Below are positions 1-64,000 of a stretch of DNA of 64,000 nt, piece by piece. The notes below the pieces were generated by a model. It ran no database searches and had not been told where the DNA came from. It saw only the letters and a list, made by a program, of their open reading frames with translations. The translations under genes and the position numbers were made by a program. The number at the start of each line of letters is the position of its first letter. Position 1 is the first letter of the stretch. This DNA is from an uncultured Marinicella sp. (GTDB lineage Bacteria; Pseudomonadota; Gammaproteobacteria; Xanthomonadales; Marinicellaceae): assembly GCA_947502595.1 (NCBI GenBank), contig CANNAM010000001.1:124001-188000 (forward strand). The letters are read 5' to 3'.

Positions 1-225
1 ATATTACAAGGTGCTGGGCCGCTAGGCCAGTTTACAAGTGCCATCGAAGGCAAATTAACCAGCATCAGTAAAGTAAACATCAAGCTAAAATATTTTAAGT
101 TTAATTTTTTCATAACAATTTATCCTTCATTTTTAAGTAACCATCGGTGCTTTAGTCATTCGAAGACAGCGCTAAACATGCCATCATTAATACAGGCATC
201 AAATGACACAAAACACCGAGGCTAG
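1..225 (+). CDS. possible C-terminal end of a truncated gene (unrecognised)
   Basis: Reading frame 1 is open from the first base to a TAG at 223-225 (74 codons), while the other two plus frames close within about 70 bases. The first 30 or so residues (GAGPLGQFTSAIEGKLTS) read like ordinary protein. The later part is rich in Phe, Asn, Ser and His and reads more like non-coding DNA. No family is recognised. It may be the tail of a gene that starts left of the window, or chance. It converges on the minus-strand methyltransferase gene, whose stop lies just downstream. Confidence 0.25.
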   Translation: MLQGAGPLGQFTSAIEGKLTSISKVNIKLKYFKFNFFITIYPSFLSNHRCFSHSKTALNMPSLIQASNDTKHRG

Positions 226-231
226 TTATTA

Positions 232-1287
232 TTAAGCCTTCACTTCTAAAATTAAATTAAACGGTGTTTCAGCGGCTTTTTCACAGTAACTGAAGCCGCC
301 GGCTTTGATGGTTTCTGTTAACCTCGATAAGCCTGCTTGTGCACCCAAAGCCAAACCCACTTCTTGGTTCATGGAACATGGGACACATAATTGGGTTGAG
401 AACGCATAGAAGGCACGACCAACCGGGTTGAGGTTGTCTTTAATGGAATCTTTAGCAAACGGCTCAACAATCATGCATGAACCATCGGACTTCAAAGCTT
501 GCTTGGCATGGGCGCATGCACCCACCGGATCACCCATGTCATGTAAACAATCGAAGTATGTAATGAGATCAAAATTTTTATCGGTATAGTTTTTTGCGGT
601 GGCCACTTTAAATTCGATGTTGTCTAAACCTGCTTCTTCAGCGCGTGCCTGCGCATAATCAATGGACTCTTGGTGGTAGTCGATGCCAATAAAATGTGAG
701 TTAGGAAAGGCTTTCGCCATGATGAGTGTTGAAGCCGCATGGCCACAACCAATGTCAGCGACTTTGGCGCCTTGGGTCAGTTTCTCACTGACACCATCCA
801 AAGCCGGAATCCAATTGTTAATCAGATTACCTGAATACGATGGACTGAAAAATTTCTCTGTACCACAAAAAAGGCAGGTGTGGTGATCGCCCCATGAAAC
901 ACCTTCGCCAGTTTTAAAAGCTTCCAGCATTTTGGGTTCATCATGATATAAAGAAGCAATGACATAAAAAGCACCGGTCATAAAAACCGGACTGTTTGAA
1001 TCCCCAAATACCGCCACCTGTTCCGGCGTCATAAAGAATTGGTGTTTGTCACTGTCATATTCGACATAGCCTGAGGCTGCTTGCGCTGCCAACCACTCTT
1101 GTACATAACGTAACGCCGTGCCGGTTTTATCCGCCAATTCACTGGCACTTAAATGCCCAGATTCTCCTAAGGCTTTATACAGACCTAATTTATCACCAAG
1201 GGTGATTAAAGGGCCATTAGCCGCGGCACCCATTTCGACCACCACTTGTCCTAACAGCTGCTGAAGTTTTTCGTCTTTGATCGTCAT
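232..1287 (-). CDS. class I SAM-dependent methyltransferase with N-terminal winged helix
   Basis: 351 aa. Residues about 20-95 look like the winged-helix/dimerisation domain found before the catalytic domain in Rv2258c-type and O-methyltransferase-like enzymes. The Rossmann methyltransferase core starts at about residue 174, with motif I VADIGCGHAAS (176-186) for SAM binding and an acidic strand end (FIGIDYH) after it. A Cys-containing stretch (HHTCLFCG, about 136-142) precedes the core. The ATG at 1287 follows a GGGAG Shine-Dalgarno sequence, so the start is well supported. The substrate cannot be told from sequence; small-molecule methylation in the cytoplasm is the family expectation. It stands alone, with a 370-bp gap upstream. 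Confidence 0.85.
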   Translation of the reverse strand: MTIKDEKLQQLLGQVVVEMGAAANGPLITLGDKLGLYKALGESGHLSASELADKTGTALRYVQEWLAAQAASGYVEYDSDKHQFFMTPEQVAVFGDSNSPVFMTGAFYVIASLYHDEPKMLEAFKTGEGVSWGDHHTCLFCGTEKFFSPSYSGNLINNWIPALDGVSEKLTQGAKVADIGCGHAASTLIMAKAFPNSHFIGIDYHQESIDYAQARAEEAGLDNIEFKVATAKNYTDKNFDLITYFDCLHDMGDPVGACAHAKQALKSDGSCMIVEPFAKDSIKDNLNPVGRAFYAFSTQLCVPCSMNQEVGLALGAQAGLSRLTETIKAGGFSYCEKAAETPFNLILEVKA

Positions 1288-1657
1288 TATTTTCTCCCGT
1301 CATATTTGATTAATGTGGGAGAAATAATAGCTTTGGATCAATACTCAGACATGAAGATGGTGTAATGATTAGGTAGGGATTAGCTGTATGACTTGTAATA
1401 GAGCTTAGCCATCCTGTAGCCCGAATGGTGCTTTCTTAAGTGCTAAAGTGATACAGTAAATGGTGGTTTTCACTATTGCCAAACTGAATATTTCAAACCA
1501 GAAGCAGCTAACTAGGGTAGTGGGCTTCAGCCGACCGATCAAACCGCAGGGTTTATATTTGGTTGACTGAAGTCAACAACCCTAAAGGTGTAATGGTCAA
1601 GTTTTTCCGGACACATTTAATCCGTTTTTTTACTTGTATAACTTACTGAATTTTGAC
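1288..1657. other. intergenic region with a REPIN-like repeat
   Basis: This 370-bp gap separates the methyltransferase start from the 3' end of the first CadC-like regulator. No convincing ORF or RNA gene is seen. It must hold the methyltransferase promoter, but no clear -10/-35 pair stands out. The only recognisable element is the palindromic repeat at 1514-1583, annotated separately. Confidence 0.6.
1514..1583 (-). repeat. REPIN-like inverted palindromic repeat, copy 1
   Basis: Two 23-base imperfect palindromes face each other: 1514-1536 and 1561-1583, with a 24-base spacer. The right one, read on the minus strand, starts AGGGTTGTTGACTTCAGTC and is identical over 23 bases to the left arm of a second copy at 34365-34440 on the opposite strand. 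Each arm can fold into its own hairpin (GTTGACT-TC-AGTCAAC). The paired-hairpin layout resembles REP doublets (REPINs/BIMEs) mobilised by RAYT transposases. That assignment is inference; no transposase is present here. Confidence 0.75.
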
Positions 1658-3535
1658 CTAGAGAAACTTCTTTCTGAACGCATCATGCTTTTGTTTGGCT
1701 TGTTTCAGAGTTTTAATATAACGATCATCAGATTGAAGGAAGTTAAAGGCTGAATTGTGCGTGATGTGTGGGTAATTATAATACCCTGAAATAACCGCTT
1801 TTTCGAGCCACGCTAAACACTGATCCGGTTTTTTTAATAGACAATAAAAATGTGCATAGTAATACATATTCTCTGCATCAATGACATTGGAATCCACCAT
1901 TTTAGTAAGCGTCTCTAACCCCGTATCATAGTCTTCAGCCATAACCGCCAGGTAAATTTGGGCAATCAACCCCCAAATTCCATTTTGATCAATTTCAATG
2001 ACCTGATTAAATCGCTCTCTGGCAATATCGTATTGTTCCTGTTCAAAGGCAATCATGCCACTATATCCCGTGCCATAGTCACCCGGGTCTAGGTACACTT
2101 TACTCAAGGCATCCGCATACCTGCCGGCACTGATGTAAGTAGAGATGATTGATCTAAATCGCTTGTTATTCGGGCTTATACGCAAAGCCATTTCCATTTC
2201 CGCAATTGCTTCATCGAGCATCCCCGCATAGCGATAAATATAGCCTAAGGCGAAGTGTGAATTGGCATCATCGGGATTGATGGCCAACATTTTTCTGATT
2301 ACCAACATGGCATCTTCTGTACGATTGGTTTCCGTATAAAGCGCAGATAAGTTGCTCAAGGCTTCAAGCTGCATGGGATTTAGTTCCAAAGACTTTTGGT
2401 AATACCATTCAGCGTCTTTTAAACCCGTAGGAACCACCCGACCATGCTGCTCCATCAGGCGACGATGAAAACCTAAGTGGGCATAACTGGGTGCATACTG
2501 CGGATCCAGTTCAATGGATTTTTGTAGCATTTCAACCGCCAATCGGTGACCTTCATTTGATTGCGGGTAAGAAATACCCCGTAAATAATACTCAAAAGCC
2601 AAGGCATTGCTCGGAATGTCCCGATTTTTATTATTAAGAAAATTCTGATTGAAACCAACATCTAAGCCTTGGGCCACTTTTTTGGCAACCATGTCTTGTA
2701 AATCGAATGTATTGGAGTAATTGACCTGCATGGTTTCGCGCCAAACAAGTTGGTTGTTATTAACATCAATCATTTCTACATTTAAGCGGATGATGTTATT
2801 TTCCATTAAATAATTGCCGCTGATGACATAGTCAACATTAAAATCTTGAGCGATTGCGATGGGGTCAATAACTTGGTCAACAAATTTCCTGATGGATGCT
2901 GCTGGGCGAATTGAAAAGTTTTCCAAATAAGTTAAATCATTGATGATTTGATTGGCTAAGGCAAAACCTAAATAATCTGTGTCAAGATTTGGCTTGGAAT
3001 TAGCAAATGGCAATACCGCAATCCGTTGCGGTGTTGTTGATTCAGTGTTTACAACCACAGGATCTGTTGTTTGTTTAACATTGGTTTGTTCTGCAGCTGT
3101 TTCTGCTGGTTGGTCCTTATACCAGAAGAAAAGAATCGCCATCAGAATAAAGAACGTGGCCACCACATAAAATGAACGCGGCCAAACTCTACGACTCTCA
3201 TTACTTTGAGCAGCTGTTGAAGACGTGGTATCAGTCAACTCTGCTATGAATTGATAGCCTCTGGAGTGTATGGTTTTGATGACTTGTTGCTTGTTACCAT
3301 CATCACCCAAGGCTTTACGGGCTGATTTTATGGTGTTATTGATGGAGGTGTCTGAAACCACTCGTCCTTGCCAAACATGATCCAAGAGTTCATCTCGAGA
3401 AATAACCCGGTCTTTATTTTGAATCAAGAAAAGTATTAAATTAAATACTTGTGGCTCCACTTGGGTTTCAACTCCATTGGTCAACAGCTGGTAGTTTTTA
3501 CTGTCTATTTTTATGTGATTAAACTGGTATACCAT
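1658..3535 (-). CDS. CadC-like membrane transcriptional regulator with TPR repeats
   Basis: 625 aa. Residues 1-100 form an OmpR/ToxR-type winged helix (Trans_reg_C), including VISRDELLDHVW and IKTIHSRGYQF. A single membrane span lies at about 121-138. A TolB-like periplasmic domain begins at RIAVLPFANS (171-180), and TPR repeats fill roughly 310-600. This is the architecture of one-component membrane-bound regulators such as CadC/ToxR with a C-terminal sensor. The DNA-binding half should be cytoplasmic and the TPR half periplasmic. A close paralogue lies immediately upstream on the same strand (3667-5550) with a 131-bp gap. No good Shine-Dalgarno precedes the ATG. Target genes and ligand are unknown. 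Confidence 0.85.
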   Translation of the reverse strand: MVYQFNHIKIDSKNYQLLTNGVETQVEPQVFNLILFLIQNKDRVISRDELLDHVWQGRVVSDTSINNTIKSARKALGDDGNKQQVIKTIHSRGYQFIAELTDTTSSTAAQSNESRRVWPRSFYVVATFFILMAILFFWYKDQPAETAAEQTNVKQTTDPVVVNTESTTPQRIAVLPFANSKPNLDTDYLGFALANQIINDLTYLENFSIRPAASIRKFVDQVIDPIAIAQDFNVDYVISGNYLMENNIIRLNVEMIDVNNNQLVWRETMQVNYSNTFDLQDMVAKKVAQGLDVGFNQNFLNNKNRDIPSNALAFEYYLRGISYPQSNEGHRLAVEMLQKSIELDPQYAPSYAHLGFHRRLMEQHGRVVPTGLKDAEWYYQKSLELNPMQLEALSNLSALYTETNRTEDAMLVIRKMLAINPDDANSHFALGYIYRYAGMLDEAIAEMEMALRISPNNKRFRSIISTYISAGRYADALSKVYLDPGDYGTGYSGMIAFEQEQYDIARERFNQVIEIDQNGIWGLIAQIYLAVMAEDYDTGLETLTKMVDSNVIDAENMYYYAHFYCLLKKPDQCLAWLEKAVISGYYNYPHITHNSAFNFLQSDDRYIKTLKQAKQKHDAFRKKFL

Positions 3536-3666
3536 GTTGTTGAATTCTGATAATTAGAAGGATTCATGTCGAAACGGAACGGTGCTGTTAACCAAATAAT
3601 ACGTCATGTGCTGTTTGATAACCAAGGGTTTTTAGAGTCATTGTGCTGTGTTGAGTAATATATTGA

Positions 3667-5550
3667 TCAACTTTCAGGAAAAAACTTGTTACGAAATGCC
3701 AGGTGTTTGCGCTTGGCTTCACCCACTATCTGTTGAAACTCCGAATCTGACTTTACTTGAGCAAAATAATTATTGGATGCCATGTTGAGGTGATTAAAAT
3801 AGCCGTTATCCACTGCTTTTTTTAATAATTCAAGGCAACGCGTTTTGTCACCTAATAAGCCATAATAGGCTGCCGTATAATATATGGTTTCTCCGTCTTT
3901 GACTTCGGTGTTGACCAAAGCATCTACAGCAGGCAGTCCAGTTTCAGGCTTCCCTTGTAAGTAGGCTTGATGAATAATCGCAACATTGGCCCAAAGGCTC
4001 TTGGGGTGGTTTTTAATGATGAAATCAAATTGTTGCAGAGCCAATTCGGTATGACCTAAATTCATATTCATCAAAGCTTGCCAGCCATAAGTAAATTGGC
4101 TGGGTTCATAATTGAATGTCATGTCCAACGCTTTTTGGTGTTCGCCGATGGCAGAATAGGTACCAATTAATGACCTGAATTTGATGTTCTTTGGATCTAA
4201 AGATACCGCCATTTCCATCTCAGAAATTGCTTCATCTAACAGTCCTGCATACCGGTATATGTATCCCAAAGTAAAGTGTGAATTGGCGTTGTTCGGGTTC
4301 AGTTGGTACATGGCTTGGGCCAGCTGAATGGCTTCTTCAATGCGATTGGTCTCAGTGTAAAGTATAGATAAGTGTGCCATTGCCTCTAACAATTTTGGAT
4401 TGAGTGTCAAAGCCTTTAAATAGTATGGTTCTGTATCTGGCATAGGTACATCCTCAACCAGACCAAATTGAGCCAAGCGACGTGTGCGGTTGCCCAATTC
4501 GACGTAAGCTGGTGCGTATTGGTCATCAAGGCTGATTGATTGCTTTAACATTTCCATAGCCAGGCGATGACCCTCTGTGCTGAAAGGGTAGGCGATGGCC
4601 CTTAAGTAATACTCATAAGCCAAAGGATTTTGCGGGATGTTTTGTTGTATGCTATCAAGTTTATCAGTAGCCCACTCAATTTTTAATCCATCCACCACCT
4701 GTCTGGCCACCCTGTCTTGTAGCATAAAGGTGTTGTTGTAATGAGTCAAAATTGGCTTGCCTCGCCAGATAATTTCGTTGCTGTTGATGTCAACCAGCTC
4801 AGTGGTAAGTCTGATGTCACTGTTGCCATTATTAAGTTTATTTTCAGTGCCCGGGTGTCCTATGGTGTAGTGGCCGCTCAGTACATAATCAACACCCAAC
4901 TCCTCACCCACTGTTATGGGGTTGAAGTCTATAGTGGCATACTTACGAATTGAGCTGGCAGGGCGCACACTGATGTGCTTTAAATAATTCAGCGCTCCAA
5001 TTACTTGGTCGGCTATCGCAAAACCATAGTAATCGGTCTCTGAATCTGGGATGTTATTAAAAAAAGGTAAAACGGCAATTTTGTAAATTTTTGCATTCTG
5101 CACTGCTGCATCAGTGTTGGGTTGGAGGCGTAAAAATACCGCTGTAAGTGCCAATAGTATGACTAAGGCACCCGCCACAAGGGTCAAGGTTTTTACCTGA
5201 GTGGTTTGTGCTTGGTTGATGGTTGGCTCGGTGCCTGTATCTGAGTTGGCAAGTTCAGCGACAAATTGATAGCCTCGGGAATGTATGGTTTTGATGACTT
5301 GTTGGTTTCTGCCATCATCACCCAGCACTTTTCGAGCTGACTTTATGCTGTTATTGATGGAGGTGTCAGAGACCACACGTCCTTGCCATACATGATCAAG
5401 CAACTCATCACGGCTGACCACTTTATCAGCGTGTTCAATCAAATAGACAATTAAATTAAAGACTTTCGGTTCAACAGGTATTTCAGCGCCTTCCGACCAA
5501 AGGATGAAATTATCGGTGTCCAGTTCGATGTTGTTGAATTTATAGATCAT
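3667..5550 (-). CDS. CadC-like membrane transcriptional regulator with TPR repeats (paralogue)
   Basis: 627 aa, collinear with the neighbour at 1658-3535. It has a winged helix at 1-100 (nearly identical in the DNA-contact half: DELLDHVWQGRVVSDTSINN), a membrane span at about 121-140, a TolB-like domain from KIAVLPFFNN (about 157), and TPR repeats to the C-terminus. The DNA-binding domains are far more alike than the linkers and TolB-like parts, which suggests a tandem duplication with similar DNA targets but diverged sensing. It lies between ferrochelatase and its paralogue, all on the minus strand. The start is an ATG without an obvious Shine-Dalgarno. The regulated genes are unknown. Confidence 0.85.
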   Translation of the reverse strand: MIYKFNNIELDTDNFILWSEGAEIPVEPKVFNLIVYLIEHADKVVSRDELLDHVWQGRVVSDTSINNSIKSARKVLGDDGRNQQVIKTIHSRGYQFVAELANSDTGTEPTINQAQTTQVKTLTLVAGALVILLALTAVFLRLQPNTDAAVQNAKIYKIAVLPFFNNIPDSETDYYGFAIADQVIGALNYLKHISVRPASSIRKYATIDFNPITVGEELGVDYVLSGHYTIGHPGTENKLNNGNSDIRLTTELVDINSNEIIWRGKPILTHYNNTFMLQDRVARQVVDGLKIEWATDKLDSIQQNIPQNPLAYEYYLRAIAYPFSTEGHRLAMEMLKQSISLDDQYAPAYVELGNRTRRLAQFGLVEDVPMPDTEPYYLKALTLNPKLLEAMAHLSILYTETNRIEEAIQLAQAMYQLNPNNANSHFTLGYIYRYAGLLDEAISEMEMAVSLDPKNIKFRSLIGTYSAIGEHQKALDMTFNYEPSQFTYGWQALMNMNLGHTELALQQFDFIIKNHPKSLWANVAIIHQAYLQGKPETGLPAVDALVNTEVKDGETIYYTAAYYGLLGDKTRCLELLKKAVDNGYFNHLNMASNNYFAQVKSDSEFQQIVGEAKRKHLAFRNKFFPES

Positions 5551-5658
5551 TCAATGTTGGCTGCACCAGTGGGTTATAGAAAATCTTGAATCTCACTACA
5601 TTCTAGCAGAATGAGAACAGTTGTTGTCAGTAAGTACTGTCCATTGACGCACAAGTAA

Positions 5659-6744
5659 TTAATTCATCTGGTTGAATAATTCTTTGGTTAGTGGTCCACT
5701 TGTCTGATTATTCTGCAACCAAGTTTGGCTGTGCTGGGTGATTAAATTGCTGAGAAAATTAATGTGGTCAGGTTCGGTGTTCAGTGCAGGAATGTAGCTG
5801 AAAGTTTGGCCGCCTGCATCTACAAAGTAGCCTTTGTTTTCAACAGCGATTTCTTCTAAAGTTTCCAGACAATCAGCAGCAAAACCAGGACAGATAACCT
5901 GCACATGTTTGTGCCCTTGTTTAGGCAGGGCTTTCAAGGTGTCCATGGTGTAGGGTTTGAGCCATTCTTCACGACCGAAGATGGATTGGAATGTAACTTG
6001 GTACTGGCCTTGGTTTAAGCCCAGTTTTGCAGCCAATAAACGTCCTGTTTTATGACATTCGCAATGATAGGGGTCGCCATTAAGTAGGTAGCGTTTGGGG
6101 ACGCCATGAAATGACATCAGTAATTGGTCGGGTTGGCCGTGGACCTGCCAATGGTTTTTGACACTGTGAGCCAAGGCATCAATGTAGCCGGTATGATCAT
6201 GGTAATGGTTGATGAAGCGCACTTCTGGTATCAGACGCCAGGTTTGTAACTCGGCACTGACGGCATCGAATATTGAGGCTGTGGTTGATGCTGAATACTG
6301 TGGATACAAGGGCAGCACCAATAGACGGTCTACGTTTTGGGCTTTCAATTTAGCCAGACCAGATTTAATCGATGGGTTGCCATAGCGCATGGCCAACTCA
6401 GTCACTACTTGGGTGTTGTTGCGTTGTAAACATGCATTGACCGCTTGCTGTTGCTGTTGACTGATGGCCATCAATGGCGAGCCTTTGCCGACTTCATCCC
6501 AAATACTGGCATAAGCCGCAGCAGACCGTTTAGGTCGGATGTTCAAGATAACTCCATTGAGTATCAGCCACCAAATCCAACGTGGGAAAGTGGGTTCAAC
6601 CACCCGAGGATCAGACAGAAATTCCTTTAAATAAGTGCGCAGCGCTTGCTTGGTTGGCGCATCAGGCGTACCTAAGTTGACCAATAATACGCCTATTTTA
6701 AGTTCGTCACCATGTTGGTAGGCTGTGGTGTTTATGTATTTCAC
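5659..6744 (-). CDS. hemH: ferrochelatase
   Basis: 361 aa. This enzyme inserts Fe(II) into protoporphyrin IX in the last step of haem synthesis. Visible signatures are the N-terminal GVLLVNLGTPDAP (18-30), the catalytic His in SFHGVPKRY (His213), the substrate-pocket region LPLYPQYSASTTAS (about 144-157), and the late acidic segment CLETLEEI (about 292-299). Length is typical for bacterial HemH. The start is GTG at 6744, chosen because it gives the expected N-terminus just ahead of the conserved NLGTP motif. A YHCECHK stretch at 226-231 contains Cys residues; whether it binds a cluster cannot be said. It is transcribed on its own strand upstream of the regulator pair. Confidence 0.95.
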   Translation of the reverse strand: MKYINTTAYQHGDELKIGVLLVNLGTPDAPTKQALRTYLKEFLSDPRVVEPTFPRWIWWLILNGVILNIRPKRSAAAYASIWDEVGKGSPLMAISQQQQQAVNACLQRNNTQVVTELAMRYGNPSIKSGLAKLKAQNVDRLLVLPLYPQYSASTTASIFDAVSAELQTWRLIPEVRFINHYHDHTGYIDALAHSVKNHWQVHGQPDQLLMSFHGVPKRYLLNGDPYHCECHKTGRLLAAKLGLNQGQYQVTFQSIFGREEWLKPYTMDTLKALPKQGHKHVQVICPGFAADCLETLEEIAVENKGYFVDAGGQTFSYIPALNTEPDHINFLSNLITQHSQTWLQNNQTSGPLTKELFNQMN

Positions 6745-6986
6745 TTGAATCTGATCTCTAATTAATTGCAGTGGCTATTTTAGCCAATATGCCACAGTTT
6801 GGTGTGAGTATCGTGTAGGTATTTGTTTTTTTGTGCGTCGTCTGGAATGGTTATACAGTCAGTTCATGCCATGCTGCATGAGTGAATAGGGCACCTATAT
6901 ACCGTAATGCCTGAAAAATTAAGTGGTTTGGCTGCCAGCAATTGATTAGAATCAACTTTTTTACTTTTATTAATGGTTCTTTGGAA

Positions 6987-7511
6987 ATGAACAGCAAAAA
7001 CAGCCTTACTACAGAGCAAAAGTGTCTTTTTTTATACACTGCACTGAAAGAGTCTCAAGACAACATCCGTACTTATGACACCAAAGCCCAAATTGTAGGC
7101 ATTGGTTTTATTTTTACCATTGGGATGGTGATTAAGTTCAACACTTGGACCGCTGCCAGTGAACAAGCCATCCACTTGGCGACCATTGCAACGTGGGTGT
7201 TGATTATTATGCCAGCGGTATTTTTCGGGTCAGTTCTGTACCCAACGCGTCGCGTTGCACCAGATGTGTTAAAAAACAATGACTTGGTGAAAGGATTATT
7301 TTACTTGTATGAATCGCAAAGTGTTTCCGCTTATACAGAACAGTTGGATGTCATGAATCTTGAGCAAGAGCTTTCCTATGAGTTGCTGAAAGTGTCTTAC
7401 TTGAGGGATTTGAAACGTCGCCGGTTTTTACAGGCGATGATGATGGCTTCATTGAGTTTGGCCTTGATGTTTGTGGTGCAATTGTTGCCCTTGGTTCACT
7501 CGGTTGTTTAG
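6987..7511 (+). CDS. small membrane protein resembling Pycsar effector TM (PycTM) proteins
   Basis: 174 aa from the ATG at 6987. An in-frame TTG at 6942 would add 15 residues but has no support. After a short cytoplasmic N-terminus with KESQDNIRTYDTKAQIVG come two membrane spans (IVGIGFIFTIGMVIKF and a span ending in FFGSVLYP), a soluble stretch of about 60 residues, and a third span at the C-terminus (MMMASLSLALMFVVQLLPL). The DTKAQ segment leading into TM1 and the 2+1 TM layout match my recollection of the PycTM family, the membrane-disrupting effectors of Pycsar anti-phage systems. No cyclase gene is next to it, so a defence role is unproven. It is followed 11 bp later by the convergent CDF transporter gene. 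Confidence 0.6.
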   Translation: MNSKNSLTTEQKCLFLYTALKESQDNIRTYDTKAQIVGIGFIFTIGMVIKFNTWTAASEQAIHLATIATWVLIIMPAVFFGSVLYPTRRVAPDVLKNNDLVKGLFYLYESQSVSAYTEQLDVMNLEQELSYELLKVSYLRDLKRRRFLQAMMMASLSLALMFVVQLLPLVHSVV

Positions 7512-7522
7512 AACTTCAAGTA

Positions 7523-8383
7523 TTAATCATAAGGTTCAACATGGATTGAGGCATCTGCCACATTGAATTTTGCCACCAGCATGTCTTCTACATGGTGGGC
7601 AATTTCGTGTGACTCGGTGATGTTCAGTGTTGCATCTACGGCAATGATTAAGTCCACTGCTTTGCTGTCTCCTATCCACCTTGAGCGCACTTGCCGCACC
7701 TCTTTTACACCATCAATTTGTTGTGCGGCCTGGGACAGTTGTTTGGGATCAATCGCAAAGCCATCAACCAGGATGGGAACCACTTTTTGGAACAGCCCAA
7801 AAGCAAAGTACAGCACCAAAAATGCCACTGCCACTGCGCACAGTTTATCTAACCACAGGTAACCCATGACAGACAGTTGCCAACTGACAATCACCAACAC
7901 TGTGGTAATCACATCTACCATGGTGTGTTGGGCGTCGGCATGTAATATGTCTGAAGCTAATTTTTTGGCCCAGTAGCGTTCCCATAACGACACCGATAAG
8001 TTCAACACCAGTACCACCAGCATCAATGCCAAGCCCCAAGGCTCGCTGCTGATCTCCTGCGTATCCGCTCGATAGGCTTGTAGCATCAACTCAACGGCCA
8101 ACACCACCAGCAATGAGGCCAACCCAAACACCGCCATGGTTTCGAATTTTCTGTGCCCGTATGGGTGGTCTGCATCAGCTGGCTTGCGAGCCACTCGCAT
8201 GACCAGCCAAATCACCACATTATTGAGTACATCAGTTAATGAATGGATGGCATCGCCCAGTATTGCCAGAGAATTGGTGGCTATGCCAACCACGACTTTC
8301 AGCAGCAAGACAATGACATTGTATATACCTTCTATCAGGATGATGTTTTGCACTTTTTGGTCTTTTTGTTGCTGTGTGTACAT
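7523..8383 (-). CDS. cation diffusion facilitator (CDF) family metal exporter
   Basis: 286 aa. CDF proteins export Zn(II), Fe(II) or similar ions in exchange for protons across the inner membrane as dimers. TM2 carries the metal-site pair His47/Asp51 (HSLTD) and TM5 the pair His153/Asp157 (HTMVD), at the same positions as in the E. coli FieF TM5 site. The loop DADHPYGHRKFET (70-82) is typical of the family. A C-terminal cytoplasmic domain of about 80 residues ends with the usual histidines (HEIAHHVED). A His in place of the first TM2 Asp favours zinc specificity in this family, which is inference. It is convergent with the PycTM-like gene. Confidence 0.92.
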   Translation of the reverse strand: MYTQQQKDQKVQNIILIEGIYNVIVLLLKVVVGIATNSLAILGDAIHSLTDVLNNVVIWLVMRVARKPADADHPYGHRKFETMAVFGLASLLVVLAVELMLQAYRADTQEISSEPWGLALMLVVLVLNLSVSLWERYWAKKLASDILHADAQHTMVDVITTVLVIVSWQLSVMGYLWLDKLCAVAVAFLVLYFAFGLFQKVVPILVDGFAIDPKQLSQAAQQIDGVKEVRQVRSRWIGDSKAVDLIIAVDATLNITESHEIAHHVEDMLVAKFNVADASIHVEPYD

Positions 8384-8550
8384 GAGTCTGGCTTGGCTAG
8401 TTAGGGGTTAAATGTATTTTTGTGCTGACCATTTTAACTCAAATCAAGCACAGTGTAGACCGGTCATTGTGGCTGCCTTGTCAGCTGGTTTAAATCCGGC
8501 TTAAATAATTGTTGGCTTGCTGTCATCTGCGCTGTTAGACTGCGCGTACC

Positions 8551-9804
8551 ATGTTGCATTTACTCCTCATTTTTACTGCCCTTGTTTTGGTTGCTTGGTT
8601 AATCAAACGCCACTCAGGGCTGCACCCCAATATCAGCTTGTTGTTTTTGGCGCAACCAATGATCACTGCAGTGGCACCTATGATGGTGTTTATCGGTGGC
8701 ATCATTGCCAAGCAAATGACCCCAGACCCTGCCTGGGTGACTTTACCGCTTACTTTCATGATTGTGGGGACCGCAGTGGCCACCATCCCGGCAGCCTATT
8801 TAGCCAATAAAATAGGCCGCAGAAAAGCCACCATGTTGGGCTTTATGTCTGGATTGGTCGGAGGTTTTTTGGGGTTGTTGGCAGTCAAAAATAACTGGTT
8901 TTATTTGTTTGTAATTGCGGCTTTTGTGATGGGCTTCAGTGGGGCATTTGCTCAGCAGCTTAGGTTTGCTGCGATCGAATCTTTGGCAGACAGCAAGGAC
9001 ATACCGAAAGCAGTTTCTCTGCTGATGTTGACCGGGATTTTTGCCGCTTTTATTGGCCCAGAGTTGGCACTGGTCAGTAAAGACTGGCTCAGTTCACCGC
9101 ATGGCTATGCGGGTACATTTTTTTGCATCATGATTTTAGCCGCCAGCGCCATTGTGATTGTGTCAAGGTTCGAAGCGCCGATTATTCAGGATGAATTGGT
9201 TGAACAACCGGTGCGCCCAATGGCTGAAATAGCCAAACAACAGGTGTTTATTGTGGCCATCATTGCTGCGGCTCTGGGTTTTGGTTTAATGAGTTTTGTG
9301 ATGACAGCAACGCCTTTGAGTATGCATCAATTGCATAACCATTCGCTGGAACACACCAAGTGGGTGATTCAATCCCATGTAGCTGCCATGTATTTACCTT
9401 CTTTATTCACCATCTGGCTGGGTGCTAAAATCAAAACCAAGTATTTTTTATTGGTCGGCACCTTGATGTTCATCGGGGTGGTTATTATTGCCAGTCAAGG
9501 GCATGAACTGTTGCATTATTGGTGGGCTTTGATTTTATTGGGTATAGGTTGGAATTTTTTATTCTATGCCGGCACCACTTTATTGCCTTTAAGCTACCAC
9601 CAGCATGAACGCCACAAAGTACAAGGCCTCAATGATTTCAGCATATTCACCTTCCAGGGTCTGTCTTCTTTGATGGCCGGTTGGGTGTTGTTCAATTACC
9701 ACTGGCAAGGCATCCTGTACACCTGTGTTCCATTTCTGGTGATCATGTTGGCTGTGACTTTGATGCGGTTCATTAATACACACAAGGATGCAACGGCCCA
9801 TTGA
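8551..9804 (+). CDS. MFS transporter
   Basis: 417 aa, almost wholly hydrophobic, with about 12-13 membrane spans. The loop between TM2 and TM3 has the MFS motif-A-like sequence ANKIGRRKATMLG (about 85-97). The extra hydrophobic stretch at residues 1-19 ahead of the usual first span is unusual. A later start would need Met36 inside TM1, so the first ATG is kept, though no clear ribosome binding site precedes it. The substrate is unknown. It is isolated between the minus-strand CDF gene and the DUF1631 gene. Confidence 0.8.
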   Translation: MLHLLLIFTALVLVAWLIKRHSGLHPNISLLFLAQPMITAVAPMMVFIGGIIAKQMTPDPAWVTLPLTFMIVGTAVATIPAAYLANKIGRRKATMLGFMSGLVGGFLGLLAVKNNWFYLFVIAAFVMGFSGAFAQQLRFAAIESLADSKDIPKAVSLLMLTGIFAAFIGPELALVSKDWLSSPHGYAGTFFCIMILAASAIVIVSRFEAPIIQDELVEQPVRPMAEIAKQQVFIVAIIAAALGFGLMSFVMTATPLSMHQLHNHSLEHTKWVIQSHVAAMYLPSLFTIWLGAKIKTKYFLLVGTLMFIGVVIIASQGHELLHYWWALILLGIGWNFLFYAGTTLLPLSYHQHERHKVQGLNDFSIFTFQGLSSLMAGWVLFNYHWQGILYTCVPFLVIMLAVTLMRFINTHKDATAH

Positions 9805-9912
9805 TTCTGCGGCTCAAAGCTGCTTTAACTCAAAAGAGAGGTTGATTTAATTTAATTATAAGTCCCCAACGCTGTATTCATACTGGTGTTTACACGGTCA
9901 GAATTTGTGGAA

Positions 9913-12159
9913 CTATTTACTGGGAGTGACTCGCTTGATTTTCATTTTATCAGCGATGCTTGACATGGCCCGATCCAGTAATGGGATTTGTTGCAGCAGC
10001 TGGATTTTGTGACAACGCAACTGGGCAGCCAATTCTATGGGGAACAAGTCCATAACTTTTGCGCCTTTGGCATTAACAAACAGCAGTTTGCCGCTGATGG
10101 GGCTTTTCCAAGACAGTTTGACACGTTGTGGTTGGCCATCTGCATGGTCTGCGTCAATTTGTATCCATTCGCCAAGTTCAATGTTCATGGCCTTGTCATT
10201 GTGTTCATCATCGATGACTGGAATGTTTTCGGGTGAGGTTAAACTCATGTCAGGGTTTTTTATCAATGCCCCCACGCTTGATTCTTGGTTGAATTCTTTG
10301 GACAGCTTTAAGATGTCTTTGGGGTCAATAAATTGCACAGCTTTGGTGCTGGTCTTGAAGCCGTTGATCTTTTTCAAACAGGCTTTTATTTGTTTCGACT
10401 TTGTGCTCAAGTCCTTGATGTCATAAGCCACCAGTTTTAATCCTTCGGTCAATTCTTGGCACAATGCTTGAATGGCATCTTCCGGTGTTTTGCTTGCACT
10501 GTCTGGGTTGGCAGCCGCCACCAATTTACGGACAAACTGTTGGTTCTTTTGCAGTAACTCAGGTGACTCCTGTTGTCTTAACTCCGAAAGGATCAGCACG
10601 TTGGCCCATGGCTGCAAAAGAATTTCACGTACCAAGGCGGGTATTTTCTGACCTGCCAGTTGTGCTTTAAGAAAAAGTGCAGTTTGATTTTTTGCTTGAT
10701 TGAGTCGTTCGCGACCTGAAATTTTTGCCGAGTTGCGGCGCTCATTTATCAGCGCACGTTTTTTAATTTGTTGATCAAAAATCACAAAGCGATCAATCAG
10801 CTTGGCGTAATTGATGTTTTTTTCATGGTTTTGTAGGATGAAATTGACAATCTCTTTGATTTTATTCAAGAACATTCCTTTGTCATCAGTTTGCGGACTC
10901 CAACCGATGGCACTCTCAGCCATGATGTTCAACAGCTGGCGGGCGTTGTTTTGTTTGTCTGAAAAAAAGGACTGGTCTTTCAGGGCAATTTGTAAATAAG
11001 GCAGTTGCAGTTTGGATAATACCAGCTGTATGGTTTCAGGCAGTTGTCGGTCTTCTACCAAAAACTGAAACAATTCACCAATCAGGTCAATGGTGTTTTC
11101 ATCGGCTTTGTTCAGCGACTGATGTGCAGAGATGGCTTTCAGCGATTTCAGTTTCTTCAGTAATTGGTCCTTTAATTCGAGTGGACTGATGCTTTGGTTG
11201 TTAAGCATTTCTTGGTCGGTCAACAACTCTGCTTTGATTTGGTTCAGGGCATCGGTCAATTGTGAAAATTGTACGATGCTGGCAGCTGAATAATTGTGTT
11301 GTGTGTCTTGTTCGCGGTCATGGTCAAGAATGTCGGCTATTTTTTTAAAGTTTTCATCCTCGCCAGACAGTTTCTGAGCCAAGTAATTGATTGAGTTATT
11401 AATGGTGTGTCCTGATTGCTTTGCTTGTTTAACCTGAAACTGAATGTCTGGTAATACATGGTGTTTTTTGAAGTATTTATTCACCATGCGATACGCGGGG
11501 CCCAGAGTTTCGATCATATTTTTTTCAAACAGCTTGATGATCATCAGCTTGATGTTGTTCTCAGATTTCAGTATTTTCAGCGACAAAGCAAAAGCGTTAA
11601 CAATGGCATCAGGACCAATTGGATTGGTGTGGTTATCAACTTCTTGTTCAGCCAATTCTGCGAATCTCAGGTTCAATAAATACAGGTCTTTATGGTACTG
11701 CTGGCTGACTTTGACTATGACATTATTGATGGCCAGTTTTTGGTCTAAGTCATCTTCTTTGATTAAGGTCAGTTTCTGTTTGGTATTTTCAGTTTGCTGG
11801 TTGCTTTCAATGAAATAAATGAAATCTTTGCTTTTGAACTTTTGGAAAATAACGTTGACGTTTTGGGCAAACTGGCGGGTAAGCTCTGATTTGTTTTTAC
11901 GTGTTTCACCAATGGCTGAGAAGTAGGCGTTTTGTTGCGCGTTTGACTCAGCTTGTTCTGCCATATCAAAAAAAAAGTCATTCAAACCGGCAAAAAAATC
12001 ATTCAGACGAGGGTGGATTGATTGCACAAAAACTCGGTGGGTTTCGTGCAAGTGTTTGCTGCCAGTGGACATGGGTTTCCGAGCTGTCAGTTCATTGATG
12101 CTAACCACATTGTCTGTGGGTTGCTGCTGGTTATTGGTATCGTCTGAGTTTTTATTCAT
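9913..12159 (-). CDS. DUF1631 family protein
   Basis: 748 aa, soluble, mostly helical, with no signal peptide. The segment LNDFFFDMAEQAESNAQQN (59-77), followed by a YFSAIGETRK stretch, is the recognisable N-terminal hallmark of DUF1631 proteins, which are widespread in gamma- and betaproteobacteria. The C-terminal part (about 640-720) has beta-rich sequence with WKSPISGKLLFVNAKG, which could be a PilZ-like fold. Function is not established. An oddity is the AAAAGGA Shine-Dalgarno, which abuts the ATG with almost no spacer; no better in-frame start is near. It stands alone in a 281-bp-spaced position after the ybbP gene. Confidence 0.8.
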   Translation of the reverse strand: MNKNSDDTNNQQQPTDNVVSINELTARKPMSTGSKHLHETHRVFVQSIHPRLNDFFAGLNDFFFDMAEQAESNAQQNAYFSAIGETRKNKSELTRQFAQNVNVIFQKFKSKDFIYFIESNQQTENTKQKLTLIKEDDLDQKLAINNVIVKVSQQYHKDLYLLNLRFAELAEQEVDNHTNPIGPDAIVNAFALSLKILKSENNIKLMIIKLFEKNMIETLGPAYRMVNKYFKKHHVLPDIQFQVKQAKQSGHTINNSINYLAQKLSGEDENFKKIADILDHDREQDTQHNYSAASIVQFSQLTDALNQIKAELLTDQEMLNNQSISPLELKDQLLKKLKSLKAISAHQSLNKADENTIDLIGELFQFLVEDRQLPETIQLVLSKLQLPYLQIALKDQSFFSDKQNNARQLLNIMAESAIGWSPQTDDKGMFLNKIKEIVNFILQNHEKNINYAKLIDRFVIFDQQIKKRALINERRNSAKISGRERLNQAKNQTALFLKAQLAGQKIPALVREILLQPWANVLILSELRQQESPELLQKNQQFVRKLVAAANPDSASKTPEDAIQALCQELTEGLKLVAYDIKDLSTKSKQIKACLKKINGFKTSTKAVQFIDPKDILKLSKEFNQESSVGALIKNPDMSLTSPENIPVIDDEHNDKAMNIELGEWIQIDADHADGQPQRVKLSWKSPISGKLLFVNAKGAKVMDLFPIELAAQLRCHKIQLLQQIPLLDRAMSSIADKMKIKRVTPSK

Positions 12160-12440
12160 TCCTTTTGGTGCTCAAGCAATGAACCATTGGTTCATTATAA
12201 GTTGTTATTAGCTGTTCAGTTACCAATCCACTTGAATGGCTTTGTATTGAATACCCAAACAGATGTCAGCACACAAAATCATATGTATGATTCACACATT
12301 ATTATTGTGCCATCCGCGCGCGAATGTGTATGAATTATTTGCTGTTTTGTTAACTTTTTCAGGTATTTAAGCATGGATTAATTAATCTCATCTCTGCTGG
12401 TTTAAAGCAGCCCACCTCAGCTGAAAAATTTTGTCACAAA
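12160..12440. other. intergenic region without recognised features
   Basis: The 281 bp between the ybbP-like stop and the DUF1631 start (both minus strand) is AT-rich with a short CG-alternating patch near 12317. It should hold the DUF1631 promoter. I see no terminator, RNA gene or repeat that I can support. Confidence 0.5.
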
Positions 12441-14966
12441 TTACACCATTTGTCTGACCATATTCATTACATTGGATTTAATTACCAGCCTGCCGTATGC
12501 CAAACTCACCAATACCAAGGTGCTCATCAATGCCAGTAACGACCAAAGGCTAACTTGCCAAGGAAAAACAAAGCTTAAATCAAACCAAAAAGTGGTGATA
12601 CTGTAGGAAACAGCAAACCCCAATACGCTGCCAGCCACGAAAGCCAACAAGCCCAACATCAGCATCTCTATGATGTTGATGGCATACAAGTCTTTGGTCA
12701 ACATGCCCATCAACCGAAAATAAGCACTTTCTTGGAGCCGGTCTTGCGAGGTTGAAACCAATGAGGTAATTAATATCATGATGCCAGCCACTACACTTAA
12801 GCCGGTAAATATTTGTACCAATTGGGTCAGTTGATCAACAAAGCCTTTCAGTTGTTTGGCAATACTGGCACCATCTAATGTGGTTATGCCAGGAAACTGC
12901 TTGGCTATCGTGGTTTGTAATTGTGGGATGTCAGCGGCATTGACTTGTGCAGTGGCAAATTGAATTTGTGGCGCTTCGGCCATCACTTCAGGTTGAAACA
13001 TGAAATAAAAAAATGGGCTGGGACCACGTTGGAAACGACTTCTGACACTGCTGATATAGGTTTTTATGGGTACTCCTTGGATGTCAAAGATGATTTCATC
13101 GTGTAAAGTAACTTCCAGGTAATCAGCAATGCTGTCCAAGATTGAAATGGGTACAGCGTCGCTGTCGGGTTTGGGGCTGTACAATTGGCCTTTATCAATG
13201 GCATTGACCAATTGTTCAGTTTCCAATACTTGGTCAGCATAGCTGAGGTTGAATACACGGGTGATGTTGTCATAGTTGCCCAACTGTTCTTTTAAAGTAT
13301 CAGGGTCTACCCCGTTGACACTGGCTATTCGTGCCCTGATCACTGGATAATAAGTGGCTGATACAGCAATGATTTCATTCAAGGCTTGGTGTTGGTCACT
13401 TTGTACGTCAAGCATGAACATATTGGGTGAATCTTCTGGGTAGGTACTGATCAGTTGTTGGTCAATGGTGTGATTTAATGCGGTGATGCTCCACATCACC
13501 ATCACTGCCATTGACATGGTGGTAAAGAACAACATCGACTGGTTGCCTTTGCGAAAAATATTCTGTAATGACAGCTTCAAAAGCCAATTTTTAATCCAGT
13601 TGCGATTGATCATGACTTTCAAGCTGCGCAAGATCAACTGGCTGAAACCCCAAAAAAGTAGACTGATGGCCACCAAACCACCGGCCACTTGTAGCCCTTG
13701 CCACCAAGACGCTAACTCTAAAGACAGCAATAAATACAAACTGAGTAAAGACAGCACCAGCCAATAACGTGAAAAGTACCATTGGGGTGTGCTTTGAGTT
13801 TGTTGTTGTAATACCGCCACAGGCTTTACTGCCGAAAGTGCTTGGATGGTGCTGTGAGTCATCAACCAAGTCAGTGCCAAGGCAATCAGTAACACTTTCA
13901 GTACACTGATGAAGCTGATGTGTAAGCTCACTTGCGTTGGGATGATGGCTGCAAATGCATCGTAACCAAAATACAGCACGGCTTGGCTCAACAGCCAGGC
14001 ACAAAATACAGCCACGATGGTCATGACCAAAAATAAACGGTAATAACCGCGTTTTAAATGCGCAATTGGTTCACCGATGGCACGGCGGATGGCGTTGGTT
14101 TGTTGTTGTCGGTTCACAAAGGCTTTGACCACGCTCATCAGGCCAACCCCAGACAGTACAATCACCGCCACCACCAGTAATTTGAGGAACTTCAAAAAAT
14201 TAGCCGAAAGGGTGGAAATGCTGGTTTGTGCTGCATCTGCAGTGGTCACCTCAATGGCGGTATCCGCCGTTAAGCTTTGCAGCTCTTGCAGCATTTTGGG
14301 AACATATTCATCAGCAGTTCGAATTTCTATTCGATAGCTGATTCGACTGCGTTGGCCCAACAGGCCTGTGGCTGGTAAGTCTTGGTTCAACATCATTACC
14401 CGTGCGCCAAAACCGAAAGCGGTCAAGGGGCGATCAGGTTCTTCGATGATTTCATCGGCTATCATGAAACTTGTTTCGCCCAAGGTGATGCGGTCACCAA
14501 CTGCCAGTTCTAAACCAATCAATACCTGGCGTTCAACCCATACTTGTCCGGTTTTAAGTTGTGCTGCCATGGCTGTACCACTGGCCAGTTTTAATTCACC
14601 ATACAGGGGGTAACTTGTATCCACGGCCTTAACTCGGACCAATAATGAGGCGTCGTTGTTGGCCTTATTCTCAGCTGCATACGTCATGGCATTGAACTGA
14701 CGGTCATTGACCACGTCATCAGCTGGCAAAGCAGCCACCCATTGAGTGACTGCTGCTGGTAACGGTTGCCTGTCTTGTACCACCAAATCCCCACCGACCA
14801 TGGCTTTTTGATTATCTGCGATGTAATCATCCACTGCATTTTGCAATGAATCCAAGGTCAGGTAAGCGCCCAAGGAAACCAGCAGGCTGAAGCAAAACAG
14901 TAAGGGGTAAATCCAATGGCCAAACCATTCACGGCGTATGATGGTGTTACTTAGGTTCATACTCAC
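12441..14966 (-). CDS. ybbP: ABC transporter permease, FtsX-like, YbbP type
   Basis: 841 aa. It has an N-terminal membrane span (about 20-42), a periplasmic domain, FtsX-type permease segments at about 255-385 and again at about 715-835, and further spans at about 400-500. This is the two-block FtsX layout of the E. coli YbbP/LolE/MacB superfamily. With the ATPase encoded just upstream (YbbA-like) it should form an ABC system of the lipoprotein/lipid-handling class; the actual substrate is unknown. The start is GTG at 14966, overlapping the ybbA stop by 4 bases, so translation is probably coupled. An ATG two codons later is an alternative. Confidence 0.88.
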   Translation of the reverse strand: MSMNLSNTIIRREWFGHWIYPLLFCFSLLVSLGAYLTLDSLQNAVDDYIADNQKAMVGGDLVVQDRQPLPAAVTQWVAALPADDVVNDRQFNAMTYAAENKANNDASLLVRVKAVDTSYPLYGELKLASGTAMAAQLKTGQVWVERQVLIGLELAVGDRITLGETSFMIADEIIEEPDRPLTAFGFGARVMMLNQDLPATGLLGQRSRISYRIEIRTADEYVPKMLQELQSLTADTAIEVTTADAAQTSISTLSANFLKFLKLLVVAVIVLSGVGLMSVVKAFVNRQQQTNAIRRAIGEPIAHLKRGYYRLFLVMTIVAVFCAWLLSQAVLYFGYDAFAAIIPTQVSLHISFISVLKVLLIALALTWLMTHSTIQALSAVKPVAVLQQQTQSTPQWYFSRYWLVLSLLSLYLLLSLELASWWQGLQVAGGLVAISLLFWGFSQLILRSLKVMINRNWIKNWLLKLSLQNIFRKGNQSMLFFTTMSMAVMVMWSITALNHTIDQQLISTYPEDSPNMFMLDVQSDQHQALNEIIAVSATYYPVIRARIASVNGVDPDTLKEQLGNYDNITRVFNLSYADQVLETEQLVNAIDKGQLYSPKPDSDAVPISILDSIADYLEVTLHDEIIFDIQGVPIKTYISSVRSRFQRGPSPFFYFMFQPEVMAEAPQIQFATAQVNAADIPQLQTTIAKQFPGITTLDGASIAKQLKGFVDQLTQLVQIFTGLSVVAGIMILITSLVSTSQDRLQESAYFRLMGMLTKDLYAINIIEMLMLGLLAFVAGSVLGFAVSYSITTFWFDLSFVFPWQVSLWSLLALMSTLVLVSLAYGRLVIKSNVMNMVRQMV

Positions 14967-15667
14967 ACCAATTGACCATCAACTATGGTGATGGTTCTGT
15001 CTGCCAATTTAGCCAAGTTGGGATCATGTGTAACAATCACCAAAGCGGTGCCCAGAGCCTGTTGTAAGTTCAACAACAGTTGCATCACTTGGTCGGCATT
15101 TTTTTCATCAAGGTTACCAGTGGGTTCATCGGCAAATAAAATTTGCGGGTTGGCCACCAACGCGCGAGCAATGGCCGTGCGTTGTTTTTCACCACCTGAT
15201 AATTGATGAGGAAAACTATTGGCTCGATGGTTTAACTCAACTGCATCAAGCAGTTCAGCTACTTTTTCAGGGTCTTTTTGTCTGGCAATGTTCAAAGGAA
15301 ACTCAATGTTTTCCCGGACGGACAACGTTGGAATCAAATGGAACGACTGGAACACGAAGCCAATATCTGATTGCCGTTTAAGTGCCAATTGTTCTTCGCT
15401 CATGTGGGTTAAGTCATCACCATTGAGTTTGATTTGACCGGCAGAAGGTTGATCCAAACCTGCCAATAAACTGAGTAGCGTTGATTTACCTGAGCCTGAT
15501 TTTCCCATGATGACAACAAATTCACCGGGCCGCACCGTCAGACTGATGTCTTTGAGGACTTCTATTTGTGTTTGTTCTAAATGAAAAGACTTGAATAAGT
15601 GCTTGGCCTCGAGCACATGGGGCACTTGAGAATCTGATATTTTGGTGGCGGAAGTGGAAGTGTTCAT
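14963..15667 (-). CDS. ybbA: ABC transporter ATP-binding protein, YbbA/LolD type
   Basis: 234 aa. It has Walker A GKSGSGKS (55-62), Q-loop VFQSFHL (105-111), signature LSGGEKQR (156-163), Walker B ILFADEP (176-182) and the H-loop in VTHDPN. These are all the catalytic elements of an active ATPase of the LolD/MacB branch. A 20-residue N-terminal extension precedes the conserved start. An AAGGA ribosome site lies 6 bases before the ATG at 15667. It sits between tesA and ybbP in a three-gene minus-strand operon. In E. coli the same genes are neighbours but tesA is divergent. Confidence 0.93.
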   Translation of the reverse strand: MNTSTSATKISDSQVPHVLEAKHLFKSFHLEQTQIEVLKDISLTVRPGEFVVIMGKSGSGKSTLLSLLAGLDQPSAGQIKLNGDDLTHMSEEQLALKRQSDIGFVFQSFHLIPTLSVRENIEFPLNIARQKDPEKVAELLDAVELNHRANSFPHQLSGGEKQRTAIARALVANPQILFADEPTGNLDEKNADQVMQLLLNLQQALGTALVIVTHDPNLAKLADRTITIVDGQLV

Positions 15668-15691
15668 GTTGGTCCTTTTTTGGTCATGTTG

Positions 15692-16438
15692 TTATGGATT
15701 GGGTTTTTTAAGCCAAGGCAATACAGCTGGCAGGACATTGTGCTCAACTATCACCGCGTAGCCTGATGCAGTCGGGTGTATCATATCTGCCTGGTTCAAT
15801 TCAGGGTCGCCGGCTACGTGGTTGAGAAAAAAAGGAATCATTCCTATTTCGTGTTGAGCAGCGAGCTTGGGGTACATGTCTTTGAAGCCAGTGACATATT
15901 CTTGACCTAAGTTGTCATAGATTTGCATGCCAGCCAACACCACCTCGGAGCCAGAGGATTGAATGCGCTCAATGATTTCGCTGATGTTGTTTGCGGTCAG
16001 TTGTAAGGGTAAACCACGCATGGCGTCATTGGCACCGATGTTCAATAAGGTTAAATTGGGTTTCAGTTGTAGTACCCAGTCCAAACGGTTCTTTAAGCCA
16101 CTGCTGGTTTCACCGCTTAAACCTGAGTTGATAACCTTGACATGGTTATAGCCTTGTTGGTGGAGGGCTTGTTGAAGTAAGGCTGGGTAGTTTTCTGTTT
16201 GGTTCACCCCCAAGCCTTCTGTCAGTGAGTCGCCTAAGGCCAGAATGGTGTACGCATCAGAAGCGTGGTTTACAGCGATGTTAGGCTGTGGTGGGTTTAC
16301 TGTTTCAGCTGTATCTAAAGCTTGAGGCTCTTGACAGCCCACTGTCAACAGTAAAAAAGCGCACAGTAAAGTGATTTTCAGTGTAATTTGTTTGGTGTTG
16401 GCTTGTTTTTTAAGCCATTGTTTCAGTTTATTATTCAT
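15692..16438 (-). CDS. tesA: SGNH-fold esterase/lysophospholipase, TesA type
   Basis: 248 aa. It has a hydrophobic N-terminal signal (about 19-34) ending in LTVGC, which could be a lipobox (Cys35) although the -3 position is not ideal. The SGNH hydrolase blocks are GDSLTEG (69-75, nucleophile Ser71), the Gly in INSGLSGE, GAND (135-138), and a C-terminal DMIHPTASGY with the Asp/His of the triad. E. coli TesA hydrolyses thioesters and lysophospholipids in the periplasm; a similar role is expected. If the lipobox is used this version would be membrane-anchored, unlike the soluble E. coli enzyme. It is the first gene of the tesA-ybbA-ybbP operon. Confidence 0.92.
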   Translation of the reverse strand: MNNKLKQWLKKQANTKQITLKITLLCAFLLLTVGCQEPQALDTAETVNPPQPNIAVNHASDAYTILALGDSLTEGLGVNQTENYPALLQQALHQQGYNHVKVINSGLSGETSSGLKNRLDWVLQLKPNLTLLNIGANDAMRGLPLQLTANNISEIIERIQSSGSEVVLAGMQIYDNLGQEYVTGFKDMYPKLAAQHEIGMIPFFLNHVAGDPELNQADMIHPTASGYAVIVEHNVLPAVLPWLKKPNP

Positions 16439-16652
16439 GCAATGAATAGGGTCCTTTGGTGAATCTTAACAATGTCCAATAAGTTACGAATTGTATTCAA
16501 TGGGTCATCAATTTTGTGTGAAGTCAGTTAAATTTGTTTTGACTAGATGGTTTATCATATACAGCCATTAAGATGGCATAATTTTTTAAACACTTGCTTA
16601 CTTTTTATGTCTTTTTAAATAAAAAACATACCACCTTAAGATGGAGACTGCT

Positions 16653-17159
16653 GTGATAAAAACAACAACAAAAAGTACCCAACAACAAATAGTTGGCTTG
16701 ATTGGCTGGTTTATCGCCTGCTTTGCCGCCTCTGCTGTGGGTGCCATTGCTTCAATCAAGGCGCAATCTTTTTACCTTGCTTTGAGCCAACCTTCTTGGG
16801 CGCCTCCAGCTTGGTTGTTTGGACCAGTATGGACAGCCCTGTACGCCATGATGGCAGTCGCAGTTTGGTTGGTATGGCGGCGTGGTGGTTGTAAGACCAA
16901 TGCCACTGCTTTGACCTTGTTTGCTTTGCAACTGTTGCTTAACGCACTGTGGAGCTGGTTGTTCTTTGCTTGGCAACTGGGTGCTTATGCCTTCGCTGAT
17001 ATCATCTTGTTGTGGTTGTTGATTGTAGCCACTTCAGTGGCTTTTTGGCGTACCGATAAGTTGGCCAGTTTGTTGTTGTTACCTTATTTGTTGTGGGTCA
17101 GTTTTGCTGGCGCCTTGAATTACGCCGTTTGGCAATTGAACCTACAAATTTTGGGATAG
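16653..17159 (+). CDS. tspO: TspO/MBR family membrane protein
   Basis: 168 aa with five membrane spans. Family signatures are FYLALSQPSWAPP followed by WLFGPVWTALY in the TM1-TM2 region, the central ALWSWLFFAWQLGAYAFADI, and the end segment WVSFAGALNYAVWQLN. TspO proteins bind porphyrins and related tetrapyrroles; their bacterial role is stress- and light-related and not settled. The start is set at GTG 16653 because a GGAG motif lies six bases upstream. The ATG at 16641 lies before that motif and has no ribosome site. The gene is followed by a SulP transporter on the same strand. Confidence 0.92.
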   Translation: MIKTTTKSTQQQIVGLIGWFIACFAASAVGAIASIKAQSFYLALSQPSWAPPAWLFGPVWTALYAMMAVAVWLVWRRGGCKTNATALTLFALQLLLNALWSWLFFAWQLGAYAFADIILLWLLIVATSVAFWRTDKLASLLLLPYLLWVSFAGALNYAVWQLNLQILG

Positions 17160-17297
17160 TTTGTTTGCAATAATCGACATGGTGGTTAAATCCAGACATT
17201 TGATTCTCACCACCCAAAGTGCTCTCAGTAAATGCTATCATTTACTGCTTCGAAAGGGTGAACTTCATACCAATTGTGTAAATAGATAACTTAATCA

Positions 17298-18974
17298 ATG
17301 CTGTCAGCACTCAGAAAATCAATTCAAAGTAAACCTTCAGGTTTTGAAATACAAAGCAATATTCTTGCCGGCTTGACTGTTGGTGTTATTGCCCTACCGC
17401 TTTCTATGGCTTTGGCAATAGCCAGTGGTGTACCGCCACAACATGGGCTTTATACGGCGATATTTGCCGCAATCATTGCCCTTGCTGGAGGTTCTAAAGT
17501 CAACATTTCAGGGCCTACAGCCGCCTTTGTGGTGGTGTTGTTGCCCATTGTGCAACAATACGGCTTGGGTGGCTTGTTAATCAGTGGGTTCATGGCAGGC
17601 CTGATACTGGTTTTGATGGGCCTGGGTAAACTTGGTAGGTTGATTGAAATTGTACCTTACCCAGTCACGGTTGGCTTTACCGCAGGAATTGCAGTGGTTA
17701 TTGCAACCTTGCAAATCCCGGACTTTTTGGGTTTGGAGGTTGACTTGTTTGATGGTCACTATATCGATAAGTTGTGGTTGCTGATTCAAGCCATTCCTAC
17801 CGTCAACTGGCAAGAACTGCTGATCAGTGGTTTAACTTTTATCACCCTTTTACTGTGGTCAAAGCTGCGCTCAAGGGTGCCAGGTCATTTGATTGCCTTG
17901 TTGTTGGGATCTGTTGTGGCTTGGCTGATCAGTTATTGGTTTGATGGTTTTTCAGTGGCAACCATCGGCAGTCGATTCAGTTATGTTGTTGATGGGGTCA
18001 TCGGCAATGGTATACCAGCGATACTTCCCACATTTGAGTGGCCCTGGAATTTGCCTGATGCCAGTGGTCAACCGATTGGCATCAGTTTTGAATTGGTGCG
18101 TTTATTGTTGCCAGCTGCAATTACCATAGCGATATTGGGTTCCTTGGAGTCACTGTTGTGCGCAGTAGTCGCCGATGGGATGTCAGGCAAAAAACACAAT
18201 CCCAACGATGAACTCGTTGGCCAGGGCATAGGTAATATGTTGGTGCCTTTTTTCGGTGGCTTACCAGCCACTGCAGCCATTGCTCGAACCGCAGCCAGTG
18301 TGAAAGCCGGCGGCAGTATGCCATTGGCTTCAGTGGTTCACAGTCTGTTTATTTTGGTGGCTATTTTGGTGTTGGCCCCCTTACTGTCATACATTCCAAT
18401 GGCGTCTATGGCTGCTTTGTTGATCATGGTGGCCTGGAACATGAGTGAGGCCAAGCATTTTATCCGTACCATCAGGATAGCACCTAAAGACGATATTATG
18501 GTGCTAGTGCTGTGCTTTTCGCTGACTGTGCTGTTTGACATGACGGTGGCTGTGGCCGTTGGCATGGGGTTGGCAGCCATGCTGTTCATTCGCAGAAGCA
18601 TCAGTTTAACCGCCACCACAGCTATTGAAAATGATCATGCAGATCATCATTTGCCAGATGACACCATTATTTATACCATCAATGGTCCGTTGTTTTTTGG
18701 CACCGCCCGAAAAGCACTTAAAACCATATCTTTGGTATCTCCTGAAATACGCACCATAGTTCTGGACATGAAAGAAGTTACCATGCTGGATGTCAGTGCG
18801 ATAGTTGCATTGGAATCCATCGCTGAAGATTTGGCTAAAAAAGACGTTAAACTGGTTATCAGCAAATTACAGCCACGTATGATTCAAAAATTGGCTCGTG
18901 CTGGCATTGAGGCAAAACCAGGCGAAATTGAATTTTCAGCATCCATTGCCGCCAGTTTAAAACCGTTTGATTAA
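17298..18974 (+). CDS. SulP family anion transporter with STAS domain
   Basis: 558 aa. The N-terminal 430 residues form the multi-span SulP core, with LTVGVIALPLSMALAIASGVPP in TM1 and the conserved SGPTAAFVV and GGLPATAAIARTA segments. Residues about 450-555 are a cytoplasmic STAS domain (IVLDMKEVTMLDVSAIVALE). SulP proteins carry sulfate, bicarbonate or dicarboxylates; the closest familiar type is the DauA/YchM or BicA group, but the substrate cannot be assigned from sequence. No Shine-Dalgarno is obvious before the ATG. Conserved transport and STAS parts are complete. Confidence 0.9.
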   Translation: MLSALRKSIQSKPSGFEIQSNILAGLTVGVIALPLSMALAIASGVPPQHGLYTAIFAAIIALAGGSKVNISGPTAAFVVVLLPIVQQYGLGGLLISGFMAGLILVLMGLGKLGRLIEIVPYPVTVGFTAGIAVVIATLQIPDFLGLEVDLFDGHYIDKLWLLIQAIPTVNWQELLISGLTFITLLLWSKLRSRVPGHLIALLLGSVVAWLISYWFDGFSVATIGSRFSYVVDGVIGNGIPAILPTFEWPWNLPDASGQPIGISFELVRLLLPAAITIAILGSLESLLCAVVADGMSGKKHNPNDELVGQGIGNMLVPFFGGLPATAAIARTAASVKAGGSMPLASVVHSLFILVAILVLAPLLSYIPMASMAALLIMVAWNMSEAKHFIRTIRIAPKDDIMVLVLCFSLTVLFDMTVAVAVGMGLAAMLFIRRSISLTATTAIENDHADHHLPDDTIIYTINGPLFFGTARKALKTISLVSPEIRTIVLDMKEVTMLDVSAIVALESIAEDLAKKDVKLVISKLQPRMIQKLARAGIEAKPGEIEFSASIAASLKPFD

Positions 18975-19015
18975 GTCCATTGCTTCAATTGTGCTTGGTT
19001 GTACCTGGTCGCAAG

Positions 19016-19051
19016 ATAAAAAAACGGTAACCCAAGGATGGAATTACCGTT
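19016..19051 (-). terminator. rho-independent terminator of the secreted-protein gene
   Basis: On the minus strand AACGGTAA (19051-19044) pairs with TTACCGTT (19030-19023) around a 13-base loop and is followed by a run of T (19024-19016). It lies just past the stop of the gene at 19077-19907. Confidence 0.75.
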
Positions 19052-19076
19052 GTAAAATGCTGAATATAAAGCCAAC

Positions 19077-19907
19077 TCAATCAAAACCATTTTTGAAAAT
19101 CAAATCATTTTCATGGATCATCAAAGAAGTGATTTTTAGCGGATTCTCAGATTCGCCAAAGCTTAAGATGGTGTAAAACCAGCGCCATGTGCGGTTCTGA
19201 GGAGAGTAGTTAAGTATCCAATGGTTGTCGTAATTGAATTCATCCTTATAAACCCCGTCATCTGCTAGGCTGATGCCATACTCGCCAGTGGTCATCATAC
19301 TGATGGCGTTGATGTTTTTATATGCACCTATGCCATCAATAGTTGAGGTTGAATCATACTCTAAACTGAACACACTGCCATCATAACGTACCAGATCTGC
19401 AGCAACTACGGAAATAGAACCCACAGTGGCCGGACCATCAGTAGAGAAAATCAAGTCACCATTTTCAGCGTCAATGGTAAAGGCATTGATGTTGATGTTG
19501 CCAAAACCCTGAGTCACCGCATCAAAATAGAAACTAAAAGTGCTACAACTAAAATTGCTACAACGAATAATATCTGATTTCATAATACCGAAGCCATTGA
19601 TAGTGGTATCATTATCAAAAGAAAAATATTGAAATCCACCACTGTCTCGATGGTAACCATCTACTAAAGCACCTTTAACATCCCTGATTAACGAGGGCGT
19701 TAATGTAGCTGATGGCGCACTACCATCGACAAAATCTCTGACAACAGTATTACCGTACACATGAATATTATCTACGTTGATATAATCAATATTAGTTGAG
19801 TATTCAACCTCATCAACATAAAAAGGTATGGCTTGTCCATGAACATTTAGCACTGTGAATAGCAACATTAATATGACACTATATTTGGGTAAAGTCTGAA
19901 TATACAT
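19077..19907 (-). CDS. secreted protein with GFE-type C-terminal tail (unrecognised family)
   Basis: 276 aa from the ATG at 19907, which has an AGGAG site 7 bases upstream; a longer reading from 19949 overlaps the neighbouring gene and is rejected. Residues 1-25 look like a cleavable signal peptide ending near NVHGQA. The body holds two or three diverged repeats of about 45-50 residues with a pattern like INAFTIDAENGDLIFSTDG then ADLVRYDGS. I recall this repeat from other secreted bacterial proteins but cannot name it. The last residues, DLIFKNGFD, match the tails of two other secreted proteins in this window. It follows 19925-20620 by 17 bases, so the two are probably one operon. Confidence 0.75.
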   Translation of the reverse strand: MYIQTLPKYSVILMLLFTVLNVHGQAIPFYVDEVEYSTNIDYINVDNIHVYGNTVVRDFVDGSAPSATLTPSLIRDVKGALVDGYHRDSGGFQYFSFDNDTTINGFGIMKSDIIRCSNFSCSTFSFYFDAVTQGFGNININAFTIDAENGDLIFSTDGPATVGSISVVAADLVRYDGSVFSLEYDSTSTIDGIGAYKNINAISMMTTGEYGISLADDGVYKDEFNYDNHWILNYSPQNRTWRWFYTILSFGESENPLKITSLMIHENDLIFKNGFD

Positions 19908-19924
19908 CAGAATTCTCCTGTTAA

Positions 19925-20620
19925 TTATGGACATAATGAGCCACCACACACACTGTCGTTGGTGTATATGCCACAGCTGTTGCTGCCGTTATCAGTCAGG
20001 TAAACATTACTGCAGACCACTGCGACTATGCCGTTGCCTCTGTTGCCTCTGGCGTAGGAGTCTTTAACAAATAAATTACTGAAAATACCGTTACTGATGC
20101 CGGTGTTAAAGTTTCTGTTGGCCACACAATGACTGACCATGCCATTGATAACGGATATACCAAATTCATTTTCAGTGCTTTGGATGCTTTCAACCACATT
20201 GCCTCTGGAGCTTGATGAGGTCAAACTCACGCCAGTATCAAAGCCTTTGACGATGCCATTTTTTACTTTGATGTTATTCCTGCCCACTGCCGTAATGCCA
20301 TGCGCTGTCATGCCTGAATTGGTACAGACTAAAGTGCCGTTATCACCGGTGCAAGTTCTGGGTCCAATGATGGAAAAGCCATTCAAATCTAGCGTGACAT
20401 TGTTGCTGTTGATTTGAATCACACTGGTAGTGGTTGATGTTGAGACCATGTTGGAGGTGAGTTGGTAACTGCCTGGTTGGGTGATGGTTACTGGAAAACC
20501 GCCAGTATCTCCTGGAAAACAACCAAAACCATCACATACATCATTGATGGCGAACACGCCGTCAGCTGCCAATGCGTTACCAAACACCATTGTTGAACAT
20601 AAAATAATCATTTTTTTCAT
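19925..20620 (-). CDS. secreted right-handed beta-helix repeat protein
   Basis: 231 aa from the ATG at 20620, which follows AGGAG with an 8-base spacer; the frame is open to 20689 but that start has no support. It has a signal peptide of about 18 residues (MKKMIILCSTMVFGNALA). The rest has the parallel beta-helix pattern NNVTLDLNGFSIIGP followed by repeated short turns with Gly, Asn and hydrophobic ladders (NNIKVKNGIVKGFDTGVSL). Several Cys residues (CDGFGC, CTGD, CSNVYL, CGIY, CGGSLC) suggest disulfides outside the cytoplasm. Unlike three other secreted proteins nearby it lacks the GFE-type tail. Binding or enzymatic activity cannot be inferred. Confidence 0.75.
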   Translation of the reverse strand: MKKMIILCSTMVFGNALAADGVFAINDVCDGFGCFPGDTGGFPVTITQPGSYQLTSNMVSTSTTTSVIQINSNNVTLDLNGFSIIGPRTCTGDNGTLVCTNSGMTAHGITAVGRNNIKVKNGIVKGFDTGVSLTSSSSRGNVVESIQSTENEFGISVINGMVSHCVANRNFNTGISNGIFSNLFVKDSYARGNRGNGIVAVVCSNVYLTDNGSNSCGIYTNDSVCGGSLCP

Positions 20621-20799
20621 AAAATACTCCTGCTTGAATAGTTGAATTGAATGTACCTGAACGAATACTTCGTTTCTGGGTATGTACATCTATTCGAGAA
20701 TGGGCGTAAATTTATGACATGAATGCTTGAAATTGTGCCAGTCAGCAGTGTTTTATGTTTGTCTTTTAATGCCGCAAATTAGTGACTTCTCCTTTGTGG

Positions 20800-21759
20800 T
20801 TATCGTATAAAACGATCTGTGGCCTTTACCAGCTCACTGGCTATGGCAGGTTCAAAAGCTGAATGGCCGGCATCAGGAACCACAACCAGCTCGGCTTCAG
20901 GGAAAACCTGGTGCAAATCAAAAGCTGTTTGCATGGGGCAAACCACATCGTAGCGGCCTTGGATGATAATGGTAGGAATGTGGCGGATTTTGTCAATGTC
21001 ATCCAACAGCTGATTTTCATGAGTGAAAAAACCATCATTCATGAAGTAATGGTTCTCAATGCGAGCAAAAGCCAAGGCGAATTCAGGGTCAGCAGTGTCT
21101 TCAATGTGTTGTAAGTCCGGGTAAAGGTGACAGGTGGAACCTTCCCACACCGACCAACGCTCAGCAGCGGCTAATTGCACCTCTTTATCATCAGATAACA
21201 GGCGCCGCTGATAAGCCGCCATCATGTCATGGCGTTCATCGACTGGAATGTGTTCAAGGTATGCTTGCCAAGCATCGGGAAATATGCGACTGGCACCTGC
21301 TTGGTAAAACCATTGAAGCTCTTGTTTGCGCAGCAAGAAAATTCCCCTGAGCACCAGTTCAGACACCCGCTGAGGATGTTTTTCTGCATAGGCCAAAGCC
21401 AAGGTGCTGCCCCATGAACCGCCGAAAACTTGCCATTGTTCAATACCCAGCATCTCACGGATGGTTTCCATGTCAGAGGTTAAGTCCCAAGTGGTGTTGT
21501 CTTCAAGGCAGGCATGTGGTGTGCTGTTGCCACAACCACGTTGATCAAACTGAATGATGTGGTATTTGTCAGGGTTGAAAAATCTGCGGGTTTGCGCAGA
21601 AGTGCCACCGCCAGGTCCACCATGTACAAAAATCACTGGTTTGCCGTTGGGGTTGCCACTGCTTTCCCAATAGACTTGATGGGTCTGAGTGACTTGAAGG
21701 TGGCCAGATTTAAGCACCTCGGCGGCGGGGTAAAGTGGGTTCAATGCTTTGTTTGACAT
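20800..21759 (-). CDS. pip: proline iminopeptidase
   Basis: 319 aa. This alpha/beta-hydrolase removes N-terminal proline from peptides in the cytoplasm. The oxyanion-hole motif HGGPGGG (46-52), nucleophile elbow GGSWGS (Ser115), acid GRYDVVCP and final His in DAGHSAFEP are all present, as is the PIP-typical FDQRGCGNSTPH. The start is placed at ATG 21759 by comparison with remembered family N-termini (LNPLYPAAE close to the start); an in-frame ATG at 21783 would add 8 residues. It is divergent from the transporter-pxpABC operon with about 100 bp between the starts. Confidence 0.93.
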   Translation of the reverse strand: MSNKALNPLYPAAEVLKSGHLQVTQTHQVYWESSGNPNGKPVIFVHGGPGGGTSAQTRRFFNPDKYHIIQFDQRGCGNSTPHACLEDNTTWDLTSDMETIREMLGIEQWQVFGGSWGSTLALAYAEKHPQRVSELVLRGIFLLRKQELQWFYQAGASRIFPDAWQAYLEHIPVDERHDMMAAYQRRLLSDDKEVQLAAAERWSVWEGSTCHLYPDLQHIEDTADPEFALAFARIENHYFMNDGFFTHENQLLDDIDKIRHIPTIIIQGRYDVVCPMQTAFDLHQVFPEAELVVVPDAGHSAFEPAIASELVKATDRFIR

Positions 21760-21857
21760 GTTGAGTTCAATTGCTGGGGGCATTTATTATGATTTTTTTT
21801 ATCCCCACATTCAAGCCAGCTCAGTTAAAATCATTGCAGTATGTTTCAGGAGCAATG

Positions 21858-23060
21858 ATGGCGAACAAATTTTCAATAGGTCCTGCCACTTTGGTGGCTG
21901 CGGCTTTTATTGGACCAGGCACAGTGACCACTTGCACACTGGCTGGGGCCAATTTTGGCTACGCCTTGATTTGGGCGCTGGTGTTTTCCGTGCTGGCTTG
22001 TATGTTGTTGCAGGAAATGTCGGCACGTTTGGGCGTGGTGACACAACAGGGTTTGGGCGAGGTTTTACAAACTCAGTTTAAACACCCGTTACTCAATACC
22101 GCAGTGTTTGCATTGGTGGCGGTGGCCATATTTATTGGCAACAGTGCCTATGAAGGTGGCAACATTGCTGGTGCTGCGTTGGGCTTGGCGGCCATTTTTC
22201 CGGAATTAAATTTTCCATGGCCGGTGTTGATTGTGGCATTGGCTTTTGTGGTGTTGGTACAAGGCAGTTATCAAGTGCTAGAAAAGGCATTGATTGGTTT
22301 GGTGTTGTTGATGAGTTTGGCCTTTGTCAGTACTTTTATCATGACCAAGCCAAATTTGGGTGATTTGTTTGCTGGTTTAACCCCTCAAGTACCTGATGGC
22401 GCCTGGTTAACAGTGATGGCATTGGTTGGAACCACAGTGGTGCCTTATAATTTGTTTTTACATGCCTCAGCGGTTAAAAACAAATGGCATGAAGCTGCTG
22501 ATCTGCCGCAGGTCAGGAAAGACACGGTGATTTCTATTGGTGTGGGTGGCTTGATATCTTTGGCGATTATTTCAACCGCTGCCGCAGCTTTTTTTGGCCA
22601 ACAAGTCAGCATCAATTCAGCCGCTGACATGTCGGTTCAGCTTGAACCTTTATTGGGTTCTTGGGCTTCGGTATCTATGGGCATGGGTTTATTCGCTGCC
22701 GGTATTTCATCATGCATCACGGCGCCATTGGCAGCTGCTTATGCAGTGGCAGGCATGTTGGGCTGGTCCACTACTGGCAAAGACTTGAAATTCAAAGCAG
22801 TGTGGGCGGTGGTGTTATTCAGTGGCTTGGCTTTTTCATTGTCAGGCTATAAACCCATCACCATCATTTGGTTTGCGCAAATTGCCAACGGTATTTTATT
22901 GCCTTTACTGGCGGCATTTTTGCTGTATGTGATGAACAGGTCTGATTTATTGGGTGCGTATAAAAACACGTGGTTACATAACCTGTTGGGTGCAGTGGTG
23001 ATTATATTGTCTATGTTTTTGGGGGGCAAATCGCTGTATTTTGCCTTTACATCAACATGA
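21858..23060 (+). CDS. Nramp-fold transporter lacking canonical metal ligands
   Basis: 400 aa, about 11 membrane spans. It aligns with Nramp/MntH in TM1 (AAFIGPGTVTTCTLAGANFG, 15-34) and TM6 (GTTVVPYNLFLHAS). Classical Nramp transporters bind Mn/Fe with Asp and Asn of DPGN in TM1 and Met of the TM6 MPHN motif. Here these are GPGT (19-22) and VVPYN (194-198), so all three side chains are missing. The gene overlaps pxpA by four bases (ATGA) and leads the 5-oxoprolinase genes; B. subtilis ycsG, another Nramp-like gene, sits next to its pxpA (ycsF). The start at 21858 has AGGAG five bases upstream; an adjacent ATG at 21855 and a far upstream frame from 21771 are less likely. Confidence 0.85.
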   Translation: MANKFSIGPATLVAAAFIGPGTVTTCTLAGANFGYALIWALVFSVLACMLLQEMSARLGVVTQQGLGEVLQTQFKHPLLNTAVFALVAVAIFIGNSAYEGGNIAGAALGLAAIFPELNFPWPVLIVALAFVVLVQGSYQVLEKALIGLVLLMSLAFVSTFIMTKPNLGDLFAGLTPQVPDGAWLTVMALVGTTVVPYNLFLHASAVKNKWHEAADLPQVRKDTVISIGVGGLISLAIISTAAAAFFGQQVSINSAADMSVQLEPLLGSWASVSMGMGLFAAGISSCITAPLAAAYAVAGMLGWSTTGKDLKFKAVWAVVLFSGLAFSLSGYKPITIIWFAQIANGILLPLLAAFLLYVMNRSDLLGAYKNTWLHNLLGAVVIILSMFLGGKSLYFAFTST

Positions 23061-23845
23061 CTCAGTGGCAAACAATAGACCTGAACTGTGACTTGGGTGA
23101 GTACGATGATTTGACTCAGGGAGAAAACGATGCCCAAATTATGCCGTTAATCAGTTCTTGTAACATTGCTTGTGGCGGCCATGCGGGTAACCAGCAGGTG
23201 ATAGAGCGCAGCATTGCACTGGCGATGGCGCATGCGGTTAAAATCGGTGCTCACCCATCTTATCCGGACAGGACACACTTCGGTCGAAAGGTGATGCATT
23301 TACCTGCCAATGAGTTGCGAGTGGTGGTGCGTGAGCAGATCGCTGTACTCATTGCCGCAGCCCTAGACCAAGGTGTCCATGTGGCCCATGTTAAGCCACA
23401 TGGCGCATTATACAACCAAGCCGCCTTGGACTTGAATTTGGCCTTATTGTTGGCTGAAACCATCGGAAGTTTCGAGCAAAACCTGTTATTTTATGGTCTG
23501 GCGCACTCTGCCATGGGTCAGGCAGCTGAACAAGTTGGCGTGCCTTTTGTGGCTGAGGGGTTCGCTGATCGGGCCTACACAGTTAACCGAACATTACAGC
23601 CTCGCAGCGAACCGGGAGCCGTCATTGCCAGCGCTGAAGCGATGTTGCAACGGGTGATTAAACTTCTACAGACGGGACAGATGACGGCAGTTTCTGGTCA
23701 AAGTATTGAACTACAGATTGACACTTTGTGTTTACATGGCGACCACAAGGACGCTGTGCAGGCGGCCAAAACCTTGCATCAGGGCTTGTTGGCAGCTGGC
23801 TATGATATAAAAGCGCCCGTCTGTTCAGAGCACCGTCATGGGTGA
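23057..23845 (+). CDS. pxpA: 5-oxoprolinase subunit A (LamB/YcsF family)
   Basis: 262 aa. It has the family opening DLNCDLGE (8-15), then SSCNIACGGHAGN (33-45) and AHPSYPDR, and HVKPHGALYNQ in the middle. PxpA works with PxpB and PxpC to hydrolyse 5-oxoproline (pyroglutamate) to glutamate using ATP. Length is normal (about 250 aa). It is translationally overlapped on both sides: 4 bases with the transporter gene and 8 bases with pxpB, which supports one operon. Confidence 0.95.
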   Translation: MTQWQTIDLNCDLGEYDDLTQGENDAQIMPLISSCNIACGGHAGNQQVIERSIALAMAHAVKIGAHPSYPDRTHFGRKVMHLPANELRVVVREQIAVLIAAALDQGVHVAHVKPHGALYNQAALDLNLALLLAETIGSFEQNLLFYGLAHSAMGQAAEQVGVPFVAEGFADRAYTVNRTLQPRSEPGAVIASAEAMLQRVIKLLQTGQMTAVSGQSIELQIDTLCLHGDHKDAVQAAKTLHQGLLAAGYDIKAPVCSEHRHG

Positions 23846-24545
23846 GTTGCAGATCGACCACATCTTGCCGAATGGTGACTGCGGTTTATTGCTTCGATTT
23901 GCGGATACTGAACATCGATTGGCAGCCATTCACAGTTTAGCCGCTGACATGTTACGTTCGCCTTTGGCTGCAATGACCAATGTGATACCTGCTACCGACA
24001 GTTTGGTGTTGGTTTTTTCAAAGCCAGTCGACTTTACCTCGGGTTTAATCGATGAAATAAAGTTTCGAGTTGAGCAGCTAACCATTGGCCAAGGTCTGGT
24101 GCAGACCCATGAAATTCCAGTGTGCTATGCAGCTTCGCTGGCCAATGATTTAGAGGCTGTTTGCGCTGAGTTACAATGTTCACAGCAGCAATTGATTGAG
24201 CGCCATACAAATTCGGTTTACCGTGTAGATATGTTGGGATTCTTACCGGGGTTTGCCTATTTGTCTGGTAACCACCCGGCCATGCAGTTACCACGTAAAG
24301 CCACGCCCAGTTTACAAGTTGCCCAAGGCAGCATTGCCATTGCAGGGCAACAAACAGGTATATATTCATTGGCCAGTCCTGGTGGTTGGCATGTGATCGG
24401 GCGCACGCCAATTGCCTTGCTAGACTGGCAAAATAACAGCCAACCGATGTTGTTAAAACCGATGGATAAAGTCACTTTTATACCTATTAGCCTGACTGAA
24501 TTTCATGCCATGGAAGCAGCCGAGGAATCAACCAATGGGCATTGA
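23838..24545 (+). CDS. pxpB: 5-oxoprolinase subunit B (KipI-like)
   Basis: 235 aa. It has the carboxyltransferase subunit C/D (AHS1) pattern: GDCGLLLRF near the N-terminus, VCYAA in the centre, MLGFLPGFAYLSG (about 134-146), PRKATPSLQVAQGSIAIAG and SPGGWHVIGRTP near the end. Together with PxpC it forms the module that pairs with PxpA for ATP-dependent 5-oxoproline hydrolysis; in B. subtilis the homologue KipI also inhibits sporulation kinase KinA. It overlaps pxpA by 8 bases and pxpC by 11 bases. Confidence 0.93.
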   Translation: MGELQIDHILPNGDCGLLLRFADTEHRLAAIHSLAADMLRSPLAAMTNVIPATDSLVLVFSKPVDFTSGLIDEIKFRVEQLTIGQGLVQTHEIPVCYAASLANDLEAVCAELQCSQQQLIERHTNSVYRVDMLGFLPGFAYLSGNHPAMQLPRKATPSLQVAQGSIAIAGQQTGIYSLASPGGWHVIGRTPIALLDWQNNSQPMLLKPMDKVTFIPISLTEFHAMEAAEESTNGH

Positions 24546-25440
24546 AGTCTTACAAGCGGGTACATTCACCACAGTACAAGACAAGGGGCGTTATGGTTGG
24601 GCACATTTGGGGGTGCCAGTGGCAGGGTGTATGGACCAGCAGTCAGCGCAGTTGGCCAATTGGATGGTGGGCAATCAACCCACTTCGGCGGTGTTAGAGA
24701 TGACTTGGACTGGTATGGAATTCACCTGCCAAGTGGACTGTTCAATGGCGCTGGCAGGTGCGGAATTTGAGTGCAGTCTGAATGGCCGTATTATCAACAC
24801 CGACCAAGTCATCAATTTGCGCATTGGTGATCATTTTAAAATGCATCGTTTGCTGCAAGGTGTCAGGGCTTATTTGGCTTTCGCCGGTGGTTTTGATTTA
24901 ACTGCAGTTGGTGGTAGTTACAGTACCTTGGTAGTGGCTGGCTTGGGAGGTTATGCTGGCCGGAGTTTACAAGCAGGTGATGTCTTGCGCTTAAAACAAC
25001 CGACCACAGTGGCCAGCAAAACCAAACCACAGTGGAAAAAATTAAAGCGCCAATCGATTCATGTCATCAGGGCGATGCCAGGGCCTGAATACGACTGTTT
25101 TACCCCAGCTGTTATTAGGCAGGCATTTGGCCAAGCCTATCAATTATCCAGTGCTGCAAATCGACAAGGATTCAGGTTGATTGCTGCGGCCATTGAAACC
25201 CCTAAAGGTTTTCATATGAACAGTTCTGGCTTGGTGCCGGGCAGTTTGCAAGTGACACCTGATGGGCAAACTATTTTGGCCATGCAAGATGCGCAAACCA
25301 CGGGTGGTTACCCCCGAATATTGGTTGTTGATCAGTCCCAAATCCATCAGTTGGCTCAGATTCGAACTGATGAGGACGTTTATTTTTATGTAGGGCATGA
25401 TCAACGCAAAGTGGTCAAATTAGCAGCGAATTACCAGTGA
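24535..25440 (+). CDS. pxpC: 5-oxoprolinase subunit C (KipA-like, biotin-dependent carboxyltransferase family)
   Basis: 301 aa. AHS2 domain: GTFTTVQDKGRYGWAHLG at the N-terminus, then GVPVAGCMDQQSAQLAN, AYLAFAGGFDL in the middle, and MNSSGLVPGSLQVTPDGQ with TTGGYPRI at the end. This is the third subunit of prokaryotic 5-oxoprolinase. The start is the ATG at 24535, eight bases after GAGGA; a longer frame from 24505 would lie deep inside pxpB. It is the last gene of the operon; 121 bp later a secreted-protein gene begins on the same strand. Confidence 0.94.
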   Translation: MGIEVLQAGTFTTVQDKGRYGWAHLGVPVAGCMDQQSAQLANWMVGNQPTSAVLEMTWTGMEFTCQVDCSMALAGAEFECSLNGRIINTDQVINLRIGDHFKMHRLLQGVRAYLAFAGGFDLTAVGGSYSTLVVAGLGGYAGRSLQAGDVLRLKQPTTVASKTKPQWKKLKRQSIHVIRAMPGPEYDCFTPAVIRQAFGQAYQLSSAANRQGFRLIAAAIETPKGFHMNSSGLVPGSLQVTPDGQTILAMQDAQTTGGYPRILVVDQSQIHQLAQIRTDEDVYFYVGHDQRKVVKLAANYQ

Positions 25441-25585
25441 TGTAGCAGTTTTCAAGTAAATTTCAGGATAATTTCAGGTGTTTTTCAGACATCATTTTCA
25501 CCCGCTTCGTAAAATTTCACTCAAGTATTCAACCAGCAAAAGCTGAGCAGTTGAATGAGTTTTGAATAATCAGAGGAGTAAAGTT

Positions 25586-27298
25586 TTGCACACAACAAAT
25601 CAAAAAACCATGCACCAGAATCAATTGAGGTCAGTAAAAGTATTCAGTACCATGTTGCTGTTAGCGGCCATTGGTTTTCAAGTTCAAGCAGCCACCACCA
25701 TCACAGTTGATTGGGCCTTGGATGAAGAACCCAACCACAACAACCACACCTGTACTTACACCCAAGGTGGATTATTTTTTCCTGACACCACCGGCACAGG
25801 AGCTGGCAAGTGCACATTAAGACGCGCTTTGCGAGAAGCGGGCGCACGACCGTTGGTAGACCGCCCCATTAATATTGTCTTCACAGGGTTGAACGGCACT
25901 GATGGTGATGCCGATGACACACAGTTCAGCTCAGGGCAGTGGGTGTTGCCGATTGCAGCTGGTGCCAGCACCAGTAAATTTGGTTTATACCCGCAATCAA
26001 TCACTGATGTCACCGGCCAGGTGAACATCATCGGTTTTCCAGTTGATGTTCAAGGCAACAATGAAATGCCGAAGATTATGGTCGACAGCGGTAAAACACT
26101 GGAGATTGAATTGAATGATGTGACAATTCAAGCAATGGGCTTTTATGGTGGTATGAGTATCCACGCCAAAGAAGCAGGCTTTACTTTCCAAAACAACACT
26201 TGGGGCTTGGCCGCAGACGGGCTGGATATGGTATTTGGTGACTTGCTTGGTAACACCGATAATTTGGCTGGTAGTCACGGTGTATTGGGGTTGGCCAAAG
26301 CCGATGATATGTTGGTGCAAAACAACATCATCACTGGTGCATCAACCTACGCAGTGGAAGTCAACTCAGCGACTGAAGGGGTGCAAGTTTTGAATAATTG
26401 GATAGGCACCAACATCAATGGCTCAGTGCCCACTGTACCTGTTCATTTGGTTTGTCGAACGTTCACCAACATCAACCCAGTGTCACCGCCTTTGCAGGCA
26501 GGTGAGTGGTTTGGAGGTGCTGGTATTTCTGCTGCTGGAACTGGATTGTTGATTGAAGGTAATTACATTGCAGGCTTGCAAAATATTCGCAGCACCAACG
26601 ACACACCGCCCGAAGCTTTAACCGTATTTGGCTCTTTGCATACCATTGAAAATAATGTCATTGGCCAAAGTGTTGATGGTCAATCTATTGGTGTTTGCGG
26701 GCAAGGCATCAAGTTTTCGACCCAAACCGATGTGATTACCCCGGTTAACAATGGCCATTTGGTGTTGAATAACCTCATTGATTCTTCACGCAACGGTTTT
26801 GAAAACACCAAAGGTGCGATATTGTGGAGTGATACCAGCAGCCCTGCATTTCGTGACAGTGGCAATACAGTGCGTGGTAACCTGGTCATTGATGGCCCGG
26901 AAAAATACTTTGAGATGGGCCCGATGATTGCCTCAGCAATTCGCTTGTTTGAACCGGCTGAAATCACCAGCGTGGAGGGTACTTTGGTTGCTGGCAGAAG
27001 TCACACCGGAAACATCATGGGCGACCCCAGTCCTTGTCCTAACTGCATAATTGATTTTTATTTAGATGATACCGATGGCAGTGAAGAAGCTTTCGTGCAC
27101 TTAGGTTCGACAGTGGCCGATGGCAACGGTGATTTTTCTTTCAATATGACAGCACCATTGCCCAACGGTTACGGCATCAGAACCACCAGCACCAGCCAAG
27201 CCAATGATGTGATTCCCAATACATGGGCTGGCACCACATCAACCCTGTCTAATGAACTGTACGGCTCGGATGTGATTTTTAAAGATGGTTTTGAGTAA
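25586..27298 (+). CDS. large secreted CSLREA/beta-helix protein with GFE-type C-terminal tail
   Basis: 570 aa. The start is set at TTG 25586, seven bases after a strong AGGAG; the ATG at 25610 is the alternative and gives a cleaner signal peptide (hydrophobic stretch STMLLLAAIGFQVQA). The N-terminal part has CTLRRALREAG, a CSLREA-type motif common at the start of secreted beta-helix proteins. The middle (about 150-450) shows right-handed beta-helix turns (VQNNIITGASTYAVEV, VLNNWIGTN). The C-terminal 100 residues resemble an Ig-like/Big-type fold (IDFYLDDTDGSEEAFVHLGS). It ends with DVIFKDGFE, the tail shared with two other secreted proteins here. Adhesion or polysaccharide binding is possible; activity is unknown. 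Confidence 0.8.
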   Translation: MHTTNQKTMHQNQLRSVKVFSTMLLLAAIGFQVQAATTITVDWALDEEPNHNNHTCTYTQGGLFFPDTTGTGAGKCTLRRALREAGARPLVDRPINIVFTGLNGTDGDADDTQFSSGQWVLPIAAGASTSKFGLYPQSITDVTGQVNIIGFPVDVQGNNEMPKIMVDSGKTLEIELNDVTIQAMGFYGGMSIHAKEAGFTFQNNTWGLAADGLDMVFGDLLGNTDNLAGSHGVLGLAKADDMLVQNNIITGASTYAVEVNSATEGVQVLNNWIGTNINGSVPTVPVHLVCRTFTNINPVSPPLQAGEWFGGAGISAAGTGLLIEGNYIAGLQNIRSTNDTPPEALTVFGSLHTIENNVIGQSVDGQSIGVCGQGIKFSTQTDVITPVNNGHLVLNNLIDSSRNGFENTKGAILWSDTSSPAFRDSGNTVRGNLVIDGPEKYFEMGPMIASAIRLFEPAEITSVEGTLVAGRSHTGNIMGDPSPCPNCIIDFYLDDTDGSEEAFVHLGSTVADGNGDFSFNMTAPLPNGYGIRTTSTSQANDVIPNTWAGTTSTLSNELYGSDVIFKDGFE

Positions 27299-27317
27299 AT
27301 ACACAAAGACCAAGTAA

Positions 27318-27353
27318 GTTAATTTGGTGGCCAAGGATGGCTGCCAAATTAAC
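27318..27353 (+). terminator. 15-bp hairpin after the secreted-protein gene
   Basis: GTTAATTTGGTGGCC (27318-27332) pairs over 15 positions (two wobbles) with 27339-27353 around a 6-base loop. It lies 20 bases past the stop at 27298. There is no T-run after it on either strand, so it may be a processing or stabilising hairpin rather than a true intrinsic terminator. Confidence 0.5.
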
Positions 27354-27468
27354 TGTCTTAAATTATATTTATTTTGATCAATCTCCCGCTTATGTGGATA
27401 ATTTTTACGGAGCAAAAGATTTAAATCCGCTGCTATTCAAGACATCGACTTTAATCGACAATTTTCGT

Positions 27469-28236
27469 TTAAAATTTGGGCAAGGCATCATTGTGCCAGC
27501 TTTGAAGTATGGCATTCAACTCAGGTTCTAGCAGTGGGTCAATTGACTTAATTTGCTTCAGGTTATTTTCGTAAGGGCTGTACCATTTTAAAATTAAACT
27601 CATCGAGGTGAGGCTTATTGCAGTAACTGTGCCATAGAAAATACCCCAGTTTGTGAAAATTACAGCTGCTAAAATCATTGAAATTATTAAAAGCACTATA
27701 AAAACCAGTGCCATAATCATGCATTGACTCACAATGGGTTTTAATTTATCCAGTGCTGTTATGTCGATAATTACTGGATATACTTGCATGAAATTTTTTA
27801 TTAAATACAAGCTTCTTAGGATAATGCTTAGTTCTAAAAATTGGCATAAAACAAAAGCTGGAAAAGCAATTGATGTTAATTTTACAGAACTGAACTTGCC
27901 CGATGAAGTGACATGTAAAATTATATACCCCAAGAAAACTATAATAACCAATAAAACAGTGGCAATTTCAATCCAGTGTTTTTTATAAACCCTCACTTCT
28001 TTATTCTCGAGTGGGTTGTCAGTTATTAAATGCGCTTTAGCTTGGTTGTGATTTTTTGATATTATCCATGATAAAAAACCCAGCAGTAACATGATTACTG
28101 ACATGATTACTACCGTCATAACTCCTACATAAAATAGTCCATTTTTCCAAAATATATTAAATGATATATATAAACCAATACCAGCAGCAATAATTCCAGA
28201 GAGTGCCCATAAATGTTCTTTGACTTTTTGTTTCAT
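27469..28236 (-). CDS. multi-span membrane protein (unrecognised)
   Basis: 255 aa with about six hydrophobic segments: two near the N-terminus (LSGIIAAGIGLYISFNIFW; a span around 38-58), two in the middle (TVLLVIIVFLGYIIL; FPAFVLCQFLELSIIL) and two near 175-215. No motif or family is recognised. Codon use is noticeably more AT-rich than in zapE and its other neighbours, which hints at later acquisition or weak selection. It starts 5 bases after the zapE stop, so it may be co-transcribed with the hydrolase and zapE genes. Confidence 0.7.
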   Translation of the reverse strand: MKQKVKEHLWALSGIIAAGIGLYISFNIFWKNGLFYVGVMTVVIMSVIMLLLGFLSWIISKNHNQAKAHLITDNPLENKEVRVYKKHWIEIATVLLVIIVFLGYIILHVTSSGKFSSVKLTSIAFPAFVLCQFLELSIILRSLYLIKNFMQVYPVIIDITALDKLKPIVSQCMIMALVFIVLLIISMILAAVIFTNWGIFYGTVTAISLTSMSLILKWYSPYENNLKQIKSIDPLLEPELNAILQSWHNDALPKF

Positions 28237-28241
28237 AGCGC

Positions 28242-29312
28242 TTAAACCAACATTTCAGCCAAGCGTGAAGCGGCACGTTCGAACTCAAAGGCCATCTTCT
28301 TACCACCATAAATCATTTTATAATGGCAGGCGGCTTGTGCCACGATTTTTACTTCCGCTTCGTACAGCACGTCGATCAAAGTGATGAAGCGCCGCGCCGC
28401 GCTGTCATCATCGGCCGACATATGCGGGATGTTGGCGATGATTAAGGTATCAATGGCAGCGGCCATTTGGATGAAGTCTGCAGCATTGCGGGCTTGTTGG
28501 CATAATTCAGCGAATTCACACCAAAGCGTCTTGTTGGCAAACTTGATAACCTTGATCTCACGGTCATTGATGGTCCAACTGGCGTTATTGCTTGTGGCAC
28601 CAGCGACCTTTGAACGGAAGCATTCTTGTAGGTGTTTAAAGCTGGAATCATTGATTGGATAATACCAGTTTTCATGTTGATTGCTGCCTTCATCTTGCTG
28701 GCGGTAATCATGGTTGCCATCCAAGTGCATGACTTGCATATTGACATTGATCCAGGCTATGGCGGGCAGGAACTTGGCCCGTTGTAAGCCGTCTTTGTAC
28801 AGCTCGTCTGGTTTGACGTTGGAAGTGGTCACCAATGCAATGCCGTAGCGACTGAAAGCTTGTAACATGCCAGCCAACAACATGGCGTTGGCGATGTCGT
28901 TAACCAGAAATTCATCTAAACACAATACCTGAATTTCTTTGGCCAGTTGTTTACAAATTAAATCCAGCGGATTTTTTACCCTGCTGTGCTGACGCAACTG
29001 ATGGTGTAACCACAGCATGAATTCGTGGTAATGCTGTCGTTGCTTGCCAATGTGCTCAGGCAAACTGTCATAAAACAAATCCATTAAATGGGTTTTGCCA
29101 CGGCCCACTGAACCGTAAATATACAAGCCTTTGGGTGCCGATTCAGAGGATTGCCAGAGTTTGGAAATCGGCCAGCGTTTATTGTTGGGCTGGATGAAGT
29201 CTTGGTACAGGCGTTCAAATTCATCCACCACCAAGGCTTGTAACTCATCACGCCAAATGACATTGGTGGCTAATTCGTGCAAGTACTGCGCTTTAGGGCC
29301 AGCTTGAGACAT
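28242..29312 (-). CDS. zapE: ZapE/AFG1-like ATPase
   Basis: 356 aa. It has Walker A GSVGRGKT (67-74), Walker B LCLDEFLVND (about 133-142), sensor-like VTTSNVKPDELYKDGLQR (about 164-181) and the C-terminal AARRFITLIDVLYE typical of the AFG1 family. E. coli ZapE is a Z-ring-associated ATPase that acts in division under stress; mitochondrial AFG1 handles misfolded membrane proteins. Length is close to E. coli ZapE (375 aa). It lies 6 bases after the alpha/beta-hydrolase stop, and the membrane protein gene follows. Confidence 0.93.
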   Translation of the reverse strand: MSQAGPKAQYLHELATNVIWRDELQALVVDEFERLYQDFIQPNNKRWPISKLWQSSESAPKGLYIYGSVGRGKTHLMDLFYDSLPEHIGKQRQHYHEFMLWLHHQLRQHSRVKNPLDLICKQLAKEIQVLCLDEFLVNDIANAMLLAGMLQAFSRYGIALVTTSNVKPDELYKDGLQRAKFLPAIAWINVNMQVMHLDGNHDYRQQDEGSNQHENWYYPINDSSFKHLQECFRSKVAGATSNNASWTINDREIKVIKFANKTLWCEFAELCQQARNAADFIQMAAAIDTLIIANIPHMSADDDSAARRFITLIDVLYEAEVKIVAQAACHYKMIYGGKKMAFEFERAASRLAEMLV

Positions 29313-29318
29313 GTCAGC

Positions 29319-29987
29319 TCAGACGTCGGTATTGACTTGTCGCAGGATGCCGTTTTTAATTGCGCCTTTGAGGTCCAATAAACGGCGATGAAAGAAATGT
29401 CCGGCTTTCATGGTCACCAGTTGTGGTTTGGGGTTTTGTTGGTCTACGTATTCATAAACGGCTCGTGGGCTGACCACGTCATCTTCATCGCCTTGAATCA
29501 CCAACCAAGGGCATTCAGGTGGTTCCAACTCAGTGTAGTCGTAGCGTTCAACGGGTGGCGCCACAGTGACGAACTGTTCTGGTTTGATGTCATGCACAGC
29601 GCGCAGGGCCACGTAAGAGCCAAATGAAAACCCAGCCAACCAAAACTTACAATGCGGCATCACTGATTTCGCCCATGCATAAACAGCCAGCAAGTCTTCA
29701 GCTTCACCCACGCCATCATCAAACACCCCATCTGATTCACCCACGCCACGAAAATTAAAGCGCACCGTATGTGCACCCATATCACGAAAAGCTTTTTCCA
29801 GCATGTGGGTGACTTTGTTGCGCATGGTACCGCCATACAAAGGGTGTGGATGACAAATCAAAGCCACCCGGTTTTTATCCACCGCATCCGCCTCAGGCGG
29901 TGCGGTTAAACATTCGATTTGGCCGGCAGGACCTGGAATCATGATGACTGTGGATTCCTTGGGGAATTCTGTGATTGGATCTGACAT
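29319..29987 (-). CDS. alpha/beta hydrolase (dienelactone-hydrolase-like, KANL3/Tex30 type)
   Basis: 222 aa. It has ICHPHPLYGGTM (44-55) after the first strand, FNFRGVGESDG (77-87), the nucleophile elbow GFSFGS (Ser121), an acid in VIQGDEDDVV and a final His in MKAGHFFHRRL. This set marks the small cytoplasmic alpha/beta-hydrolase group often annotated only as hydrolase; the substrate is unknown. It is first in a probable operon with zapE. Confidence 0.85.
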   Translation of the reverse strand: MSDPITEFPKESTVIMIPGPAGQIECLTAPPEADAVDKNRVALICHPHPLYGGTMRNKVTHMLEKAFRDMGAHTVRFNFRGVGESDGVFDDGVGEAEDLLAVYAWAKSVMPHCKFWLAGFSFGSYVALRAVHDIKPEQFVTVAPPVERYDYTELEPPECPWLVIQGDEDDVVSPRAVYEYVDQQNPKPQLVTMKAGHFFHRRLLDLKGAIKNGILRQVNTDV

Positions 29988-30045
29988 CTTGTTAAAGTGG
30001 AAAAATCACGCATTATAACACCCTCTAGATTAATTCTTGGGTGCA

Positions 30046-30327
30046 TCAATTAATGAAAATTCTAAAAAATATGACAAAATTAAGAATGGTTAATAGCCAG
30101 TACCAAAAGAGGAACTTGAAAACATTGAAGGCGTTAAATGGTTTCAATAATGGATAAATTGATACAAATGCAGGCAGGAGTACCACCAAATATGCCAGCA
30201 ACACGCCTACGTCAGTACCTCTTAGTTTGGGCAGTAAAGCGTATAAAGCTGAGTAACACAAGGTGATACAGACCGCATCAATTAATAAAAATTTTACCGA
30301 AGTGTGTACATGTATCATGCATTTCAT
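30046..30327 (-). CDS. small membrane protein (hypothetical)
   Basis: 93 aa, with three or so hydrophobic segments (ITLCYSALYALLP; VGVLLAYLVVLLPAFVSIYPLL; FKFLFWYWLLTILNFVIFF). No family is recognised. The DNA is AT-rich and no clear ribosome site precedes the ATG at 30327; a second in-frame ATG lies three codons later. It sits 34 bases after the AmpG-like gene stop on the same strand. The regular hydrophobic pattern argues for a real gene, but the evidence is modest. Confidence 0.5.
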   Translation of the reverse strand: MKCMIHVHTSVKFLLIDAVCITLCYSALYALLPKLRGTDVGVLLAYLVVLLPAFVSIYPLLKPFNAFNVFKFLFWYWLLTILNFVIFFRIFIN

Positions 30328-30361
30328 AGAGTCAGCGATGCATGATTTAATTCAATTTATT

Positions 30362-31954
30362 TTATTTGTTTACTTGGGTATGGTGATTTTTAGGATTGGG
30401 TGCATTGTTATCTTGCTTGAATTCAACGGTTTTGGATGCAAAATCAAAGGCATTGATCTTCATTGCATACAGCAGCATTAAAACCACAGGTATACCAATG
30501 ATCGCAGTCATTAAATAAAAGTTGCCAAAGCCCATTTGTTCCACCATACCACCCGAGTAGCCGCCCAGCACTTTGGGAAATAAGGTCATGATCGATGACA
30601 ACATGGCGTATTGCACAGCGGTGAACTGGCGGTTGACCAGCAGCGATAAGAACCCCACAAAAACCGCGCCAGCCAAGCCTTGGGCCAGGTTGTCGGCAGA
30701 AATCATAAAAGTTAAAAACAGCAGGCTTTTACCGGTGTAGGCCATCACCATAAACAGTAAATTAGACCCAGCTGATAACACCGCCCCAAGCACCATCATT
30801 TTCATGATACCAAAACGCAGCACCAAAAAGCCACCAGCCAAGCCGCCTGAAATGGTCATGATTAAGCCAAAAGATTTGGCCACACCAGCAATCTCGCCCA
30901 AAGTGAAGCCCACGTGCTGATAAAATAAATTTGCGGTCACGCCCATCACAATGTCAGAAATCTTATAGGTACAAATGATGCCAAGTACCAACCAAATATG
31001 TTTGCGGTGGCGTTTAAATAGATCAGCCACCGGCGTCCAATACACTTCCTTGATCATGGTTTGGTTAACCAAGGGTGTTTTGGCCACCAAAGTGGCGATG
31101 ATGCCGGCCATCAACAGTGCCAGTAGCAGTTGTCCGCCGGTGGCAATGACTGACGCCAATACCTCGTTATTGAATAAGTTATCGGCCGATGTTTGCAGTG
31201 CAGCGAATAGTTCTGTGGTGTTCTTGTAACAAAATATGAGGGTGAACACCGCCAATACAAAAACCAACAGTACGGCTGCATAATCGCGGGTTTGGTAGAC
31301 CAGTTGGTCTGGTTTTTTGGGTTCTTTGACCATCAATGTAGTCATCACGCCAACCAACATACAAGCAGCCATAATCAAGTAACTGGTCTGCCATGCAGCG
31401 TGTTTATAACTGTCCATACTGGTGCCTAAATAATCTGCAATGAATAAAGCGCCAGCACCTGAAGTTATCATGCCAATTCGGTAACCAACGATATAGACAG
31501 ATGACAACATGGTGATGTCTTTCTCATTGGAAGCTTCAATTCGCCAAGCATCAATCAATATGTCTTGAGTGGCTGCTGAAAAACCCAATAAAGTAACCGC
31601 GATGGCCATTCGAGTTAAGGCACTGTTGCCTTGTGCTGGATCGGTTAAGCCCATCCAACAAATGGCAATGACAATGATGGTTTGAATGAACATCAGCCAA
31701 CTGCGCCGCTGTCCCATTTTTGCGGTTAAATAAGGCAGCGGTAAACGGTCAACCAAAGGTGACCACAAGAATTTAAATGAATAGCCTAATGCAGCCCAGC
31801 TGAAGTAAGTGATGGCAGATTTTTCTACCCCCACTTGGTCCAGCCACAGCGACAATGATGAAAAAATCAAAAAATAGGGTATGCCAGCTGAAAAGCCAAA
31901 CAAAGTCATGTGTAAGAATTTAGGGTTGAGTAAATGCTTTAAGGTTTCTGACAT
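30362..31954 (-). CDS. AmpG-like muropeptide permease (MFS)
   Basis: 530 aa with about 12-14 membrane spans. The start LLNPKFLHMTLFGFSAGIPYFLIFSSLSLWL (partly seen here as GFSAGIPYFL, 20-29), the loop WSPLVDRLPLPYL and GQRRSWLMFIQ, and the ATQDILIDAWR stretch (about 125-135) are AmpG hallmarks. AmpG imports anhydromuropeptides for peptidoglycan recycling and, in species with AmpR/AmpC, links recycling to beta-lactamase induction. No ampD or ampR lies nearby. The family also includes acetyl-CoA-transporter-like members, so the exact substrate is inferred. Confidence 0.85.
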   Translation of the reverse strand: MSETLKHLLNPKFLHMTLFGFSAGIPYFLIFSSLSLWLDQVGVEKSAITYFSWAALGYSFKFLWSPLVDRLPLPYLTAKMGQRRSWLMFIQTIIVIAICWMGLTDPAQGNSALTRMAIAVTLLGFSAATQDILIDAWRIEASNEKDITMLSSVYIVGYRIGMITSGAGALFIADYLGTSMDSYKHAAWQTSYLIMAACMLVGVMTTLMVKEPKKPDQLVYQTRDYAAVLLVFVLAVFTLIFCYKNTTELFAALQTSADNLFNNEVLASVIATGGQLLLALLMAGIIATLVAKTPLVNQTMIKEVYWTPVADLFKRHRKHIWLVLGIICTYKISDIVMGVTANLFYQHVGFTLGEIAGVAKSFGLIMTISGGLAGGFLVLRFGIMKMMVLGAVLSAGSNLLFMVMAYTGKSLLFLTFMISADNLAQGLAGAVFVGFLSLLVNRQFTAVQYAMLSSIMTLFPKVLGGYSGGMVEQMGFGNFYLMTAIIGIPVVLMLLYAMKINAFDFASKTVEFKQDNNAPNPKNHHTQVNK

Positions 31955-32210
31955 GACAAAAGATTACAAATTTGGGCAGTTTAGCATGATTGTTTGTATG
32001 ACCTGGTTCGGTCCATGGTATATGGCAGTTAATTATCAGCATAAAAGCCATGAACTTCAAATTTAATATTTTGTTTATTATTTTATAATGGGTTATTATT
32101 GTTGTAGAACTTTGCATGTACGGTGAACCCTGGATATAAATTGTGCTGGTTTTTGAACTGGTTTTATCTGCTGCAAACACCTCTGGACAAGAATATATCG
32201 AGGGCTGTGA
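31955..32210. other. divergent intergenic region, AmpG-like gene / cNMP-rhodanese gene
   Basis: 256 bp separates the two divergent starts and must hold both promoters. It is AT-rich around 32060-32100. Small frames on either strand lack any coding character. I could not fix a promoter with confidence. Confidence 0.4.
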
Positions 32211-33254
32211 ATGATTGAGGCGGAAGACTTAAAAGAATATTATCCTTTCAATAAAATTGAGATAAAATTTTATCCTTTACTATTGAATGAATTTGAATTC
32301 TTTCAAAAACAGCAAGGTGATAAGCTTTATGCAATCGACCGCCGCGCTGAAAACACCAAATACCTGACCCATGGCGTGGTGCAAATCACCACCGACAAAG
32401 GCCGAGAAAAAACCCTTAAATCTACCTCGTTATCAGCCAAATACCCGGTTGGTGATGCCAATAAAAGCAACACCATGGATGCAGTGGTCACTTCTAAAAC
32501 CATGAAAGGCTTTCAAATCAGCTCTAATTTACTGGACCATATTCAAGTTTGGAACAGTGCTTATACCGCTGCCACACCAGGTAGTCCTCTGTTAGGCCAT
32601 GACAGCTATGCATGGGTGGTTGGTTTGTTGAAAAGCCGTTCGGTGCAAATGTTGCCACAAGCCAATATTCGCGAACTTTTTATGCAACTGGAGGCGCGCC
32701 CGGTCAAAGCCGGTGAGGAAGTTGTTGCCGAAGGTGAGGCTGGGGACTATTGTTACATCATTGCGGCTGGTGAAGCGGAAGTGTTTCAAGCCGTTGCCGA
32801 AGGCGAGCAAAAAATTGCCGAACTCGAGGCGGGATCGCTGTTTGGTGAGTCTGCACTGGTCAGCAGTGAGCCTAGGAATGCCTCGGTGCGAATGAAAACC
32901 GATGGTTTGCTGATGGCGCTGGCTGGGGTGACTTTTTCGAAGTTACTTAAAGCCCATGTCATCCGGTGGGTGAATCCACAAGCGGCATTGGAGATGTTAA
33001 AAAATGGTGCGACTTTGGTGGATGTCAGAGAGCCTGTTGAGTACGCGCATCAATCCATTGAAGGTTGCTTCAATATTCCAGTCAACCAAGTCAGAAAAAA
33101 TATCCACAAGTTAAATTTGGATTCAACCATCATCACGTGCAGTAATATGGGTTCTAGGTGTGCATCGGCTGCCTTCACATTAGCCACTTTGGGGTATGAT
33201 GTCTATGCCTTACAGGGTGGAATCAGCGGTTTGGTCAGAACTTTAGAAAGCTGA
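32211..33254 (+). CDS. cyclic-nucleotide-binding domain fused to rhodanese
   Basis: 347 aa. Residues 1-150 are of unknown fold. About 155-250 is a cNMP-binding beta-barrel with VKAGEEVVAEGEAGDYCYII and a full phosphate-binding cassette FGESALVSSEPRNAS (211-225), including the ribose-contact Glu213 and phosphate-contact Arg222. About 255-345 is a rhodanese domain with the catalytic-loop Cys310 (ITCSNMGSRC) and the opening LVDVREPVEYAHQSIEG. Both halves look functional. The protein could couple cAMP/cGMP sensing to sulfur transfer or to a redox-sensing Cys; this is inference. A GAGGG ribosome site precedes the ATG. There is no cyclase next to it. Confidence 0.88.
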   Translation: MIEAEDLKEYYPFNKIEIKFYPLLLNEFEFFQKQQGDKLYAIDRRAENTKYLTHGVVQITTDKGREKTLKSTSLSAKYPVGDANKSNTMDAVVTSKTMKGFQISSNLLDHIQVWNSAYTAATPGSPLLGHDSYAWVVGLLKSRSVQMLPQANIRELFMQLEARPVKAGEEVVAEGEAGDYCYIIAAGEAEVFQAVAEGEQKIAELEAGSLFGESALVSSEPRNASVRMKTDGLLMALAGVTFSKLLKAHVIRWVNPQAALEMLKNGATLVDVREPVEYAHQSIEGCFNIPVNQVRKNIHKLNLDSTIITCSNMGSRCASAAFTLATLGYDVYALQGGISGLVRTLES

Positions 33255-33306
33255 TGTTGGCCGCTTCGCGGTGCTTGCTAAACTGGTTTTTAACACATAA
33301 ATCTGC

Positions 33307-33312
33307 TACAAT
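33307..33312 (+). promoter_or_regulatory. possible -10 element upstream of prpB
   Basis: TACAAT is followed by a GC-rich start region about 150 bases before prpB. The -35 is weak at any usual spacing (TGGTTT or CTGGTT near 33284), so activator dependence is possible. This is a weak prediction. Confidence 0.3.
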
Positions 33313-33462
33313 GCGCCCGCTTGATTTTGGGCCATACCTGCAGTTGCCAAGTATTTACACAGTACTTATATATGGCAGCCAATGCACAACCTAAATCATT
33401 GCGTCGATTTACCTTTATAACTGCGCTGAATTGCATGATTCAGCCAAAATGCGATTAACACT

Positions 33463-34350
33463 ATGACCCATTCAAATCAAAGTGCGGGGCTGAAATTCCG
33501 TCAAGCTGTCGAACACAACCAACCCTTAAAAGTGGTTGGCACCATCAATGCCTATACTGCACGCATGGCAAAAAATGTGGGCCATCAGGCCATATACCTC
33601 TCTGGTGGTGGAGTGGCAGCCAATTCATTGGGGATGCCTGATTTGGGTATTTCGTCATTGGAGGATGTGTTAACTGATGTCAGAAGGATCACCGATGTGT
33701 GTGATTTGCCTTTGTTGATTGATGTCGATACTGGATGGGGTGGGGCGTTTAACATAGCCAGAACCACGCGCTCAGTGATTAAAGCCGGTGCAGCTGCGAT
33801 GCACATCGAAGACCAGGTGTCGCAAAAAAGATGTGGCCACAGACCCAATAAAGAAGTGGTCTCGAAAGATGAAATGGTTGACCGCATAAAGGCCGCTGTT
33901 GATGCCAGAACTGATGAGAATTTTGTCATCATGGCCAGAACGGATGCCCTGGCTATTGAAGGAGAGGAGGCCACTTTGGAACGCGCCATTGCTTGTGTGG
34001 AGGCCGGTGCGGACATGATTTTCCCTGAAGCAATGCAGACTTTGGCGCAGTATCAAAAATTCAAAGATGCAGTGGGCGTACCCATTTTGGCTAACATCAC
34101 TGAGTTTGGCCACACGCCTTTGTTCAGCTCGGATGAATTGGGCGAACACGGTGTAGATATTGTGTTGTATTGTTGCAGTGCTTACCGGGCCATGAACCGA
34201 GCGGCTGAGTTGGTTTACCAATCTATCTTGGCGCAAGGTCACCAAAAAGATGTGCTGGATATCATGCAAACACGAGCAGAGCTGTACGATCATTTGGATT
34301 ATCACAGCTACGAAGATAAACTAGATGAGCTTTTCAAATCAGAAAAGTAA
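33463..34350 (+). CDS. prpB: methylisocitrate lyase
   Basis: 295 aa. Last step of the 2-methylcitrate cycle: splits 2-methylisocitrate to pyruvate and succinate. It shows the ICL/PEPM-fold signatures [16 protein letters not shown] (45-60), Mg-binding [10 protein letters not shown] (85-94, Asp87/Asp89) and the active-site loop KRCGH (122-126, Cys124). Length is typical for PrpB. It is followed by prpC after a 128-bp gap containing a repeat element. No strong Shine-Dalgarno is visible before the ATG. Confidence 0.95.
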
Positions 34351-34364
34351 TTAAAAAAATATTT

Positions 34365-34440
34365 AGGGTTGTTGACTTCAGTCAACCTTTTATAAAACCA
34401 AAACCTACGGTTTTACGGGTCGGCTAAAGCCAACAACCCT
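34365..34440 (+). repeat. REPIN-like inverted palindromic repeat, copy 2
   Basis: The left arm 34365-34387 and right arm 34418-34440 are inverted copies of each other with 19 of 23 positions matching, and each arm folds on its own (GTTGACT-TC-AGTCAAC). The spacer is 30 bases. The left arm is identical to the right arm of copy 1 (1561-1583) read on the opposite strand, and the spacers share a CTRCGGTTT core. It sits inside the prpB-prpC intergenic region, where the folded RNA could affect transcript stability or termination. Confidence 0.78.
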
Positions 34441-34478
34441 ATTTGAAAAAGAATAACAAAGAATCAAAGGAAAAAATT

Positions 34479-35609
34479 ATGGGTACTACAAAAAAAGCAG
34501 GTGGCGCAGGTCTCAGAGGCCAAAGCGCTGGTGAAACAAAACTATGTACAGTCGGTAAAATTGGTGCAGGTTTAACCTACCGAGGCTATGACGTTGATGA
34601 TTTGGCCACCAATGCCACTTTTTACGAAACAGCCTATTTGATTTTACATGGTAAGTTACCCAACCAGACAGAGCTGGACGCCTATAAAGAGAAAATCAAT
34701 GCTTTGCGTGAGTTACCAGAGGCAGTAAAGAAAACTTTGGAATTGATTCCACGTTCGGCGCACCCAATGGATGTGATGCGTACCGGTTGTTCAATTTTAG
34801 GTAACATCGAAGGTGAAACTGATTTTTCACAACAGTTGGATAAGGCCGATCGTTTGGTTGCGATATTCCCTTCCATTATCTGTTATTGGTATAAATTTGT
34901 CACTGAAGGCGTGCGCATTGAAACCGCCTCTGATATTGATGGCGTGGGTGCCCACTTTTTGGAAATGTTGCATGGTAAAGCACCAAGTGAGCTGCATGCC
35001 AGGGTGATGGATGTGTCTTTGATTCTGTATGCAGAACATGAATTCAATGCATCAACTTTTACTGGTCGAGTGGTTGCTTCAACCTTATCTGATATTCATT
35101 CATGTGTCACTGCATCAGTAGGCGCTTTGCGCGGTCCTTTACATGGCGGTGCCAATGAAGCAGCCATGGCTTTGATTGAACAGTGGTCATCACCAGAAGA
35201 AGCTGAAGCTGCCATTGGTGAAATGCTCAGAACCAAACAGTTGATTATGGGTTTTGGACATGCCGTGTACACTGAGCGTGATCCTCGCAACGCCATCATT
35301 AAGCGCTGGTCTGAAAAGCTGGCTAAAGAAGTAGGCGACACGGTGCTGTACCCTGTAAGTTGTGCAGTGGAAAAGAAAATGTGGGATGAGAAAAGATTAT
35401 TCCCTAATGCTGATTTCTTCCATGCTTCGGCTTACCACTTCATGGGCATACCAACTGAATTATTCACCCCTATCTTTGTAATGTCACGGGTCACCGGTTG
35501 GACTGCGCACGTAATGGAGCAACGGGCCAACAACCGCATCATCAGACCCAATGCCGATTACACCGGCCCTGATACCCGTAAAGTGGGACCAATTGCAGAA
35601 CGCGATTGA
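34479..35609 (+). CDS. prpC: 2-methylcitrate synthase
   Basis: 376 aa. Condenses propionyl-CoA with oxaloacetate, the first step of propionate oxidation by the methylcitrate cycle. Citrate-synthase-fold catalytic parts are GPLHGGANEAAM (first His), GFGHAVYTERDPR (second His) and the late Asp in NADFFHASAYHFMG. The N-terminal TKLCTVGKIGAGLTYRGYDVDDLA matches PrpC rather than the longer GltA type, and the short length agrees. The start is ATG 34479, seven bases after AGGA; an in-frame TTG at 34443 is less likely. It ends with a strong terminator, so prpD or acnD are not in this transcript. Confidence 0.93.
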   Translation: MGTTKKAGGAGLRGQSAGETKLCTVGKIGAGLTYRGYDVDDLATNATFYETAYLILHGKLPNQTELDAYKEKINALRELPEAVKKTLELIPRSAHPMDVMRTGCSILGNIEGETDFSQQLDKADRLVAIFPSIICYWYKFVTEGVRIETASDIDGVGAHFLEMLHGKAPSELHARVMDVSLILYAEHEFNASTFTGRVVASTLSDIHSCVTASVGALRGPLHGGANEAAMALIEQWSSPEEAEAAIGEMLRTKQLIMGFGHAVYTERDPRNAIIKRWSEKLAKEVGDTVLYPVSCAVEKKMWDEKRLFPNADFFHASAYHFMGIPTELFTPIFVMSRVTGWTAHVMEQRANNRIIRPNADYTGPDTRKVGPIAERD

Positions 35610-35632
35610 ACGCTGTTAAAAACTATAAGCAG

Positions 35633-35661
35633 AAAAAGCCCGAAAATGTTCGGGCTTTTTT
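35633..35661 (+). terminator. rho-independent terminator after prpC
   Basis: AGCCCGAA (35637-35644) pairs with TTCGGGCT (35649-35656) around a 4-base loop and is followed by a T-run; flanking A and T runs extend the stem. Because an A-run precedes the stem it can also serve the convergent minus-strand gene at 35682-36980. Confidence 0.9.
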
Positions 35662-35681
35662 GTTTTGTAAATTAATCACTT

Positions 35682-36980
35682 TTAATTGCTTGGTATTTCA
35701 AATCCATCACTGAATATCAAATCTACAATCAGCTGAAATTCAACTGCACCAATGTCACAGCCGCTTACCGTATCGCCATCGCCATCGTTACCACGTGTAT
35801 GACCAGTTTGATCAACTGCTGTTGCGCAGTTTGCAGGGGCGATGGCGTCTATGGCTGGGCTGCCTTCAGCTAAATTATGAGTGGGTGTTGCGCCTCCATT
35901 GTCGGCCAATGTTGTGTCAATGATGTCACTGAGGTTAGGTTCAGCAGGCACCGTATCAGTTGCGCCTAGGGTCACTCCTGATGAGCCGTTGTTGTTGTTA
36001 AAGCCAATGAGGTTGTAATCATTCAAAGTAATGGAGCCTCCCGTAGACAAAATTTCATTGCCATTTAATGTGGCATTGTTGCCAGCAATGAGACTTTGAC
36101 TGATGATGAAGTCAGCTGAGTCATTGTATATGCCGCCTCCTTCGCCACCACTTTGGTTGTTTATCAGGGTGCTGTTTTGAATGGTGATCAGGGAGCTGGT
36201 GGGTGTGGCTGAGACATAATGTATGATCCCAGCGCCATCATATGTGGTTGCATTGTTTGAAATGGTGGAGTTAATTATCGATAAATTCAGCGGTCCACCA
36301 TAATCTGATGCATAGATGCCGGCACCACCAAGGCCGGAATTTGAGGTGTTGTTAGTGATCGTGCTTTGCTGAATGGTCAGCGTTCCACTGGCAATGGATA
36401 ATGCGCCGCCATAGTATGTTCCACCTGGTGAGCTCTGGTTGTCACTGATGATGGTGCGGTTAATTACTGAATCAATTGATCCAGATAGGGTGATGGCGCC
36501 ACCCATATTGTTAGTGATGATTGAATCATTCAAGATCAGGGTTGAGTTAATGGCGTTGATTCCACCACCGTAATTGTTCCCTCTGGAACCACCTGTGACA
36601 GTAACGTCATTCAAGACTATAGTTGGTTGGTTGTTTATAGCAGCAAGGCTGCCCAGTTGTATCACTGAAAAATCTGCGGCATTGGCATCACGTACTATGG
36701 TTGAGCCGTGGGCATTGATGGTAACTGAGTTAATGATGGCAGGCATGGGTTCGGTCAACGTGATGGTACTGTTACTGGGCAGTTCAATCACATCAACACC
36801 ATTGCCTGCAGCACAACCATTGCCAGCTGTGTCGGTGTTGGCGGCATTGATGGCATTGGCCAAGGTGCAATTTACATTATCCACTGTGATGGTCGCAGCC
36901 TGTGCAGCAGTGGTTAACTCCAATAATAAGGCAGCAGCCAAGGCGGTCTGTTGAAAAGACTGTACCGATATTTTGTTCAT
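35682..36980 (-). CDS. secreted CSLREA/beta-helix protein with GFE-type tail
   Basis: 432 aa. The signal peptide spans about 28 residues (ALAAALLLELTTAAQA), followed by ATITVDNVNCTLANAINAANTD, a CSLREA-type opening. Residues about 110-330 are parallel beta-helix turns of the polymorphic outer-membrane-protein type (GGGIYNDSADFIISQSLIAGN, GGGINAINSTLILNDSII). About 340-410 holds a choice-of-anchor-like segment (LADNGGATPTHNLAEGSPAID, GCDIGAVEFQ). The end is DLIFSDGFE plus four residues (IPSN). The first ATG has a GAGGG ribosome site. It is likely a surface or secreted adhesin-like protein; function is unknown. Confidence 0.82.
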   Translation of the reverse strand: MNKISVQSFQQTALAAALLLELTTAAQAATITVDNVNCTLANAINAANTDTAGNGCAAGNGVDVIELPSNSTITLTEPMPAIINSVTINAHGSTIVRDANAADFSVIQLGSLAAINNQPTIVLNDVTVTGGSRGNNYGGGINAINSTLILNDSIITNNMGGAITLSGSIDSVINRTIISDNQSSPGGTYYGGALSIASGTLTIQQSTITNNTSNSGLGGAGIYASDYGGPLNLSIINSTISNNATTYDGAGIIHYVSATPTSSLITIQNSTLINNQSGGEGGGIYNDSADFIISQSLIAGNNATLNGNEILSTGGSITLNDYNLIGFNNNNGSSGVTLGATDTVPAEPNLSDIIDTTLADNGGATPTHNLAEGSPAIDAIAPANCATAVDQTGHTRGNDGDGDTVSGCDIGAVEFQLIVDLIFSDGFEIPSN

Positions 36981-37196
36981 GTAATCCCTCTTGATTTAAG
37001 TAATGCTGGGTTATTTTTTAGCAGTTTACTATATTTTTAACTTGCTGTGTTTTGTGCGGGTCGCAATTTTAAGCTGTGCAATTAACTGGGTATCTATAGT
37101 TGCTACCTAAGTTTCATGGTTTGCACTTTTTAGTGAAGTTGTTTTCAATTAAACCGAAACAACCTATGATATCAATCAATTGAAAACGAAAAAATT

Positions 37197-38201
37197 ATGC
37201 GCAACTCAATATACCAATGGATCAAGCAAGGTTTAGTCAAACCCGAGCAACAGCAACATGCGCTGCAGCTAGCTGGTGAAAGGCCAACTGCGGCTGCCTG
37301 GTTGTCTTTCAGTAGAAACATGTTGATGTTGCTGGGCTTGTTGTCCTTGGCTTTTGGCGTGATGTTCTTTTTTGCTTACAATTGGAATGAAATCAGTCGC
37401 ATGCAAAAATTCATCAGTTTACAAGTGGTGTTGCTTGGTTTTTTTGTGGCTTATTATTTCAAGTCAAAGACTTTTTGGTTGTCGCAAGCTTTGTTGTTAG
37501 CTGCTGTTGTTGTGTTGGGAGCCTGGTTGGCATTATTTGGTCAAACGTATCAAACAGGTGCTGATCCTTGGCAGTTATTCGCTACTTGGGCATTGTTGAT
37601 ACTGCCGTTGGTGTTATTCAGTCGTTCCGAGGTGTTGTGGGTGGTTATGGCGGTACTACTCAACACAGCATTGGTTTTGAACTTGGGTGTTAATCGATGG
37701 TTGTTGGGTGTGAGTTTCAGCAGCCAAAATATGCCTTGGGTGTTTTTGTTGTTGAATGGTGTGTTGTTGTTGTGGCTGGAGTGGCTTTCTGGCCAATCGA
37801 AATTCGTGTTGAGTCAACTGCGATTGAAGCACCGTTGGTCAGCACAACTGTGTGGTTTAGCCGTTATTTTTATTTTGACCTTGATTGGTATTGAACAAAT
37901 TGCTGGTCGCAATGACCATCATGTGATCAGCAGTTTTATGTTGCTGGTGTTGCTGGTCATCACTTTTTCTTACTACCGGTTTAAGGCCAAAGATTTACTG
38001 TTGTTAACTGCATGGACAGTGGCATTGATGGTGATTGTGCTGACTTTTTTAGCACATGAGCTGTTTTTTGATTTTGATGCAGGCGGGTTTTTGTTGTTGG
38101 CAATATGTCTGATTGGCATGACAACTGTAGTTGTGAAGTGGATTAAACACACCCACGATCAATTTAAGGTGAGTCGCACAGTGGAGCAAGGTTATGAGTG
38201 A
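37197..38201 (+). CDS. DUF2157 domain membrane protein
   Basis: 334 aa. The N-terminal cytoplasmic segment WIKQGLVKPEQQQHALQL (8-25) is followed by about 10 hydrophobic spans beginning at about 42 (LMLLGLLSLAFGVMFFFAYNW). This is the DUF2157 pattern. These proteins are usually encoded beside DUF4401 and GDYXXLXY proteins, as here: the next gene starts 8 bases before this one ends. The function of the set is unknown; an inner-membrane location is clear. Confidence 0.85.
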   Translation: MRNSIYQWIKQGLVKPEQQQHALQLAGERPTAAAWLSFSRNMLMLLGLLSLAFGVMFFFAYNWNEISRMQKFISLQVVLLGFFVAYYFKSKTFWLSQALLLAAVVVLGAWLALFGQTYQTGADPWQLFATWALLILPLVLFSRSEVLWVVMAVLLNTALVLNLGVNRWLLGVSFSSQNMPWVFLLLNGVLLLWLEWLSGQSKFVLSQLRLKHRWSAQLCGLAVIFILTLIGIEQIAGRNDHHVISSFMLLVLLVITFSYYRFKAKDLLLLTAWTVALMVIVLTFLAHELFFDFDAGGFLLLAICLIGMTTVVVKWIKHTHDQFKVSRTVEQGYE

Positions 38202-39840
38202 GCTAAATGTTTGGAATGAATTAAAAACAGCTGGTGTTGTGTCAGGAGAATTGCCACAGTCGACTGCAAAAGCGGCAACTCACTTATGGTATGTCAGGGT
38301 CTTGCAGGGCTTTGCTGGATGGGTGGCAGCTGTATTTTTGCTGGGCTTTTTGGGTTTTGGGGTGATTGGCTTGTTTGAACATGGGACGGCACTGATTACA
38401 ATGGGTGTGATCATCAATCTTTCATCTTATGTGTATTTTAAAGCCAAGCCTGAAAGTGATTTTTTTAATCAATTGGTGTTAGTTTTCAGTTTGACGGGTC
38501 AGTTTTTGGTGGCATTCGGTTTGCTGGAATTGTATGGCTTCAGCAATCGGCAGTGGTTGTTGTTAGTTGGGCTTTATCAATTGTTATTGATGGGATTCAT
38601 TAACCATTACCTGCATCGTTTTCTGAGTACTTGGTTTGCTGTGATTGCTTTATTTTGGGGATTTGAACTGTTGATTTATACAGGCTTGGGCAGTGCCTTG
38701 GTGGCGGCTTTGTTTGTGTGGTTGTGGTTGGATAAAACTGGATGGCGGGTAGCGCAGGAATTTTATGAGCCGATTGCTTACGCACTGGGATTCTCATTGT
38801 TGCAGCTAAATGTACAAAGCCAGTTGTGGCTGAATGGTTATTGGTTGCAATCAAATCAAGCAGGTTGGGTGGGTCAAAATGCGGCTGGATTGACGGCCTT
38901 GGTCAACTCTTTGGTGCTTTTGTACTTTGTGTATAGGATGATTGAGGAGCAGCGCATCAGTTGGTCCAGTACGGCAGGGCGTTTGGCTATTCTAGCCGCT
39001 GTCATTATGTTGTTTTCAGCGTTGCCGGTGATTGGAGTAAGTAGTGCGTTGCTGGTTTTGTTGGTTGGTTTTGCTCGCCAGAATAAGTTGTTGCAAGCAA
39101 TGGGTTGTGTGGCGTTGCTGGGTTTTGTCAGTTGGTACTATTATTTATTAAATATCACTTTGCTACATAAATCGTTGCTGCTGATAGTCATTGGTGCTGT
39201 TTTATTGCTCGGTGCATTGGTGCTGAAATATACTTTATTGGCTCCAAAGGCGGAAGCAGCAAGTGATGCCAGGGTGCCAGAAAAGTTTACTTTGACCCAT
39301 TGGCAAAAAGCTGCAGCAGGCTTAACTCTGGTGTTGGCTTTGGTTGGAATCAACCATGCTATTTGGCAGAAAGAGCAGGTGTTGCTAGATGGGCAATCGG
39401 TGTTCTTGGAATTGGCGCCAGTAGACCCTCGGTCGATTATGCAGGGTGATTATATGCGTTTGCGCTTTGCTATGGCACAATCAATCCGTGCCAATATACC
39501 GGTCTCAAGCTTACCTGGTGAGCAAGTAACTCATGATGGTTATGTGATGGTCAAATTGGATGAGCGCCGGGTGGGTCATTTTTATGCCTTAGTCAATGGC
39601 ATAAATAATACACCAAACAACGAACAGGCTTCTGCCGAAACATTGCTTAAACTGCAATACAGGGTGCGCAACAATCGGGTGCAGTTTGCCACCAATGCCT
39701 TTTTCTTTCAGGAAGGTGATGCCCAGCTGTTCAACGCAGCCAGGTATGGTGAATTCAAAGTGGCAGAAAACGGTGAGCTGTTATTAGTTGCCATGTACGA
39801 TAAAGACCTCATTCTATTGGGTCAAAATCGCATGAATTAA
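38194..39840 (+). CDS. DUF4401 protein fused to a GDYXXLXY domain
   Basis: 548 aa. Residues about 30-350 carry some ten membrane spans and match the DUF4401 type (ATHLWYVRVLQGFAGWVAA at the start). After a last span near 372-388 comes a periplasmic domain with VDPRSIMQGDYMRLRF (about 408-423), the GDYXXLXY motif with Phe in place of the final Tyr. It continues to a C-terminal beta-rich end (RYGEFKVAENGELLLVAMYDKDL). In some genomes these two parts are separate genes. It overlaps the DUF2157 gene by 8 bases, so they form an operon, and overlaps the convergent BtuF-like gene by 4 bases. Confidence 0.88.
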   Translation: MSELNVWNELKTAGVVSGELPQSTAKAATHLWYVRVLQGFAGWVAAVFLLGFLGFGVIGLFEHGTALITMGVIINLSSYVYFKAKPESDFFNQLVLVFSLTGQFLVAFGLLELYGFSNRQWLLLVGLYQLLLMGFINHYLHRFLSTWFAVIALFWGFELLIYTGLGSALVAALFVWLWLDKTGWRVAQEFYEPIAYALGFSLLQLNVQSQLWLNGYWLQSNQAGWVGQNAAGLTALVNSLVLLYFVYRMIEEQRISWSSTAGRLAILAAVIMLFSALPVIGVSSALLVLLVGFARQNKLLQAMGCVALLGFVSWYYYLLNITLLHKSLLLIVIGAVLLLGALVLKYTLLAPKAEAASDARVPEKFTLTHWQKAAAGLTLVLALVGINHAIWQKEQVLLDGQSVFLELAPVDPRSIMQGDYMRLRFAMAQSIRANIPVSSLPGEQVTHDGYVMVKLDERRVGHFYALVNGINNTPNNEQASAETLLKLQYRVRNNRVQFATNAFFFQEGDAQLFNAARYGEFKVAENGELLLVAMYDKDLILLGQNRMN

Positions 39841-40661
39841 AAGTTGTCTACTTGCTGGCACAGTGATTCAATCGCTGACAAGGTTCTCAAGGTAGGGCGG
39901 GTGAAGTGATCAGCTTCTAATACAGCAATTTGTTGCTTGGCAATAGCAGGAATGCTGGGCCATTGACTCAACTGATGTTCTTCTCGCAGAGGTTCTGTTC
40001 TGACTATTACGTCAGGCTTCTTTAACACCACCGATTCGAGTGTAACGGCGGCGGATAAACTGGCTAAGTCTCTAAAAACATTATGTAAACCGCAAACCCC
40101 CACAGCTTCACTCATCCAATGCGCACCACTGACGGTGTAAATGGGCTGATTGGAAATTTGGATCAAGGCAGATTGTCCGGTAATATGCTGTGCTTTAAGT
40201 CGGGTTATTGTTGCCATAAAATCATCGGTGGCTGTGACTGCTTGTGTGTGCAATGTTTGAGCGATTTGGTGGATGGCTCGTGGAATGTCGGCTAAATAAG
40301 TGATGTCGATGTTTTCAAGCTGAAAGCCCATCGATTGTAATTGTTCAATGGTTTGAGCTGGGGTGCCATTGTGCCAGTAAAAGATCACGTCTGGGTTCAG
40401 TTGGGTAATCAGTTCTATATTCAAGTGGAAAGCGTCACCAATGATTTGTTTATCAAGGGCGTCAGGCGGGTAATTGCTGTAGGCGCTGACCCCCAGTAGG
40501 TTTTTACCGCCGCCTGCTGAATAAACCAATTCGGTTAAATGCGGTGCCAGGGTGATGCTGGTAATAATGTCAGGATCATTGCTTTCGGCATTTTCATTGC
40601 TGGTGTTGCAGGCAGTCAATATAAACAATGACAGCATGCATGCATAGAGGAATTTAGTCAC
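39837..40661 (-). CDS. BtuF-like periplasmic/lipoprotein substrate-binding protein
   Basis: 274 aa. It has a signal sequence with lipobox FILTAC (Cys18). The body is a helical-backbone class III binding protein: ITLAPHLTELVYSAGGGKNLLGVSAYSNYPPDA (36 on), LNPDVIFYW (about 108-116), and HWMSEAVGVCGLHNVF (about 180-195). This is the pattern of vitamin B12 (BtuF) or siderophore/haem binding proteins. No btuCD genes are near, so the ligand is inferred as cobalamin-like with reserve. The 3' end overlaps the DUF4401 fusion gene. Confidence 0.85.
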   Translation of the reverse strand: MTKFLYACMLSLFILTACNTSNENAESNDPDIITSITLAPHLTELVYSAGGGKNLLGVSAYSNYPPDALDKQIIGDAFHLNIELITQLNPDVIFYWHNGTPAQTIEQLQSMGFQLENIDITYLADIPRAIHQIAQTLHTQAVTATDDFMATITRLKAQHITGQSALIQISNQPIYTVSGAHWMSEAVGVCGLHNVFRDLASLSAAVTLESVVLKKPDVIVRTEPLREEHQLSQWPSIPAIAKQQIAVLEADHFTRPTLRTLSAIESLCQQVDNF

Positions 40662-40808
40662 TTTTTATTAGCCAATGTGGGGTGACTTGATATTGTATAT
40701 TGAAAATACAAAGTAACCAATATTGTCTGAGGTATTGTTTTGCGGCTATGTGAATGGTGGTCGTAAAGCCGTGATAATCAGGCAGATGAAATTCATCTGA
40801 AAAAAATA

Positions 40809-40836
40809 TTGTTTTTTACTGACAAATGCCTATAAT
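40809..40836 (+). promoter_or_regulatory. promoter of the tRNA-tufB operon
   Basis: TTGTTT (40809-40814), a 16-base spacer and a perfect TATAAT (40831-40836), followed by a GC-containing discriminator. It lies about 110 bases before tRNA-Tyr, as expected for a stable-RNA promoter. A TTGACA at 40901-40906 is a possible second -35 but has no good -10. Confidence 0.7.
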
Positions 40837-40946
40837 TCGCAGCTTGCTCGGAGACATGGAAATCAATGTGCTTAGGCAGTGAAATAACTGGCTTTTTATA
40901 TTGACATTCTTAACATATTCTACGAAAATGCCGTGCTTTGCTCGTT

Positions 40947-41031
40947 GGAGGGATACCCAAGCGGCCAACGGGGGCAGACTGTAAATCTGCTGTTTTTAAC
41001 TTCAGAGGTTCGAATCCTCTTCCCTCCACCA
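40947..41031 (+). tRNA. tRNA-Tyr (GTA)
   Basis: 85 bases. The acceptor GGAGGGA pairs with TCCCTCC, there is a long variable arm as in class II tRNAs, the anticodon loop is CTGTAAA with GTA, the T-arm contains GGTTCGAATCC, and CCA is encoded (41029-41031). Confidence 0.97.
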
Positions 41032-41073
41032 CTTTATATGAGCCTGGATAAGTAGTTTTCAGGTTTTGGTTGA

Positions 41074-41147
41074 GCGGGTGTAGTTCAATGGTAGAACATT
41101 AGCCTTCCAAGCTAAATACGTGGGTTCGATTCCCATCACCCGCTCCA
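41074..41147 (+). tRNA. tRNA-Gly (TCC)
   Basis: 74 bases. The acceptor GCGGGTG pairs with CACCCGC, the anticodon loop CTTCCAA gives TCC, the T-loop is GGTTCGATTCC, discriminator T, and CCA is encoded at 41145-41147. Confidence 0.97.
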
Positions 41148-41155
41148 TTGTTTTT

Positions 41156-41231
41156 GCCCATATAGCTCAGTCGGTAGAGCACTTTCTTGGTAGGGAAGAG
41201 GTCACTGGTTCGACTCCAGTTATGGGCACCA
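41156..41231 (+). tRNA. tRNA-Thr (GGT)
   Basis: 76 bases. The acceptor GCCCATA pairs with TATGGGC, the anticodon stem CTTTC/GGAAG encloses TTGGTAG with anticodon GGT, and CCA is encoded at 41229-41231. It lies 46 bases before tufB, as in the classical tRNA-tufB operon. Confidence 0.97.
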
Positions 41232-41277
41232 CTACTATAATTTATTAACTACTTGTTTTTTATGGAGTAGCAACAAC

Positions 41278-42468
41278 ATGTCAAAAGAAAAATTTGAACG
41301 CAATAAGCCCCATGTAAACGTGGGCACAATTGGTCACGTTGACCATGGTAAAACCACCTTGACTGCAGCGATCACCAAAGTTGCTGCTGAAAAACTTGGC
41401 GGCACATTTAAAGATTATGATCAGATTGATAACGCGCCTGAAGAAAGAGAGCGTGGTATCACAATTTCTACTACCCATGTAGAGTATGAAACTGAATCAC
41501 GTCATTATGCGCACGTAGATTGTCCAGGCCATGCTGACTATGTTAAAAACATGATCACTGGTGCGGCACAAATGGATGGCGCTATTTTGGTTGTATCTGC
41601 AGCTGATGGCCCAATGCCACAAACCCGTGAGCACATCTTGTTGGCTCGTCAGGTTGGCGTACCTTATATTGTTGTGTTCTTGAACAAATGTGACCAAGTT
41701 GATGACGAAGAGTTGTTGGAATTGGTTGAAATGGAAGTTCGTGAGTTATTAAGTGACTATGAGTTCCCTGGTGATGACACACCTTTGGTTATGGGTTCAG
41801 CGCTGAAAGCATTAGAAGGTGATACTTCCGATATTGGCGTACCTGCGGTACAAAAATTATTGGAAGAGATGGATACCTACTTCCCAGAGCCTGTACGTGA
41901 CACAGAAAAACCATTTTTGATGCCGATTGAAGATATTTTCTCAATCTCAGGTCGTGGTACTGTAGTGACTGGTCGTATTGAGACTGGTGTTGTTAACGTT
42001 GGTGAAGAAATTGAAATTGTTGGTATCCGTGATACCACCAAGACAATTTGTACTGGTGTTGAAATGTTCCGTAAGTTACTGGATTCAGGCGAAGCCGGTG
42101 ATAATGTGGGTGTTTTGTTGCGTGGAACGAAAAGAGATGACGTTGAGCGTGGACAAGTACTGGCAAAACCGGGTACAATCACGCCCCACACAAAATTCGA
42201 AGCTGAAGTTTATGTGTTAAGTAAAGATGAAGGTGGTCGTCACACACCATTCTTCAAAGGTTACCGTCCACAGTTTTACTTCAGAACAACAGACGTGACT
42301 GGCGCATGTGAGTTACCAGAAGGTGTAGAAATGGTTATGCCTGGTGACAACGTCAAGATGGTTGTTGAATTGATTGCACCGATTGCGATGGATGAAGGCT
42401 TACGCTTCGCTATTCGTGAAGGTGGCCGTACCGTTGGTGCGGGTGTAGTAGCAAAAATTATCGAGTGA
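41278..42468 (+). CDS. tufB: elongation factor Tu (copy next to tRNA genes)
   Basis: 396 aa. GTPase that delivers aminoacyl-tRNA to the ribosome. It has P-loop [10 protein letters not shown] (18-27), the effector region with [13 protein letters not shown] (G3), NKCDQVD (G4) and GSALKA (G5), plus domains II and III at normal length. The protein is identical to the product of 57649-58839. By eye the DNA differs only in codons 33, 175, 313, 395, 396 and the stop. A GGAG site precedes the ATG. Confidence 0.98.
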
Positions 42469-42488
42469 TAATTAACTCGTGACGCATG

Positions 42489-42514
42489 AAGCCAACAGTT
42501 TACTGTTGGCTTTT
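42489..42514 (+). terminator. terminator after tufB
   Basis: GCCAACAG (42491-42498) pairs with CTGTTGGC (42503-42510) around a 4-base loop, followed by TTTT. It lies between the tufB stop and tRNA-Trp; since no room for a promoter is left before the tRNA, some read-through or an upstream promoter inside tufB is likely. Confidence 0.8.
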
Positions 42515-42532
42515 GCTGTCTTAACGATTTTT

Positions 42533-42608
<76 letters not shown>

Positions 42609-42653
42609 TTGTTTTATTGGTAGTTGAAACATTGGCTAATTTGGAAAATAAAT

Positions 42654-43025
42654 ATGAGTAGTGTTGAATCAGCCCAAAGTGCTGGTGATAAATTAAGGTG
42701 GTGGTTGGCCATAGCAATTATTATTGCTGGTGTGGCTGCTAACCTGTATTTTGTTGATACATACCCAACCATTATCAGGGTTTTGATGGTGCTTGGTGGT
42801 GTGCTGGTTGGTGGCTTTATTGGCTACTCAACAACAAAAGGTAAGGGTTTTGCTAAGTTTGTCAAAAATGCCAACATAGAAAGGCAGAAGATTGTTTGGC
42901 CAACAAAGAATGAAACCGTACAAACCACAATCATGGTATTGGTGTTGGTGATCATCATCGGATTTTTTCTGTTTTTGACCGATTCACTGTTCAGTAATCT
43001 CGTTGAATATTTCTTTTCTAGATAA
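42654..43025 (+). CDS. secE: preprotein translocase subunit SecE
   Basis: 123 aa, three membrane spans (WWLAIAIIIAGVAANLYFV; a span near 40-60 with LGGVLVGGFIGY; and LVLVIIIGFFLFLTDSLF near the C-terminus). The conserved cytoplasmic hinge ERQKIVWPTKNETVQTT before the last span is the SecE signature. SecE stabilises SecY in the Sec channel. The start is ATG 42654; the frame extends to 42624 but that Met has no ribosome site and would start only 15 bases after the tRNA. Confidence 0.95.
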   Translation: MSSVESAQSAGDKLRWWLAIAIIIAGVAANLYFVDTYPTIIRVLMVLGGVLVGGFIGYSTTKGKGFAKFVKNANIERQKIVWPTKNETVQTTIMVLVLVIIIGFFLFLTDSLFSNLVEYFFSR

Positions 43026-43065
43026 GTATTCATTGGTTAATAAAAAGCATTAGGAGTTAGGGTTC

Positions 43066-43599
43066 ATGTCACACAGATGGTATGTAGTTCACGCGTATTC
43101 AGGCTATGAACAACAAGTTGTTAAGTCGTTAGAAGAGCGTATTGAAAGATACCAAATGGAAGACCTCTTTGGCGAAGTTTTGGTGCCCAAAGAAACTGTT
43201 GTGGAAATGAAAAAAGGCCAAAAGCGTCGCAGCGAAAGAAAGTTCTTCCCTGGTTACGTTTTGGTGCAAATGGAAATGAATGACGAAACTTGGCACTTGG
43301 TTAAGAGTGTGCCTAAGGTTTTGGGTTTCATTGGTGGAACAGCAGAAAAGCCCGCGCCAATTACAGAGCGTGAGGCCAATGCTATCTTGCAAAGGATTCA
43401 AGAAGGCGAAGATAAGCCGCAACCAAAAACACTGTTCGATGTTGGCGAAATGATTCGTGTCATCGACGGCCCCTTTGCTGATTTTAACGGCGAAGTAGAA
43501 GAAGTTAATTATGAGAAGAGTCGCATGCGAGTGGCAGTCTCTATATTTGGTAGGTCGACTCCAGTCGAATTAGAATTCGGTCAAGTCGAAAAAGTTTAA
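43066..43599 (+). CDS. nusG: transcription termination/antitermination protein NusG
   Basis: 177 aa. The N-terminal NGN domain starts [15 protein letters not shown] and includes the RNA-polymerase-binding [12 protein letters not shown]. The C-terminal KOW domain has [16 protein letters not shown] (about 129-144) and binds Rho or NusE/S10. Length and position between secE and rplK are canonical. Confidence 0.97.
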
Positions 43600-43612
43600 C
43601 ATTAACAACAAT

Positions 43613-43646
43613 GGGGAGCCGGTTTAAGTACCAGGCGTTTGCACCC
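43613..43646 (+). promoter_or_regulatory. predicted L1-binding leader of rplKA
   Basis: GGGG (43613-43616) and GCC with GGT can pair with ACC, GGC and a terminal CACCC (43642-43646), giving two short helices around an asymmetric loop just upstream of the rplK ribosome site. The shape and place fit the known L1 autoregulatory target in gammaproteobacteria, which mimics the L1 site on 23S rRNA. Fold by eye only. Confidence 0.45.
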
Positions 43647-43656
43647 GGAGAAAACA

Positions 43657-44091
43657 ATGGCTAAAAAAGTACAGTCGTACATTAAATTGCAAGTGCCTGC
43701 AGGTCAGGCCAATCCTTCACCACCAGTTGGTCCAGCTTTGGGTCAGCATGGTGTGAATATCATGGAATTTTGTAAAGCGTTCAATGCAAAAACTGGTGAC
43801 ACCGAGCAAGGTTTGCCAATTCCTGTAGTGATCACTGTTTATAATGACAGAAGTTTTACCTTCGTAACCAAAACACCTCCAGCAGCTGTGTTGTTGTTGA
43901 AGGCAGCTGGTATCAAGAAAGGCAGTGGTGTTCCAAATACCGATAAAGTTGCCAAAATTGGTCGTGCTGAGTTAGAAGAAATTGCAAAAATGAAAGAACC
44001 TGATTTGACTGCCGCCAGTATGGATGCTGCAGTAAGAACCATTGCTGGTACTGCACGCAGTATGGGTATTGAGACTGAGGGAGTGAACTGA
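43657..44091 (+). CDS. rplK: 50S ribosomal protein L11
   Basis: 144 aa. It has [25 protein letters not shown] near the N-terminus (here [16 protein letters not shown], 15-30), the thiopeptide-contact region, and the [15 protein letters not shown] stretch in the middle. It forms the GTPase-associated centre with L10/L7-L12. The start is ATG 43657 after GGAG; a TTG at 43639 in frame is rejected. The stop overlaps the rplA start by one base. Confidence 0.97.
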
Positions 44092-44780
44092 TGGCTGGTA
44101 AAAGAATTAAGTCGTTGAAAGCGCAAGTAGACAAGTTGAAAAAATACCAAATCTCTGAAGCTTTAGAGTTTGTTAAAAATAACACGTCTAAAAACTTTGA
44201 TGAAACAGTTGATGTGGCTATTCAATTGGGTGTGGATCCTAAGAAATCAGACCAAACTGTACGTGGTGCCACTGTGTTACCAAATGGTACTGGTAAATCT
44301 GTAAGAGTGGCAGTATTCGCTCAAGGTGAAAAAGCCGAAGAAGCCAAAGCTGCTGGTGCAGATGTGGTTGGTTTTGAAGATTTGGCTGCTGAAATCAAGC
44401 AAGGTAATATTGATTTTGACGTGGTGATTGCTGCGCCTGATGCTATGCGTGTAGTCGGTCAATTAGGTACCATCTTGGGCCCTAAAGGTTTGATGCCTAA
44501 CCCTAAAGTTGGCACTGTAACTCCTGATGTGGCTACAGCTGTTAAAAACAACAAATCTGGACAAGCCATGTACAGAATTGATAAAGCCGGTATCATTCAT
44601 ACGGTTTTAGGTAAAGCTTCTTTCACGCCTGAAGCGTTGATTGAAAACTTATCTGTTTTGTTGGCAGAGTTAAGCAAGAAAAAACCACCTACATCAAAAG
44701 GTAAATTTATTAAGAAAATCAGCATTTCATCTACGATGGGTGCTGGTGTTGAAATTGACCCTGTTTCTGTCGGACAGTAA
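44091..44780 (+). CDS. rplA: 50S ribosomal protein L1
   Basis: 229 aa. It has [20 protein letters not shown] in the middle and [18 protein letters not shown] (about 128-145), the L1 signature. It binds the 23S L1 stalk and, in the E. coli model, represses its own operon through the leader before rplK. The ATG overlaps the rplK stop (TGATGG), implying coupled translation. Confidence 0.97.
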
Positions 44781-45010
44781 TCGGGTTGTAAGAAATTTTG
44801 AGGGCTGCCGAGTGGTTTGACTGCTCGGCTGTCATCAAAGACCGTAGGTGTAGTGGTTCAATGTTGTTTAGTTGGCCGTTACTTAATTTCCTACGCAGAT
44901 GGTGCCCCAATACAGAATACTGTTTGGTCACCAAAATGGTCCCACTGTAGTCATGTATTGACTGCAATGGGTAATGAAGTACTGTAGCACATGCTGCATG
45001 AGCCTTTGGA
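44781..45010 (+). promoter_or_regulatory. L10 leader upstream of rplJL
   Basis: In this 237-base gap, ACCGTAGG (44841-44848) faces CCTACGCAGATGGT (44890-44903), which gives a stem interrupted on one side only, the kink-turn-like target expected for the L10(L12)4 complex. An upstream hairpin GCCGAG/CTCGGC (44807-44829) precedes it. The sequence and position match the L10 leader family of proteobacteria. It would let L10 repress rplJL translation. Confidence 0.75.
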
Positions 45011-45017
45011 GGTTATC

Positions 45018-45542
45018 ATGGCGCTCAATTTAGAGCAGAAAAAAGCTGTAGTCAGTGAAATTGCCAGTGTAGCACTAGATGCACACTCTTTGGTGGCAGC
45101 AGAATACCGTGGATCATCAGTCGATTTAATGACTGCCATGCGTTCTGATGCACGTAAAAGTGGTGTCTATTTAAGGGTTGCTAAAAACACTTTGGTTAAG
45201 CGTGCTGTTGAAGGAACAGAATATGAATGTATTCAAGATTCATTGGTTGGTCCTTTATTGTATGCGTTCAGTCAGGAAGATCCTGGTTGTGCCGCCCGTT
45301 TAATTAAAGAACACGCCAAAGAAAACGACATGCTTGAAGTTAAGTTCGTTTCTATTGGTGGTGCATTGTTGCCCGCATCGGAGTTAGCTCGACTAGCTTC
45401 CTTGCCTACTAAAGATCAAGCAATTGCAATGTTGATGTCTGTAATGAAGGCACCAGTAGAGAAATTTGTAAGAACTTTGGCAGAGCCACACGCAAAACTG
45501 ACCCGTACAATCGCAGCGATCAAAGATCAAAAAGCTGCATAA
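45018..45542 (+). CDS. rplJ: 50S ribosomal protein L10
   Basis: 174 aa. It starts [19 protein letters not shown], includes [18 protein letters not shown] (about 45-62) and ends in the helix that anchors L7/L12 dimers. The start is ATG 45018, seven bases after GGAGG; the upstream in-frame ATG at 44991 is rejected. It is regulated through the leader described above. Confidence 0.97.
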
Positions 45543-45573
45543 GTAAAATACAAAACATTTTTGGAGAATTAAA

Positions 45574-45948
45574 ATGGCCGTATCAAAAGATGATATTTTA
45601 GAAGCAATCTCAGCAATGAGCGTAATGGACGTTGTTGAATTAATCGAAGCTATGGAAGAGAAGTTTGGTGTATCAGCTGCTGCTGCAGTTGCTGCTGCTC
45701 CTGCTGCCGCTGCTGCTGGTGAAGCTGCTGCTGAGCAAACTGAGTTTGACGTAATCTTAGCTGGTTTCGGTGACAAGAAAGTTGGTGTGATTAAAGCCGT
45801 ACGTGGCATCACTGGCTTGGGCTTAAAAGAAGCCAAAGAATTGGTAGAAAGCGCTCCTGCACCGATCAAAGAAGGTGTTGAGAAAGCTGAAGCCGAAGAC
45901 GTGAAAAAACAACTTGAAGAAGCAGGCGCATCTGTAGAGTTGAAATAA
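45574..45948 (+). CDS. rplL: 50S ribosomal protein L7/L12
   Basis: 124 aa. N-terminal dimerisation helix ([22 protein letters not shown], about 8-29), an Ala-rich hinge, and the C-terminal factor-binding domain with [20 protein letters not shown] (about 68-87). Ala runs in the hinge are normal for the family. It recruits EF-G and EF-Tu. Confidence 0.98.
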
Positions 45949-45971
45949 TTACCTAACGTAGTTAAAGCAAT

Positions 45972-46003
45972 CTAAAGGCTGGCAATTTCTTGTCGGCCTT
46001 TAG
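45972..46003 (+). promoter_or_regulatory. 14-bp hairpin between rplL and rpoB
   Basis: CTAAAGGCTGGCAA (45972-45985) pairs over all 14 positions (two wobbles) with 45990-46003 around TTTC. No T-run follows, so it is not a standard terminator. In E. coli this gap holds a partial terminator and an RNase III cut site that set the ratio of L7/L12 to RNA polymerase; this hairpin is the likely counterpart. Confidence 0.7.
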
Positions 46004-46112
46004 TCGCTTAATAAATAACAGTTTAATTGTGGCTATTTAAAAGCGTAAAAATATATATTAAATCAGCGAAATACTGCGGTGTTTTGCGTGCATGGTGAAG
46101 GTGACAAAAGCA

Positions 46113-49100
46113 ATGGGTTATACATTTACTGAGAAAAAAAGAATCAGAAAGGACTTTGGAAGTTCTTCAGCTGTACTGGATGTTCCTTACTTATTAGATA
46201 CTCAGGTTAAATCATTCAATGCCTTTTTAGGTGAGAATGACAAAGGCTTGAATGGTCTTAATGATGCATTGAATTCAATTTTTCCAATTGAAAGTTATTC
46301 TGGTTTTGCAAGATTAGAATACATCAGTGTCGGCGTTGAAGACCCCGAATTTGACGTATTGGAATGTAAATTGCGTGGTATGACGTATGCGGCCTCCATT
46401 CGTGCCAAAATTCAATTGGTGATTTATGATAAAGAGAAAAGCACCAAGAAAAAGAAAAAGGTTAAATTCATCAAGGAACAAAGTGTTTACTTAGGTGATT
46501 TGCCATTGATGACACCAACAGGCACCTTTGTAATCAACGGTACAGAACGTGTTATCGTTAATCAATTGCACCGTTCACCAGGTGTGTTCTTTGATCATGA
46601 TAAAGGCAAAACCCATTCATCAGGAAAGATTTTATATTCAGCACGTGTCATTCCATACCGTGGCTCTTGGTTGGACATGGAGTTCGATGCCAAAGACAGT
46701 GTTTATGTGCGAATAGACAGACGCAGAAAATTACCCGCTTCTATTTTATTGCGTGCCTTGGATTTCAACAACGAACAAATCTTGGATATGTTCTTTGAGA
46801 AAATCACCATCACTTTAAATAAAACCAACGCAAAAATGAAGTTGGTGCCAGAGCATATCAAAGGCGAAACATTTGGTTTTGATATCAAAGACGGCAAAGA
46901 AGTGATTGTTGAAGCTGGAAAAAGGATTACCGCAAGACACGAACGCAAACTTAAAAAATCAAGTTTGACTGCTTTGACATTGGAAGACAGTTACTTGTTA
47001 GAAAAGATATTGGCCAGCAACGTCATCGATAAAGAAACCGGTGAAATTTTGATGCCTGCCAATACAGTGGTTACTGAAGAAGTATTGGAAAAATTACGTG
47101 ATGCTGGCGTTAAGTCTTTTGACATCATTTTTGTCAATGATTTAGACCGTGGTGCGTACATGTCAAATACATTGAACATTGATCCAACCACCACGCCAGA
47201 AGAAGCATTGATTGAAATTTATCGCATGATGCGCCCAGGTGAGCCACCGACTGAAGAAGCATCGCGTGCTTTGTTTGAAGGTTTGTTCTTCGCCAAAGAG
47301 CGTTATGACTTATCAGCTGTAGGTCGCATGAAATTTAACATGCGTCTGGGCATTGATGAAGTTGAAGGTGCTGGCACCCTCAGCAAAGAAGACATCGTTG
47401 CGGTAATGAAAGAATTGGTAAATATCAGAAATGGTATTGGTCAAGTAGATGACATCGATCACTTGGGCAACAGACGCGTGCGTTCAGTGGGTGAAATGGC
47501 TGAGAATGTTTTCCGTGTCGGATTGGTGCGTGTACAGCGTGCAGTGAAAGAACGTTTAACAGTGGCAGAGTCTGAAGGTTTAACACCACAAGATTTAATC
47601 AATGCAAAACCTATTTCAGCAGCCATCAAAGAATTCTTTGGTTCGAACCAACTGTCTCAGTTTATGGATCAAAACAATCCATTGTCTGAAATCACCCACA
47701 AACGTCGAGTGTCGGCTTTAGGGCCAGGTGGTTTGACTCGTGAACGTGCTGGTTTTGAAGTGCGTGACGTGCATCCAACGCATTATGGTAGGTTGTGTCC
47801 AATTGAAACGCCAGAGGGACCAAACATTGGTTTGATTAACTCGATGGCCGTATACTCAAGAACCAATGATTATGGTTTCTTGGAAACACCTTATAGAAAA
47901 GTAAACAACGGTAAAGTGACTGATGAAATTGTGTATTTGTCAGCCATTCAGGATTCTGATAATCCGATCGCGCAAAACAGTGCGAATTTAGATAAAAACG
48001 GTCGTTTCACTGATGAGTTCATTATTTGTCGTCACAAAGGTGAAGTGGTATTAAAGCAAGCCCAAGAGATTTCCTATATGGACGTTTCAGAGAAACAAAT
48101 TGTTTCTGTGGCTGCGGCTTTGATTCCATTCCTAGAGCACGATGATGCCAACCGGGCATTGATGGGTTCTAACATGCAACGCCAAGCAGTGCCTACATTA
48201 AAAGCCGACAAGCCTTTGGTTGGTACCGGTATGGAGCGCATCGTATCGCGTGACTCCGGTGTGACCGTGATGGCCAAGCGCGGTGGTGTGGTAGAGATTT
48301 CTGATGCGGGTCGCATAGTGGTTCGAGTTGATCAGTCTGAAATTGGCGAAAAAGATCCTGGCGTTGATATTTATAATTTAATTAAATACATGCGTTCAAA
48401 TCAGAACACCTGTGTCAACCAACGTCCGATTGTTAAAGTTGGTGACGTGATTGCTGCTGGTGATGTTTTGGCTGATGGCCCATCTACTGATTTAGGTGAG
48501 TTGGCTTTAGGTCAAAACATGTTGGTTGCCTTCATGCCATGGAACGGTTACAACTTTGAGGATTCGATTCTGATTTCAGAACGGGTTGTTAAAGAAGATC
48601 GATTGACCACCATTCACATTGAAGAACTGACCTGTATTGCTCGTGATACCAAGTTGGGTTCTGAGGAAATCACTGCCGACATACCAAACATCAGTGAAGG
48701 TACGTTAACCAAGCTTGATGATTCAGGTATTGTGTATGTGGGTGCTGAAGTTGGTCCTGGTGATATTTTGGTGGGTAAAGTAACGCCTAAAGGTGAAACG
48801 CAATTAACCCCAGAAGAAAAACTGCTGAGAGCCATTTTCGGTGAAAAAGCATTGGATGTTAAAGACTCTTCTTTGCGGGTTAAATCAGGTACCAGTGGTA
48901 CTGTTATTGATGTACAAGTTTATACCCGTGAGGGCATCGAGAAAGGTTCGCGTGCTGAGCGCATAGAGCAAGATGACATTGAAAAAGTACGCAATGACTT
49001 GAACGATCAGTTCAGAATCATGCGCACCGTAATTCATCAACGTATTCAAGAGTTGTTGGTAGGTGCCAAAGTGGCCAAAGCCCCAGGCTTGAAAAAAGGC

Positions 49101-50180
49101 GATGTGATTGAAGCGGCTTATTTTGAGACTTTAGAGTTAGACCAATGGTTTGATATCAAACCTCAAGACAATGCATTGGCTGAACAAATGGACGCATTGG
49201 CTGAGCAAATCACTGAGCAAAGAGCTATTTTCGATAAACGCTTTGAAGAGAAGAAAGCCAAAATTTCTAAGGGTGACGATTTAGCCCCTGGTGTGTTGAA
49301 AATGGTTAAGGTTTATCTGGCGGTTAAACGACGCATTCAGCCTGGCGACAAAATGGCTGGCCGTCACGGTAACAAAGGTGTGATTTCGATGATCGTACCA
49401 GAAGAAGACATGCCGTATGATGAAAATGGCCGTCCAGTTGATGTTTGTTTGAACCCATTGGGTGTACCGTCACGGATGAACATTGGGCAAATTCTAGAAG
49501 TTCATCTAGGTATGGCTGCACGTGGTTTGGGCTATCAGATAGAGAAGATGCTTGAAGAAAAAGCCACCATTGCGAAAATGAAAGACTTTTTGACAGAGAT
49601 ATACAACATCGATGGTCCTGGTAAAGTCAGCTTTTCGAGCTTCAGTAAAGATGAAGTGATGGAATTGGCGCACAACCTCAAAGGTGGTGTACCTATGGCA
49701 ACACCAGTATTTGACGGTGCCAAAGAAGAGCACATCAGAAAATTGTTAAGCTTAGCTGGCTTGTCTGAAGATGGACAAACCACATTGTTTGATGGTCGAA
49801 CTGGTAAGAAGTTTGATCGCAAAGTCACGGTTGGTTACATGTACATGTTGAAATTGAACCATTTAATTGATGACAAAATGCATGCCCGATCTACAGGACC
49901 TTATTCACTGGTTACGCAACAACCATTGGGCGGTAAAGCTCAATTTGGTGGGCAAAGATTTGGTGAGATGGAGGTATGGGCCTTAGAAGCCTATGGCGCA
50001 GCTTACACCTTACAAGAAATGCTGACTGTTAAATCCGATGATGTTCAAGGCCGTAATGCCACATACAAAAACATTGTTGATGGTAATCACAACACAGTTT
50101 CAGGTATTCCTGAATCATTCAATGTTCTGGTCAAAGAGGTTCGCGCCTTAGGTTTGAACATGGAATTGGTAAACGACTGA
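46113..50180 (+). CDS. rpoB: DNA-directed RNA polymerase subunit beta
   Basis: 1355 aa (E. coli 1342). The start is ATG 46113, giving [16 protein letters not shown] as in E. coli and preceded by AAGGTG nine bases upstream; the frame extends to 46092 but the extra seven residues are not conserved. The rifampicin cluster at about 510-545 reads [20 protein letters not shown] and [11 protein letters not shown], with the usual susceptible Gln, Asp, His and Ser, so wild-type sensitivity is expected. The C-terminal [20 protein letters not shown] is intact. Confidence 0.97.
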
Positions 50181-50195
50181 GTCTAGGAGAAAAAC

Positions 50196-53100
50196 ATGAA
50201 AGATTTGATTAAATTATTTAATCCTAAAAAAGAGATCCAAGACTTTAACTCTATTAAAGTCTCATTGGCACCGCCTGAGTTGATCCGTTCTTGGTCGTAT
50301 GGTGAGGTGAAAAAGCCTGAAACCATTAACTACAGAACTTTCAAACCTGAACGCGATGGCTTGTTTTGTGCTGCTGTATTTGGACCTATTAAAGACTATG
50401 AGTGTTTATGTGGTAAGTACAAGCGCATGAAGCACCGCGGTGTGGTTTGTGAGAAATGTGGTACTGAAGTAACCATGACAAAAGTGCGTCGTGAGCGCAT
50501 GGGTCACATTGAGTTGGCCAGTCCTGTGGCACACATTTGGTTCCTGAAATCATTGCCGTCTCGAATTGGTTTGATGTTGGATATGACCTTGCGCGAAATT
50601 GAGCGCATCTTATACTTTGAATCATTTGTAGTGACTGATCCAGGTATGACTGATCTAGAAAAAGGTTCATTGTTAACTGATGAGCAATATGCGCAAGCAA
50701 TTGAAAGTTGGGGTGATGAATTCAAAGCCTTGATGGGCGCAGAAGCGATATATTCATTGTTAGAAGAAATTGACATCAATGCAGAGTTGGTGCAGTTGCA
50801 TGAAGACATTGAGTCAACAAAATCAGCCACAAAAATCAAAAGATTGTCTAAGCGCATCGCTTTGTATGATGCTTTCAATAAATCAGGCAACAAACCAGAG
50901 CACATGATCTTAACTGTGTTGCCAATTTTGCCACCAGATTTACGTCCGTTGGTGCCATTGGATGGCGGTCGTTTTGCTACATCTGATTTGAATGATTTGT
51001 ACCGCCGTGTGATAAACCGCAACAACCGTTTGAAGCGTTTGTTGGACTTACATGCACCAGACATCATTGTGCGCAATGAAAAACGCATGTTACAGGAGTC
51101 TGTGGATGCCTTGTTGGATAACGGCCGCCGTGGACGAGCTGTTACTGGCTCTAATCGCAGACCATTGAAATCTTTGGCTGACATGATCAAAGGTAAACAA
51201 GGTCGTTTCCGTCAAAACTTATTGGGTAAGCGAGTTGACTACTCTGGTCGTTCAGTGATCGTTGTAGGTCCAACCTTGCGTTTACATCAGTGTGGTTTAC
51301 CGAAAAAGATGGCTTTGGAATTATTCAAGCCGTTTATTCTGGGTCGTTTATTAAAAGACGGTTTTGTTTCAACCATTAAAGCTGCTAAGCGATCAGTTGA
51401 TGCGGAAACACCAGAAGTTTGGGATATTCTTGAGCAAGTGATTCGTGAGCATCCGATTTTATTGAATCGTGCACCTACTTTGCATAGATTGGGTATTCAA
51501 GCATTTGAACCTGTACTGATTGAAGGTAAAGCGATTCAACTGCATCCGTTGGTTTGTACTGCATTCAACGCCGACTTTGATGGTGACCAAATGGCGGTCC
51601 ATGTACCATTGTCTATCGAAGCACAGTTGGAAGCACGTACTTTGATGATGTCGACCAACAATATCTTGTCACCTGCTTCAGGTGAGCCGATCATCGTTCC
51701 TTCACAAGACGTGGTCTTGGGTCTGTACTACATGACTCGTGCTTTGATTAATAAGCAAGGCGAGGGCATGATCTTTTCTGATTGGGGTGAAGTCAATCGG
51801 GCTTATCAAAATGGTCATGTTTCGTTGCAAGCTTTGATCAAAGTCAGATTAACAACCACAGATGAAGAAAGTGGCACCGAGTCAACAAACTTGGTAGAAA
51901 CTACAGTTGGTCGTGCTATTTTGGCCGACATACTGCCAAAAGGTTTGGACTTCAAATACATGAACCAAACCCTGAATAAGAAAGCCATCTCTAATTTATT
52001 GAATGAGTGTTACCATCGCTTGGGTACCAAGGCGACTGTTATTTTTGCTGACCAATTGATGTACACAGGTTTCCGTTACTCTACTGTGGCAGGTATTTCT
52101 ATTGGTATCACAGATTTAATCATTCCAGATGCCAAAAAAGTTATCTTGGAAGAAGCTGATAAAGAAGTGCTGAAAATTCAAGAACAATACACCACAGGTC
52201 TTGTGACAGCTGGTGAGCGTTATAACAAAGTGGTCGACATTTGGTCTAAAGCCAATGAGGAAGTGGCCAATGCCATGATGGCCGTACTGGGTAAAGATGA
52301 AGTTGAGGATAAAGACGGTAATTTAGTTTACCAAGACTCAATGAACTCAGTATTTATTATGGCCGATTCTGGCGCCAGGGGTTCACAAGCTCAAATGCGT
52401 CAGTTATCTGGTATGCGTGGTTTGATGGCTAAGCCGGACGGTTCGATTATTGAAACACCGATTAAAGCCAACTTCCGTGAAGGTTTGGACGTGATGCAGT
52501 ACTTCTCGTCTACCCATGGTGCACGTAAAGGTTTGGCCGATACTGCATTGAAAACCGCCAACTCTGGTTACTTAACCCGTCGTTTGGTTGATGTGGCACA
52601 AGACGTGGTCATCACCGAAGTTGATTGTGGCACCACTGAAGGTTTAGCGATGCAGCCCATAGTTGATGGTGGTGAAGTGATTGAGACTTTGGCAGAACGT
52701 GTGCTGGGTCGTGTGGTTGCTGTTGATGTGGAAAATGCCAAAGGCGAAACCATCATTGAAGCAGGCACCCTGATTGGTGATGAAAGTTTAGCAATAATCG
52801 AGTCCAATGGTTTGGATACTTTGATGGTTCGATCGCCGATCAGTTGTGAGTCTTCATTCGGTATATGTGCCCAATGTTACGGTCGTGATTTATCCCGTGG
52901 TCATCGAGTCAATATTGGTGAGGCTGTTGGTGTAATGGCGGCCCAATCAATTGGTGAGCCAGGTACACAATTGACCATGAGAACCTTCCACATTGGTGGT
53001 GCGGCTTCTAAGTCTGCTTCATCGGATCATGTGCAAGTGAAATCTGATGGTACCATCCGCATGCACAACATCAAGCATGTAATGAACACAGATAAAAAAC

Positions 53101-54443
53101 TGGTGTCAATTTCACGTTCAGGTGAGATATCAGTGATTGAAAAGTCTGGTAAAGAAAAAGAACGCTATAAAGTACCTTACGGTGCTGTGATCAATGTCAA
53201 AGACAATGATTCTGTACAAGCAGGTGATACGATTGTTAACTGGGACCCGCACACACACCCGATTGTTTCTGAGGTGGCTGGTCGAGTCGCATTGAGTGAC
53301 TTTAAAGACGGTGTTACGGTAGAAGAAAAACTGGATGAATTGACTGGTTTAACCAGCTTTATTATCACCGATCCGAAACAACGTGGCGCAGCTGGTAAAG
53401 ATTTGCGTCCAATGGTTCGTATTGAAGACAAGAAAGGCAACCCCATCATGATTCCAGGATCAGAGGTGCCAGCACAGTACTTCTTGCCACCAGGTGCGGT
53501 AATTAATATTCAAAACGGCCAAGATGTGGCGGTTGGTGACTTCTTAGCGAGAATTCCACAAGCTTCGTCTAAAACCCGTGACATCACCGGTGGTTTGCCA
53601 CGAGTTGCTGATTTATTCGAAGCGCGTAAGCCTAAAGATCCAGCCATTCAAGCTGAAACGTCTGGTATCGTTAGCTTTGGCAAGGACACCAAAGGTAAAA
53701 ATCGCTTGGTCATAACCCAGACAGATGGTGAGAAAGTTGAAGCTTTGATTCCAAAATGGCGTCAAATCATAGTATTTGAAGGTGAGCATGTTGAGAAAGG
53801 TGATGTGGTGGTTGAAGGTGAACCTAATCCACATGACATCTTGCGCTTACAAGGTGTGATTGCATTGGCCTCTTACTTGGTTAACGAAATCCAAGATGTT
53901 TACCGATTACAAGGTGTAAAAATCAACGACAAGCACATTGAATGTATCATTCGTCAGATGTTGCGTAAAGTTGAGATTGTTGAGCCAGGTGATTCTGATT
54001 ATTTGAAAACCACTCAGTTGACTTACAAGGAAGTGATGAAAACCAACCGTGAAATTGTTAAACAAGACGGTTTGGCAGCCACTTTTGAGATCTTGTTATT
54101 GGGTATCACCAAGGCCTCATTGGCCACTGATTCATTCATCTCTGCGGCTTCATTCCAAGAAACCACACGTGTGTTGACTGAAGCTTCAGTTAAAGGCACT
54201 AAAGATTACTTGCGTGGACTGAAGGAGAATGTAATTGTTGGTCGTTTGATTCCAGCTGGAACTGGTCTTTCTTATCACCAAGATCAAAAGCAGTCAAAAG
54301 AAGCGGAGTTACAGTCAGAGTTACAAGCCATGGTCAGCGAAACGGCCAACCAAGGTGGTGGTGCAGTTGATTCAGAGCAAGCACTGATGGATCAATTAAG
54401 CCAGTTGGATGACAGTGATCCTAAAGTCGACGAAAGCGAGTGA
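50196..54443 (+). CDS. rpoC: DNA-directed RNA polymerase subunit beta'
   Basis: 1415 aa (E. coli 1407). N-terminal zinc site [13 protein letters not shown] with VCEKCG (about 70-88), catalytic NADFDGDQM (about 458-466) with the three Mg-binding Asp, bridge helix and trigger loop region ([20 protein letters not shown]), and second zinc site [13 protein letters not shown] (about 886-898). It starts 15 bases after rpoB with GGAG. The C-terminal tail is Gln/Ser/Asp-rich. Confidence 0.98.
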
Positions 54444-54497
54444 TATAAACGCTTGACAAGGTGCAGGTTTGAGTCCTCAAAAAACTTGAATCTGTAC

Positions 54498-54526
54498 TTG
54501 ACTATTTTGGGGTAAAAAACTAAAAT
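54498..54526 (+). promoter_or_regulatory. predicted promoter of the str operon
   Basis: TTGACT (54498-54503), a 17-base spacer and TAAAAT (54521-54526) lie in the rpoC-rpsL gap. A start site near 54533 would put the hairpin at 54542 into the first bases of the transcript. By eye, no competing promoter is stronger; an isolated TTGACA at 54453 has no -10. Confidence 0.55.
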
Positions 54527-54541
54527 CCCCGTTCTTATTTT

Positions 54542-54579
54542 CGGCAGGCCGGCATAAACTGGCCTGTCGTTTATTTTTT
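54542..54579 (+). terminator. terminator/attenuator hairpin between rpoC and rpsL
   Basis: CGGCAGGCC (54542-54550) pairs with GGCCTGTCG (54561-54569) around a 10-base loop, followed by TTTATTTTTT. It probably ends the rpoBC transcript; because it lies downstream of the predicted str promoter it could also attenuate it. Confidence 0.75.
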
Positions 54580-54641
54580 AAGAGGTTTCTATTCTGGCTA
54601 ATGGCTTGTTTGGGAATCTTTCTACAAGGTAAATTTTGCAT

Positions 54642-55013
54642 ATGGCAACAGTAAATCAATTGGTTCGTAAACCAAGAAAAGACAAGATATATAAAACAAG
54701 TGTGCCTGCTTTAGAAGCATGTCCGCAGCGTAGGGGTGTGTGTTCTCGTGTTTACACGACTACACCTAAAAAACCTAACTCGGCATTGCGTAAAGTGGCT
54801 CGTGTCAGATTAACTAATGGCTATGAAGTAACCAGTTACATCGGTGGTGAAGGACATAATTTGCAAGAACACTCTATCGTTTTGATCAGGGGTGGTCGTG
54901 TGAAAGACTTACCAGGTGTGCGGTACCACATTGTACGTGGTGCTTTGGATACTGCTGGCGTGAATGACCGTAAACAAGGTCGTTCTAAATATGGTACTAA
55001 GCGACCCAAATAA
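54642..55013 (+). CDS. rpsL: 30S ribosomal protein S12
   Basis: 123 aa. [11 protein letters not shown] at the start, [18 protein letters not shown] (about 40-57) and [17 protein letters not shown] (about 84-100). The two Lys that determine streptomycin response (in PKKPNS and RVKDLPG) are wild type. The start is ATG 54642; the frame begins two codons earlier. An AAGGT site is 12 bases upstream. Confidence 0.98.
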
Positions 55014-55033
55014 TAATCAAATAGGTTATAGAG

Positions 55034-55504
55034 ATGTCTAGAAAAAATAGTAATTTTAAACGTGATGTGTTGCCTGATCCTAAGTATGGATCTGAGTTGA
55101 TCAGTAAGTACATCAACATGGTCATGAAAAGTGGTAAAAAATCTGTGGCCGAGAAAATCGTCTATGGTGCCATGGCAAAAATGACTGAAAAAGAGTCAGG
55201 TGATGCGGTTGAATTGACGCAACAAGCTTTGGAAAAAGTTAAGCCTATGGTTGAGGTTAAATCTCGCCGCGTAGGTGGTGCCACTTACCAAGTGCCTGTT
55301 GAAGTGCGTCCAAGACGTCAAATGGCTTTGGCCATGCGTTGGTTGATTGATGCTGCGCGTAAGCGTGGTGAAGCTGACATGCCAAGTAAGTTGGCTGGCG
55401 AAATGTTGGATGCGCTGCATGATCGCGGTGCTGCCATGAAACGCAGAGAAGAAGTGCACAAAATGGCTGAAGCCAACCGTGCGTTTGCTCATTACCGTTG
55501 GTAA
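55034..55504 (+). CDS. rpsG: 30S ribosomal protein S7
   Basis: 156 aa, the common bacterial length without the E. coli K-12 tail. It shows [24 protein letters not shown] near the start (here [17 protein letters not shown]) and AFAHYRW at the end. It nucleates 30S head assembly and in the E. coli model represses the str operon. Confidence 0.98.
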
Positions 55505-55531
55505 TCTGCGACTTAAGGAAAGGATATTGAA

Positions 55532-57625
55532 GTGGGCCGTAAAACACCGATTGAGAGATACCGTAATATTGGCATCATGGCCCACATTGATGCCGGTAAA
55601 ACAACTACCACAGAGCGGGTGCTGTTTTACACTGGGATCTCTCATAAGTTAGGTGAAGTTCATGATGGCAATGCCACCATGGATTGGATGGAGCAAGAGC
55701 AAGAGCGTGGCATAACGATTACATCGGCAGCCACAACATGTTTCTGGCAAGGCATGGATCGCCAGTTTGAAGAACATCGTATCAACATCATTGATACCCC
55801 TGGTCACGTAGACTTCACTATTGAGGTTGAGCGTTCCTTGCGGGTTTTGGATGGTGCGGTTGCTGTTTTCTGCGCAGTCGGAGGTGTGGAGCCTCAGTCT
55901 GAAACGGTTTGGCGACAAGCCGACAAATACCATGTCCCGCGGTTGGCTTTTGTCAACAAAATGGATCGTGTTGGTGCTGACTTCGACCGAGTGGTTGCTC
56001 AGATAAAAACGCGATTGGGCGCAAGCCCTGTACCTGTGCAAGTGCCGATAGGTGCTGAAGACGGTTTCAAGGGTGTGGTTGATTTATTGCGCATGAAAGC
56101 CATCTTGTGGAATGAAGATGACATGGGTATGACTTATCAGTTGGAAGATATTCCGGCTGACTTAGTTGATCATTGTGAGGCTGCCAGGGAATTTATGGTT
56201 GAAGCAGCTGCTGAAACCAGTGAAGAATTGATGGATAAGTACCTGGAGTCAGGTGAGTTGTCCAGAGAAGAAATTGTTGCCGGCTTGCGTAAAGGTACCA
56301 TTAACAACGAAATTGTTTGTTGTTTATGTGGCACTGCATTCAAGAATAAAGGTGTGCAAGCCATGTTGGACATGGTTATTGAATTGTTGCCATCACCTAC
56401 TGAAGTGCCAGCCATAACTGGTTTGGAGGATGGGGTGGATGGTAAGGAAGTGAGCAGAGCGGCCAACGATGACGAGCCCTTTGCTGCGTTGGCGTTTAAA
56501 ATTGCCACCGACCCATTTGTGGGAACTTTGACTTTCTTTAGGGTGTATTCTGGGGTCATTAAAACTGGCGACAGTATTTATAACCCGAGAAAGAGCAGTA
56601 AGGACCGTTTAGGTCGTTTGTTGCAGATGCATTCTAATTCTCGGGAAGAGATTAAGGAAGTACGTGCTGGGGATATAGCAGCAGCAGTTGGTTTGAAGGA
56701 CGTGGTTACCGGTGACACTTTGTGTGACTTAGGCCATGTTATCACCATTGAGAAGATGGTATTTCCAGAGCCGGTTATATCGGTTGCGGTAGAACCTAAA
56801 ACCACTGGTGACCAAGAAAAAATGGCCACCGCACTGGCTAAATTAGCGCAAGAAGATCCGTCGTTCAAAGTGGCGACTGATGAGGACTCAGGACAAACCA
56901 TTATTTCTGGTATGGGTGAGTTGCATTTGGATATTATTGTTGAGCGCATGAAGCGTGAGTTCAGCGTGTCGGCTAATGTGGGTAATCCCCAGGTGGCTTA
57001 CAGAGAGACCATCAAAAAAGCTGTTGAACAAGAAGGTAAGTTCATTAAGCAGTCAGGTGGTAAAGGCCAATATGGTCATGTAAAAATTAAAATCGAACCC
57101 ATGGAACAAGGGTTTGGTTATGAGTTTGTTAACGGTATTACAGGTGGTGCTATTCCTAAGGAATTCATTGCCCCGGTTGACAAAGGCATACAAGAACAAA
57201 TGGAAAGTGGTGTGTTGGCAGGCTACCCGGTGGTGGATTGCAAGGTCACATTGTTCGATGGCTCGTTTCACGATGTTGATTCAAGTGAAATGGCCTTTAA
57301 AGTTGCAGGATCAATGGCCTTTCGTGAAGGTGCTAAAGCGGCATCACCGGTTCTATTAGAACCAATCATGAAGGTTGAAATTGTAACCCCAGAAGATTAC
57401 ATGGGTGATGTGGTTGGTGATGTGAATCGCCGCCGAGGAACATTAGACGGTATAGATGAATCGCCTTCAGGTAAGGTAATCAGATGTCAAATTCCGTTGT
57501 CTGAAATGTTTGGTTACGCCACCTCGCTGAGATCTGCAACACAAGGTAGGGCCAGTTATTCAATGGAGTTTGTCCAGTATAGCGAAGCCCCTGATTCTGT
57601 GTTAGCAGAAATGAACGGATATTAA
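55532..57625 (+). CDS. fusA: elongation factor G
   Basis: 697 aa. GTPase for translocation. P-loop [12 protein letters not shown] (about 17-28), [19 protein letters not shown] and [10 protein letters not shown] are intact, and domains II-V run to normal length (ending [16 protein letters not shown] region). The start is GTG 55532, after AAGGA, giving [14 protein letters not shown] like the E. coli protein. Confidence 0.98.
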
Positions 57626-57648
57626 AATATAAGGTTTGAGAAACGACA

Positions 57649-58839
57649 ATGTCAAAAGAAAAATTTGAACGCAATAAGCCCCATGTAAACGTGGGCACAA
57701 TTGGTCACGTTGACCATGGTAAAACCACCTTGACTGCAGCGATCACTAAAGTTGCTGCTGAAAAACTTGGCGGCACATTTAAAGATTATGATCAGATTGA
57801 TAACGCGCCTGAAGAAAGAGAGCGTGGTATCACAATTTCTACTACCCATGTAGAGTATGAAACTGAATCACGTCATTATGCGCACGTAGATTGTCCAGGC
57901 CATGCTGACTATGTTAAAAACATGATCACTGGTGCGGCACAAATGGATGGCGCTATTTTGGTTGTATCTGCAGCTGATGGCCCAATGCCACAAACCCGTG
58001 AGCACATCTTGTTGGCTCGTCAGGTTGGCGTACCTTATATTGTTGTGTTCTTGAACAAATGTGACCAAGTTGATGACGAAGAGTTGTTGGAATTGGTTGA
58101 AATGGAAGTTCGTGAGTTATTAAGTGACTATGAGTTCCCTGGTGATGACACACCTTTGGTTATGGGTTCAGCACTGAAAGCATTAGAAGGTGATACTTCC
58201 GATATTGGCGTACCTGCGGTACAAAAATTATTGGAAGAGATGGATACCTACTTCCCAGAGCCTGTACGTGACACAGAAAAACCATTTTTGATGCCGATTG
58301 AAGATATTTTCTCAATCTCAGGTCGTGGTACTGTAGTGACTGGTCGTATTGAGACTGGTGTTGTTAACGTTGGTGAAGAAATTGAAATTGTTGGTATCCG
58401 TGATACCACCAAGACAATTTGTACTGGTGTTGAAATGTTCCGTAAGTTACTGGATTCAGGCGAAGCCGGTGATAATGTGGGTGTTTTGTTGCGTGGAACG
58501 AAAAGAGATGACGTTGAGCGTGGACAAGTACTGGCAAAACCGGGTACAATCACGCCCCACACAAAATTCGAAGCTGAAGTTTATGTCTTAAGTAAAGATG
58601 AAGGTGGTCGTCACACACCATTCTTCAAAGGTTACCGTCCACAGTTTTACTTCAGAACAACAGACGTGACTGGCGCATGTGAGTTACCAGAAGGTGTAGA
58701 AATGGTTATGCCTGGTGACAACGTCAAGATGGTTGTTGAATTGATTGCACCGATTGCGATGGATGAAGGCTTACGCTTCGCTATTCGTGAAGGTGGCCGT
58801 ACCGTTGGTGCGGGTGTAGTAGCAAAAATTATTGAATAA
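57649..58839 (+). CDS. tufA: elongation factor Tu (str-operon copy)
   Basis: 396 aa, identical in protein to 41278-42468. Near-identity of the DNA begins at the ATG and stops at the last codons, with flanks unrelated, which is the pattern expected of gene conversion between two tuf copies. It lies 23 bases after fusA in the classical str operon place. Confidence 0.98.
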
Positions 58840-58878
58840 TTAGATACCCTATTTTTGGTATTAGTTAAATAGAGATGG

Positions 58879-58903
58879 GCAGTGGCGAAAAGCCACTGCT
58901 TTT
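58879..58903 (+). terminator. terminator or attenuator between tufA and rpsJ
   Basis: GCAGTGGC (58879-58886) pairs perfectly with GCCACTGC (58892-58899) around GAAAA and is followed by TTTT. It ends only 19 bases before the rpsJ start, so it either ends the str operon or acts as an S10-leader attenuator. Confidence 0.8.
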
Positions 58904-58922
58904 AACTTAGAGGCAAATTAAC

Positions 58923-59234
58923 ATGGCTGGTCAAAAAATCAGAATAAGACTTAAGGCGTTTGATCATAAATTGATTGATCAATCTGCAGGAAGAATCGTA
59001 GATACAGCGAAGAGAACTGGTGCACAAGTGCGCGGTCCGATTCCGTTACCGACTAAAAAGGAACGTTACACGGTATTGATTTCTCCGCATGTAAACAAGG
59101 ACGCACGGGATCAATATGAGATTCGTACTCATAAAAGATTGGTAGATATTGTAGACCCAAATGATAAGACAGTTGACGCATTAATGAAACTGGATTTATC
59201 GGCTGGCGTAGATGTTCAAATTCAATTGAACTAG
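58923..59234 (+). CDS. rpsJ: 30S ribosomal protein S10
   Basis: 103 aa. [21 protein letters not shown] (here [14 protein letters not shown], 6-19) and [29 protein letters not shown] ([15 protein letters not shown], 38-52). First gene of the S10 operon; also NusE in antitermination with NusG/NusB. GAGG precedes the ATG. Confidence 0.98.
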
Positions 59235-59243
59235 GAGTTGAAA

Positions 59244-59864
59244 ATGTCATTAGGTATTATTGGAAAAAAAGTTGGTATGACACGTGTTTTCAACGACAAA
59301 GGCGAGTCAGTACCAGTCACTGTTATCAATGTTGAGCCAAATATTGTGGCTCAAGTCAAAACCACAGATACAGACGGTTATAACGCTGTTCAAATCACCA
59401 CTGGTGGTCGCAAGGCTTCTAAAGTCAATGCGCCAGCTGCTGGTCATTACAAAAAAGCCGGTGTTGAAGCAGGTTCAATCACACGTGAATTCAGAACTGA
59501 TCAATCGTTCAATGCGGGCGATACCCTTGAACTCAGTATGTTTGAAGGCGGCCAAAAGGTTCGTGTAACAGGCACGTCTAAAGGTAAAGGTTTTCAAGGT
59601 GTGATCAAGCGTTACAATTTTCAAATGCAAGATGCCACGCATGGTAACTCATTGTCTCACAGGGCCCCTGGTTCTATTGGTCAATGTCAAACACCTGGTC
59701 GTGTATTCAAAGGCAAGAAAATGTCAGGCCACATGGGTGCTGAACGTGTAACCACAAAGAACTTAGAAGTGGTTAGGGTTGATCAAGAAAACAACTTGTT
59801 GTTGATCAAAGGTGCAGTACCTGGTGCTAAAACCAGTACAGTCATTGTTAGGCCTTTGGTTTAA
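59244..59864 (+). CDS. rplC: 50S ribosomal protein L3
   Basis: 206 aa. [14 protein letters not shown] at the start and the loop region [23 protein letters not shown] ([14 protein letters not shown], about 153-166) with the Gln that is methylated in E. coli. The start is ATG 59244 after AGGAG; the frame extends to TTG 59238, rejected. Confidence 0.98.
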
Positions 59865-59884
59865 ACAGATAGCGGAGAAATATT

Positions 59885-60490
59885 GTGGAATTGACAGTAT
59901 CAGGAAAAAAACAAAAAGTTGAAGTTTCAGAAGCTGTGTTTGACAGGGCATATTCTGAAGCTTTGGTTCACCAAGTGGTGACGTCTTACATGGCCACTGG
60001 TCGTGCAGGCACCAAAGCACAGAAAAACCGTTCAGCAGTCAGCGGCGGTGGCGCCAAACCTTGGAAACAAAAAGGTACAGGTCGCGCCAGAGCGGGTACT
60101 TCAAGAAGTCCTATTTGGGTTGGTGGCGGCAGAACATTTGCAGCGCAGCCAAGAGACTTTACCAAGAAAGTAAACACCAAAATGTACCGTGCAGCAATGA
60201 AGACTATTTTGTCTGAATTGGCTCGTTCAGAACGTTTGGTTGTAGTGGCTGATCTAGACACTAAAAATGGTAAAACAAAAGAAGGTATTGAAATGTTGAG
60301 CAAGCATGGTGTAACCACCGGTTGTTTGGTTACTAATGAGCCTTCTGAAAACTTATTGCGTTCAACCAGTAACTTGCCGTATGTGTTTGTAACTAATGCC
60401 CATGGATTGGATCCTGTGTCGTTGGTTTATGCAGACAAAGTGGTAATGACTGTTGATGCAGTGAAAGAAGTTGAGGAGTGGTTGTCATGA
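59885..60490 (+). CDS. rplD: 50S ribosomal protein L4
   Basis: 201 aa. It starts MELTVSG with GTG 59885, like E. coli L4, and has ALVHQVVTSYMA, the exit-tunnel loop KPWKQKGTGRARAGTSRSP (about 58-76). In E. coli L4 represses the S10 operon by attenuation in the leader. Its stop overlaps the rplW start (ATGA). Confidence 0.97.
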   Translation: MELTVSGKKQKVEVSEAVFDRAYSEALVHQVVTSYMATGRAGTKAQKNRSAVSGGGAKPWKQKGTGRARAGTSRSPIWVGGGRTFAAQPRDFTKKVNTKMYRAAMKTILSELARSERLVVVADLDTKNGKTKEGIEMLSKHGVTTGCLVTNEPSENLLRSTSNLPYVFVTNAHGLDPVSLVYADKVVMTVDAVKEVEEWLS

Positions 60491-60786
60491 GTTTAAATAA
60501 TTTGTATACAACTATATTGGCCCCAGTGATTTCTGAGAAATCAAACCGTGTCGGTGAGTTGGCCAATCAATATGTGTTCAAAGTGGCAAAATCTGCTAAC
60601 AAAGCAGAAATCAAAACAGCTGTTGAAAAATTATTCAAAGTGTCTGTTGAAGATGTCACGGTAATGAATGTGAAAGGTAAAACCAAAAGTTTTAAAATGA
60701 AACCAGGCAAGCGACCAGATTGGAAAAAAGCATACGTGCGTATCCAAGCTGATCAAATGATTGATTTCGGAACCAAAGCTGAGTAA
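60487..60786 (+). CDS. rplW: 50S ribosomal protein L23
   Basis: 99 aa. [14 protein letters not shown] near the start, [15 protein letters not shown], then [14 protein letters not shown]. It sits at the tunnel exit and docks trigger factor and SRP. The start is ATG 60487 overlapping rplD by four bases; a GTG at 60478 in frame is rejected. Confidence 0.97.
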
Positions 60787-60800
60787 TAAGGAGAACTATC

Positions 60801-61628
60801 ATGGCATTAATCGTATTTAAACCAACTTCTCCAGGTCGTCGTGGCACTGTTAAAGTAAAAAGAAACGAACTGTACAAAGGCGGACCTGAAGCCAGCTTGA
60901 CTGAAAAGAAATCAAAAACTGGTGGTAGAAACAACTACGGTAGAATCACCACCCGTCACATTGGTGGTGGACACAAGCAAAAATACAGAATCATCGATTT
61001 CAAACGCAATAAAGATGACATCGCTGCAAAAGTGGAACGTATAGAATACGATCCTAACAGAAGCGCATACATTGCTTTATTGGTTTACACAGATGGTGAA
61101 AAGCGCTACATTATTGCGCCTAAAGATTTAGAGCCTGGCATGGAAGTTATGTCAGGAACTTCTGTCAGCATTAAAGTGGGCAACACATTGCCATTGGATA
61201 ACATTCCAGTTGGTACAGTGGTTCACAATGTTGAGATGAAACCAGGTAAAGGCGGTCAGATTGCCCGTGCAGCCGGTACTTCAGCTCGTTTGGTAGCCAA
61301 AGAAGGTGTTTACGCCACTTTGCGTCTGCGTTCGGGCGAAATGAGAAAAGTACCAGCCAAATGTCGTGCGACATTAGGTTCGGTATCAAAAAGTGAGCAT
61401 AACCTTGAGAAAATTGGTAAAGCTGGCGCCACTCGCTGGAGAGGTGTTAGACCAACGGTTCGAGGTGTTGCCATGAATCCAGTTGACCATCCACATGGTG
61501 GTGGTGAAGGAAGGACCTCTGGTGGTCGTCATCCCGTGTCTCCATGGGGTATGCCTACTAAAGGACATAAAACGCGTAAGAACAAACGAACTGATAAGTT
61601 CATTGTTCGTCGCAGAGATAAAAAATAA
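60801..61628 (+). CDS. rplB: 50S ribosomal protein L2
   Basis: 275 aa. [16 protein letters not shown] at the start, [17 protein letters not shown], and the C-terminal [19 protein letters not shown] (about 218-236) with the peptidyl-transferase-centre His. AAGGAG precedes the ATG at 60801. Confidence 0.98.
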
Positions 61629-61639
61629 GGTAGTTATTT

Positions 61640-61918
61640 ATGCCAAGATCGCTTAAAAAAGGCCCATTTGTTGACATCAGCTTGATGAAGCAAGTAGATA
61701 AGGCCGTAAAAGAGAACAGCAAACGACCGATTAAAACATGGTCCAGAAGGTCAATGATTCTTCCTGATATGGTTGGATTAACTTTGGCTGTTCATAATGG
61801 TAAACAACATATTCCAGTATTGGTTTCTGAAGAAATGGTCGGACATAAGTTAGGTGAGTTTTCACCTACCCGTACTTTCAGGTCCCATATTGCTGATAAA
61901 AAAGCGAAGGGGAGGTAA
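61640..61918 (+). CDS. rpsS: 30S ribosomal protein S19
   Basis: 92 aa. [18 protein letters not shown] at the start and [22 protein letters not shown] at the end ([12 protein letters not shown]), the family signature. AAGG precedes the ATG. Two bases separate it from rplV. Confidence 0.98.
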
Positions 61919-61920
61919 TC

Positions 61921-62256
61921 ATGGAAATTATTGCTAAACTAAAAGGCGCCAATATTTCAGCCCAAAAGGTTAGATTAGTTGCTAATCAAATCAGAGGTAT
62001 GAATGTGGAGCAAGCTGAACAGTTGTTAACTTTTAGCCCAAAGAAAGCCGCGCACATCGTGAAGAAGGCGCTGATGTCTGCTGTGGCCAATGCTGAGCAC
62101 AACAATGCAATGGATGTTGACGAGTTATATGTCAGCTCTATCTACGTTGATGAAGGCCCGACCCTGAAAAGAGGACGCGCCAGAGCCAAAGGCAGAGGTA
62201 CACAGATTTTAAAAAGAACCAGCCACATCACTGTAAAAGTGGCTGAAGCATCGTAA
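61921..62256 (+). CDS. rplV: 50S ribosomal protein L22
   Basis: 111 aa. [17 protein letters not shown] at the start and the beta-hairpin end [19 protein letters not shown] (about 84-102) that reaches the exit tunnel. GGGAGG lies just before the ATG within the rpsS end. Confidence 0.98.
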
Positions 62257-62266
62257 AGGCAATATT

Positions 62267-62959
62267 ATGGGTCAAAAAGTACATCCAATAGGTATCAGAT
62301 TAGGCATTTCTAAACAGCATAATTCGAAATGGTACGCAGAGAAAGGTCAATTTGCTGATCAACTGGTTAAGGACATTAAAGTCCGTGACTATTTGTATGA
62401 AAAATTAAAGCATGCATCTATCAGTAAAATTGAAATTGAAAGACCGGCTAAAAATGCTCGCATCACCATCCACACGGCCAGACCAGGTATCGTGATTGGT
62501 AAAAAAGGTGAAGACATTGAGCAATTAAAAAACACCTTATCAAAAATGATGGGTTTGCCGACACACGTGAACGTTACTGAAATCAGAAAGCCTGAATTAG
62601 ATGCGCGTTTAGTGGCTGAAGGCATTGCTTCTCAGCTTGAGCGCAGAATCATGTTCAGACGCGCTATGAAACGTGCGGTTTCAAGTGCCATGAGATTAGG
62701 CGCTTTGGGTATTCGTGTGGCAGTTGCTGGTCGATTGAACGGCGCTGAAATTGCTCGGACTGAGTGGTACAGAGAAGGTCAAGTGCCTTTGCACACATTG
62801 CGTGCAGACATTGATTATTCAATGGCTAAGGCGTATACCACTTATGGTGTGATTGGCATCAAGGTTTGGATTTATAAAGGCGAAGTTTTCGATCTTGAAA
62901 ATCACGTTGCTGAATCAGATAAAAAATCTAACAAGAAACCATCTCGGGGTAAAAAATAA
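62267..62959 (+). CDS. rpsC: 30S ribosomal protein S3
   Basis: 230 aa. [15 protein letters not shown] at the start, the KH-domain loop [20 protein letters not shown] ([12 protein letters not shown]), and [30 protein letters not shown] in the C-domain ([16 protein letters not shown]). The tail is Lys/Asn/Ser-rich. Its stop overlaps the rplP start by one base. Confidence 0.98.
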
Positions 62960-63372
62960 TGTTACAGCCGAAAAGAACTAAATACAGAAAACAACAAAAA
63001 GGTCGAAACCGCGGATTAGCCCATGGTGGCAACAAAGTGAGTTTCGGTGATTTTGGATTGAAAGCAACCACTCGTGGATTACTGACAGCACGTCAAATCG
63101 AAGCGGGTCGTCGTGCCATTACCAGACACGTTAAACGTGGCGGTAAATTATGGATTCGTGTTTTTCCTGACAAACCAGTCACAGCCAAACCAATTGAGGT
63201 AAGGATGGGTAAAGGTAAAGGTAACATCGAATTTTGGGCGGCTGCAATTAAACCTGGTAGAGTTATTTATGAAATCCAAGGGGTTTCTGAAGAAATGGCC
63301 AGAGCAGCTTTTGAGAAAGCAGGTGCTAAATTTCCTGTGCAAACAACATTCGTAAAACGTGTGGTGATGTGA
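62959..63372 (+). CDS. rplP: 50S ribosomal protein L16
   Basis: 137 aa. [19 protein letters not shown] at the start, [19 protein letters not shown] in the middle, and [12 protein letters not shown] near the end. The Arg in PKRTKYR and the loop around residue 81 are typical. It overlaps rpsC and rpmC by one base each. Confidence 0.98.
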
Positions 63373-63560
63373 TGCAAGCGAAAGAATTAAAAAACAAAGA
63401 TCTTGCAGAATTGCAGGAAGAATTAAACAAGTTGTTACAAAAGCAATTCGATTTACGAATGGCTCGTGGTAATGGTCAATTAACAAAATTACATTTGATG
63501 CGTGAAGTCCGTAGGGACATCGCTCGTGTCAGAACTGTTATGAACCAAGCTAAAGGATAA
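63372..63560 (+). CDS. rpmC: 50S ribosomal protein L29
   Basis: 62 aa. [20 protein letters not shown] and [17 protein letters not shown], two helices as in E. coli L29. The start is ATG 63372, overlapping the rplP stop (TGATG); a GTG three bases earlier is rejected. Confidence 0.96.
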
Positions 63561-63565
63561 ATGTC

Positions 63566-63826
63566 ATGACTACAGAAACAAAAACACAAAAAACCAAAAG
63601 CGGTGTGGTCACCAGTGACAAAATGAATCAAACCGTAACTGTGATGGTTGAGCGTAAGATCAAACATCCGTTGTATAAAAAATACATCAAAAAATCGACC
63701 AAGATTCATGCACATGATCCTGATAACAAGTGTCAAGAAGGTGATTTAGTTAAAATCGCTGAATGTCGTCCTATTTCTAAGACCAAGTCTTGGAAAGTGG
63801 TCGAGATTGTTGAAACAAACAAATAA
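63566..63826 (+). CDS. rpsQ: 30S ribosomal protein S17
   Basis: 86 aa. [28 protein letters not shown] ([15 protein letters not shown]) and the end [22 protein letters not shown] precedes the ATG at 63566. It is the last gene of the S10 operon in E. coli, but here rplN follows after 12 bases, so S10 and spc are probably continuous. Confidence 0.98.
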
Positions 63827-63838
63827 GAGGTACTGACA

Positions 63839-64000
63839 ATGATACAAATGCAAAGTAGATTATCAGCAGCTGACAACTCTGGAGCCAAAGAAGTCCAATG
63901 TATAAAAGTATTGGGTGGTTCTAAGCGTCGCTATGCTGGTATCGGAGACATCATCAAAGTTTCCGTTAAGCACGCCATACCTCGTGGCAAGGTTAAAAAA
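63839..64000 (+). CDS. rplN: 50S ribosomal protein L14 (partial, cut by window end)
   Basis: The first 54 codons are present: [20 protein letters not shown] followed by [17 protein letters not shown]. The usual protein is about 122 aa, so the rest lies right of the window. GAGGT precedes the ATG. First gene of the spc operon. Confidence 0.96.

Follow-up and report, generated by a model that had tools for sequence, protein, structure and literature searches.

A nine-residue tail, D-[LVI]-I-F-x-[DN]-G-F-[ED], was detected as the end pattern of at least 41 proteins from many fold families in the Marinicella genome that contains the window, the 64,000-nucleotide stretch of DNA analysed here. This tail is real and general and, in sequence comparisons across the order, is mostly co-distributed with one particular type II secretion system (T2SS), a second, canonical one termed T2SS-A. 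On balance, the tail is probably a linear sorting signal for this system, which would export the carriers. As the tail is mostly gained or lost with one secretion machine, it may serve as an address tag for this kind of machine; a second T2SS is present in the same cell. According to one report, no conserved signal for outer-membrane transport by T2SS has been identified (PMC11981180). A nine-residue tail would make the choice of T2SS cargo directly testable by cut-and-graft and, if the reading is true, would provide a simple computer rule for listing a large part of the proteins secreted by many environmental Xanthomonadales and by some Acidobacteriota.

Tail-bearing proteins in the window and its genome

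The window contained three secreted carriers and a secreted neighbour, as follows.

19077..19949, minus strand: carrier 1 CDS, 276 aa if translation starts at the probable ATG, 19907
19080..19106, minus strand: carrier 1 tail DLIFKNGFD, fully terminal (pattern match G000:C1:143081-143097)
19925..20689, minus strand: secreted neighbour, tail absent (ORF inspection)
25562..27298, plus strand: carrier 2 CDS, 548-578 aa by choice of start
27269..27295, plus strand: carrier 2 tail DVIFKDGFE, fully terminal (pattern match G000:C1:151278-151294)
35682..36980, minus strand: carrier 3 CDS, 432 aa, residues 357-416 matching a choice-of-anchor Q domain
35697..35723, minus strand: carrier 3 tail DLIFSDGFE, then IPSN (pattern match G000:C1:159698-159714)

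All three ORFs, with the ends attributed to them by the sequence-only reading, and the tail-less neighbour were thus found. That reading had also named bodies for the carriers. This part was confirmed only in part: the choice_anch_Q match of carrier 3 (E 3e-15) was the sole named domain obtained by profile among the three; the body of carrier 1 gave no profile match, no named domain was obtained by profile for carrier 2, and the CSLREA-like motifs of carriers 2 and 3 were seen by eye only. A paralogue (L034_3) of the tail-less neighbour adjoins another carrier too.

Across the genome, a DNA pattern for F-x-[DN]-G-F-[DE] gave 50 matches versus 7 with the reversed control, and an Ile-preceded version gave 41 versus 0. 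Thirty-nine of the 50 ended no more than 21 residues short of the C-terminus in ORFs of at least 141 aa, corresponding to 37 proteins, two of which had tandem tail copies; the remaining 11 were located in short or unlikely ORFs, at internal places, at one N-terminal place and at one contig end. The tail reached the very C-terminus in 23 of the 41 carriers and was not fully terminal in the other 18, and a single copy in this genome sits downstream of a signal peptide. All four Gly codons occur in the tails. Literature searches for the motif, judged by title and abstract, detected no description of it.

Association with export was examined in an unbiased 400-kb sample of 298 called genes, 96 of which had a signal-peptide-like start according to an in-house hydropathy rule rather than a trained predictor. 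The relaxed tail ended 12 of these 96 proteins versus 1 of the 202 others, and the strict tail 8 versus 0, so that the enrichment at the C-termini of exported proteins, which the earlier reading had proposed to test and whose lack would have counted against it, was strong. A signal-peptide-like N-terminus was called by this heuristic in 37 of the 38 full-length carriers and by eye in the 38th; three further carriers, cut by stretch ends, lie outside this set. Tat-like starts were observed by eye in L116, L123 and L170. Type I secretion substrates have a C-terminal signal and no N-terminal signal peptide; the carriers, with their signal-peptide-like starts, did not match this type.

Independence of the tail from the protein body

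In an alignment of the 41 carriers, the F, G and F of the tail were the sole invariant positions, these three being fixed by the search expression. The carriers formed seven blastp clusters plus 16 singletons and matched many Pfam families. In an AlphaFold model, the folded body stopped before the tail, with a pLDDT of 37 for the last block. For one endonuclease body, 18 loci (labelled as Xanthomonadales genera, as Lysobacterales or as Gammaproteobacteria) had the tail or something close to it, and another 25, the great majority from Lysobacter, Luteimonas, Xanthomonas, Stenotrophomonas and kin, had none; the Lysobacter, Xanthomonas and Stenotrophomonas homologues terminate right ahead of the tail position. 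Among the genomes named by these endonucleases, GspD-A was found in Dokdonella, Chiayiivirga, Pseudofulvimonas, Marinicella pacifica and Tahibacter (a fragment) but not in Lysobacter chinensis or Xanthomonas melonis. Where scores and coordinates agreed, surveyed genomes were equated with named ones: G428 is presumably Marinicella pacifica, G455 Chiayiivirga flava, G369 Pseudofulvimonas and G616 Xanthomonas melonis.

It is extremely improbable that the tail merely closes a C-terminal domain shared by homologous carriers or that it arose by composition or chance. Several carriers are paralogous, one blastp cluster comprising 10 of them, as a shared domain would predict. Against this, the tail alone is conserved on 41 unlike bodies, control patterns are near zero, all four Gly codons are used, the modelled body ends ahead of the tail and homologues exist without it. 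The blastp clusters, the alignment and the Pfam diversity refuted a single homologous domain, in agreement with the initial view of a tail carried by unlike bodies.

Co-distribution of the tail with T2SS-A

In the window genome, the genes seen for T2SS-A are gspC-D-E-F beside ftsEX plus gspGHIJK at another place, and there are two GspD and two GspG; gspL and gspM of system A were not found within the stretches examined. When 299 genomes of the order were scored with the GspD-A profile at a cut of 4 tails, picked after the counts had been seen, 78 had both T2SS-A and the tail, 173 neither, 8 the tail only and 40 T2SS-A only, an odds ratio of 42 for genomes that are non-independent by descent. 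The corresponding counts were 80, 171, 10 and 38 at a cut of 3 and 57, 177, 4 and 61 at a cut of 10. Among the matches listed for 68 chosen genomes, two or more GspD above the cut-off were present in all 28 tail-bearing genomes and one or none in 33 of the 40 tail-less genomes, the seven exceptions with more being G425, G438, two genomes of f188 and three of g282. In family f2, both T2SS-A and the presence of at least 4 tails were restricted to G455 and G600. In G384, from the window genome's own family, GspD and GspG were unmatched and no tail was detected by the patterns used. The GspD-A tree, in which the f2 pair is sister to the f3 four, fits vertical descent, so joint loss of the tail and T2SS-A may have occurred on more than one occasion. 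Phylogenetic profiling, which covered a few chosen candidate genes (GspD, GspG and choice_anch_Q), thus provided the co-occurring partner that the sequence-only reading had looked to, namely, a second T2SS. Its proposal of a sorting signal gains support from the enrichment and the body independence, the sorting role itself being inferred.

Twenty-seven of the 40 T2SS-A-only genomes belonged to one genus, g282. With choice_anch_Q as a probe, 9 of 12 loci fetched from this genus (of 38 matches) ended in F-x-[DS]-R-F-type tails, and these were present in all four genomes examined; the variant is a Gly-to-Arg form, F-x-D-R-F-E. The reading of g282 as a tail-less genus with T2SS-A was, therefore, overturned. 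The whole-genome tail patterns were GGN-based, and the R form falls outside them in all genomes, those without T2SS-A included. Tails of g275 were mostly IFxHGFE, for which the first pattern was too narrow.

Exceptions were of several types. Eight genomes (G412, G423, G427, G477, G482, G535, G541 and G542) had 4 to 58 tails and no GspD-A match; four of these are in 180 to 530 contigs, and G427 and G482 are 97% and 96% complete. Several f189 genomes had 1 to 3 tails with GspD-A absent. GspD-A scores were imperfectly two-peaked, with the tail-less genomes G593 (630 bits), G520 (670), G540 (707), G620 (801) and G638 (split) falling in the A range or close to it; these were scored as T2SS-A positive. 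Neither tail form was found in 400 kb of G422, and a de novo C-terminal motif search of this stretch was also empty. In Acidobacteriota, a longer tail form was detected 104 times in G663, 38 times in G664 and 92 times in G688; the GspD-A profile scores were 98 bits for G663 and 127 bits for G664, with G688 outside the scoring, and no PDZ match was obtained in eight proteins from T2SS-like clusters of G663 and G664.

Proposed recognition by T2SS-A

GspC-A contained T2SSC and PDZ domains (Pfam), and the Xps-like GspC gave no Pfam match at E 0.1; the labels Xps-like and Xcs-like are presumed from gene order plus scores. Sec would take the carriers across the inner membrane (Tat in a few cases, judged by eye), and they would fold in the periplasm, leaving the tail flexible at the end. 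T2SS-A, rather than the Xps-like system kept by tail-less relatives, would recruit them, and the PDZ domain of GspC-A, undetected in the Xps-like GspC, would act as the tail reader. Binding of the tail by this domain is a tentative suggestion. Eighteen of the 41 tails are not fully terminal and one copy follows a signal peptide, an arrangement that would not suit a carboxylate-reading PDZ. It is possible, if somewhat doubtful, that the tail is a portable linear T2SS signal read by the GspC PDZ, with lineage dialects (D/N-G, H-G and D-R) that shift together with the reader.

PDZ-dependent T2SS cargo is established, and a universal linear signal is said to be missing (PMC12369372). As described for VesB/EpsC (PMC12369372) and Pel3/PelI (PMC7949064), a PDZ-type GspC is required for some cargo and a graftable region can hold the information, as would be the case here; in those proteins recognition depends on Ig or Fn3 folds and on loops, in contrast to a short linear tail on dozens of unlike Marinicella bodies.

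Known sorting signals and alternative explanations

Over the last 45 residues of the 41 carriers, the highest 17-residue hydropathy was 1.51 (median, 0.88), and the last 12 residues had means of 0.37 Lys/Arg (maximum, 2) and 2.9 Asp/Glu. These values bore out the earlier remark that the tail has neither a membrane span nor a basic cluster and so is not a standard CTERM signal; tripartite signals of the LPXTG, PEP-CTERM and GlyGly-CTERM type were excluded. No NCBIfam model matched the tail itself in six tail strings. The T9SS C-terminal domain (Por tail) directs Sec-exported proteins across the outer membrane and is folded, with some 70 to 100 residues. The Marinicella tail is likewise a C-terminal tag on Sec-exported proteins but has nine residues, low model confidence and no T9SS profile match: this profile was absent among the matches of the six tail strings, and no T9SS tail domain was present among the 25 commonest of 45 and of 35 families in scans of the 41 carriers.

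PEP-CTERM/exosortase and LPXTG/sortase tags are also C-terminal sorting tags on unlike exported proteins, with a tripartite architecture that the Marinicella tail lacks (PMC3237569). Likenesses exist to GlyGly-CTERM/rhombosortase, which is C-terminal, assigns many cargo proteins to one system, is sporadically distributed and occurs on bodies also found without it (PMC3237569) and whose cargo is tied to a T2SS in Vibrio cholerae (PMC13393428). The Marinicella tail differs in having no membrane helix, basic cluster or GlyGly motif and in having a T2SS itself, rather than a rhomboid protease, as the co-distributed partner found among the candidate genes profiled.

These likenesses bear on an unlikely alternative in which the tail acts after export to retain or anchor proteins at the surface, with T2SS-A recognising other features and the tail docking to an outer-surface receptor or being processed. 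The carriers match anchoring-named families, as judged by E values of up to 0.001 rather than by family cut-offs: of the 41, 9 matched choice_anch_Q, 3 an LPXTG-anchored peptidase family and 1 GlyGly rhombotarget A, and M36 peptidase matches were to rhombosortase-dependent (3), T9SS-dependent (2) and myxosortase-dependent (1) families. The tail occupies the place at which families of this type are named for GlyGly-CTERM, T9SS or LPXTG sorting. Furthermore, GlyGly-CTERM with rhombosortase acts downstream of the V. cholerae T2SS, conferring membrane association while translocation requires a second signal (PMC13393428), and an anchoring role would permit tails in Acidobacteriota without T2SS-A. 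Weighing against it, no enzyme or receptor is known to process or bind the tail, the searches having covered tail patterns, T2SS genes and choice_anch_Q, and CTERM-type enzymes are unfit for a tail without a membrane span and basic cluster. It is quite unlikely that the tail serves some other process, such as matrix binding, controlled proteolysis or folding, and follows T2SS-A through shared descent and loss. In its favour, the 299-genome table may rest on few independent losses (G384, the remainder of f2 and of f3, and parts of f189), the long form occurs in G663 and G664, where T2SS-A is absent, and the profiling covered only GspD, GspG and choice_anch_Q. Such a coincidence is opposed by the joint absence in G384, by the occurrence of both in isolated genera of f2 and f3 and by the variant tail that turned up in g282, which has T2SS-A.

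Two further candidates were rejected. Several tail-rich genomes have an ORF inserted between gspE and gspF, which was discarded as an accessory, the inserts looking unrelated across genomes by eye. No recurrent neighbour gene emerged as a partner among 154 neighbours of the 41 carriers, which resolved into 137 singletons and seven small clusters; these clusters include kinases and sigma-factor-like and RHS-like proteins.

A C-terminal tail on unlike exported proteins

Translation of the three secreted window proteins returned C-terminal ends exactly as given by the sequence-only reading, which had proposed their shared tail, D-[LV]-I-F-[KS]-[DN]-G-F-[ED], as a sorting, secretion or attachment signal. 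The whole genome (3.24 Mb, 64 contigs), in which the window occupies positions 124001-188000 of contig 1, contained 50 DNA matches to F-x-[DN]-G-F-[DE] versus 7 to the reversed pattern used as a control; 39 matches (37 proteins) were C-terminal in open reading frames of at least 141 amino acids, 11 were not, and two proteins had tandem copies. A secreted product, hydrolase-like by eye (L071:1557-2672, minus strand, contig 4), had ADLIFYNGFD directly behind its signal peptide rather than at the C terminus. Enrichment at the ends of exported proteins was confirmed in 400 kb of this genome chosen without regard to the tail, where a relaxed form terminated 12 of 96 signal-peptide-like proteins versus 1 of 202 others.

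Stretches fetched around matches, together with the 400 kb, comprised 536 genes, of which 41 encoded carriers; a further tail-bearing reading frame (L067:9339-9788) was absent from the gene calls and lies outside the 41. The carrier tails read Asp (36/41), Ile (37/41), Phe, any residue, Asp or Asn (36/41), Gly, Phe and then Glu (31/41) or Asp (10/41), with Phe, Gly and Phe constant by construction, as set by the search expression. The tail was the exact C terminus in 23 of 41, the remaining carriers ending up to 19 residues beyond. All four Gly codons were used (18, 13, 8 and 2), indicating that the peptide, not the DNA, is what is kept.

The bodies were unlike, as originally claimed: blastp placed the 41 carriers in 7 clusters and 16 singletons, and a forced alignment had three invariant columns, all inside the tail and none elsewhere, these being residues already set by the search expression. 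Pfam matches comprised 45 families; the 25 listed included subtilases (4), reprolysin-like proteins (2), an M14 carboxypeptidase, glucose/sorbosone dehydrogenase, lactonase, endonuclease I, and FG-GAP and beta-helix repeats. NCBIfam matches (family cut-offs not shown) included choice-of-anchor Q in 9 of 41 carriers, rhombosortase-, T9SS- and myxosortase-dependent M36 peptidases, an LPXTG-anchored peptidase family and GlyGly rhombotarget A. As these families are named for sorting, the tail appears to occupy the place of other bacteria's sorting signals. In NCBI naming, "choice-of-anchor" denotes a body that has a sorting signal at this place in other bacteria. A tail-less beta-helix protein and an adjoining carrier form a pair at 19077-20689 of the window; a paralogous tail-less protein adjoins another carrier at L034:816-5893, behind sigma-factor-like and Ser/Thr kinase-like genes.

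Distribution and dialects

An Ile-containing pattern searched against 369 Gammaproteobacteria matched 41 times in this genome, 16 times in G367, of the same order, and 0 to 3 times in all others. Across 299 genomes of the order, tail counts ranged from 0 to 136, with the control at 2 or fewer in every genome. Genus g275 mostly used IFxHGFE, genus g282 F-x-D-R-F-E (the R form), and Acidobacteriota a longer form, e.g., IFADGFESGDTSAWSSVVP. This long form matched 104 times in G663 and 38 times in G664 (control, 0), and proteins at all 11 long-form acidobacterial loci read ended 10 to 12 residues past GFExG. In a phylum sample of 149 genomes, only G664 (38) and G688 (92) had more than five long-form matches. 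The tail is a real, widespread C-terminal tag of exported proteins and is undescribed as far as searched, no description of the motif being found in open-access literature. A sorting role is likely: the tail probably serves as some kind of signal for secretion or for anchoring.

Association with a second type II secretion system

Among 68 chosen genomes of the order, the matches listed included at least two GspD over the cut-off in all 28 tail-bearing genomes and one or none in 33 of 40 tail-less genomes. A profile for GspD of the canonical second system (GspD-A, T2SS-A) gave 137 hits over the 299 genomes; 118 were counted as positive, among them fragmentary hits at the edges of contigs and five of intermediate score from tail-less genomes (G520, G540, G593, G620 and G638), and 19 weaker ones were set aside (full-length at no more than 484 bits, or fragments of ~370 bits). 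With tail-bearing defined as at least four pattern matches, 78 genomes had both, 40 had GspD-A only, 8 had the tail only and 173 had neither (Fisher's P = 3e-32, a figure that ignores descent). Perhaps three to five independent co-losses of tail and T2SS-A would be represented. By profile search, GspD-A was present in the named genomes Dokdonella, Chiayiivirga, Pseudofulvimonas, Marinicella pacifica and Tahibacter (a fragment) and was not found in Lysobacter chinensis or Xanthomonas melonis, in agreement with the pairing.

The window genome carries gspC-D-E-F-ftsE-ftsX (locus A; contig 1, 63078-69975) and, on contig 4, an Xps-like cluster in which gspE through gspM are followed by C and D. Near gspCDEF, a 583-residue protein (L050:13502-15253; contig 1, 73502-75253) ended in DLIFANGF, the tail minus its acidic last residue. 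Locus A was present in tail-bearing genomes of families f2, f3, f184, f185 and f186 and of genus g275. It also occurred in g282 and f188; the loci inspected in G165 and G425, two f2 genomes with no tail, were Xps-like. In a tree of 21 GspD sequences, A (15) stood apart from B, the Xps-like system (5), with full support, and the A branch followed the families. The second GspG of the window genome sits in a gspGHIJK cluster. Among 22 genomes searched, at least two GspG were detected in 10 of 10 tail-bearing genomes, three g282 genomes, G373 and G620, one in G374, G165, G465, G387, G424 and G593, and none in G384. This last, of the window genome's family (4.7 Mb, 100% complete, 2 contigs), had no GspD, GspG or tail match with the patterns used.

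One endonuclease body with different ends

Scanning the endonuclease carrier against named genomes, the best 80 of 569 relatives were kept, and the conserved body end was located in 79. The tail or a near form ended 18 of these, labelled Marinicella, Dokdonella, Tahibacter, Rhodanobacteraceae, Pseudofulvimonas, Chiayiivirga, Lysobacterales or Gammaproteobacteria, and the longer form ended one Acidobacteria locus. Another 25 stopped without a tail, in 24 cases no more than 18 residues from the conserved body end; nearly all were Lysobacter, Luteimonas, Xanthomonas, Stenotrophomonas, Pseudoxanthomonas, Arenimonas, Silanimonas and kin, with one labelled Xylophilus. The other 35 had different ends and were mostly from other phyla; they included two transmembrane-looking ends (L272 and L275) and tail-less loci L303 (Gammaproteobacteria) and L305 (Lysobacterales). 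The Dokdonella protein looks like a Lysobacter-type end with a tail added. In an AlphaFold model of the domain plus tail (L239, 36 sequences), the body was confident, residues 265-275 were at pLDDT <50 and the last block was at 37.

Exceptions to the pairing and a candidate receptor

Genus g282 accounted for 27 of the 40 GspD-A-only genomes. It was nearly tail-less in two pattern searches, and 400 kb of G422 contained no tail on motif search and variant rescan. The R form ended 9 of 12 loci fetched from 38 choice-of-anchor Q matches in g282, in the four genomes of the 27 that were examined for it (G401, G376, G422 and G408); of the rest, one was cut, one had the motif further inside and one lacked it. 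These ends indicate that g282 has tails, in a dialect, and overturned its standing as a genus with T2SS-A and no tail. In tail-bearing genomes, 17 choice-of-anchor Q loci had the tail at the end in 10 and further inside in one; three were cut by the locus end and three had none or were not resolved. Seven of eight T2SS-A-less f2/f3 genomes tested had no choice-of-anchor Q match, and the single match, in G465, ended without a tail.

Several observations count against T2SS-A as the machine of the tail. Eight of the 299 genomes were tail-bearing without a GspD-A hit, the five intermediate hits came from genomes without a tail by the patterns used, and GspD-A was absent from both Acidobacteriota tested, G663 and G664. 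In these two genomes, T2SS-like genes cluster with a TPR-type secretin, and eight proteins scanned from the clusters gave no PDZ match. Several f189 genomes had 1 to 3 tails and no GspD-A hit. The chance that T2SS-A handles the tail appears to lie between even and likely. An acidobacterial TPR-type GspD (L390:8842-11484) has a cohesin-like domain near its C terminus.

A domain scan of GspC-A detected T2SSC (E = 3e-12) and PDZ (E = 3e-7), and neither was matched in the Xps-like GspC, which fits a report of a single helix in the Xps protein (PMC11981180). From this domain content, we hypothesize that the PDZ domain of GspC-A may recognize the tail. For VesB, PDZ-dependent export information is graftable but is located in an Ig fold (PMC12369372). 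A PDZ-like GspC end was also seen by eye in g282.

Follow-up and report, generated by a model that had tools for sequence, protein, structure and literature searches.

A 64,000-nucleotide stretch of DNA from an uncultured Marinicella sp. (hereafter the window) encodes a protein of the Nramp fold immediately upstream of the genes for a 5-oxoprolinase. This raises the question of what such a protein carries: the Mn2+ or Fe2+ of the Slc11 carriers, or a substrate connected with the enzyme encoded beside it.

An Nramp-fold gene heads a 5-oxoprolinase operon

The Nramp-fold gene, here pxpT-A, is a 400-aa ORF on the forward strand (21858–23060) that an AGGAG-like ribosome site precedes by 5 nt, and its product matches PF01566 with 311.6 bits, being the sole PF01566 protein of a genome with no canonical MntH. 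The downstream ORFs, all on the forward strand, match the PxpA/LamB_YcsF, PxpB/CT_C_D and PxpC/CT_A_B models, which places all three PxpABC subunits side by side: pxpA, subunit A (23057–23845; NF003814 at 268.6 bits, cut-off 226, and PF03746), pxpB, subunit B (23838–24545; PF02682 at 179.6 bits, and TIGR00370 at 145.3 bits, slightly below its cut-off of 145.55), and pxpC, subunit C (24535–25440, in an ORF that opens at 24505, position 24535 being the likelier start; TIGR00724 at 244.8 bits, cut-off 230.2, and PF02626). The stop of the Nramp-fold gene overlaps the start of pxpA in an ATGA (23057–23060). This overlap and the Pxp model matches bear out the view of the initial annotation that the gene overlaps pxpA and stands first in the operon, in the order pxpT-pxpA-pxpB-pxpC. 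A promoter scan found 7 candidates versus 5.6 expected.

The metal ligands of Nramp are replaced

Judging from its structure model (pLDDT 90.6), the window protein is predicted to adopt the LeuT fold, in which TM1 and TM6 are interrupted, as MntH does, the helix breaks lying at residues 18–19 and 195–197; the model matches DraNramp with Z 49.3 and an rmsd of 2.2 Å over 373 residues. Canonical MntH and DraNramp thus have the same fold at 23–24% identity, and public models give the window protein and these carriers alike the name of metal transporter. Their metal site, however, is made of DPGN and MPH, and they have E134 and H232; the window protein has none of these. In TM1, AAFIGPGTVTT aligns with DraNramp ASIAYMDPGNFATN, so that the unwound motif is G19-P20-G21-T22 (21912–21923, forward strand) in place of DPGN and the ligands D56 and N59 are gone. 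In TM6, VGTTVVPYNLFLH aligns with IGATVMPHVIYLH, and G191-T192-T193-V194-V195-P196-Y197-N198 (22428–22451, forward strand) replaces GATVMPH, with V195 and Y197 where MntH has the Met and the His that follows it. The TM3 motif Y98-E99-G100-G101-N102 (22149–22163, forward strand) has Asn in place of E134 of the Nramp proton network. In DraNramp numbering the substitutions are D56G, N59T, A227T, M230V and H232Y, with E134N in TM3; all metal side-chain ligands (D56G, N59T, M230V) and also two residues of the proton network (E134N, H232Y) are therefore replaced.

These replacements are not chance, since none of G19-P20-G21-T22, N102, T193, V195 and Y197 varies among the 58 aligned members of the clade, relatives drawn from Gammaproteobacteria, Bacteroidota, Balneolota, one actinobacterium and haloarchaea. 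The alignment and this invariance confirm the earlier reading that GPGT for DPGN and VVPYN in TM6 leave the protein without the three metal-coordinating side chains of Nramp. In DraNramp, D56A transports neither Mn2+ nor Cd2+ (PMC10185341).

We also considered the NRMT magnesium transporters, whose member EleNRMT matches the window model with Z 46.8 at 25–26% identity and which likewise lack the TM6 methionine and histidine. NRMTs, however, retain an acidic TM1 residue (NDAGG) and a TM6 Trp and form a separate clade, so that an Mg2+-transporting NRMT identity was rejected on both motif and tree.

Linkage to two unrelated families of hydrolase genes

At 80 named loci of the GPGT clade, picked on sequence similarity alone, pxpABC lies on the same strand in 59, with all three genes present in 59/59 and no more than 271 bp away in 58; four further loci have an OPLAH-type gene. 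The chromosome-sized PLSDB records of P. mirabilis and A. baumannii are unannotated at the locus, and the Pxp genes there were found with our own HMMs. In a wider set of 155 loci, pxpA adjoins 92 and HyuA/HyuB-type genes adjoin 18, and among the closest Bacteroidota members pxpA is within 1.5 kb in 29 of 30. By comparison, pxp linkage was found at 0/33 canonical MntH loci, which in this sample never stand beside pxp genes, and at 0/45 other Nramp-fold loci with wide flanks. The question posed by the initial annotation, whether the GPGT variant is enriched next to pxp genes, is thus answered in the affirmative.

The HyuA/HyuB type is a family non-homologous to PxpABC that includes 5-oxoprolinases, among them the two-subunit archaeal enzymes (PMC6507225). 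Its genes accompany the GPGT transporter as HyuA plus HyuB in haloarchaea and in other Bacteroidota, and as fused OPLAH-type proteins of ~1215 aa at five loci (L037, L122, L129, L132 and L153), and we counted at least four swaps between pxp and hyu partners on the tree. The linkage to PxpABC or HyuA/B-type genes therefore crosses phyla.

The enzyme also tends to be present when it is not adjacent: of 21 carriers lacking a neighbouring pxpA, 18 have pxpA elsewhere in the genome and 2 more have HyuB, compared with a pxpA base rate of 13/142 in other Gammaproteobacteria (p about 5e-13). Counting against an importer of 5-oxoproline, at 39 of the 155 loci no oxoprolinase lies nearer than 2 kb, some of the flanks there being short. 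No shared neighbour was found at the 17 named GPGT loci without pxp or Hyu genes; the nearest genes at these loci encode MgtE, malic enzyme, BCCT, acyl-CoA dehydrogenase and others.

The GPGT clade is distinct from YcsG, PxpT and MumT

In an unrooted tree the window protein falls in a GPGT clade with 98/97 support, apart from MntH and NRMT. The window protein has every one of the residues that Cellier names for the Slc11 orphan outgroup within PF01566 (D to G and N to T in helix 1, Y and N in helix 3, and T, V and Y in helix 6), as given in the available excerpts of that study (PMC10606218), including the Tyr and Asn of TM3, and with no sequence difference from these excerpts it can be assigned by its sequence to this outgroup. 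In the same excerpts the group serves as a phylogenetic outgroup only, with neither function nor gene neighbourhood analysed.

The initial annotation had pointed to the same pairing in B. subtilis, ycsG with pxp genes. This parallel holds for the operon, and pxpABC is indeed found with both proteins, but not for orthology: YcsG is 20% identical to the window protein and 62% to a second pxp-linked Nramp clade (clade B), and the window protein does not belong to that clade by sequence. The YcsG clade (YcsG/PxpT/MumT) is separate, strongly supported and on a long branch, at 20–25% identity to the window clade. Both have the Nramp fold, pxp operons, no metal ligands, and in common TM1 GPG, TM3 Asn and TM6 Tyr; they differ in that TM1 reads GPGFxTQT and TM6 GGTVGGY in the YcsG clade versus GPGTVT and GTTVVPY in the window clade. 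A grouping of the two clades was not rejected (p-AU 0.21).

The genetic tests belong to the YcsG clade, not to the window clade. C. glutamicum PxpT, which we assigned there through its published 50% identity to YcsG, is needed for growth on 5-oxoproline, as established by clean deletion and complementation, and YcsG is likewise genetically required for 5-oxoproline use (PMC13274462). A. baumannii MumT fits the YcsG clade too.

A probable importer of 5-oxoproline

Because the metal ligands are lost and two unrelated kinds of enzyme acting on 5-oxoproline (or a similar ring amide) adjoin the clade in bacteria and archaea, the most likely function is 5-oxoproline import rather than Mn/Fe transport. 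This supports the earlier prediction of a transporter for 5-oxoproline or a related amino acid, and on sequence and gene linkage we consider it probable that the window protein imports 5-oxoproline (pyroglutamate) by secondary transport. The YcsG clade lends support by analogy, being also pxp-linked and ligand-less, sharing the G, N and Y residues, and containing a PxpT required on 5-oxoproline.

Slc11 carriers hold Mn2+ or Fe2+ between the TM1 Asp-Asn pair and the TM6 Met, whereas the Gly-Pro-Gly-Thr loop and the Thr, Val and Tyr of the window protein would leave a neutral pocket at the broken TM1 and TM6 helices. The GxG loop is similar to the loop with which APC amino-acid transporters bind carboxylates, and we therefore infer that it may hold the carboxylate of the substrate. 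The 5-oxoproline anion would probably enter together with H+ or Na+, and PxpABC from the same operon would then open it to glutamate at the expense of ATP. Counting against import, it is not evident where the 5-oxoproline would come from, as the genome has no pyroglutamyl peptidase I (PF01470); plant-type glutaminyl cyclase is absent from it as well, and a local route by way of pyroglutamyl peptides was therefore discarded. For Bacteroidota, and for that phylum only, the 'Q-rule' (PMC5837995) is a possible source.

It is unlikely, though worth weighing, that the protein instead imports a related cyclic amide or amino acid (hydantoin, proline, glutamine or D-5-oxoproline), with 5-oxoproline one of several substrates or, in some subclades, not a substrate. 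Hydantoinases and caprolactamase are among the HyuA/HyuB-family enzymes, the haloarchaeal Hyu operons also carry an Asp/Glu-racemase-family gene that hints at hydantoin, and one Bacteroidota subclade adjoins 2-oxoacid:ferredoxin oxidoreductase genes rather than an oxoprolinase, so that the substrate may vary. Yet the partner in the window lineage is PxpABC, which is known to act on 5-oxoproline, and a substrate in common is the simplest account of why partners have switched between PxpABC and the Hyu family.

That the window protein transports Mn2+ is highly improbable. Mn import has been reported for B. subtilis YcsG/'MntG' (PMC10448178) and A. baumannii MumT (PMC5050338), sister-clade proteins with cellular Mn and calprotectin phenotypes, and canonical MntH is absent from the window genome and from all 28 pxp-linked carrier genomes (0/28), which counts against 5-oxoproline. 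Against Mn2+, a single D56A ends Mn transport in DraNramp (PMC10185341), and here three metal side-chain ligands are gone and their substitutes invariant. The recurrent partner genes, moreover, are lactam hydrolases, not metal genes.

Nramp-fold domains can act in signalling, as in plant EIN2, a point for the least credible reading, an exporter or sensor that guards the cell against 5-oxoproline formed spontaneously from glutamine. Although 5-oxoproline arises within all cells, export would throw away what the co-transcribed enzyme acts on, and cells in which the sister-clade PxpT is deleted no longer grow on 5-oxoproline supplied from outside (PMC13274462).

Implications for the Nramp family

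New here are the linkage of the orphan clade to pxp and hyu genes and its separateness from the genetically tested YcsG clade. Members of the orphan clade pass the NCBI equivalog model NF037982 (109 bits for the window protein, cut-off 50) and for that reason bear the public name 'Nramp family divalent metal transporter', and a substrate for this Slc11 outgroup would correct that naming. The result also sharpens a conflict over the sister clade, held to be a 5-oxoproline transporter (Niehaus 2017, as cited in two later papers; Sundermeyer 2026) or a Mn importer (Ogura 2023, Juttukonda 2016), and supplies a concrete hypothesis for the origin of Nramp metal selectivity. It is possible, if on balance doubtful, that the GPGT and YcsG clades descend from a transporter of 5-oxoproline (a lactam amino acid), and that Slc11 metal transporters arose from it by a TM1 Gly-to-Asp change and a TM6 Met, so that a loop that had bound a carboxylate became a site for metal. 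If so, an amino-acid importer would stand at the root of the Nramp family, and the Mn effects reported for YcsG and MumT would come about indirectly.

A 5-oxoprolinase operon headed by an Nramp-fold gene

The Nramp-fold membrane protein encoded at 21858-23060 (+) (pxpT-A; 400 residues; PF01566, 311.6 bits) is the only PF01566 protein in this 3.2-Mb genome of a Marinicella relative, and is 75-80% identical to its counterparts in named Marinicella. The pxpT-A stop codon shares an ATGA with the pxpA start codon, and pxpB and pxpC come next; pxpT-A therefore heads a pxpT-A-B-C operon, as the initial annotation had described. A divergent gene ~75 bp upstream of this operon encodes a prolyl aminopeptidase (20800-21783, -; TIGR01249, 473 bits), and the two are possibly co-regulated for peptide use. 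Several surface-type proteins, encoded at 19077-19949 (-), 25562-27298 (+) and by the ORF at 35685-36995 (-), share a tail at or near their ends (LIFKNGFD, VIFKDGFE, LIFSDGFE) that, by sequence, looks like a C-terminal sorting tag.

An Nramp fold with an altered substrate site

The three metal-coordinating side chains of Nramp had been noted as missing, and alignment to the canonical Slc11 metal transporter DraNramp bore this out. Its Mn2+ ligands D56, N59 and M230 are replaced by G19, T22 and V195, A227 by T192 and the conserved H232 by Y197, with N102 of TM3 at the position of E134. G19-P20-G21-T22, N102, T193, V195 and Y197 are invariant in 58/58 members of the window protein's clade (clade A) from five phyla, which rules out site decay and indicates a conserved alternative site. 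In DraNramp, D56A moved neither Mn2+ nor Cd2+ (PMC10185341). An AlphaFold2 model built from 50 relatives (pLDDT 90.6, pTM 0.90) places the TM1 break at residues 18-19 and the TM6 break at 195-197; in fold comparison DraNramp scores Z 49.3 (2.2 A across 373 residues) and the NRMT magnesium transporter EleNRMT Z 46.8, with amino-acid carriers such as AdiC (Z 29.5) ranking after the Nramps. Judging from this model, the protein has an Nramp fold with a non-Nramp site.

Elsewhere in the family, one gammaproteobacterial genome (G046) encodes several Nramp-fold proteins, two of them (L057, L061) on long branches with TM1 motifs RFGPGALTS and ILGPGSITT. A very distant group (L078-L081) carries AAVGGSHL-like TM1 and MGWMPAP-like TM6 motifs. 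For an 'orphan' Slc11 outgroup, the passages of Cellier's account (PMC10606218) give helix 1 substitutions of Gly for Asp and Thr for Asn, together with Tyr and Asn in helix 3 and Thr, Val and Tyr in helix 6, and state no function; these residues are those of the window protein and, on that basis, clade A is this outgroup.

Two pxp-linked clades

Among 200 Pseudomonadota genomes, pxpABC-adjacent PF01566 proteins formed two strongly supported groups, clade A (98/97; AAFIGPGTVT / GTTVVPYNLFLH) and clade B (100/100; SAIGPGFxTQT / GGTVGGYITYAGAHR), the window protein being 25% identical to one clade B member. All three metal side chains are also absent from the clade B sequences examined. A tree joining the two clades is compatible with the data (p-AU 0.21), so they may share an origin. 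The pxp pairing of B. subtilis ycsG, cited initially as a parallel, holds, but YcsG (entry 9a52) is 62% identical to a modelled clade B protein and 20% to the window protein, which places it in clade B as an analogue. C. glutamicum PxpT, with a published 50% identity to YcsG (PMC13274462), also belongs there, as does MumT, since an A. baumannii Nramp-like protein 63% identical to clade B adjoins pxpA and the strain of the MumT study has only one such gene (PMC5050338). A YcsG-clade transporter gene occurs on about 90 Klebsiella plasmids; on K. pneumoniae pKpN06-SIL (L174) it accompanies pxpA and genes for a putative hydro-lyase, a biotin carboxylase and a urea amidolyase-family (pxpBC-like) protein.

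Genomic neighbours and partner exchange

Scanning named genomes by protein similarity yielded 80 clade A loci, 59 with same-strand pxpA, pxpB and pxpC (58 within 271 bp), four with an OPLAH-type gene and 17 with neither. The GPGT variant is thus enriched next to pxp genes, which were found beside 0/45 loci of other Nramp-fold proteins for which wide flanks were available (Fisher p 4e-18) and 0/33 canonical MntH loci (p 1e-11; 30 with 1.5-kb flanks only), although these p-values overstate independence because related genomes were counted more than once. Among 296 independently drawn Bacteroidota genomes, 29/30 of the closest clade A members had pxpA within 1.5 kb. A count of 155 loci, including a few duplicates and loci with short flanks, gave 92 with pxp, 18 with HyuA/HyuB-type genes, 6 beside 2-oxoacid oxidoreductase genes and 39 with none within 2 kb. 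Linkage extends across Flavobacteriaceae, Bacteroidales, Balneolota, Kangiella, Marinicella and one Streptomyces. Where pxpA was not adjacent, 18/21 clade A genomes carried it elsewhere and two others had HyuB; neither was found in the last, an incomplete MAG. Among other Gammaproteobacteria drawn, 13/142 had pxpA (p about 5e-13 against clade A carriers, although here too the carriers share ancestry).

HyuA/HyuB-type proteins have no domain in common with PxpABC. They adjoin clade A as fused proteins of ~1215 aa (L037, L122, L129, L132, L153) or as separate subunits (haloarchaeal plasmids, some Bacteroidota), and the 5-oxoprolinases of archaea are of the latter kind, with two subunits (PMC6507225). 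Considering pxp- or hyu-linked loci only, partners switched at least four times on the tree, and retention of the transporter across an exchange of unrelated enzymes points to a substrate common to both. For these neighbours 5-oxoproline stays a putative substrate, since hydantoinases and caprolactamase are members of the HyuA/HyuB family too. It is unlikely, though the foremost alternative, that the window protein carries another lactam or amino acid. A Bacteroidota GPGT subclade (L248-L256, L258; AAFVGPGTVLTC / VVTYNLFLH), several members of which adjoin 2-oxoacid:ferredoxin oxidoreductase alpha and beta genes without oxoprolinase there, may have a different substrate. At L264 a TRAP large permease gene (7170-8489, -) adjoins the GPGT-clade gene and HyuAB; Bordetella has 5-oxoproline-binding TRAP systems, as cited in PMC13274462.

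Metal or 5-oxoproline

The best point for metal transport, which we regard as very improbable for the window protein, is that 28 pxp-linked genomes (G567-G594) lack canonical MntH, most having other Nramp-fold proteins; this absence may reflect either exclusion or simply taxonomy. Studies of YcsG ('MntG', PMC10448178) and MumT (PMC5050338) drew on phenotypes and the Mn content of cells to describe both as importers of Mn, and we found no purified-protein test in this literature; C. glutamicum PxpT was needed for growth on 5-oxoproline by clean deletion and complementation (PMC13274462). The Mn effects of YcsG and MumT are probably indirect. Export or sensing of 5-oxoproline is the least credible reading.

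Ligand loss and pxp/hyu linkage instead support the original prediction of a transporter for 5-oxoproline or a related amino acid rather than Mn/Fe, and import of 5-oxoproline by the window protein is quite probable. APC amino-acid carriers bind carboxylate through a TM1 GxG loop. The TM1 GPGT loop would bind the 5-oxoproline carboxylate likewise, in a pocket predicted to be lined by T192/T193 and Y197 of TM6; the anion would enter together with H+ or Na+, and PxpABC would then make glutamate from it.
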